Positions 1 to 32,648 of a stretch of DNA of 32,648 nucleotides are shown piece after piece; the first letter of the stretch is position 1; each line of letters opens with the position of its first letter. The position numbers and the translations under genes were made by a program. This DNA is from Zoopage sp. CT-All (Eukaryota > Zoopagomycota > Zoopagomycetes > Zoopagales > Zoopagaceae). The stretch lies in the NCBI GenBank assembly GCA_004114245.1, contig QZWS01000057.1:1-32648 (forward strand), written 5' to 3'. The notes under the pieces are model-generated. The model was not told the origin of the DNA. It did not search any database and saw nothing but the letters and a program-made list of their open reading frames with translations.

Positions 1-1326
1 ACGGTCCGTGGCCAGTCCGTGTTCAAGCTCTACGTTATTTTCAATGTGCTCGAGATTTGCGATAAGCTGTGTTGTGCGTTCGGGCAAGACATTCTGGACT
101 CGTTCTTTGCAAGGCTGAGGTTGCGCAAGGATGATTGTGCATCTGTTCGGCCTTGGTTCTGCTTCGAGTTTTGGCTCCATTTTGTCTTTTCCGTCGTCTA
201 TATACGTATTCCGAACTGCATCTCTCTCGAGCAGCCGCTAATATCTTTGCTAGTCATTCATGCCATGGTGTTGTTTTATCAATGCATAACGCTCAACGTC
301 GCCGTTAACTCGTACTCGAACGCGCTGCTCACCCTGCTCGTCTCGAACCAGTTCGTCGAGATCAAATCGTCGGTCTTCAAGCGCTTCGAGAAGGAGAATT
401 TGTTCCAGCTGACGTGCGCGGACATTGTTGAGCGGTTCCAGCTCTCCATTTTCTTGATGATCATTGCCACGCGCAACTTTATCGAGATGTCGGGGACGCA
501 CGACAGTGGCACGTCACTGACCGCGGTAATTCCCGTTGTCCTAGCACCGATGTTTGCGGTGTACGGCTGTGAAATACTAGTGGACTGGCTCAAGCATGCG
601 TTTATAACCAAATTCAACAATATTCGACCCGACGTATACGAGCGGTTTATTGATGTACTGGCACGCGATCTGGCAGGAAGTGGGGAAGGAGGACAGGGTG
701 ATTCCAGCGCACAGCTACGCGTTATGGTGGACCGTCTATCGCATGTGAGTCGTCGGATTGGATTTGCGCCGTATCCACTCGCGTGTCTTGTTGTCCGAGC
801 GTGCCTCCATACGTTTCGGTCTATTTCCGTCGACTTTTACTGGTGGCCAGCGACGCAGCACGAGTATAGCATTTGGTCGATACTGGAATGGAACGCAGAA
901 GCACAGATGAGCTTTGGTGGTGGTATTGGCGGCTTGTTGGCAGCTGGGCTTACCGCCTATGCTTTGTAGGCTTGGTGCTTTATGAGCATAGATCACTGAT
1001 GGGTGGGCTAGGTTGTTTACGATCAAATTAGTGGTCAGTCGACGCCTGTACATGCTCTGCATGAGCCGATGCATGAGTGAGGCGATGACTGGAGAAACGA
1101 ACGTGGATGCGCCATTATCCAAGCATATGTCACAGGTGCGATTTCCACTTAGTCAGATGCTTAATGACTGACATTCGGACGCTTCTAGACATCGTGGAAC
1201 AGTCTTAAGAAAGAGCTGACCTTGGTGTCACAGAATGAGCGACGGGCAGCCGAGGCAGTTGGAGAACGCAAACCAACGCTTGAAACGATTGAGCGTTTCA
1301 CGCTCTTCAAAAGCCGAATACCCTAG
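1..1326 (+). CDS. TAPT1: TAPT1/Emp65-family ER membrane protein, 3' part
   Basis: The gene is cut by the left window edge and frame 1 is open from base 1. Exons are 1-965, 1012-1135 and 1189-1326, with introns of 46 nt (GTAGGC...CTAG) and 53 nt (GTGCGA...CTAG, branch near TTAATGAC); phases close exactly and give 408 residues in the window. Family hallmarks seen directly are KLYVIFNVLEICDKLCC, FGQDILDSFF, SNQFVEIKSSVFKRFEKEN, KHAFITKFN and RRIGFAPYPLACLV, with several hydrophobic membrane segments between them. Without the two introns the reading frame stops at 969, just inside the last membrane segment; splicing restores that segment and a polar tail ending in FTLFKSRIP. Family members (human TAPT1, yeast Emp65) are multi-pass ER proteins; Emp65 acts with the SUN-domain protein Slp1 in protecting folding membrane proteins. 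Identity is firm; the two terminal introns are inferred from phase and signals. Confidence 0.88.
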
Positions 1327-1436
1327 CGCATTTCGCGTGCTTCCAATGTACTATTGTCGGATAAACCTGGTCGAGTCACCTAATGTGTCTGTTTCATTTA
1401 TAAATACAAGACAAACATGCCATGCAAGTAATCGAA

Positions 1437-1868
1437 CTACCTCTCCTCATCATTCGCATACTCATCATCGTAGTCCGATGGCACAAGATGGTGCGGATCG
1501 CCGCTGGGGGATGCTTCGAGCAGCGCCAGCTCGACTTCATGCGCGCCCTCCATTCGTTGCCTTCTCCCCGCCGCAGTCATAGCATTCCATCTCCTGGTCC
1601 TGGCACGAGGATTACCCCTTCCATCGATAGAATAGGCGCCTTCTATTTCAATGCCATCATCATCATCGCGATACGAGCTGTCTGTGGCCGGCAGCCTGAG
1701 AATGTATTCTCTGCCGAGACACGTTCCGAGCACGCACCACACGATGGCAGCGAACACGAGGATGGTTGCGAATAGGGAGAATGCTGCAATGACGGATGAG
1801 TTTGTGAGCGGTTCGTGGTGCGAGGAAGAAGATGGTGGGGACAAAGGCAGGGTTAATGGCGTGGACAT
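1437..1868 (-). CDS. Small single-pass membrane protein, unknown function
   Basis: A single open frame of 143 residues starts at the ATG complementary to 1866-1868. A Ser/Pro-rich N-terminus is followed by one strong hydrophobic segment at about residues 24-50 (AAFSLFATILVFAAIVW) and a long polar tail with acidic clusters (YRDDDDGIEIEGAY, YDDEYANDEER) and a basic stretch (RARTRRW). Without a cleavable signal peptide this suggests a signal-anchor protein with the charged tail probably in the cytosol. It is divergently arranged with MIX23, whose chosen start lies only about 30 bp away. I recognise no family. The intact membrane segment and charge pattern favour a real gene over a chance ORF, but overlapping plus-strand frames are also open. 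Confidence 0.5.
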   Translation of the reverse strand: MSTPLTLPLSPPSSSSHHEPLTNSSVIAAFSLFATILVFAAIVWCVLGTCLGREYILRLPATDSSYRDDDDGIEIEGAYSIDGRGNPRARTRRWNAMTAAGRRQRMEGAHEVELALLEASPSGDPHHLVPSDYDDEYANDEER

Positions 1869-1899
1869 GGCGGTTGAAGATGGGCGGCTTTCTGCCGAA

Positions 1900-2369
1900 A
1901 TGGCCGATGCTGCAAAACCACCGACGAATTATAATCCCGGCCTTTGCCGCAATCTATCCCGCTTCAAGCGCAAATCTTTCCCAGCAGAATTGCACACGAT
2001 GCTCACCTGGGCGCTGTAGAGATGCTGAAGGAGCTGCGACGCGTGGACGACGAGATCCTGCTCCGTCTCAACGCCACGGCGCGCGCCTCCGGAGGATGTG
2101 CGCAACTACGCCAAGAGATGGACGCATCCCACGCTAAACGCGAAGATTTAATACGATACTGCATGGGTGTGATGGACGCAGATGTCACGGATGCCAAAGC
2201 ACGGCAGGCCAAGAATGGAGGCAGTAGCGGCGCGGGAACGGCGGGTGAGATATATCGGGTTGAGCTGCAGCGGCGGATGATCGCAAACGAGATGTATATT
2301 GAGGAGGTGGTGCGGGAGCGGTCGCGGGCAGCATTGTCGGAGCGGTGCCAGCAAGAATGGGACGAGTGA
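1900..2369 (+). CDS. MIX23: Mix23-family mitochondrial intermembrane-space protein
   Basis: Exon 1 (1900-1969) joins exon 2 (2020-2369) across a 50-nt GC-AG intron (1970-2019), giving 139 residues, close to the 144 of human MIX23/CCDC58. With this splice the first cysteine (NPGLC) sits eight residues before MLKELRRVDDEI, the spacing seen in human MIX23. Other conserved positions are a Cys in GGCAQLRQEM, then AKREDLIRYC about 21 residues on, and the C-terminal RERSRAALSERC. Family members are imported into the intermembrane space through Mia40-type oxidative folding and influence protein import. An in-frame ATG at 1867 would add 11 residues and overlap the start of the divergent membrane-protein gene; I prefer 1900. 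Without the GC-AG intron the first cysteine and the body of the protein lie in different frames. Confidence 0.82.
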
Positions 2370-2742
2370 CAAGGGATGCAGCACTGTGTGGAGTGCCTCG
2401 CCATGGACAGCACCGCAGGCTACTATACTGGTGTATATCTTTGACGCGGATAGCGAGTATGCCACGCTCAGTCGTTGGGCACCATACCTGCTTGCATCGT
2501 CATGCTGCTTGGGAGCGATCCAGGTGAGGGTGGCAACATGCTGCCACTGGGTAGCCGCTGCATCTACCACTTGATGTTCTGGGCATTCGCACCCTAGGGC
2601 CCTGACGGACATGGTGTGGGCCACGGCCTCCGCACAACCAGCGCAGTTTCACGACATGCGCATCACCCATACCATCCGTGGAAACGAGCGCCAAACACCC
2701 AAGCATTCCGGACCCACGATGCTGTCGTAGTCGCGCAATGGG
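2370..2742 (-). other. Unresolved interval, possible minus-strand coding segment
   Basis: No gene can be supported firmly here. On the minus strand one frame is open from 2624 down through the interval (for example CECPEHQVVDAAATQWQ and SLSASKIYTSIVACG), and an upstream segment in another frame (LALVSTDGMGDAHVVKL) could join it by a short intron. Several plus-strand fragments are also open but change frame. I recognise no family in either direction. Confidence 0.2.
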
Positions 2743-2748
2743 TATATA
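2743..2748 (+). promoter_or_regulatory. TATA-like element upstream of the CBS-domain gene
   Basis: TATATA in a GC-rich context lies 108 bp before the chosen ATG of the CBS-domain gene and 33 bp before the alternative ATG at 2781. The position fits a core promoter, but it is a short motif and no transcript evidence is available. Confidence 0.3.
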
Positions 2749-2855
2749 CAAAGCGCGCCTGATATGTGAAACTTGTGGCTATGGACAGCGAGGCCAACAG
2801 GCCGCGTCCAGGTGACACGTTTCATCTTCCCAGCCCTACCCCGCATTCAGCCACC

Positions 2856-3899
2856 ATGTCCGCCGCCACACACCATTCGCTGCTGCAAACCCACACCCTC
2901 GCAGACCTCCTCTGCGACTTGAAGTCTACGGGCACCACCGCCTCTGTCACCCTTATCCAGGTCGAAACGACCGACTCGGTGCTTGTCGTCCTTGATGCCC
3001 TGCTGGCCGCCGACCTGCTTGCCGTGCCTGTTCACGACCCATCCACGAACGAATACGTGGCGTTTGTCAGCGTGTACGATGTGCTATGGGTCGTGGATAG
3101 CGCGGCTGGGCTGGATATCTGCATTGGAGAGTGTTTGGCCGGGACCGAGTCGTTCAGGGTGTATATGTCCGATGCTGTGCTCGGCGAGGTAATGCGTGTG
3201 ATGGTACAGAACCATGTCCACCGTATTCTGGTGCGATCGGGCGCTGGTGATGGTCACGATGCGAGTGGAGATATGACCGTGGTGACGCAGATGGACATCC
3301 TCCGGTATCTGCTGCACAAGAACCATCTCATCAACGCCAATCTCCTCGATCTCCCGCTCCACACCATCCTGCATCAAGGCGCCGAGCAGTTCGCTGATAC
3401 CCGCGGCGACACTCTCGTGGGTACGTTTCACCATGCGGCGGAAACGGTCTCGTACCACACCACGGCCCGCGACTGCCTCCATCGCCTAGCCGCTACTCAC
3501 GCTACCGCCATCCTCGTGCTCGACGACACTGGGGATGTTGTCGCCGAGGTGTCCCCTGCATCGATGCGCGGCCTCGATCACACCCGCATGCAGGCGCTTG
3601 ATGCCCCGATTTGGCGGTTCCTGATGGACCGTGACGGTGGCGTGGTGCGCGTGCCATATGTTGTGCGCGGGAGATATACGCTGGCGCAGTGTGTGGCGGG
3701 CATGGTGCGAATGGGCGCAAGGTATGCGTGGGTGGTGAGCGACGGGGAAGAGGTGCCAGTGCAAGGGATGGTGAGCGTGGCCGATGTGTTGCGATTGGTG
3801 CTGCATGCCGAGACGTGGATGGTGGAGGATGAGTTCAGATGGGGCCGCGAGGCGGTGCATGTTGGTGAGGCCGCGGTAGTACTTGCCAACAGTGTGTAG
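2856..3899 (+). CDS. Four-CBS-motif protein (AMPK gamma / Sds23-like)
   Basis: The 347-residue protein is unspliced. I chose the ATG at 2856 because its context (GCCACCATGTCC) is close to ideal; an in-frame ATG at 2781 would add 25 residues. Four CBS-type repeats are visible: about residues 15-75 (ending FVSVYDVLWVV), 100-160 (DAVLGEVMRVMV to VVTQMDILRYLL), 195-245 (TTARDCLHRLAATHATAIL) and 270-330 (YTLAQCVAGMVRMGARYAW to VSVADVLRLVL). Paired CBS motifs form Bateman modules that bind adenine nucleotides; in fungi such proteins include the AMPK gamma subunit Snf4 and Sds23. The repeats are divergent and I cannot tell which of these it is, or whether it binds nucleotide. The C-terminus runs only about 25 residues past the last repeat. 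Confidence 0.8.
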   Translation: MSAATHHSLLQTHTLADLLCDLKSTGTTASVTLIQVETTDSVLVVLDALLAADLLAVPVHDPSTNEYVAFVSVYDVLWVVDSAAGLDICIGECLAGTESFRVYMSDAVLGEVMRVMVQNHVHRILVRSGAGDGHDASGDMTVVTQMDILRYLLHKNHLINANLLDLPLHTILHQGAEQFADTRGDTLVGTFHHAAETVSYHTTARDCLHRLAATHATAILVLDDTGDVVAEVSPASMRGLDHTRMQALDAPIWRFLMDRDGGVVRVPYVVRGRYTLAQCVAGMVRMGARYAWVVSDGEEVPVQGMVSVADVLRLVLHAETWMVEDEFRWGREAVHVGEAAVVLANSV

Positions 3900-4196
3900 G
3901 CTGCCATCTGAAATCATCGAGCGCGTTTTGCACGGCTTTTCCTTCTGCCCGTTATCCGCCGCCTCCCCGGCGACCACCCCCTCGTTTCCGCCTCGTCCGC
4001 GCTGGCACTCGTACCCTTCCATCTCGACGACAACCAACTCTTACTCTCTTGGCATCCGCCATTGTGCGTCTCTCCGCCTGCGAAACTGAACATCTTCTGT
4101 CCGTTGCCACGTCTTGCTCGTGGTGCTGTGCCGATACGAACTATTCCATCTACGCGCGCGACACCGCCCACGGTCTACCCCTTTTTGTTATCAGAG
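3900..4196. other. Intergenic spacer between the CBS gene and the Mei2-like gene
   Basis: All three plus-strand frames are largely open because the sequence is pyrimidine-rich, but no ATG-initiated coding sequence with family similarity is seen. It presumably holds the CBS-gene 3' UTR and the promoter and leader of the Mei2-like gene. Confidence 0.5.
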
Positions 4197-6842
4197 ATGA
4201 GTGAGAAAAATGACGTCAGGGAGGCGGGAGATGAACGAGGTGATGCGGGTGGTGGTCGAGTGGCTGTAGCAGTGGCCGGGGCAGCCACGTCTTTGGCGGG
4301 CAATATCTCGCCCGCTGTCTCGCCTATCAATTGCGGTGGACCGCAGGTACGCCCCGCCAACACAAACTCTCCGACGCTAATACCCATAGTCAACTGCGCC
4401 AGTATGTGCCTCATACGGCACCTATACACAGCCGCGCCACATCGCCACCACGCCGATCACAGCACGCTCCACCAGCACCATGTTGGCGACGCCAGACTCG
4501 AGCGAGTGGAAGCGCATGGAGCAGCAGCTCATCCAGCTCTCAATCAATACAGATAGCGACGACGAAGGCAAGATCAGCGCCGCAGAAAGTCGAGATACGT
4601 TTGCTACAACTACCCCGCCTGGCTTCACGGCGACCACTGCCTGTGGCGGCGTTGCAAAACCCACCATGCGTCGTCTCTTCACTGATCTCCCGCCCCGCAC
4701 CAACGCCTCAGAGCTCAGCAATGCTAGCCTGCATCCGCCGTCGTTGGAGCGCTCGCTGACATTTGGACCCGGTGCGTTTAGTGCATCCGACGAAGCCGGT
4801 ATCTGGCGCCGTTGCTTGTCAAGCGAGGCTGCAGCTCATTCACGCCAGCCACCAGGTTTTGGCTCGCCTCCCGTCACTTTCTCTCGTCGTGCATATATCC
4901 CGCCGCCCATCCTTGCTTCTATAAAGTAGAGATGCCTGCATCCCTGCTTCTTACTGACATAAATTTCAGCCAGAAAATACGATCAATGCCGCCACCTCCA
5001 AGTATCGCCAACCAGGACCAGCGCCAAACCGCTCCTCAGAATCTCGGCTCTTGGGCTTGTCGCCCGCCGTTCGGCTCATCGCATTCAACTTCGTACCTTC
5101 CAGACGCTCAGAGCAACATTGCTCGCTTAGCCATGGCTGATTTTCATGTTGGGCGCTCGCCGTCAAAGTTGACGCACTCCAACAATTGGCCAGCTACACG
5201 ACCAATTCGGCAAACGACGACGTCCTTGCACATGCCAGAGCCCCCGACGTACGTTGGACCAGGGAGTGCTCACCATGGTCAGGGCATTGAGCCTAGCCGC
5301 TATATTGTCGTTGCAAATGCCGACTCATCATACCTGGCTCACCTTGAATGTGATGCAGCAGTTTATGCAGTTCAGCGCAGCGCCAAACCTAACATCGCCC
5401 ACATCGCTGTTATCGCCTACTATGATCTGAGGCAAGCTGCCTCTTCGCTCAATCGCATCAAGATGGTGGCGTCCATATCAGCAAACTACAATCCAAATCG
5501 CCCCGCAATGGAGGCAAGCTACGCCTCTCTAGAGATGCTAGAATGTTTTGCTCAAGAGGGCAGGCATCGTGCATCAATGACGTCGGATATGGAGCGTCCC
5601 ACGTCCCAGTTGATTGCACCATCCGATGGATGGATTGATATCACCGGCTTTGATGCATTGTTTGATATGAATGCCTTCATAGTAAGGGCATCTGGTATAC
5701 ACATTAAGTGTATTGAATCATTCGTAGGGAGGGCTGCGCACTGCCGCGGGTATTAAGACATCCGAGATTACTCTAGATGGCAATGACATGGCACCAACGC
5801 CAACACTCATTATGGAATTTTATGACTATCGCGATGCGGAGATCACATCACGACACATTAATGGCTCGATTTGTCAAGGCTATCGCCTGAATGTCCGCGT
5901 TCGTCCATCAAAGCATATGCTTTGGCTGGCTACGTTTGGGACAGCTGCCAATGGACAGCCTTTGCCGAGCGCAACCAGCTATTCACGGCCCGCATTGATG
6001 CGCTCCCAGACTACACCAGAGCTTGCTGCTACTTCAACAATGATGCGCTATCCCCCATCTGCTTGGCAGCCACAGGCTTCCTCAGCTGCCAGCAGCACTT
6101 TGCCTCGTCAAGCCGCGAATCCTGCCTTGGATACACAATTCTATGTCCGCGAGCAGCAGCGCCTGATCGAGGCAGACAAGAGTGCGCTGCAAAAGCACCA
6201 GGTTCCGCTCGGAAGCGAAATCAATGTTTGGCGAATTGGCCAAGGTGAGATAATGTTTGCAATCCATCCACTCAATGACGTGGTAGGAATGGATCGTCGA
6301 ACAACATGCATGCTTCGGAATATTCCAAACAAGTACAGCCAGGCATGTATTCAAAAGTTTCGTATAGCTATTAACACCATCGAATTGACTAGCAAATGGT
6401 ACTGGATATCCTCAACAGCACTCATGCTGGTCGCTACGACTTTGTCTACCTGCGCATGGATTTTGTCAATCGCTGCAACGTTGGTTATGCCTTTGTAAAC
6501 TTTGTCAATCCCACGGATATCATCAGCTTTGCGCAGAAGCATGTCGGCAAGCGTTGGGGCGCGTTTGGATCCGACAAGGTGTGTCGTCTCAGCTATGCTA
6601 CAATTCAGGGACGCGTAGCGCTCGTCGATAAGTTTCGCAACTCGAGTGTCATGGAGCGCGACCCAAGCTATCGCCCCAAGCTGTTCTACATCAGCGGGCC
6701 GCAGCGAGGATCCGAAGAGCCGTTTCCAGGCCCCACGCATGGCGGAGACGCACTCCTCGTTAAGCGTGGATCAAGTGAAGAAGCGGATGGAAGCACCGGC
6801 GTGCTTGGTGATCAGGGCGAAGGATTCGCTGCGAAAAAATGA
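4197..6842 (+). CDS. mei2: Mei2-like RNA-binding protein
   Basis: Five exons (4197-4346, 4390-4925, 4970-5681, 5728-6342, 6393-6842) give 820 residues; all junctions are in phase. Introns are 43, 44, 46 and 50 nt; the last is GC-AG (CAG|GCATGT...CTAG). The C-terminal RRM3 (about residues 658-770) is a classical Mei2 domain: RTTCMLRNIPNKYSQ, then FVYLRMDFVNRCNVGYAFVN, VGKRWGAFGSDKVC and YRPKLFYISGPQRG. Two weaker RRMs lie before it: about 339-405 (SRYIVVANAD to VIAYYDLRQA) and 442-527 (WIDITGF to LIMEFYDYRDAEI, NVRVRP). The N-terminal third is low-complexity. Mei2 proteins bind RNA and promote meiosis in fission yeast. GC-AG splicing of intron 4 is required to join NKYSQ to QMVLDIL. The gene is convergent with the helicase, 139 bp apart. 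Confidence 0.9.
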
Positions 6843-6888
6843 TCATCGCACGAGGGATTTTAGTGAGAAAGGCGACTGACGACTGGCT

Positions 6889-6909
6889 GTGAGCGTGAGC
6901 GTGAGCGTG
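6889..6909 (+). repeat. Hexanucleotide microsatellite (GTGAGC)3
   Basis: Three and a half tandem copies of GTGAGC lie in the short spacer between the convergent 3' ends of the Mei2-like gene and the helicase gene. It may vary between strains. No function is suggested. Confidence 0.7.
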
Positions 6910-6981
6910 GGTTTGCTGGAACGACATCGCTAAACATTGCAACCAGGGGTCTGCACGCTGTTCAATGCAGGCTTCATTGTT

Positions 6982-8579
6982 TTAATCACTGTCCTCGATA
7001 TGCTCAAAGGGAGTGTGTGTCAGTCCAAGGGCTCCAAGACGCGCCCTCATCTTGGCTGCGGCCATGGGCGTGTCCTCTATGACGGATATCACACTTCCAC
7101 TCGTCGTTTGGAAGGTTAACCCCGCGTCTTGCGTAACGCTCCCACACAGCCTCCCTGTGCGTCCAGCAAGATGCATGTATGTTGCAGAGTCTGGTGCTGT
7201 GCCGACGATATACACTCGTTTGAGGTTGGGAATGTCGAGGCCGCGTGCTGTAGCTGTCGTGGCAACATACATTTTTGATGCATGCCCGTCGTCGAGGTCG
7301 AGGACAGCATCGATCGAAACAGCAGGAACGCCAAAAGATTGCAACCGCTGAACTGCACTGGCAACGGACCGCTCGGGGTGAATGAACATTACGCTTGGGT
7401 GCTGGTGCTCTGCGCCATCAAGCAGATATGCTGTTGCAACGGCATCAATAAGGCGAGCATGGGCAGCGTCCTTTTCCGCCTTATCCATTGGCGCACGGAG
7501 AGAGTCCGTGGATGGACCATCCACTGGCTTATTTTCGACGTCATTGTATGGCGCACTATGGGATGGAAGGTTTCGCACTTGATCGACATCAACGAGGATA
7601 CAGTGGTGCCTTACGATGGCCGCCAAGCTGTCCGCGCTCTGGGGCAACTGGTCGTCCACCAAGCCCCCTATGCCGATGCCGATTTCCAAGTCCAAAGCCC
7701 GGGAGTCGATAAACGTGGGACCGTAGAACCAAGCCTTTCTTCGCGTCAGCTCATTGCGAACGCCCGCATTGAGGCTGGCGCTTGCTGCGACCAACTGAGC
7801 TCTATCTGTCGCCGACGTTCCCAAGCCGCTGTGACCGCGTATGTTATTAGGCTCTCCAAGCCATGACGTCAAGAACGTATTGGTAGGCGAAGGATGTCGC
7901 TCACGCACTTTCCGCTGTGCTTTTGGTGCATGCTTATGTGGTATGTCCAGCAGCCGATCCACCTCGTCGAGAATACACAACCGCGTATGATGCGTCGAAA
8001 ATACTTGTGACGAGTATGCGCTGCTTAACTGTGTAGGCGTGGCAATGAGCACATGGGGTGGGTTTGTTGCCAGAACAGATTCGCGTGCGTGGATTGTTGT
8101 CAGTGCAGTCGTGGAGCCGGGGTAGGATGCCACCTCATCAGGCCGAGGCTCGGAGCCAAATGGCGCATCCCCAGGAACGAGACACTGCACGACGGTGTCA
8201 ATGCTCGGAAATACCTCCACAGGAAGCAGCCGGCGACACCATCGATGAAGCTGCCAGGCCAAATCGCGCGTTGGCACAATGTATATCGTCACGGGCCCAT
8301 TCACACCGTCATCGTCGCCCTTTCGCCGCTTCCGGCTCAGGGCCGACAGCAGTAATGCGAGCGATTTCCCAGTCCCAGTTGGTGCGCGCAAGAGAAGGTC
8401 CCTGTGTGGGGGCCGATTGATGGCGCGCAGGAGATGGTGCTGTGTTCGTGTCGGCGCCTGAATGCGAAAGTTTTGGAAGAGCGATGCGATAAGCTCCCGG
8501 GATAGCCCCGTGTCCTATTCCATTGTGAGCACGGGTGGAGACGCTGGACGGCCAGACTGACGCGGAAAGGCAGCGACAT
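6982..8579 (-). CDS. Divergent DEAD-box-like RNA helicase
   Basis: The main exon (6982-8514) is open, and I join it to an 18-nt first exon (8562-8579, MSLPFR) across a 47-nt intron with a GTCAGT donor, giving 516 residues; the first exon is tentative. Motifs in order: Q-like region (FQNFRIQAPTRTQ), motif I APTGTGKS, Ia PTRDLAWQ, Ib-like IATPTQL, motif II DEVD (LCILDEVDRLLD) instead of DEAD, motif III-like SAS (VAASASLN), IV-like VMFIHP, V TTATARGLDIP and VI HLAGRTGR. Superfamily 2 helicases of this type remodel RNA in ribosome biogenesis or organelles. The protein is about the size of a minimal helicase core, with an Asn/Gly/Thr-rich insert near residues 190-215. Motifs I, V and VI are intact, so activity is plausible. 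I cannot assign a subfamily or compartment. Confidence 0.78.
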
Positions 8580-8665
8580 GCGCTGCTTGACGGACAGGCA
8601 GTCAAGCAAGCGCACATGGCCCGCTTTCACCATCCCACCACAGCATCGAAATCTCCAAAAGAAAC

Positions 8666-9672
8666 ATGAGCATCCGCCGTGCGACATGCATTATGCTATT
8701 TGCCGCCATTGCAATCACTGCTGCGAGAAACGCAGCCGTTGAGGCAAGCTTCAACGTTGATCATCCAAGCAAAGCATCAAAGGTCGATGACTTGCAAGAA
8801 GTCGATTTTTCACTGGGAATGCACAGTGTCCCCAAGTTAGATTCACAGACCTCCCGATATGTTGATGAATCCGATCGCGAGCTTAATAGAAATGGCATGC
8901 TTTGGCCAGATTCTCCAGAGCAACCTGCTGCCCCTTCTGACGATATCGCCAATGGATACATGCGCAAAGGTTTACCACCAATTTCACACTCTTTTGCCAC
9001 TCTCTTGGAGCGCACTCCCCAACACAATCCCCATGTGGCCGCTCAAAACTCGGATGTGCCACCGATATACCATGGCTTTGGTAATGGTATTGCACATCAT
9101 GCCACTCGTTACGGCGTACACCAGCCCAACTATCCACCGTATCTAGGTGCCGTTCAACAGCAAACCGCTCATCCCAATGCTGCCATTCAATCCCCAGGAG
9201 TGCCACAGATACCCCAAACCTTTGGTAACATGCATCCCCATCTTTACGGCGTACACCAGCCCAACTATCCACTGTATCTAGGTGCCGTTCAACAGCAAAC
9301 TGCTCATCCCAATGTTGCCATTCAAACCCCAGGAGTGCCACAGATACCTCAAGGCCCTACTCCAACCCAGACTAGCAACTTGTTTACCGAAATACATCTA
9401 CAGCCTGAGAGCCCAGATATCATCACCCATAGATATTCAACCCACACCAGGAAGAAAAAACAAGCTGCATCGTCAAAAACTCCAGTCAAGCCCTGAAAGG
9501 TATTTCCAAAGCAAGCTCAATACCCCCTGAGCAGAATACATCAGAGGAATTTAAGGCAAAGTGGAGACGTATCATATGTGAGCGCAAAGATGAACTCTCG
9601 GCGCATCAGCAGCTTGCTATGCATACTTACCTGGATAAGGCAACGTCAGGTGGTGATTGTGTTTTGCAATAA
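8666..9672 (+). CDS. Secreted Pro/Gln/His-rich repeat protein
   Basis: The ATG at 8666 starts a clear signal peptide (about residues 1-27, CIMLFAAIAITAARNA). After a variable region come two near-identical units of 45 residues (YGVHQPNYPPYLGAVQQQ..., YGVHQPNYPLYLGAVQQQ...) and a weaker upstream partial copy, then a basic segment (THTRKKKQAASSKTP). The uninterrupted frame stops at 9496, but downstream sequence in another frame is clearly coding-like (SEEFKAKWRRIICERKDELS to SGGDCVLQ). A 50-nt intron at 9485-9534 with a GTCAAG donor joins the two in phase and gives 318 residues; a one-base deletion near 9492 is the alternative. AATAAA overlaps the stop. I know no family. The design (signal peptide, internal repeats, low conservation) fits a lineage-specific extracellular or wall protein, which is inference. 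Confidence 0.6.
9110..9352 (+). repeat. 135-bp tandem repeat inside the secreted-protein gene
   Basis: Two copies with a 135-bp period (starting 9110 and 9245) differ at only a few bases over about 108 bp and encode the 45-residue protein repeat. The period is a multiple of three, so copy-number change keeps the frame. Confidence 0.9.
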
Positions 9673-9949
9673 AGCTTGGCTGTGCTCTATATCACTACCG
9701 GGCTGCTCATTCTGGCATGATTTGCAAATGAAAAACCCAATGCGATGACTGTGAAAAGTGATTTCCATGGAATTCAGACGACGTCCAACCCTTGATTACT
9801 TTCCAATGCTCCCATAAAATACCACCGCATGGACTATCATCACAACGATTAGGCCAAGAAAGAAGCATATCAGAGAATGCGGTGGCTCGGAAACTGATTA
9901 CGGGCGGAATTTAAGGCCGAGTACGAGCATGCACTTCTTGTTCAATGTG
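9673..9949. other. Intergenic spacer
   Basis: The spacer lies between the 3' ends of the secreted-protein gene and PNS1, which converge. A plus-strand fragment near 9903 (AEFKAEYEHALLVQ) faintly resembles the C-terminal SEEFKAKWRR segment of the secreted protein, but it has no start and runs into PNS1 antisense. I see no RNA gene. Confidence 0.4.
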
Positions 9950-11581
9950 CTACACGCCATATACAACCTCTGGCCATGCTTGCCGGATCCTCTCAAACAA
10001 CGCTGACTGTGAGCGCGCTAGCGCCTGTGGGTCTTCAGCCAGACACACAAACGTCGCCACCACACCGCTGTCAATCACTGAGCCGACCACGGCCACGGGC
10101 GTCGCCCCGGCCAGCGCTCCCAGCAGCACCATGATGATCAAATTGGTGGAATCCAGGGAAGGCAGACCCGAAGCTGTTGCGATGAAATTGACGTAGAGAA
10201 ACACTAGGAGTCCGCCAGCGATGCCGCCAAGAACGGTGACAGATGCGGTCACATTTCCCACGAGGTTGTCATTGATAAGTGCATCCACGCCGCGAGATTT
10301 AATCAGCCTGTGTGTGTCTTTGGCCGCAGGAATGAAGGCCTTTCCGTAGACCGCGACCTGGGCAAACGCATACGTATTGAACCATTCCACCATTCCTTCA
10401 ATGCACCCCAGGATACACGAGACGATGCAGGCAAGGAATGCGATAATGCCATCACTCGAGCTCTGTGCCGTGTCAGCCAGTGTTCGTAGGGTACGGATAA
10501 CGGCGATGATGAGCGAGCCAAAGCACACTGACCCAAACGACGTTGTCAGCGATCGACGCAGCGCACCGAGTGTGGGCGATGTGGGCAGCGCCCTCGTTCC
10601 TGTGAGATAGTAAAATGCGCCAAACACGCCGCTGACGGTGACGTGCACCAGGGACTGTACGAGCTGTGATCCCCAGTAAAACATGAAGAGCGCGGCGATG
10701 GAGAGTACGATGCTGATTGGGGAGCGCGATGTTGTCTGCCGGCACATCATAAGGCCGCCACGCTTAAACGAGCAATCGGCAGTGGACTTGATTGGCGGAA
10801 ACATTGCTGCGATACCCAAAAGCGATAAGATGAAGAGTATGGTCCAAGCAACTTGGACAATCATGCCAGCGATGGCCACCGCACCCATACCATAATATTT
10901 CTGCGACACACAAGCCACGGTCTCAAGCATCACCGCAGCAAAGGGAATCCGAGTGCGCCAGGAATATGCGGCCCAAGCGTATAGGACGGCAAAGAGAGCC
11001 ATGAGTGCGCCAGCAATGTAGGCGCGTCGCAATAACAGAACAATAGCAAAAACCGCATTTAAAACGACAGTGAGCACAAGCGTGGCTTTGATGGTGGGCG
11101 CAGCGACGCGCTGAATGCAGATGAGGAAACAGAGGCCGATGATGAAGCCTAGGACAAGGGCGGCCAAGAGAATAAGAATATGTCCGACGAGCGAGCTCCC
11201 GGAGAACAACGACAGCGAACCCAAGGGGGAGGTAAACTGCGTTTTTGATAGCTTAATGAAGGAAGGAATAGCAAAACCAAGCGAGAGGACGAGGTATCCA
11301 GCAAGCATGATCAGGAATAGAACCGCGGCCCAAAGATCTCGGTATTTTGGCGCCACGGGAAACCGATCCTTCTTCGTTTCTGCGTTATGTGGTGGTGGAG
11401 CGTGGAGCGGAGCGTAGAGTGGGGTGGGGGCGACGGGTCCTGTGTGCACAGGATACCCCATGGGTGCGTGGGCGATGGGTGCATGCATTATGGGTGCATG
11501 TTGCCCATGCACCGGCGGCGGGGGCGGATAAAATGCGTTGCCCGCGGCATACGCAATATGCTGGCCATCACGGGACGACAT
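9950..11581 (-). CDS. PNS1: Pns1-type choline transporter-like protein (SLC44/CTL family)
   Basis: A single exon encodes 543 residues from the ATG at 11579-11581. A Pro/His-rich N-terminal tail (about 65 residues, PPPPPVHGQHAP) precedes KYRDLWAAVLFLIM and roughly ten membrane segments. Family signatures include FGSVCFGSLIIAVIRTLR, the region CILGCIEGMVEWFNTYAFA, and VAVYGKAFIPAAKDTHRL with ALINDNLVGNV. Yeast Pns1 is a plasma-membrane protein of this family whose transport substrate is not settled; animal members carry choline. Length and topology are normal for a fungal Pns1. It is unspliced, unlike many of its neighbours. Confidence 0.93.
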   Translation of the reverse strand: MSSRDGQHIAYAAGNAFYPPPPPVHGQHAPIMHAPIAHAPMGYPVHTGPVAPTPLYAPLHAPPPHNAETKKDRFPVAPKYRDLWAAVLFLIMLAGYLVLSLGFAIPSFIKLSKTQFTSPLGSLSLFSGSSLVGHILILLAALVLGFIIGLCFLICIQRVAAPTIKATLVLTVVLNAVFAIVLLLRRAYIAGALMALFAVLYAWAAYSWRTRIPFAAVMLETVACVSQKYYGMGAVAIAGMIVQVAWTILFILSLLGIAAMFPPIKSTADCSFKRGGLMMCRQTTSRSPISIVLSIAALFMFYWGSQLVQSLVHVTVSGVFGAFYYLTGTRALPTSPTLGALRRSLTTSFGSVCFGSLIIAVIRTLRTLADTAQSSSDGIIAFLACIVSCILGCIEGMVEWFNTYAFAQVAVYGKAFIPAAKDTHRLIKSRGVDALINDNLVGNVTASVTVLGGIAGGLLVFLYVNFIATASGLPSLDSTNLIIMVLLGALAGATPVAVVGSVIDSGVVATFVCLAEDPQALARSQSALFERIRQAWPEVVYGV

Positions 11582-12828
11582 GATTGCGCTGAGGTCGTTA
11601 GCGAGTGTGAGGGTTTTGTTCGGAAGAGATGGCTGTTGTCAGCTAAGGCCACGTGCTTGTGTGGGAGAGAAATGCCATGTATTGGGCCGTGGCATCAATA
11701 TAAGCTGTTGTTACTCAGTTCTGTCATTCCGCTGCTGTTAGTCTGTTGTTGTGCTGGTTTGCATCCCTCCCACCTGGGTTTAAAAACCCTGTGGGGAAAA
11801 ACTGTAGTCAGGAGTGATGCACTTGCCAGATCCTATTCTGGGTTTGTCAGTCATGCCAATCCTAATATTGCTTGCTCTAGTTATCATGCCCGCTGGGATG
11901 GGGGCTCCCAGGGGTGGTCATTGGGTAGTATGCAGGTGATAACAGGTGTAACTAGTATTGATTCCACAGAAAAGACACCAGACTACTCTATCAGAAATAC
12001 CATCATAACACCTACTAAAACTGAAAGAATGTAGTTATTGAAAAACTTTGAATTACCTATATTGCTGTCTCTGATTCTAAAAAGAATATAGCAGCTTGGC
12101 TATTCCTTCAACAGTAGTGCTGTAGTGTAGGCAGATTAATAAATCATAAATTATAACCTAATTAGAAATAATTATATAAAATAAATCTAGTTGTTTATAT
12201 ACTATTTAGAAAGTTTGGTGGAGCAAATAAATAGCTGAACAGCAGTCTCTTTCTGTTTCATTAAGAATATATACAGTTCTGCAGACCTTGGTCCCTCCTC
12301 CACCCTCTTTGCTGCTCTCCTCTTTACCACACTCTACAAGTTCTAGATATTCTAGAGCAAAATATGAATATTAAGACTTTGTCAGCAACTGCTACTATTG
12401 TGGACATTACAATCATTATATTAAGACATACCACAAGCATTCAAGACAAATGGACCTAAGTAGATTACTCCTAGCACAAGCTTGCATTCATAACTAATGC
12501 CTATATGGGCTTCACAATAGTACAGTGCCATGCTCCACAAGATTCTTGTCTGCCAAATCCACCCCAACACTCCAACCACTCCCTAGCTGCCACCTGCACT
12601 GCACCACTCCTATCAATGTTGGGGCGCCCCAGCATTGAGCCCCAACATCCAGCCCCAACATTCAGCCCCCAGTCCGTCTCGCCTTGTGGCTCTTTTCTCG
12701 TGACAGCAGCTTGGCTTTTTCGCAAAGGCCTGGCAATTTGCCAACCGCCAGCACCCGCCTCTTCTCTGTCGCCGCTCGCCTCCCGCCGCTCGTCGCCTCT
12801 CCCACCCACCCACATACCACTTACCACC
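11582..12828. other. Long non-coding interval with a CpG-depleted, AT-rich block
   Basis: This is the largest gene-free stretch in the window. The first 150 bp and last 200 bp look like ordinary promoter sequence for PNS1 and YOP1. Between them, 11733-12624 has only one CpG (11891-11892) and becomes very AT-rich around 12000-12480. I find no open frame with a recognisable product, no terminal repeats and no tRNA. It is probably the decayed remains of a mobile element. Confidence 0.6.
12614..12668. repeat. Imperfect 24-bp palindrome followed by short direct repeats
   Basis: CAATGTTGGGGC (12614-12625) is followed directly by GCCCCAGCATTG (12626-12637), its reverse complement with one mismatch. 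Two 13-bp direct repeats (AGCCCCAACATYC, 12638-12663) then repeat one arm. It lies at the right border of the CpG-poor block, about 190 bp before the YOP1 start. Confidence 0.75.
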
Positions 12829-13344
12829 ATGGACAAGGTCCTCGCCTACGAGTCGCAGCTCGACGTCGAGCTGTCCAAGATCCCGCAGCTGCGTCAGCTG
12901 GAGGCCGCCACCGGCGTCAAGAAGACCCATGCCGCCGCCGGCGCCGCCGCCCTGCTCCTCACCATGCTCTTCTTCAACATCGCCGGCCAGCTGCTCTCGA
13001 ATCTCATCGGGTACGGCTATCCGGTGTATGCGTCGCTCAAGGCTATCAACACCGCCGATAAGGCCGACGACACCCAGTGGCTGACCTACTTCGCCGTCTT
13101 CTCGACCTTTGTGCTGCTCGAGTCGTCGGTGCAGTTTCTGCTCGACTACGTGCCGTTCTACTGGCTCATGAAGAGCATCTTCCTGGTGTATCTTTATGCC
13201 CCGCAGACCAACGGCGCGCAGGTCATCTTCAACAAGGTGCTGAACCCGATGCTGCTCAAGAACCAGAAGCACATCGACGCCGTCGTGGACAAGGTCAAGA
13301 CCAGGGTGGACGCCGTCGCCGACGTGCTGGACAAGACCGAGTAG
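12829..13344 (+). CDS. YOP1: Yop1/REEP5-type ER-shaping protein (TB2/DP1/HVA22)
   Basis: The 171-residue protein starts at the ATG of ACCACCATGG, a strong context. After an N-terminal amphipathic region (QLDVELSKIPQLRQLE) come hydrophobic hairpins at about 41-75 (LLLTMLFFNIAGQLL, LIGYGYPVYASLKAI) and 85-125 (LTYFAVFSTFVLLES, FYWLMKSIFLVYLY). The conserved TB2/DP1 core YGYPVYASLKAI, TQWLTYFAVF and APQTNGAQVIFNKVLNP is intact. The tail is a predicted amphipathic helix (VDKVKTRVDAVADVLDK). Yop1 proteins insert as wedges to curve tubular ER, together with reticulons. Length matches yeast Yop1 (180 residues). VAC1 starts 106 bp downstream on the same strand. Confidence 0.96.
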   Translation: MDKVLAYESQLDVELSKIPQLRQLEAATGVKKTHAAAGAAALLLTMLFFNIAGQLLSNLIGYGYPVYASLKAINTADKADDTQWLTYFAVFSTFVLLESSVQFLLDYVPFYWLMKSIFLVYLYAPQTNGAQVIFNKVLNPMLLKNQKHIDAVVDKVKTRVDAVADVLDKTE

Positions 13345-13450
13345 GAATGAATAGGCCCGTCTTTCGCGATGAAATAGCGTATGTTGCTTATCTATATAGC
13401 CCTTTTATTTTTTATGCATCCCTTGCCGCCTATCCCACGGTGACAGCCCC

Positions 13451-15924
13451 ATGTCGACCTGGCGCCGCTCGGCCACCTTCAACGCCAGCCAGCAGCACCT
13501 CATACAGCAGCCGCCGCAGCCGGACCTGCAGTCCCTGGGTGGCTTGCCCCGGGCGTCGGCGTCGCCCAACGGCGCCCAAGCACTGCCCGAGAGCACCCGC
13601 AATGGCATGCAGCAGCACCACGGCCGCTCGCGCAGCTCCAGCAATCTCTCCCTCGGAGGCGCAGACGAGCTCCCCCCGAAGCGCGGTGCCACAATGCCGC
13701 TTGCCATCCCCATTGCACCGCCGCCGTTGACGGCGTGTGGCAGCGGTGCAACCCCAATTCCCATACGCTCGGGATCAAGCACCGGCCTGCTATCCGCCAG
13801 CCGAGGCTCTTCTCCCACGCTGCGCAATCGAATGCTGATGGCCAAGGAGATGGACGGGCTCGGAGGCGGGAGCCTGCCACGGCGGTTTCGCGATGGGAAT
13901 CGGTTCGTCGGCGACACGGACTCTGCGGCGCAGCTGCCGCGCGTGCCCATGAACACGCCCAACGCCAATGGATCAGCACAGCCGCGCCACCTAGCCATTC
14001 CCATGCACCCGGGCTGGGAGGCTGGCAATGGTGGAGCCGGCAGCGCCCTCCGTCCCTCGATGGTGTCCTCAGCCCACTCCTCTATTCATTCCTCCGGGTC
14101 CAGTGCCGCCGTGCTCGAATGCCCCATATGCCACGGGCGGATGGTGTCGCTGGGCCAGCTGAATCAGCATCTAGACGACGACCATCAGCTGGAGACGGAC
14201 GAGGCCGGCGTCGGGTTGGACTTGGATGCGCTGCGGATGTGGTTCAAGGGCAAGATTGCCCCGGTGGTGGTGTCGAGCGCACAGCTGGTGGCTCGGACGC
14301 TGGCCAATGACTCGGCGTCGTCCGGTGCCGGCAGTGCCATGGGTGTTGGCTTGGACGACGTGGCGGAAGATCCAGCGGCAGAACGGCTGGTGACGCGACA
14401 ACACTGGGATGAGCAGGATGGGTGCGCCCGATGCGGCACAGTTCTTGGCCGTGAAGGCACCCGAACTGGCCGCGTCAACTGCCGGCGATGCGGCCGGGTG
14501 TTTTGCCAGGCACATGCGCGATTCCGCATGCGTCTCGCCGCCGACGCCACCCACGATGCAGTCAATGGCGTCTGGTGTCGTGTCTGTGAAGACTGCTACC
14601 AGTCCCGCGATGGCTACCTAGACGATGACGGCGTGACTAGGGATCGCACGGAGGTGTACGCGCTGGTGCGTCGGCGAACAGCAGATGTGGCGAACCTTGA
14701 GATGAATCGACTGGAGAAGCGATTAGAAGTGCTGCGGGCGATCCATTCTGGAGAAGTGGAGCCGGTCAAGCCTGGTATATTCTCATTTGCCGCAAGGACG
14801 TTGAAAGCAGCCGAGCAGACAGTGGTGCGATGGGAAGACGACAACATGGTTCTGTCCTGCCCTTTCTGCCGGTAAGTGAAGCAGATTTAAGCGGCTCTGG
14901 CTCTGGCTCTGAAGCGCTAATTATCATCCTAGAACACTCTTCAATGCCTTGTCACACCGCAAACATCACTGTCGGTTATGTGGCCGAGTCGTATGCACCA
15001 AGGATGCCTGCTCGACAATGTATCCACTCGTTAGCGTAGCACAGAATATACAAGGTAGTCGGGCTGTCAGCAGACTTGCAGGCTGATGTATTGCAGCAGA
15101 AAAGGATCATCCCGAGCTGATCGGTCACGTTCGCATGTGCAAGGAGTGCAGGCGGACCGTCATGCTGCGCAGGGAGCGCGAGGCCGAAAAACTGATTATT
15201 CCCGAGCTTGTCGGCATGCACAATGTAAGCGCATACGGTTCCGGGTCATCCAATCATTTAATATTAGCGACTGGCTCGCCTGCGCGAAACGATCGAACAC
15301 TCTCTCCCCCGATTCCGCATTCTCGTTGGCATGGTGCAAAGGTGACGCCGCATCCCATCGCTTTGCCAACGCTTATTCCTCTCCGACAGAAACATAGATT
15401 CGCTCACCGCCGAGCATCCTGACTATGTGCATGCGCTCGAAACCCGTCGAGTATTGCTGGACACATTTGCTCGCTACGATGCCATCGCCAAGAAACTCGG
15501 AACCATCAAAACGTCGACACGCACGGAGAAACGCCTCCAGCTGGCCATGCAGATATCTGCGAACCAGTTTCTGCAAGACCACATGCTAACGCTGTCAACC
15601 CTTCCCAAGCTTGGGGCCGTTGATCGCGGCAACGATGTCAGGCTGGCTAGGAACGGCGACGACTCGGCGCCATCACGCCGTGGAACGGTGTCTGCTTTAT
15701 CCACAAGTCTGGCCATAGCTGCACAGGAGACTGAAGCCGATCGGCGAGCCCATAAGCTGCGAGAGGAGCTGGCTGTGCTTCGGGACCAGCTCGATGCTGT
15801 CAAGGGCTATCTTGTCAGAGTGGAGAGGGAGGACGAGGATCTGGCGGTCAGTCTACGTATGAACCTCTACGAGCTGGAGCAGAAAATCGAAGAGAAGCGC
15901 GACGAACTCGGCTCTGCTGTCTAA
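13451..15924 (+). CDS. VAC1: Vac1/Pep7-type FYVE protein (rabenosyn-5 homolog)
   Basis: Five exons (13451-14871, 14933-15054, 15097-15224, 15268-15341, 15390-15924) give 759 residues; introns are 61, 42, 43 and 48 nt, all GT-AG and in phase. Domains in order: Ser/Pro/Gly-rich N-terminus; C2H2 finger near 220-245 (ECPICHGRMVSLGQLNQH); a first FYVE-like zinc domain near 322-385 (CARCGTVLG, CRRCGRVFC, CRVCEDCYQ); a second FYVE near 470-530 (CPFCRTLFNALSHRKHHCR, CGRVVC, RMCKECRRTV); and a helical C-terminus (RLARLRETIEHSLPRF onward) containing likely Rab-binding coiled coils. The second FYVE has the fuller basic RKHHCR motif; the first reads RVNCRRC. This matches yeast Vac1/Pep7, an effector that couples Vps21/Rab5 and PI3P to endosome fusion with Vps45. 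Confidence 0.93.
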
Positions 15925-16009
15925 AATGTACAATTAAGGATGTCCGTCGACAGCCACCAGAGCACGCCTAACCCAACAAAACCATCTCAACCTAGGATCC
16001 CAACCGCCG

Positions 16010-19000
16010 ATGCACGTCGTCAAGCCCGCCAAACGGCCTCCCGTAAAGGTACAGAGGCATGCACTAATGCGCTGGCTCACTGTGCATAGGCCCCTGGGCT
16101 TCAGGCGCTTATCGACCAGCTGGTGTCCTGCTCGCAGTCCGAGCTGCGCGGCATGCTCACTGCCCAAATCGCCAACTGGGAGCACCACCGCGGCGATCTC
16201 TACAATTGGGTCCCCGTTTTGAACCGCTTCGATGACATCATGGCAGCTGTCGCTACAGATTTTGGATGCGCTGCTGGCGCACAGGCCCGTGATTTCGACG
16301 ATTCCACCCGCGGACTGGTGATCGCGATCCTCACCTTTAGCCGCCTTTTGATTGAGACATCGACGAATCGAAGCATATACAGCTCTTATGATGTAATATT
16401 TGCTGGCAAACGACGCTGCTCACTTTATTTGTAGCGCCTGAGCGATCTGCTATGTTCCAGCGATTTGGCAGTTCTTGAATCCGTGCTTCGCCTTACCATG
16501 CGCCACGCGCAGCGCATCAACTTGCAAAAGTCGTATCGCCACAACTTCAACATGTCTATGGAGCGGCTCGCTGTCCTTGCTTCTCACTCCCATTCGACAC
16601 AATTTGAATTCTTCCGCACCGCGGATACGACTTCCTCCGAGATCGGCAGTGGTGCTCAACTCGTTGAAGGCCTGGTTCGATTTGATCTTCCAACGGCCAA
16701 GTCTCCTGCCAGGCTATTTGATGTGTTCAATGAGCTTGTCGAGCAGCATATCATCCCAGTGGCTGCGCGCTTTCGACTGTATCATTCTATGGTTATCGCC
16801 GCCGGCGTTGTGCGTAAACAGACTGATGACTGCAATTCCATCCGATTCCTGACAATAGCTATCCTTGGTACGTGCTTATCGTTCCCTTGTCTTGCCATGC
16901 TGATTCGACATCGTGCTAGCTCTTGTCGCATCCGAGGAAGTAGTCGAAGTCAAGGTGTTTGGTCAGGGTGATAGACATCTTGTGAACGAGCTCGTGTCGA
17001 TCGCTCTAGTCGAATCTTCGCATAAACAGGCGAGGCCTACTGCCAACCGTGCATTCCTAACATCGCGCTAGTCCACTCGAGTCTATGCACTAAACGCGCT
17101 TGAGGCCATTGCACGCCTTCGCGATCGAATCAATGTTGTCTCACAAGCCTGCAACCTCTCGCTTGTGCGAGGAATATTTTACGTTTTCCTCGATCGCGTT
17201 GTCAAAACCATCGCTGATGGGAGCGGGTCGATTAGTCCCGAGCTCTGCGAATCGTTCCTGTCATTCGTTGCTTTTTTCGTATCAGTTCAAGGCAGTCTCA
17301 TATTGACAACGAGCAATGTCGTTGAGAGCTTCGTTGATGCAATTCGTCGGGCACCCGTGCGCACGGGCAAGCTCGTGGGCAAGCTGGTCAGCAGCCTCGA
17401 CAACGCAATCGTCAACTGGCATGCTTTTGCGCCGTTTCGCGAGGCACACGGAATCGACGTCGTCGTGGAGCGTATATCCGTCAGTGGCGACCTCCCCCTC
17501 CTTATCACTGACGAGTGCTGTAGATTGAGGCTGATATGGCAACCCCGCTCTCGACCAGTCGCGGTGTTATCTTGAGGGCATTGTTGAAGCTCATTTTGCA
17601 TGCACTCCAGACGCTAGGCAACGTGGAAGGCTTGCGCCATCTCACGGACACGTCGTTGCCAGCCGTCATCGATCGCATCCTTCAAAACCCCAATTTCTAT
17701 GGTCACAACATCGCCGCTGCAGCCGTGAACTTGCTCGCATCCTTGATTCACCAAGAGCCGACAACGCTTGCTGTACTGCAGGAGATGGGCATCACACGAA
17801 GCTTTTTTAATATGGCCAAATCGGATCTCGCACCATCCGCTGAATTCATCCATTCTGTTGGAAATGCCTTCGGTGCTGTCTGCTTGAATGATGCAGGGAT
17901 GGATGAGTTCAAGACGAGTGGCGTGCTCCACTCCTTGCTCGCGATGCTCGCATCGCCATTGTATGGCAAAGTGCTTTTAGACGGAGATATGGCATCAGGT
18001 CTTGGTCATATATTCGACGAGTTTACCCGCCATCAGCCATCGATACGGTCTGATTTTATGCGTGAGTTTATGCTTGTCATGGATTGTGCGCTGTCCGAGC
18101 CGCATATCGATATGCGCACGGATCAGGTCGAGATAATAGGTCGTTTCCTTGAAGGGCTATTCCAGAATAACGCCAACTGCGAGATGTTTGCTGATGCGGG
18201 AGGCATTGACAAAATCATGCTGATATTCCGGCTATCACTGCGCGATTCTTTGAACATCCGAACGTCGGCGCTTTCCTCACTGTTTCACGCTCTCCGGGTC
18301 TTGGCCGAAGTGCTTCCACGCAAATGCATCGTGTCGTGTCTAAGCGCTGGCGTCTCTGCGGTTGACGCCTTTCTTGTGCACAAGTTTGACGAAATGTCGC
18401 TTGCCGCTGTAATCCAAGATGAAACCAAACGTTCGCAGTCTCCACTAGTGCTATTATGGTACTGAATGATATAGGCGACGAAGCCGATCAGGCTTTTGCA
18501 AACTTCAAGCAGACACATGGCCTGCTGTCTGCCATCAGCGAAGTTATTAGCGCTCCCATCTTTGGCCAAGGACGCAGCTCACCACATGTCCTTGAGGCAT
18601 TGTGCGAGAATCTGCCGTTTCTTGAGCGACTAGGCATTCTTTATCAGTATGCCTTCTGATGATCCGCATCGATACTTATTTGCCTAGACAATGCGTGCGA
18701 CAGCGAACATTAATGGGTCTTACGTTCAGCTCATCTGACCTTATGTTCGACCGCTTTATAAAAAGCGGGCCAAGCGCGACCGAATCAACGGTTAACTACG
18801 TTCTGGGCGAGATACAGAGCAGCACTGTCGCCGTGATTCATAGCGTTGTTCGTGTTCTCTCGTCGAAGCGGTCCTTGGAAGGTCGAAATCATAAAAAGGC
18901 CATGCTGGTTGCCAACGCCCTTGTCCTTTTGCAGGATGCTGGCATTGCGTCGGCCTTCTCAGTAGCCGACAGGTCTGCCGTCTGTGCGAGCAAGCTTCCT

Positions 19001-22000
19001 GAGCTCATTCGCCTGTCGAACGCTGTATTTTTCGAAGATCGCAATAGCGGAGTTCTGCCCGCCACTGTTACTGCTCTCGTTGCCTCGGAACTGTTCGATA
19101 AATCTATATCAAGCATTTCTACGAATTTGATATCCGCTCTCAAGGCAGCGAAGGACAGTGATGCCGACATTGTCAATAACGCGATTGATTCCGTTATCGC
19201 TCTTCTCGACGGAATCAACTCGGCCCCCAAGTTCTTTGCAAACAATAGTCACGGCTGGAAGCGCTTCCTGGAGAACACAGACCTCGACGCCGTGTCCATG
19301 TTCATCCGCCTTCGAGCACAGGCGCTTGAATACCTTTCATTGTTCTGGAAGGAGCGAGAATTGTTTAGCAGCTCAGTAACGTCCAGGTTGATCAATGCCA
19401 TGGCCAATATCATGGATGCGACGGGCGAGTCCAAGGCCGCTCCAAGCGCAGACATTGTCGTTATTGCAAACGAAGCACACACGCGGCAACAACGACACGT
19501 AGTCCTTGCTGACCCGGAGCGTGCTAGTCAACTGTGTGAAATGGGATTTTCACGCCCCGCCGCCGAGAGTGCATTAGTCCGCTTCAACAACGATACCCAG
19601 CGAGCCGCCGACTTTTTGCTCAATTACGGCAACCATTTAGCGCTGCAGTTTGTCGCTCCGCGTCCTCTTATTGCTCCAGTGGCAGACGAAGCCCCAGTGG
19701 CCGGAGCGCCAGCGGTGCCAAGCGATTCTGCCGAATCTGAGTCACCAAAGCCATTCGGTGTCTTGATCGATAAAATGGCGGCAGACATCGATCGCTATCG
19801 GTCGACTCTTGCCGAGTTTAGGACGCCTAAGCACCAGCAATCATTGATGTTGGATGCCTTTGACTTGTTTGCATCCGTCGCTACAATCTCTCCAGCGGTT
19901 AGCTCTCTTCTGAAATCAGCCTCGCTGCAGGCAGTGGATCTTCAGCCCATTGCTCTTGGCTTTCACGTGCGTTTCCCCTGGATTGCTGTCGGATCGGTGG
20001 AGAACGTCGATGGCCGTGTTTTGGAAAACTGCTTTCAGTTCCTTAGTCTCGTTTCATCCGAAGACCACCTGCGCCAGCCGTTCCTATCCGTTCTACCGGT
20101 AACAAAGTTTATGCATGCGATACGGGATGTGCGCTGGGCAGAGTCTGTGCCCGTCTGGCTTGCAGCAGCCTTGTCCATCTTGGACGCATTGATGGAGTCC
20201 TTGATGGAGACCCAGCATCCGTCCCCCGATGTATTGTTGGATGCGTGGGGCGTGTGTGTTGGTATACTGAAGACAGCGGATCTGACGGATACACTGGCCA
20301 CATCCGCCATGCAGCTCTTAATTCGGCTGACCAGGTGCTCTCGATTTTGCCAGGACGTGATGAGCAGCAATGACTCGTTGCTTACCTTTGTCGATGCGAA
20401 CTATTTTGACAAGGTGGTTTCGACTAGGCCGGGCCTCTGGCTTATCGTTTTGCGCCATGTTGCCGAGGCCAATGGTGTTCTAGAGCTCACCATGGAGCGG
20501 CTGATTCGCAAGTGGTTCCAGTTCCCTCGCTTTAGGGGGGCTGATGTGGCTGGATTCCTCCGTCATAATCCTCAGATTGTTCTACGGGATCCAGCGGTGT
20601 TCATGGACTCTGCTGCTCATGCGTGCACGATTTCCTCCACGAACGCGTTGACACTATGTGACAACACGTCATATGACGTCATCACACTCGGATCGACAAC
20701 TATGTTTGACAAGCTGCTGAAGCCTCTGCTCGAGCTACTCATAACGAACCCAGACGTAAGCAATGCTAACCATCGGTGGTGTTTCATCGCGCAGGTGTCT
20801 TCCGAGCTTTTCCAATCCTATCCCGAGGCACAAACATACTTCACAAAGCATATGGACGCAGGTCAACGAACATCTTCGGTGGATAGCCTTCTCTGGCCAC
20901 TCACACATCACAAGCACGACTCAAACGTCTTCAGGTGGACGCTTTCGCTCCTTGTAGCGATGTGCACATATTGGCCTGGTCATAGCGAAATGTATTCGAC
21001 GGTGATGGATGACATGGCATCAAGAATCGCTGCACATCTCACGGAAATTTTGACGCGATCCGACTCGGTGATATCCGTCAAGTACCGAGAAATTCGAGGA
21101 TTGTGTCTGCTCATCAGCCGGCTTCATTCCGGTCAGGTTGGCATTCAACGAGAAATCAATCCCTCGATGTCCATGCTGCGTGCTGGACTGCTTCCGCTGC
21201 TGGTTTCCTGCATGGGCCTAGTTGATGATAACCACCCAAAAGGGAGAGAATACTATAGGGCCGTTTCCAAGGCGCTCGAGGTCATGTCGTCAAAGGGGCG
21301 CGGCAATTGGTCAGGAGTCCATCATCACGAGTTTACGGATGATGATGGCGACGACGAAGAGGCCGAGCACGACCGGGGCCCCGACGATGTTCCGGATCTG
21401 TTGCAGCACTCTGTCCTCGGTATTTTGGAGAATAACGCCGCTCTACATCGTGACAATGAGGAGGAGGACGAAGAGGACGGCTACGATGATATCGAGGGAG
21501 AAGAGACAGCTAGCGATGTCAGTGACGAGAGCGATCACGTGGTAAGCGATGACGAGGAGATGGGCGGCGATCTTGATCATGAGGATCACGATGTTCATTC
21601 AGAGAGTGATAGCGACTCTGCGTCAAGCTCCAGTGACAACGACGCAGAAGCACACGACAGTGAACAGCATGTATGGGAGGATATCGTGGAGCATGAGGAT
21701 GAGGCCATGTCTGCCGAAGGGCAAGGCCTTGATCTAGCAGGAATTGATGTCATGGATGAAGACATGGGAAGTGAGGCCGGATCCGACGTTAACGAAGTCA
21801 ACCACACGCTGGACAGCATTTTCCAAGTTGCCGACGATGATGCTGCCACCGAGTCCATGGATAACGATGCGGCACCAGGCGATATTCTAGCGGCTATGGC
21901 CAATGACATGCAACGCATTGGGCAACGTCTGGCGAATCTAAGCCAGCATATTCAGGGCATTCGGACTGAGCGCGTTGACGACAACGACGGAGCACGCCTA

Positions 22001-25000
22001 TTTGACCAAATATTTAGCGGACAGAACGGTCTTTTTACCACAATTGACGTCGAAGATGCGAATGGAAGTGCGCATCGACCGTTCCAATGGACAGTGACCC
22101 GTCTTGGTCAAGATGCCGCGCCAGCTTCAACCACAGACCGCTGGGTCCAAGAAGCGCGTATTCTCTACGGCCGCAACTGTACCGATGCTGCGGCCCGCTT
22201 TGCCGAGAAGGTAACTGAGCGCATTCGCCGTGGTGCAAGCAGTACAGCGGACCTAGCGAGCACGAGTGCGATCGAACCCTCTGTGGTCTCCGAGGAAACG
22301 ACGCCACCTCCTCCTCGAAGCTATGTGCATGTTTATGGGCGTCCGCTCGATGTCACTGACTTTGGCGTGGATGTCGCCTTCCTTGAGGCGCTCCCTGATG
22401 ACATTCGTGCCGAGGTTCTCGGACAGCATGCTATTGCGAACCCGCAGATTGTCGAGTCTACAGACGATGACGATATCAGCCCCGAATTTCTGGAAGCGCT
22501 GCCTCCCGATGTCCGTGCCGAGCTTTTGCTTCAACAGCGTGCCATGGCTCGTCCCCCTCCTGCTCACAACGCTGCCAATGTGTCTCCCGAGACGCGTGCG
22601 GCACATGAGGCTGAATACAGTGCTCTCTGGGACGCTGCCCTGAATAGCATCACCAGCTCACAGATATCCGTCCTGGTTCGCTTGATGCTAATCACTTCTA
22701 TGGATAAAAAGAGCATTTCCAATATTTTGCGGAACATCTCCGCGTCCAAGAGGATTGTTAAGCAGCTATTGAGTGAAGTCGTTTCACACGTGGTTTTTAT
22801 AACCATAGAGTTTGAATGCGAGACAGGCTCAGAGACATCACTGGAGCAAGATTCCAAGGCACTTTCGGTCAAGACCGCGCTTGATTTTCTCCTTCAACTT
22901 GTCAATACTGGAAATATTGCTTCACTGATACGTGCTCAAGGAGATGATGGGGACGAAGCCATCAAGCGCAACTATTCGTATTTTTCACAGCTGCTGCGGT
23001 GTATGGAGGTCGATGCCATCGCCGCCGATATTTCGTTGAGCTCGTCCTTGACCTCGCTTCTGAGCCAAGTTGGAAGAGCAGTGACAGGCGAGCAAGCAAA
23101 GGAATTGGCGCCTCCAAGCGACCGAAAGCTCATCGTTCGTTGCCTTTCGCGTGCATCGGGAATAACCTTCCGGAATCTTCTTGGCCTGATTCGCCACCTC
23201 ATGGCGAGCGATGCTTTCGCTCAAGGCATCATCAGCGAGCTGCGTGCGACAGTTATCTCGCTTTCCGCAGACCTGACTCGAGATCTGGAGGCTCTGACTA
23301 CCACCATCAAGTCCGAAAGCGGCAGTATTCCCGATGCGGTGTCCGATTCGTATTCGGCCATCTCGTCGCGGCAAGCCTGCTTTCTTCGGTCCATCAAAGC
23401 CATCGACTATCTCGCCGAGCAGAAGCTTTGGCTGAAAGGGACGCCAACCGGCCAGGATCCCCGCTTTGCAAACTTTATTGCTGCCCTGGAATCCTGCCTT
23501 CTTGCCGGCGAGACCAAGCCAGGGCATCAACTGGCTGCACTGCTGCTCCCGGCAATCGAGTCGGCCATGGTTATCTTTGGGCACCTCATCGCTACGGGTC
23601 CTTCCCTTCGATCGCCGTTTGCTTTCTACGTGCTTGATCAGACGGATCTGTTCAGCGGTTTTGTTCAGCGTAATCGGCGCTGTCTTAACAATGTTGTTCG
23701 CTACAGACCTGCATTGCTCGTTGGTCCATTTTCGCTCATGATCAAATCGCCGCAAGCTTTGGATTTTGACAACAAGCGCTCATACTTCCATCAGCAGCTG
23801 CATAAAATCGGTGCCCACACTGGAGCGCTGTCCCTCAGTGTGCGTCGTTCGCACGTATTTGAGGACTCCTTTCGACAGCTTCAGCATCGACGCGGCGACG
23901 AGATACGACGCGGTAAATTTACGGTCAAATTCTACGAGGAAGAGGGCGTCGATGCAGGCGGCGTGACACGCGAGTGGTATCAAGCGCTTTCTCGCCAAAT
24001 GTTCAATGCCGACTATGCGCTTTTCCGCCCCAACGCTGGCGACAAAGTAACGTACCAGCCAAATCCGTCATCGTGGGTCAATCCAGACCATTTGCTTTTC
24101 TTCAAGTTTGTCGGGCGCATCATCGGAAAGGCTATATACGACTCCGCGCTGCTCGATTGCTATTTCGCTCGATCGTTCTACAAGCTTATTCTCGGCAAGA
24201 AAATTGACTACAAGGATATCGAGGCGGTGGATCCTGATTATTACAAATCGCTCAGCTGGATCCTCGAGAATGATATCACAGATGTGATCGACCTTGTTTT
24301 TACCAAGGAAATGGACGTATTCGGCGAGAACAAGGTGGTCGAGCTGGTTCCCGATGGCGCCAACGTCCCCGTCACCGAAGCGAGCAAGCGACAGTATGTG
24401 GATTTGATCGCCGAGCAGATGCTCTCCACGGCAATCAAGCAGCAGGTTGACGCGTTCCTCGAAGGATTCCACGAGATTGTTCCAGCCAAGCTGCTAAAGA
24501 TATTTGATGAGCACGAACTCGAGCTGCTGATCAGTGGCATGCCAGAGATTGATGTATGATGGATGCCATCCGTTTTTTGTCCGCTAATACATCCACAGGT
24601 CGACGACTGGAAAAACAACACGGAGTATTCAGGCTATGCCGCAACCTCGCCGCAAATACTATGGTTCTGGAGAGCAGGCAAGGCTGATAGCGCTCTGGCG
24701 GTGTTTACTGACATGCCCACCAGTGCGCAGCTTTGATCAAGACGAACGCGCCAAATTGCTGCAGTTCTGCACTGGGACCAGCAAGGTCCCGCTCGAAGGC
24801 TTTGCGCATATCCAAGGTCAGCATGGAGTGCAAAAGTTCCAGATTCACAAGGATTTTTCCGCGGTGACTCGGCTTCCAAGCGCACATACGTGCTTCAATC
24901 AACTTGTAAATGACCCCATCGACCCTCTGAATGGCTCATTTCTTCGAATAGGACTTGCCAATGTACGAGTCGTATGAGCAGTTGCGCGCGCGTTTGCTGC

Positions 25001-25041
25001 TTGCGGTAAATGAAGGGTCGACGGGATTTGGCTTTAGCTAG
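16010..25041 (+). CDS. TOM1: Tom1/HUWE1-type HECT E3 ubiquitin ligase
   Basis: Eleven exons: 16010-16048, 16090-16392, 16435-16867, 16920-17029, 17072-17479, 17524-18395, 18449-18646, 18688-24553, 24599-24677, 24724-24905, 24952-25041, giving 2859 residues (2846 if an in-frame intron at 20756-20794 is removed). Introns 4 and 9 are GC-AG; intron 5 has a GTCAGT donor; the borders of intron 6 (18396-18448) are a phase-based guess. The start [13 protein letters not shown] leads into the conserved N-terminus ([17 protein letters not shown]). Then: helical armadillo-like repeats, a UBA domain near 1067-1105 ([18 protein letters not shown]), a long acidic region near 1671-1822, two ubiquitin-binding motifs near 2015-2071 ([28 protein letters not shown]) and the HECT domain (about 2502-2859). 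The catalytic cysteine is in SAHTCFNQL (residue 2826, codon 24891-24893). Such ligases act in nuclear protein quality control and histone turnover. Confidence 0.96.
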
Positions 25042-25085
25042 GCCTGATCAACAAATCAACATTGTATTGCACAACAATCCTGTCT

Positions 25086-28000
25086 TCAAGAGCTGCTTTG
25101 CACAATCAGACGCAACTTGGGCAGCTCGAGCCATTCTGGCAAATAATTTTCCACTGTGGCAACTGGCCTGCCGAGGGCGAATGCCGAATTCTCCATTCGC
25201 GATCGGCTCTCCAGCAAGAGCGGTGCCTCGGCCGAGGGATCCTCGCGCTTGCCAACCTCGAACATGATTTCCGCGCTCACTGGATTCTCGTAGTCGGAGA
25301 CTGCGTAGATGGAAAGCACCTTCTTGATCTGCGTCGGGTTCAGCATGTAGCACACCTCCATCATAATATCGACATCCTGGGCGGTCTTCTTCTGGAGCTG
25401 CAGAAGCTTGGCTGCTTCCATCAAGCGCTCCAGATTGTCCGACGTCTGTTGGATTTTCTCCGTTTTGCACCACTCCTCGACGCGTGTAATATTGTATTGG
25501 ATTTGCATGCCTAACGTAGGAAGGTCAGCATTGCAAGAGATTCGAATCACCTACCGCGCTTCCAGGAACAGAAGTTTTTGCGGAACAACAGCTGGTTGAA
25601 CGCCGTCATGGCAATATTGTCGAGCAGTTCGAGGATGACGTTGCGTGCGATATCGTCATCCAGATAGTAGAACTTCATAATCTTCCACAGCTTGGTGAAA
25701 AAATTGAGAATGGCGTCCACAGTGATGTCCGATGTGTCATTGCCCATCATCTTGCTGAAGAAGCTGCCGGAAGATTGCAGATTGCAGACAAAGCCGGGCA
25801 ACGACTGACTCTCGAGAACAGCGGGAACGACCAGTTTGCCCATTCGCCCGATAAGGATGTTGAGCCAATTTGCATAGATTTTTGCGGCCAAGGAGCGAAA
25901 ATCGTTCTTGATCTCTCCAACTACGCGTCGAATCTCTCCCGACGACGGATGATCAATGCGCGACATTTGCGTCTCCACGTTGGTCAAGATGGACAGCAGC
26001 TCCATGATGTTCGAGAACCAGAATGCAAAGATGTAGTCGCCATCGAAGCTCTAGTGATGGTCAATGCTGCTTTGCGACGGAAAGATATGCCCACATCAAC
26101 CTGGCCTTGAAGAGACTTGAGCACGTTGAAGAGAATGCGCTTGAGTGGCTCAGTAAGACCGTAGGACCACATATGTGCAATGACCATGCCAATCATATGG
26201 GACGGAAACAAGATCTCTTTGGCGGCGAATTTGTTCTTAAGATCAGCGACGGGGACTAGCGATTAATGTAGCATAGACAGGCGCCATAAGCATCGTACCA
26301 GTGAGATTTTTGATCAGCCCGTTGATCACCTCAAACTCAAGGCCAGGACTGCCAAGGACAGATACGAGTTTCTGACGTTCACGTCAGAGATGCGGACATA
26401 TTACGACAGAAACACTACCTCCCGATCCCCCTCCGACGTATTCTTCATGATGTACGATATACGCGAGGCTTTCGAGCGAACTTCGAGCCGGTTTCCTCGC
26501 CCCATGGACGACGCACCGAATGTTGCGCGCTTCTGCACTCCATCGGCGGCTGGCACCAGTTCGGTCTGGGAGGAGCTCAGTCGGCGATGAGCCTCGGGTT
26601 TGGAAACGAGTACCATTTCTGTGCGCTCTTCGTCGGGTGTTATAGGCCCGCGGCCATTGCCATTGACAGTCTCCTCGATGATGGTGATGGGCCCTGCAGC
26701 GCGAGACTTCATAAAGAGGCTGCTTGAGCGGCGGCTCGCTTTGGAGTATGCATGTGACGAGATCTCTTCAGCACCGCCCGCATAGCCAGTTTCAGCTCGT
26801 TGGTTGGCGAGAGTGGTGCCCTCCTCTTTCGCACGCTGCAACTCTTCGTTCTTCTTTGCAAGGTCCTGATTCAAACGCTGAAACTCTCCATCCATAACTG
26901 CAATCTTTTCGGTCAGGGAGGCGCAGCGATCGGCAAGGGAATTCTTCTCGTCGAGCAGGAACTGAAGCGCCTCCTGCTGCTCCTTCGAGTTGTTTAGAAT
27001 CTTGTTCGCAAGTTCCTTGTTGCGATCCTCCAGCTTTTTGCACTTTTCCTTCCATGACCGGATCCTGCCCTCGAGTGTGCTGATATTCTCCCTAGAAGAT
27101 TGTTGGAGCTGACCAGGAAAGAATGTGAAGACGCACGAATTTTCCTTGTTTTCTGACTGCCGCTGGCGGAGCTGCTGTGTGAGCTCTACGACCTTATTTT
27201 CCAGCTGATACTTGACATTTGTCATCGATTTGGCCTCTGCACGCAGCACCTTGTACTGCTTCTTGGCAATACGACGACGAAGACAAGCCTGGACAAACAC
27301 AACGTTCTTGCGAGTGCGCTGGTACTCTCGGCGTGTGATCCTAAGCAGCGTCAAGCGAATGGAAGGTACAAAGCTGATTGGCACCATCCACGAGCAATGC
27401 GCTGGATGCTGATGACTGCATCATCTCGTTGTTTGGTTCGCACTGCCTTGCGCGCTTGGAATCCACGTACATCTAGGAACATTGTCATCTCGGGCTTTAA
27501 AGGACATTGGAAACGCACAGGCTTGCGTTTTGACGACTTTCTTGCGCTCCTGAACGTACTCCCTACGAGCATTGTGCATGCGCCAAGATTTTTGAATAGA
27601 CACTGCCGCTTTTTCCTGTCGCTCTCGACGAAGACACCGAAACTCTAATTTGGCCCGATAGCGTTGCTGAATGTCGATGACGCGCTTCCGTAGCTCCTTG
27701 TAGAATATCCTCGTCGTGTTTCCGTGCATATATTTCTGGATCATGCTGACGGCTCGTTTCAACTTGTCATTGCGCATTTGTTCCATGCGAGCAAGCTGTA
27801 ATCAGGGATAAGCTTGGGAATGCTTGTCAATACAGCACATGCCTGTCCAGCACGGAAGAATATTTTCGTCTGGCCGATCTGATACTGGTCTTCGGTGAGA
27901 CCAACCGACGAGATGATCTTGGGCGAAATGTCCTCGATTGCGTCCTTCCAGCACGACGAAGGTGTTAACATGCGATAGCGATCGGCGAACTCTGGTAGTG

Positions 28001-30394
28001 TGCGCTTGGTCGGATACCCCTTGGACGAGATCTTGATCGTTTCGAGGACACCACAAGCACGAAGTTGTCCAATCACCGTGTCGAATTCGAACAGCCAGGC
28101 CTGCTTGGGTTGATTTGGCTTGAGGCAGCGGATGTAATGGACATTCGTGGCGTTGATGGTGGCCATCAGCTCAATCAGCGATGCTTTGAAAACAGTGCCG
28201 AGAGTTTGCTTTTTAGATGCGCCGCCAGAGCCTCCGCGCATTGGGCCCGGACGACCCGGTGGCGGGTTTGCCGCGGCGGGAGGTTCGGCGGCCTTGTGCT
28301 TCAAGACGTCGGATGGCGCAATGCACATGAATATAGAGGCCTACCTGCTCTTGGACTGTCTTGATCATGCTCACGAGAAACTCTGACTTGGACTCCATGA
28401 TCACCGCAAGCACCTCATCCGGCACCGTGTCCTTGTTCTTATCCAAAAAGCCCTCCGACTCGTATGTAACGTCAGTCGCGTAGTGACAGATGGTGAAAGC
28501 AGTGCGCGAAAACCGCGGCTTCTTGTAGAACTGCTCATGCTTGGCATTGCCAAACTGATTGTGGATCTTGTCCAGGAAGCCCGCATCCTTGCCGGACGGC
28601 ATGCGACTTTCTTCGTCGAGCAACGAAAGGACACCAAGACGGCCCTCTATGATGTCGATACAGGCCTGGTTGTCGGCAAACTCGATGAATGACCAGCTGA
28701 TTTTTTCGCGGACATACTCCTCCTGCTCGAGCTTGAACACTCTGCGATTGAACTAGAAAAAGTGCGTCAGCAAGTTTGGCGGACATAGGAGCGCTGTTTG
28801 CCTCTTGCTGCAACTTCTCGTTGGCAAAGTTGATGCAGAACTGTTCAAAAGAATTCTTGTCGAAATGCTCGAAACCATAGATATCCAGCACGCCGATGAA
28901 GAGTCCGTCCTTGCTTTCGCCGACAAGCAGCACATCGTTGATGATTTTGACGAACCAGTCGAAGAGATAGGAATAAATGTACTTGGACATGGCGTCGCGA
29001 ACCGCGACGGCATCGGTCGGCTTGAGCTTGGACACAATCTTCTCATTTCGCATGATGATCTGCTTGTTGACGATCCATTTGACGAGCGCGGCCCTGTCGA
29101 CTTGGAGCAGCTCGCAGGCATTGACGATAGCGTCGTCTGACTCGGTAATGGTGGCATTGGCGCCTTGAGCCTTGATCTCGACGTTGCCGAGATGCAGCAG
29201 CCCGGCGAGAATGCGAAAGATGTCCCATTGCTGCTGCAGCGGAATGCCAATGGTAGACATGGCTTTGGTGGTCAGCTCAAATTCCTCGACATCGTCCACG
29301 CCGTTGATCTTGCCCATTCCGCCTTGATTGGTGTAGCGGAAGAAGGACTGGTCTTGCAGCTTGAGCGCTTCGCGTTCCGACGGCGGAGCGCCGGCACAGA
29401 GCTGGTAAAAAATATGGTAGTTGCGCTCGGTGGCCGGTTGAAATACGAGACGAGAGCGCTCGAGCAGGTAGACGCGGATCTTGGCACCAACAATGGCATT
29501 GTCCTGGTTGAAGTGCAGCTCGATATACTTTCCAAAGCGCGATGAGTTGTCATTGCGAGTGGTTTTGGCGTTACCAAACGATTCAAGGATGGGATTTGTT
29601 GCCATGATCCGCTCCTCGGTTTCCGAGAAGCCATCGGAATTGGGCGCATTTGCCACTGTCCCGGGCGCCTGCTTCTTGCCAGCCTCGCCAGCCATGGCGA
29701 AATACCTCATGACGAATTTAGCCGACACTGTCTTTCCGGCACCGGACTCGCCCGAGATGACGACGGTCTGGTTGTGGCGCTCCGTGATCATGCCGCGGTA
29801 GGCCTCCTCGCCGATGGCGAAGAGATGCGGCTCGAGCTCGCCGCGGCGCTTGCCAGAATAGGCCTGGACAAGCTCGGAAGTGTAGATGGGGACGCGGGCA
29901 AATGGATTCATGGCGATCAACACGATGCCAGAGTAGGTGTATACATAGTGCTGGGAGTAGCGCACACGAAGGTTTTGGAGCACTGCAGACGCGTGGTCAG
30001 CGGGACTGGATGGGAGCAAGCTGCCGGCCTACCGGAGGGTTCGTTGAGATACGATAAATTGGTTAAATCGTCCGTCGCTTCGAGATTCGGCGGATTGCGC
30101 ATTGGGGGCAGCTCCGAGACATCCGTGGCATTGAGCTTCACGGTGGCGGTGTGTTCCTAGCGAGAGGGATGAGCACGATGGCGACAGCGACAGCGACAAC
30201 GCATACACCGCCATCGTCGCGATCAAACACCAGCGTGACGGAATCGCCATTCTCGGTGCGAGTGCGCACGGTGCCGGTGATGAAGCCTTCCTGCTTGTCG
30301 GAAAACCAGACCCCGACACCCTGGATGGGCAAAGTCAGCTCCGACGTTGATAGGGAGCAAGGCATACGGGGACGTAAGAATCAACGCTGTCCAT
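25086..30394 (-). CDS. MYO2: Class V myosin heavy chain
   Basis: Thirteen exons, 5' to 3': 30368-30394, 30207-30320, 30033-30156, 28802-29982, 28345-28752, 27843-28298, 27519-27795, 27385-27472, 26419-27340, 26299-26371, 26095-26255, 25555-26050, 25086-25510. The frame closes at 1583 residues, or 1568 if the stop-free intron 27092-27136 is removed; yeast Myo2 has 1574. N-terminal SH3-like domain (GVGVWFSDKQEGFITG); motor with P-loop GESGAGKT (about 164), switch I NDNSSRFGKY and switch II DIYGFEHF (about 454); a Pro/Gly-rich loop 2; six IQ motifs (about 780-920); coiled coil; DIL cargo-binding domain (FFTKLWKIMKFYYLDDDIAR, QIQYNITRVEEWC). Two introns are GC-AG (28753-28801, 27796-27842). The border at 28299 uses an AAG acceptor and is uncertain. 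Class V myosins carry vesicles and organelles along actin. The stop is 44 bp from that of TOM1. Confidence 0.95.
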
Positions 30395-30699
30395 GCAACG
30401 GGAGACGACGGACCAGCGGCGAGAGCGAAAGGCAGAGCAGCGAGGGATGCGGCGGACGCGGCAGGTGGAGTGCGAAACGGTGCCAGCAGCATTTACGGTA
30501 TTTTCGCCGATGCTGCTCACCATCGTGGAAGAACGTATAGTGAAGCATATATTTCACCGATTCAAGCTCATGTTACACAGCAAACGCCGTCTACTCCTCC
30601 CACATACTTTCGACTTTGATTTCCAGTGCCCCAAGCAGCCTACGCAAAGTGCTCTACTTCAATCACAAGGATGTACACTCCAAGCCAGCAGATTGATGT
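30395..30699. other. Spacer upstream of the myosin gene
   Basis: About 300 bp between the stop of the actin-related gene and the ATG of the myosin gene, both on the minus strand. It must hold the first gene's 3' end and the myosin promoter. I see no conserved motif, open frame or RNA gene in it. Confidence 0.5.
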
Positions 30700-32009
30700 C
30701 TAAATAGCCCGCCAATTCATCGATCCTGTCTCGTAATACTCTGCCACCGATGTTGCAATGTTGCGTTCAAATTGCGGCATGGACGAGATGATCGAGCCGC
30801 CTAGCCAGGAAAGCATGTCTCTGTTTCTCGGCACAATGATTCGAGAGTCCCAGGACGCGAGAGCGCCGTCCGTAAAATCAGCTAGTGCGGCAGCGTTAGT
30901 GGGGGGCAACGAAGCGGTGCAAGCCAACTAGTAAATCGCTCAGTGAGTCCGGGCATCATAGAGCCGCCGCCGGCGAGAACAATCCCCCGGAACAAATCCC
31001 TCCTATCCGTCAGCTCTGTATATCCCTTGATCGTGTCCAGGGCCATCTGCACCACCCCGGCATGCTCTCGAGCGATCAGCCGCGGCTGGAACAGCGTCTC
31101 GGGGACCACAAACTGCGCGTCATTGATGACGACCTGGTGCTCGTCCGGCAGCCGGTATTTGACCATCCACGGCTTCTTCCGCCACCGGTTCACCTCGACC
31201 GAGTACTCGTTGGCGACATACCCCACGGCCTTGAAGATGTCTTCGGACTGTGTAATGGTGATGTCGTCCATGGTCGGCGAGGCAGGCGACCTCGGGTCAA
31301 AGGAATAGCTTTCGGTCTCCCCGGTCGAGTCCTGGAGCGCCTCGCGCATCAGCTTGATCATGTCTGCGCCCGCGTACGTGCTGAGCGTCGAGTGCGAGAC
31401 GTCAATAGTGCCATCGAAGACGGGCACGCAGTTGGTCAGGCCGTTGCCGAGCATCATCACGAGCCCCGAGGCAAGGGCCTGCGAGTAGAGCGACAGCGCG
31501 CACTGCGGTAGAATCTAGAGGGCGCGTCAGGAACAGCAATGCTGCGGGGGGGACGTGCCGCGAGCGAGTCCAGTTGGAAATGCTCAAACAGCACCTCGGC
31601 GGTCGTGTCCCGCACCCGCTGCGAGTTACCGGCGTTCTCGGTCAGCACCATGCAGCCGCCGTCCGGGTCCATGCCGATGCCGTCGAGCACATGCAGCATG
31701 ATGGCCTCAAAGGCGTCAAAGTCGTGGATCACGCCCTGGGCAACGGGATGCCGCAGATCGGACTCGACCCGGCTCTTGATGCGGGACTGCCAGCAGCGGT
31801 ATGCCAGCGACTTGCTGGCCTTGGGCGATGCGAACAGGCGGTGGTAGTCGTTGATGGCATCGCTGTCGATGACGTTGGCCTCCACGGTGACCCGTGCCAC
31901 GTCAGTGCCCGATGGTGCGGCTTTAATCCAACCGGTGCCATTGTCGACGACAATCTAGCTAAAGGGTTAGCGGGGCCGCAGCCCGCGCGCCGCAGCCTGC
32001 CTTGCTCAT
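30700..32009 (-). CDS. Divergent actin-related protein
   Basis: Four exons (32001-32009, 31559-31954, 30929-31514, 30700-30881) give 390 residues. The 9-nt first exon (MSK) joins IVVDNGTGWIKA, the normal actin N-terminus, across a 46-nt GC-AG intron with a CTAAC branch; the second intron (31515-31558) is also GC-AG. Actin-fold landmarks: phosphate loop 1 DNGTGWIK, HPVAQGVIHDFDAFEAIM, CALSLYSQALASGLV, RLPDEHQVVIND, PETLFQPRLIA, VLAGGGSMMPGL and SWLGGSIISSM. The second phosphate loop is degenerate: where actin has LDSGDGVTH this reads MLGNGLTN, so Asp154 and Asp157 are replaced, while the Gln137 position is kept. The C-terminus (NWRAI) lacks the actin KCF ending. I cannot place it in a named Arp class. 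Reduced ATP hydrolysis is inference. Confidence 0.85.
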
Positions 32010-32222
32010 CGGCGTCAGGGAGCGGAACACACGCTTGCGCCTGGCCACGGCCTCGGTTTTGTCGCACGAGGGGAGATTGGGGCGCAGGGAAATCCACATC
32101 GGGGCGACGGAATCGGCGTTCCGAGGCGCATGCGATGGGCGGCGATCGAAATGGTGATGCATCGGGGTGACTAAAAATCGAATCGGGCAATGACGTGGCG
32201 GTGTACACGAGGGAGAGAGCTG

Positions 32223-32270
32223 AGTGATGAGGCCATGCGGCAGTGCAGTGATGAAGCCATGCGGTAGTGC
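32223..32270 (+). repeat. 24-bp tandem duplication
   Basis: Two adjacent 24-bp units (32223-32246 and 32247-32270), beginning AGTGATGARGCCATGCGG, match at 22 of 24 positions. They lie upstream of the actin-related gene. No coding role is seen. Confidence 0.85.
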
Positions 32271-32375
32271 GGTAATGCTGTTGTGTATTGCAGCGCAACA
32301 GTATTGCCACCGTCGCTGGAGCGTTGTCTATAGCGCCTCGGATGGTGCGATGCACACGGACATGGTGCCTGCTCA

Positions 32376-32422
32376 GTCCCGCGACAGCCCGCGACAGCCC
32401 GCGAACAACAGCCCGCGAACAC
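32376..32422 (+). repeat. Short GC-rich tandem repeat (GCCCGCGAMA)
   Basis: Four imperfect copies of a unit based on GCCCGCGACA or GCCCGCGAACA occur in a row with a period of 10-14 bp. It is a small minisatellite in the upstream spacer. Confidence 0.75.
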
Positions 32423-32594
32423 CATCCCCGCTGACCAAGATGAACCAAAGCTGCTTCATACTAAACGCCGACGCACCGTGCACCGTGCACTATGCCAAGC
32501 CGCCGGCCCCGGACAAGGCACAACGGTGGGAAAGCTCACCCATCAAACTGCTCTCACCCCAGCCTGCTCCCTGCACCATCTCGCCACCCGTCGC

Positions 32595-32648
32595 ATGTCG
32601 TCTGTGGCCGCCAGCGACGTCGCCCAACCACACTCCCAACCACACTCC
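32595..32648 (+). CDS. Possible 5' end of a gene cut by the right edge
   Basis: An ATG at 32595 opens a frame to the window end that reads MSSVAASDVAQPHSQPHS, a plausible fungal N-terminus. The alternative upstream ATG at 32441 uses another frame that is also open to the end. Only 18 residues are visible, so nothing can be said about function. Confidence 0.3.
   Translation, partial: MSSVAASDVAQPHSQPHS

Follow-up and report, generated by a model that had tools for sequence, protein, structure and literature searches.

GC-AG introns account for 8 of the 36 introns in the window, by which we mean the whole stretch of 32,648 nucleotides that was analysed, and we consider it probable that they are ordinary U2-type GC-AG introns of a genome with weak donors, in which the true share of such introns would be about 3 to 8%, the window being a chance-high sample that was brought forward because it looked odd. 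On this reading, a rare kind of intron that is already known occurs at an elevated level, and no new splicing rule is involved.

GC-AG introns in the window

The count for the window comes from gene models that were checked singly and comprises 28 GT and 8 GC introns, GC donors thus making up 22% (interval 10–39%), in agreement with the initial annotation, which had put them at about a fifth. If the share were 1%, at least eight such introns among 36 would be expected by chance with a probability of 2e-9. Gene-finder rows that we regarded as unsafe (966-1011, 1389-1440, 13341-13446 and 30535-30580) were left out of this count, and four calls between 11633 and 12562, namely a 194-nt GC intron at 11633-11826 and three neighbouring GT introns, were dropped as spurious. 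The window also contains a predicted 9-nt microexon of TOM1 (16859-16867) lying between two GT introns and, as judged by eye, a near-identical repeated segment at 9050-9360 within the open frame 8693-9496, as well as an AT-rich stretch at 11760-12640 that is without a convincing gene and lies between gene-dense regions.

Table 1. Introns of the window, credible GC donors in the other window-like contigs, and loci of U1 components. Positions without a prefix are those of the window; a slash marks a splice junction.
Feature	Position	Strand	Details
GC-AG intron, MIX23	1970..2019	+	phase 1, donor AGC/GCAAAT, 50 nt; missed by the gene finder
GC-AG intron, mei2-like	6343..6392	+	phase 0, donor CAG/GCATGT, 50 nt; called with free donors
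GC-AG intron, TOM1 N-terminal part	17030..17071	+	phase 0, donor CAG/GCGAGG, 42 nt; called
GC-AG intron, TOM1 HECT domain	24678..24723	+	phase 1, donor CAG/GCAAGG, 46 nt; missed by the gene finder
GC-AG intron, myosin V	27796..27842	-	phase 0, donor CAG/GCATGT, 47 nt; called
GC-AG intron, myosin V motor	28753..28801	-	phase 0, donor GAG/GCAAAC, 49 nt; called
GC-AG intron, actin-related protein	31515..31558	-	phase 0, donor GCG/GCACGT, 44 nt; called
GC-AG intron, actin-related protein	31955..32000	-	phase 0, donor AAG/GCAGGC, 46 nt; called
GT-AG intron finishing the actin-related gene (outside the eight)	30882..30928	-	one GT intron; spliced C-terminus unbroken, ends GSMNWRAI-stop
GT intron	1136-1188		one intron
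GT introns, mei2			three introns
GT intron, helicase			one intron
GT introns, zinc-finger gene	13451-15924 (gene)		four introns
GT introns, TOM1			nine introns
GT introns, myosin V			nine introns
Credible GC donor outside the window	L003:8037		no frame-keeping GT donor found
Credible GC donor outside the window	L012:5958		no frame-keeping GT donor found; segment without Pfam match
Credible GC donor outside the window, cold-shock	L009:5276		KFFNSQ/KGYGF; conserved sequence lost or split with GT choices (in part from known motifs)
Credible GC donor outside the window, mitochondrial carrier	L009:8177		conserved sequence lost or split with GT choices (in part from known motifs)
Credible GC donor outside the window, phosphoglucomutase	L014:8719		conserved sequence lost or split with GT choices (in part from known motifs)
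Credible GC donor outside the window, phosphoglucomutase	L014:9606		no frame-keeping GT donor found
Credible GC donor outside the window	L008:6876		GT donor possible
Credible GC donor outside the window, presumably eIF5B N-terminus	L022:8089		GT donor possible
U1 snRNA	L002:1501-1663 (G000:C309:31256-31418)	-	5′ part reads UAACUUACCUUG; exact 5′ end uncertain
U1-C	L031 ~1501-1596 (G000:C282:2796-2891)	-	W28 in exon 2; also Ile11 and Phe12

On inspection of the sequence, all eight intervals were found to start with GC and to end with AG, each of them holds a YTNAY-type branch motif that can be recognised by eye, and their lengths of 42 to 50 nt fall within the main peak of intron lengths in the genome, which lies at around 40 to 55 nt. 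We also applied our own semi-Markov gene finder, a C program that trained itself on 293 kb of the assembly. In the run concerned, the acceptor was fixed as AG and the donor was left free: GT started at 0.5, the 15 remaining dinucleotides started at 0.033 each, and neighbouring donor and branch positions were given weak initial preferences. This run called six of the eight introns unprompted and missed that of MIX23, in which exon 1 is very short, and that of the TOM1 HECT domain, both of which are backed by homology. As sequence features, the eight GC-AG introns of the initial annotation have therefore held up, and we infer from their sequences that they would be spliced in vivo.

The raw numbers of the free-donor run (354 introns, made up of 269 with GT, 32 with GC and 53 with nine other kinds of donor) were not used as a share, since the 53 calls of other kinds indicate that the gene finder overcalls. 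Several other approaches were discarded. For instance, allowing introns of up to 250 or 120 nt produced many spurious long introns, and these limits were replaced by a range of 34 to 66 nt; counts of short donor, branch and acceptor patterns placed GT itself no higher than decoys, because donors are weak in this genome; and the support obtained by masking one donor proved uninformative, with neighbouring dinucleotides taking its place.

It had also been claimed that exon phase, together with conserved protein sequence across the junctions, excludes GT donors at most of these introns. When the stretch from 45 nt upstream of each GC donor to 30 nt into the intron was searched for frame-keeping GT donors, these were absent or damaging for six of the eight introns, and for these the claim stands. 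No such donor was found for MIX23 within this range, and adding exon 1 by splicing lifts the Pfam MIX23 score from 48.3 to 57.3 bits. At the mei2-like intron, TOM1 24678, both myosin introns and actin-related 31515, each frame-keeping GT choice that was found inserts or deletes residues within conserved sequence. In mei2, the RRM_2 profile is matched at 97 of its 97 positions across NKYSQ/QMVLDIL, and in myosin V, both KLQQE/FNRRVF (28753) and FFRAGQ/LARMEQ (27796) align ungapped to solved myosin Va, a GT donor 9 nt inside the latter intron being one that would add three residues. Splicing at TOM1 24678 restores WFWRA/VRSFDQ, which we take to fit the HECT consensus, and the sole GT alternative found there removes that junction. 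As for the actin-related protein, which scores 140.8 bits against Pfam Actin, six-frame Actin matches covering 4-126 and 125-349 flank the intron at 31515-31558, and the model is covered gap-free.

The claim does not extend to the other two introns, at which a GT donor is possible. TOM1 17030 has a gene-finder support of 13.2 nats and, if left unspliced, would bring a stop, and in-frame GT donors lie 21 and 36 nt upstream of it as possible alternatives. Actin-related 31955 joins MSK to IVVDNG with a support of 17.2 nats, and a GT donor 30 nt upstream stays possible because homology does not constrain the N-terminus. A whole-database search for homologues of the actin-related protein scored none.

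GC donors elsewhere in the assembly

The assembly comprises 8.62 Mb in 419 contigs, and 260 kb of it were read outside the window. We took the outside share from 200 kb of window-like contigs and left out six contigs (L007, L016 and L018 to L021; 60 kb) because their composition and predicted intron length differ from those of the window, the introns predicted in them measuring about 85 to 107 nt, with no 45-nt peak and with a doubtful longer tail. Perhaps these contigs represent a second eukaryote in the assembly; the markers that were searched are not doubled, there being one strong actin match, one U1 and one strong U6. Taken alone, the six contigs gave no GC signal among the six dinucleotides tried (7.0 nats for GC, 10.0 for TT, 8.9 for CA and 6.7 for GA), and the GC calls that fell in them, namely L018:5181, as well as L018:5169 and L021:9547 when the donor matrix was set from general background, were dropped. 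Three Rpb2-type genes are expected, and two were found in the whole assembly (G000), so the assembly is probably incomplete.

In the 200 kb of window-like contigs, a model with GT and GC donors, in which the window contributed to the GC matrix, yielded 165 introns, including 9 with GC. One of these (L005:8958) was dropped as doubtful, as it belongs to a first exon and a GT alternative exists, which leaves 8 credible GC donors among 164 (4.9%, interval 2.1–9.4%; Table 1), or 6 among 162 (3.7%, interval 1.4–7.9%) in a securer set without L008:6876 and L022:8089. With a GC matrix independent of the window, the outside count became 10 of 166, L017:6097 and C263:27627 being gained and L009:5276 lost; C262 and C263 together had no GC donors among 47 introns. 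Thus, the extension of the window's figure of a fifth to the whole genome, which the initial annotation had implied, is not supported by these 200 kb of the assembly. The outside share is nevertheless higher than the fungal mean of 1.009% given in Table 1 of PMC7072748 (p 0.0003 for 8/164 and 0.006 for 6/162). The window and the rest differ (Fisher p 0.0023, or 0.0076 on the securer sets), as one would expect of a window that was selected for its oddity and from which later observations regress, and the fair figure is therefore 3 to 8%.

A share no greater than the 1 to 2% of fungi, in which chance and the selection of the window alone produced the excess and the outside GC calls are partly false, is in our view rather unlikely. 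It would agree with the small number of outside GC calls at strict support (2/118 at 6 nats, 1/84 at 10 and 0/61 at 12), with the possible GT alternatives at L008:6876 and L022:8089, and with an earlier run on all contigs in which GC was not separated from decoys outside the window (17.6 nats for GC and 16.3 for TA, by subtraction). However, calls with low support can be true. The two GC donors of phosphoglucomutase domains are examples: L014:8719, supported by 1.5 nats, falls within a phosphoglucomutase domain that matches Pfam over its full length and clearly spans the junction, and L014:9606, with 1.2 nats, joins PNLT/YASDLV in a Pfam domain that also clearly spans the junction. Moreover, even the securer set remains above a 1% share at the p value given above. 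At two other outside loci, the Pfam matches were less complete, that of the cold-shock protein (L009:5276) coming in two stretches and that of the carrier (L009:8177) beginning 3′ of the junction.

We also compared GC with decoy dinucleotides by allowing GT and one other dinucleotide at a prior of 6%. In 190 kb outside the window, GC gained 12.8 nats under this prior, while all 14 of the other dinucleotides lost (-0.2 to -8.4 nats). In the window, GC gained 34.6 nats, and 12 of the 14 decoys gained more than 1, up to 14.6, in a stretch in which the GC introns leave gaps. Five decoys were also tried outside the window with priors of 0.5 to 4%; of these, GG gained up to 4.4 nats (with the matrix set from general background), and AT and CA gained up to 1.5. 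With the window-drawn matrix, the GC prior that did best among those tried was 0.15 within the window and 0.04 outside it, and a single shared prior of 0.08 costs 2.4 nats vs separate priors, so the heterogeneity between the window and the rest is modest.

The practical warning of the initial annotation, that predictors restricted to GT donors would break genes in this DNA, is borne out: a finder limited to GT can model neither the five genes of the window in which GC introns occur nor, among the 55 intron-bearing genes predicted in the other window-like contigs, the 7 that hold the eight credible GC donors.

Donor strength and the U1 snRNP

The GT donors of this genome are weak, with 1.92 bits outside GT itself and almost no preference at +4. 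AG at -2 and -1 is found in 9 of the 16 GC donors vs 36 of the 143 GT donors (p 0.016). At +3, A is present in 15 of the former and 98 of the latter (p 0.041), whereas at +4, +5 and +6 the same two groups are alike. Compensation in the GC donors is thus partial, involving the exon-end AG and the A at +3 and not positions +4 to +6, and stronger positions elsewhere in the donor are a known pattern of GC-AG introns (PMC2490688). Counted over the eight other positions, GC donors form 5.44 pairs with U1 vs 5.17 for GT donors, which does not make them clearly better matched (p 0.15). C at -3 occurs in 9/16 GC donors vs 38/143 GT donors, and the U that occupies U1 position 11 cannot pair with C. The exon-side AG preference that had been proposed for the window, where six of the eight GC introns do follow AG, is upheld by the AG excess overall but comes mostly from the window and is weaker in the outside donors, 3 of 8 of which follow AG.

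U1 snRNA, U1-C and Luc7 had been named in the initial annotation as places in which changes might be sought. A single U1 snRNA match was found in the assembly at E up to 10, and its donor-pairing core, ACUUACCU, is intact, including the A opposite +2. The ACAGAGA of U6 is likewise unchanged, LUC7 is present in the assembly, and the U1, LUC7 and U1-C loci are nearer in composition to the window than to the six contigs left out. Since no U1 or U6 change that would pair with C at +2 was found, the likely route is the known tolerance of the mismatch. In the binding assays of PMC4383343, human U1 snRNP bound donors with +2C better than those with +2A, and a wobble with protonated A presumably accounts for this. 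U1 snRNA would then pair with the other donor positions and tolerate the C-A mismatch at +2, and after the U1 step, GC donors would be handled by normal U6. With short introns (mostly 40 to 55 nt), an evident YTNAY branch and weak donors, GT-to-GC changes may be tolerated more often than in most fungi, and the 22% of the window would represent the upper tail of a genome share of about 3 to 8%. That the weak donors are the cause of the raised share is something that we infer.

Two differences in U1 components suggest another explanation, namely a changed U1 snRNP with less discrimination at +2. Residue 28 of U1-C is Trp, at the place where the human protein has Arg (GRKH) and the yeast protein has Lys (GKNH), and position 11 of U1, a G in the family, is U. 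For instance, yeast K28A grows normally and bypasses Prp28, from which its authors infer a less stable complex between U1 and the donor (PMC3985668), and human U1-C carrying R28G,K29S fails to enhance the E complex (PMC4383343). However, the latter source also describes human U1-C as contacting no bases and alanine at these sites as having no effect on yeast growth; the Trp could be a single-base assembly error; and a changed U1 snRNP would leave the difference between the window and the rest unexplained. We therefore regard a changed U1 snRNP as an improbable cause, and we are equally doubtful that a natural loss of the basic residue (R/K28 to W) in U1-C weakened donor selection and gave rise to several-fold more GC-AG introns. 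Lying near the duplex of U1 and the donor, W28 is a testable lead and no more, as it is one base in one assembly. The first intron of the U1-C gene itself has, by eye, a GT donor (GCG/GTGCGC). The relaxed 5′ splice-site rule that had been suggested for this lineage draws some slight encouragement from an outside share above 1.009%, and no relaxing snRNA change was found to go with it.

Given the p value of 0.0023 for the window against the rest, a real local excess is possible, and GC donors are enriched in alternatively spliced human, nematode and Arabidopsis genes (PMC2490688), but it is very improbable that a role in regulated splicing has preserved GC donors in these genes or in this part of the genome, the carriers lying on both strands and having unrelated functions (MIX23, mei2-like, TOM1, myosin V and actin-related) in a window that was chosen for its excess.

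Relation to known GC-AG-rich genomes

GC-AG introns and genomes rich in them are already known. Like the U2-type GC-AG introns of other fungi, those described here combine a GC donor and an AG acceptor with some stronger flanking positions, an ordinary length and a branch motif; unlike them, they reach a share of about 3 to 8% (22% in the window) vs the mean of 1.009% in PMC7072748. An outlier of similar size in the same source is Meyerozyma guilliermondii, for which major non-canonical sites amount to about 6.67% in an annotation count. Within the partial coverage of our search of the literature on GC-AG introns, no fungus with a transcript-based share so high was found.

Much higher values were given for two algae in a 2011 survey (PMC3033335), in which GC-AG introns amount to 22.2% in Micromonas pusilla and 39.6% in Aureococcus anophagefferens, both of which have a canonical U1. 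The resemblance lies in an excess of GC-AG introns alongside an intact donor-pairing core in U1, but there are several differences. The shares of these algae are far above that found here outside the window (8/164), where a level of about 20% genome-wide was not seen. Their genomes have 65.9% (Micromonas) and 69.5% (Aureococcus) G+C, in contrast to 54.4% in the window and 49.5–59.5% across the stretches whose composition was listed, and the first 11 bases of their U1 are fully canonical according to the survey, whereas the U1 found here has U at position 11 and deviates at its first two bases. The cause suggested in that survey for the algae was RNA modification or U1 proteins.

If W28 of U1-C were causal, it would provide a protein-side source of a GC-AG excess, which was proposed for the algae as one possibility (PMC3033335). 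Two candidate causes that can be tested in yeast emerge from the analysis, residue 28 of U1-C and position 11 of U1, and should transcripts bear out the raised share, this genome would be a compact fungal-type case in which to ask why a few genomes accumulate GC donors.
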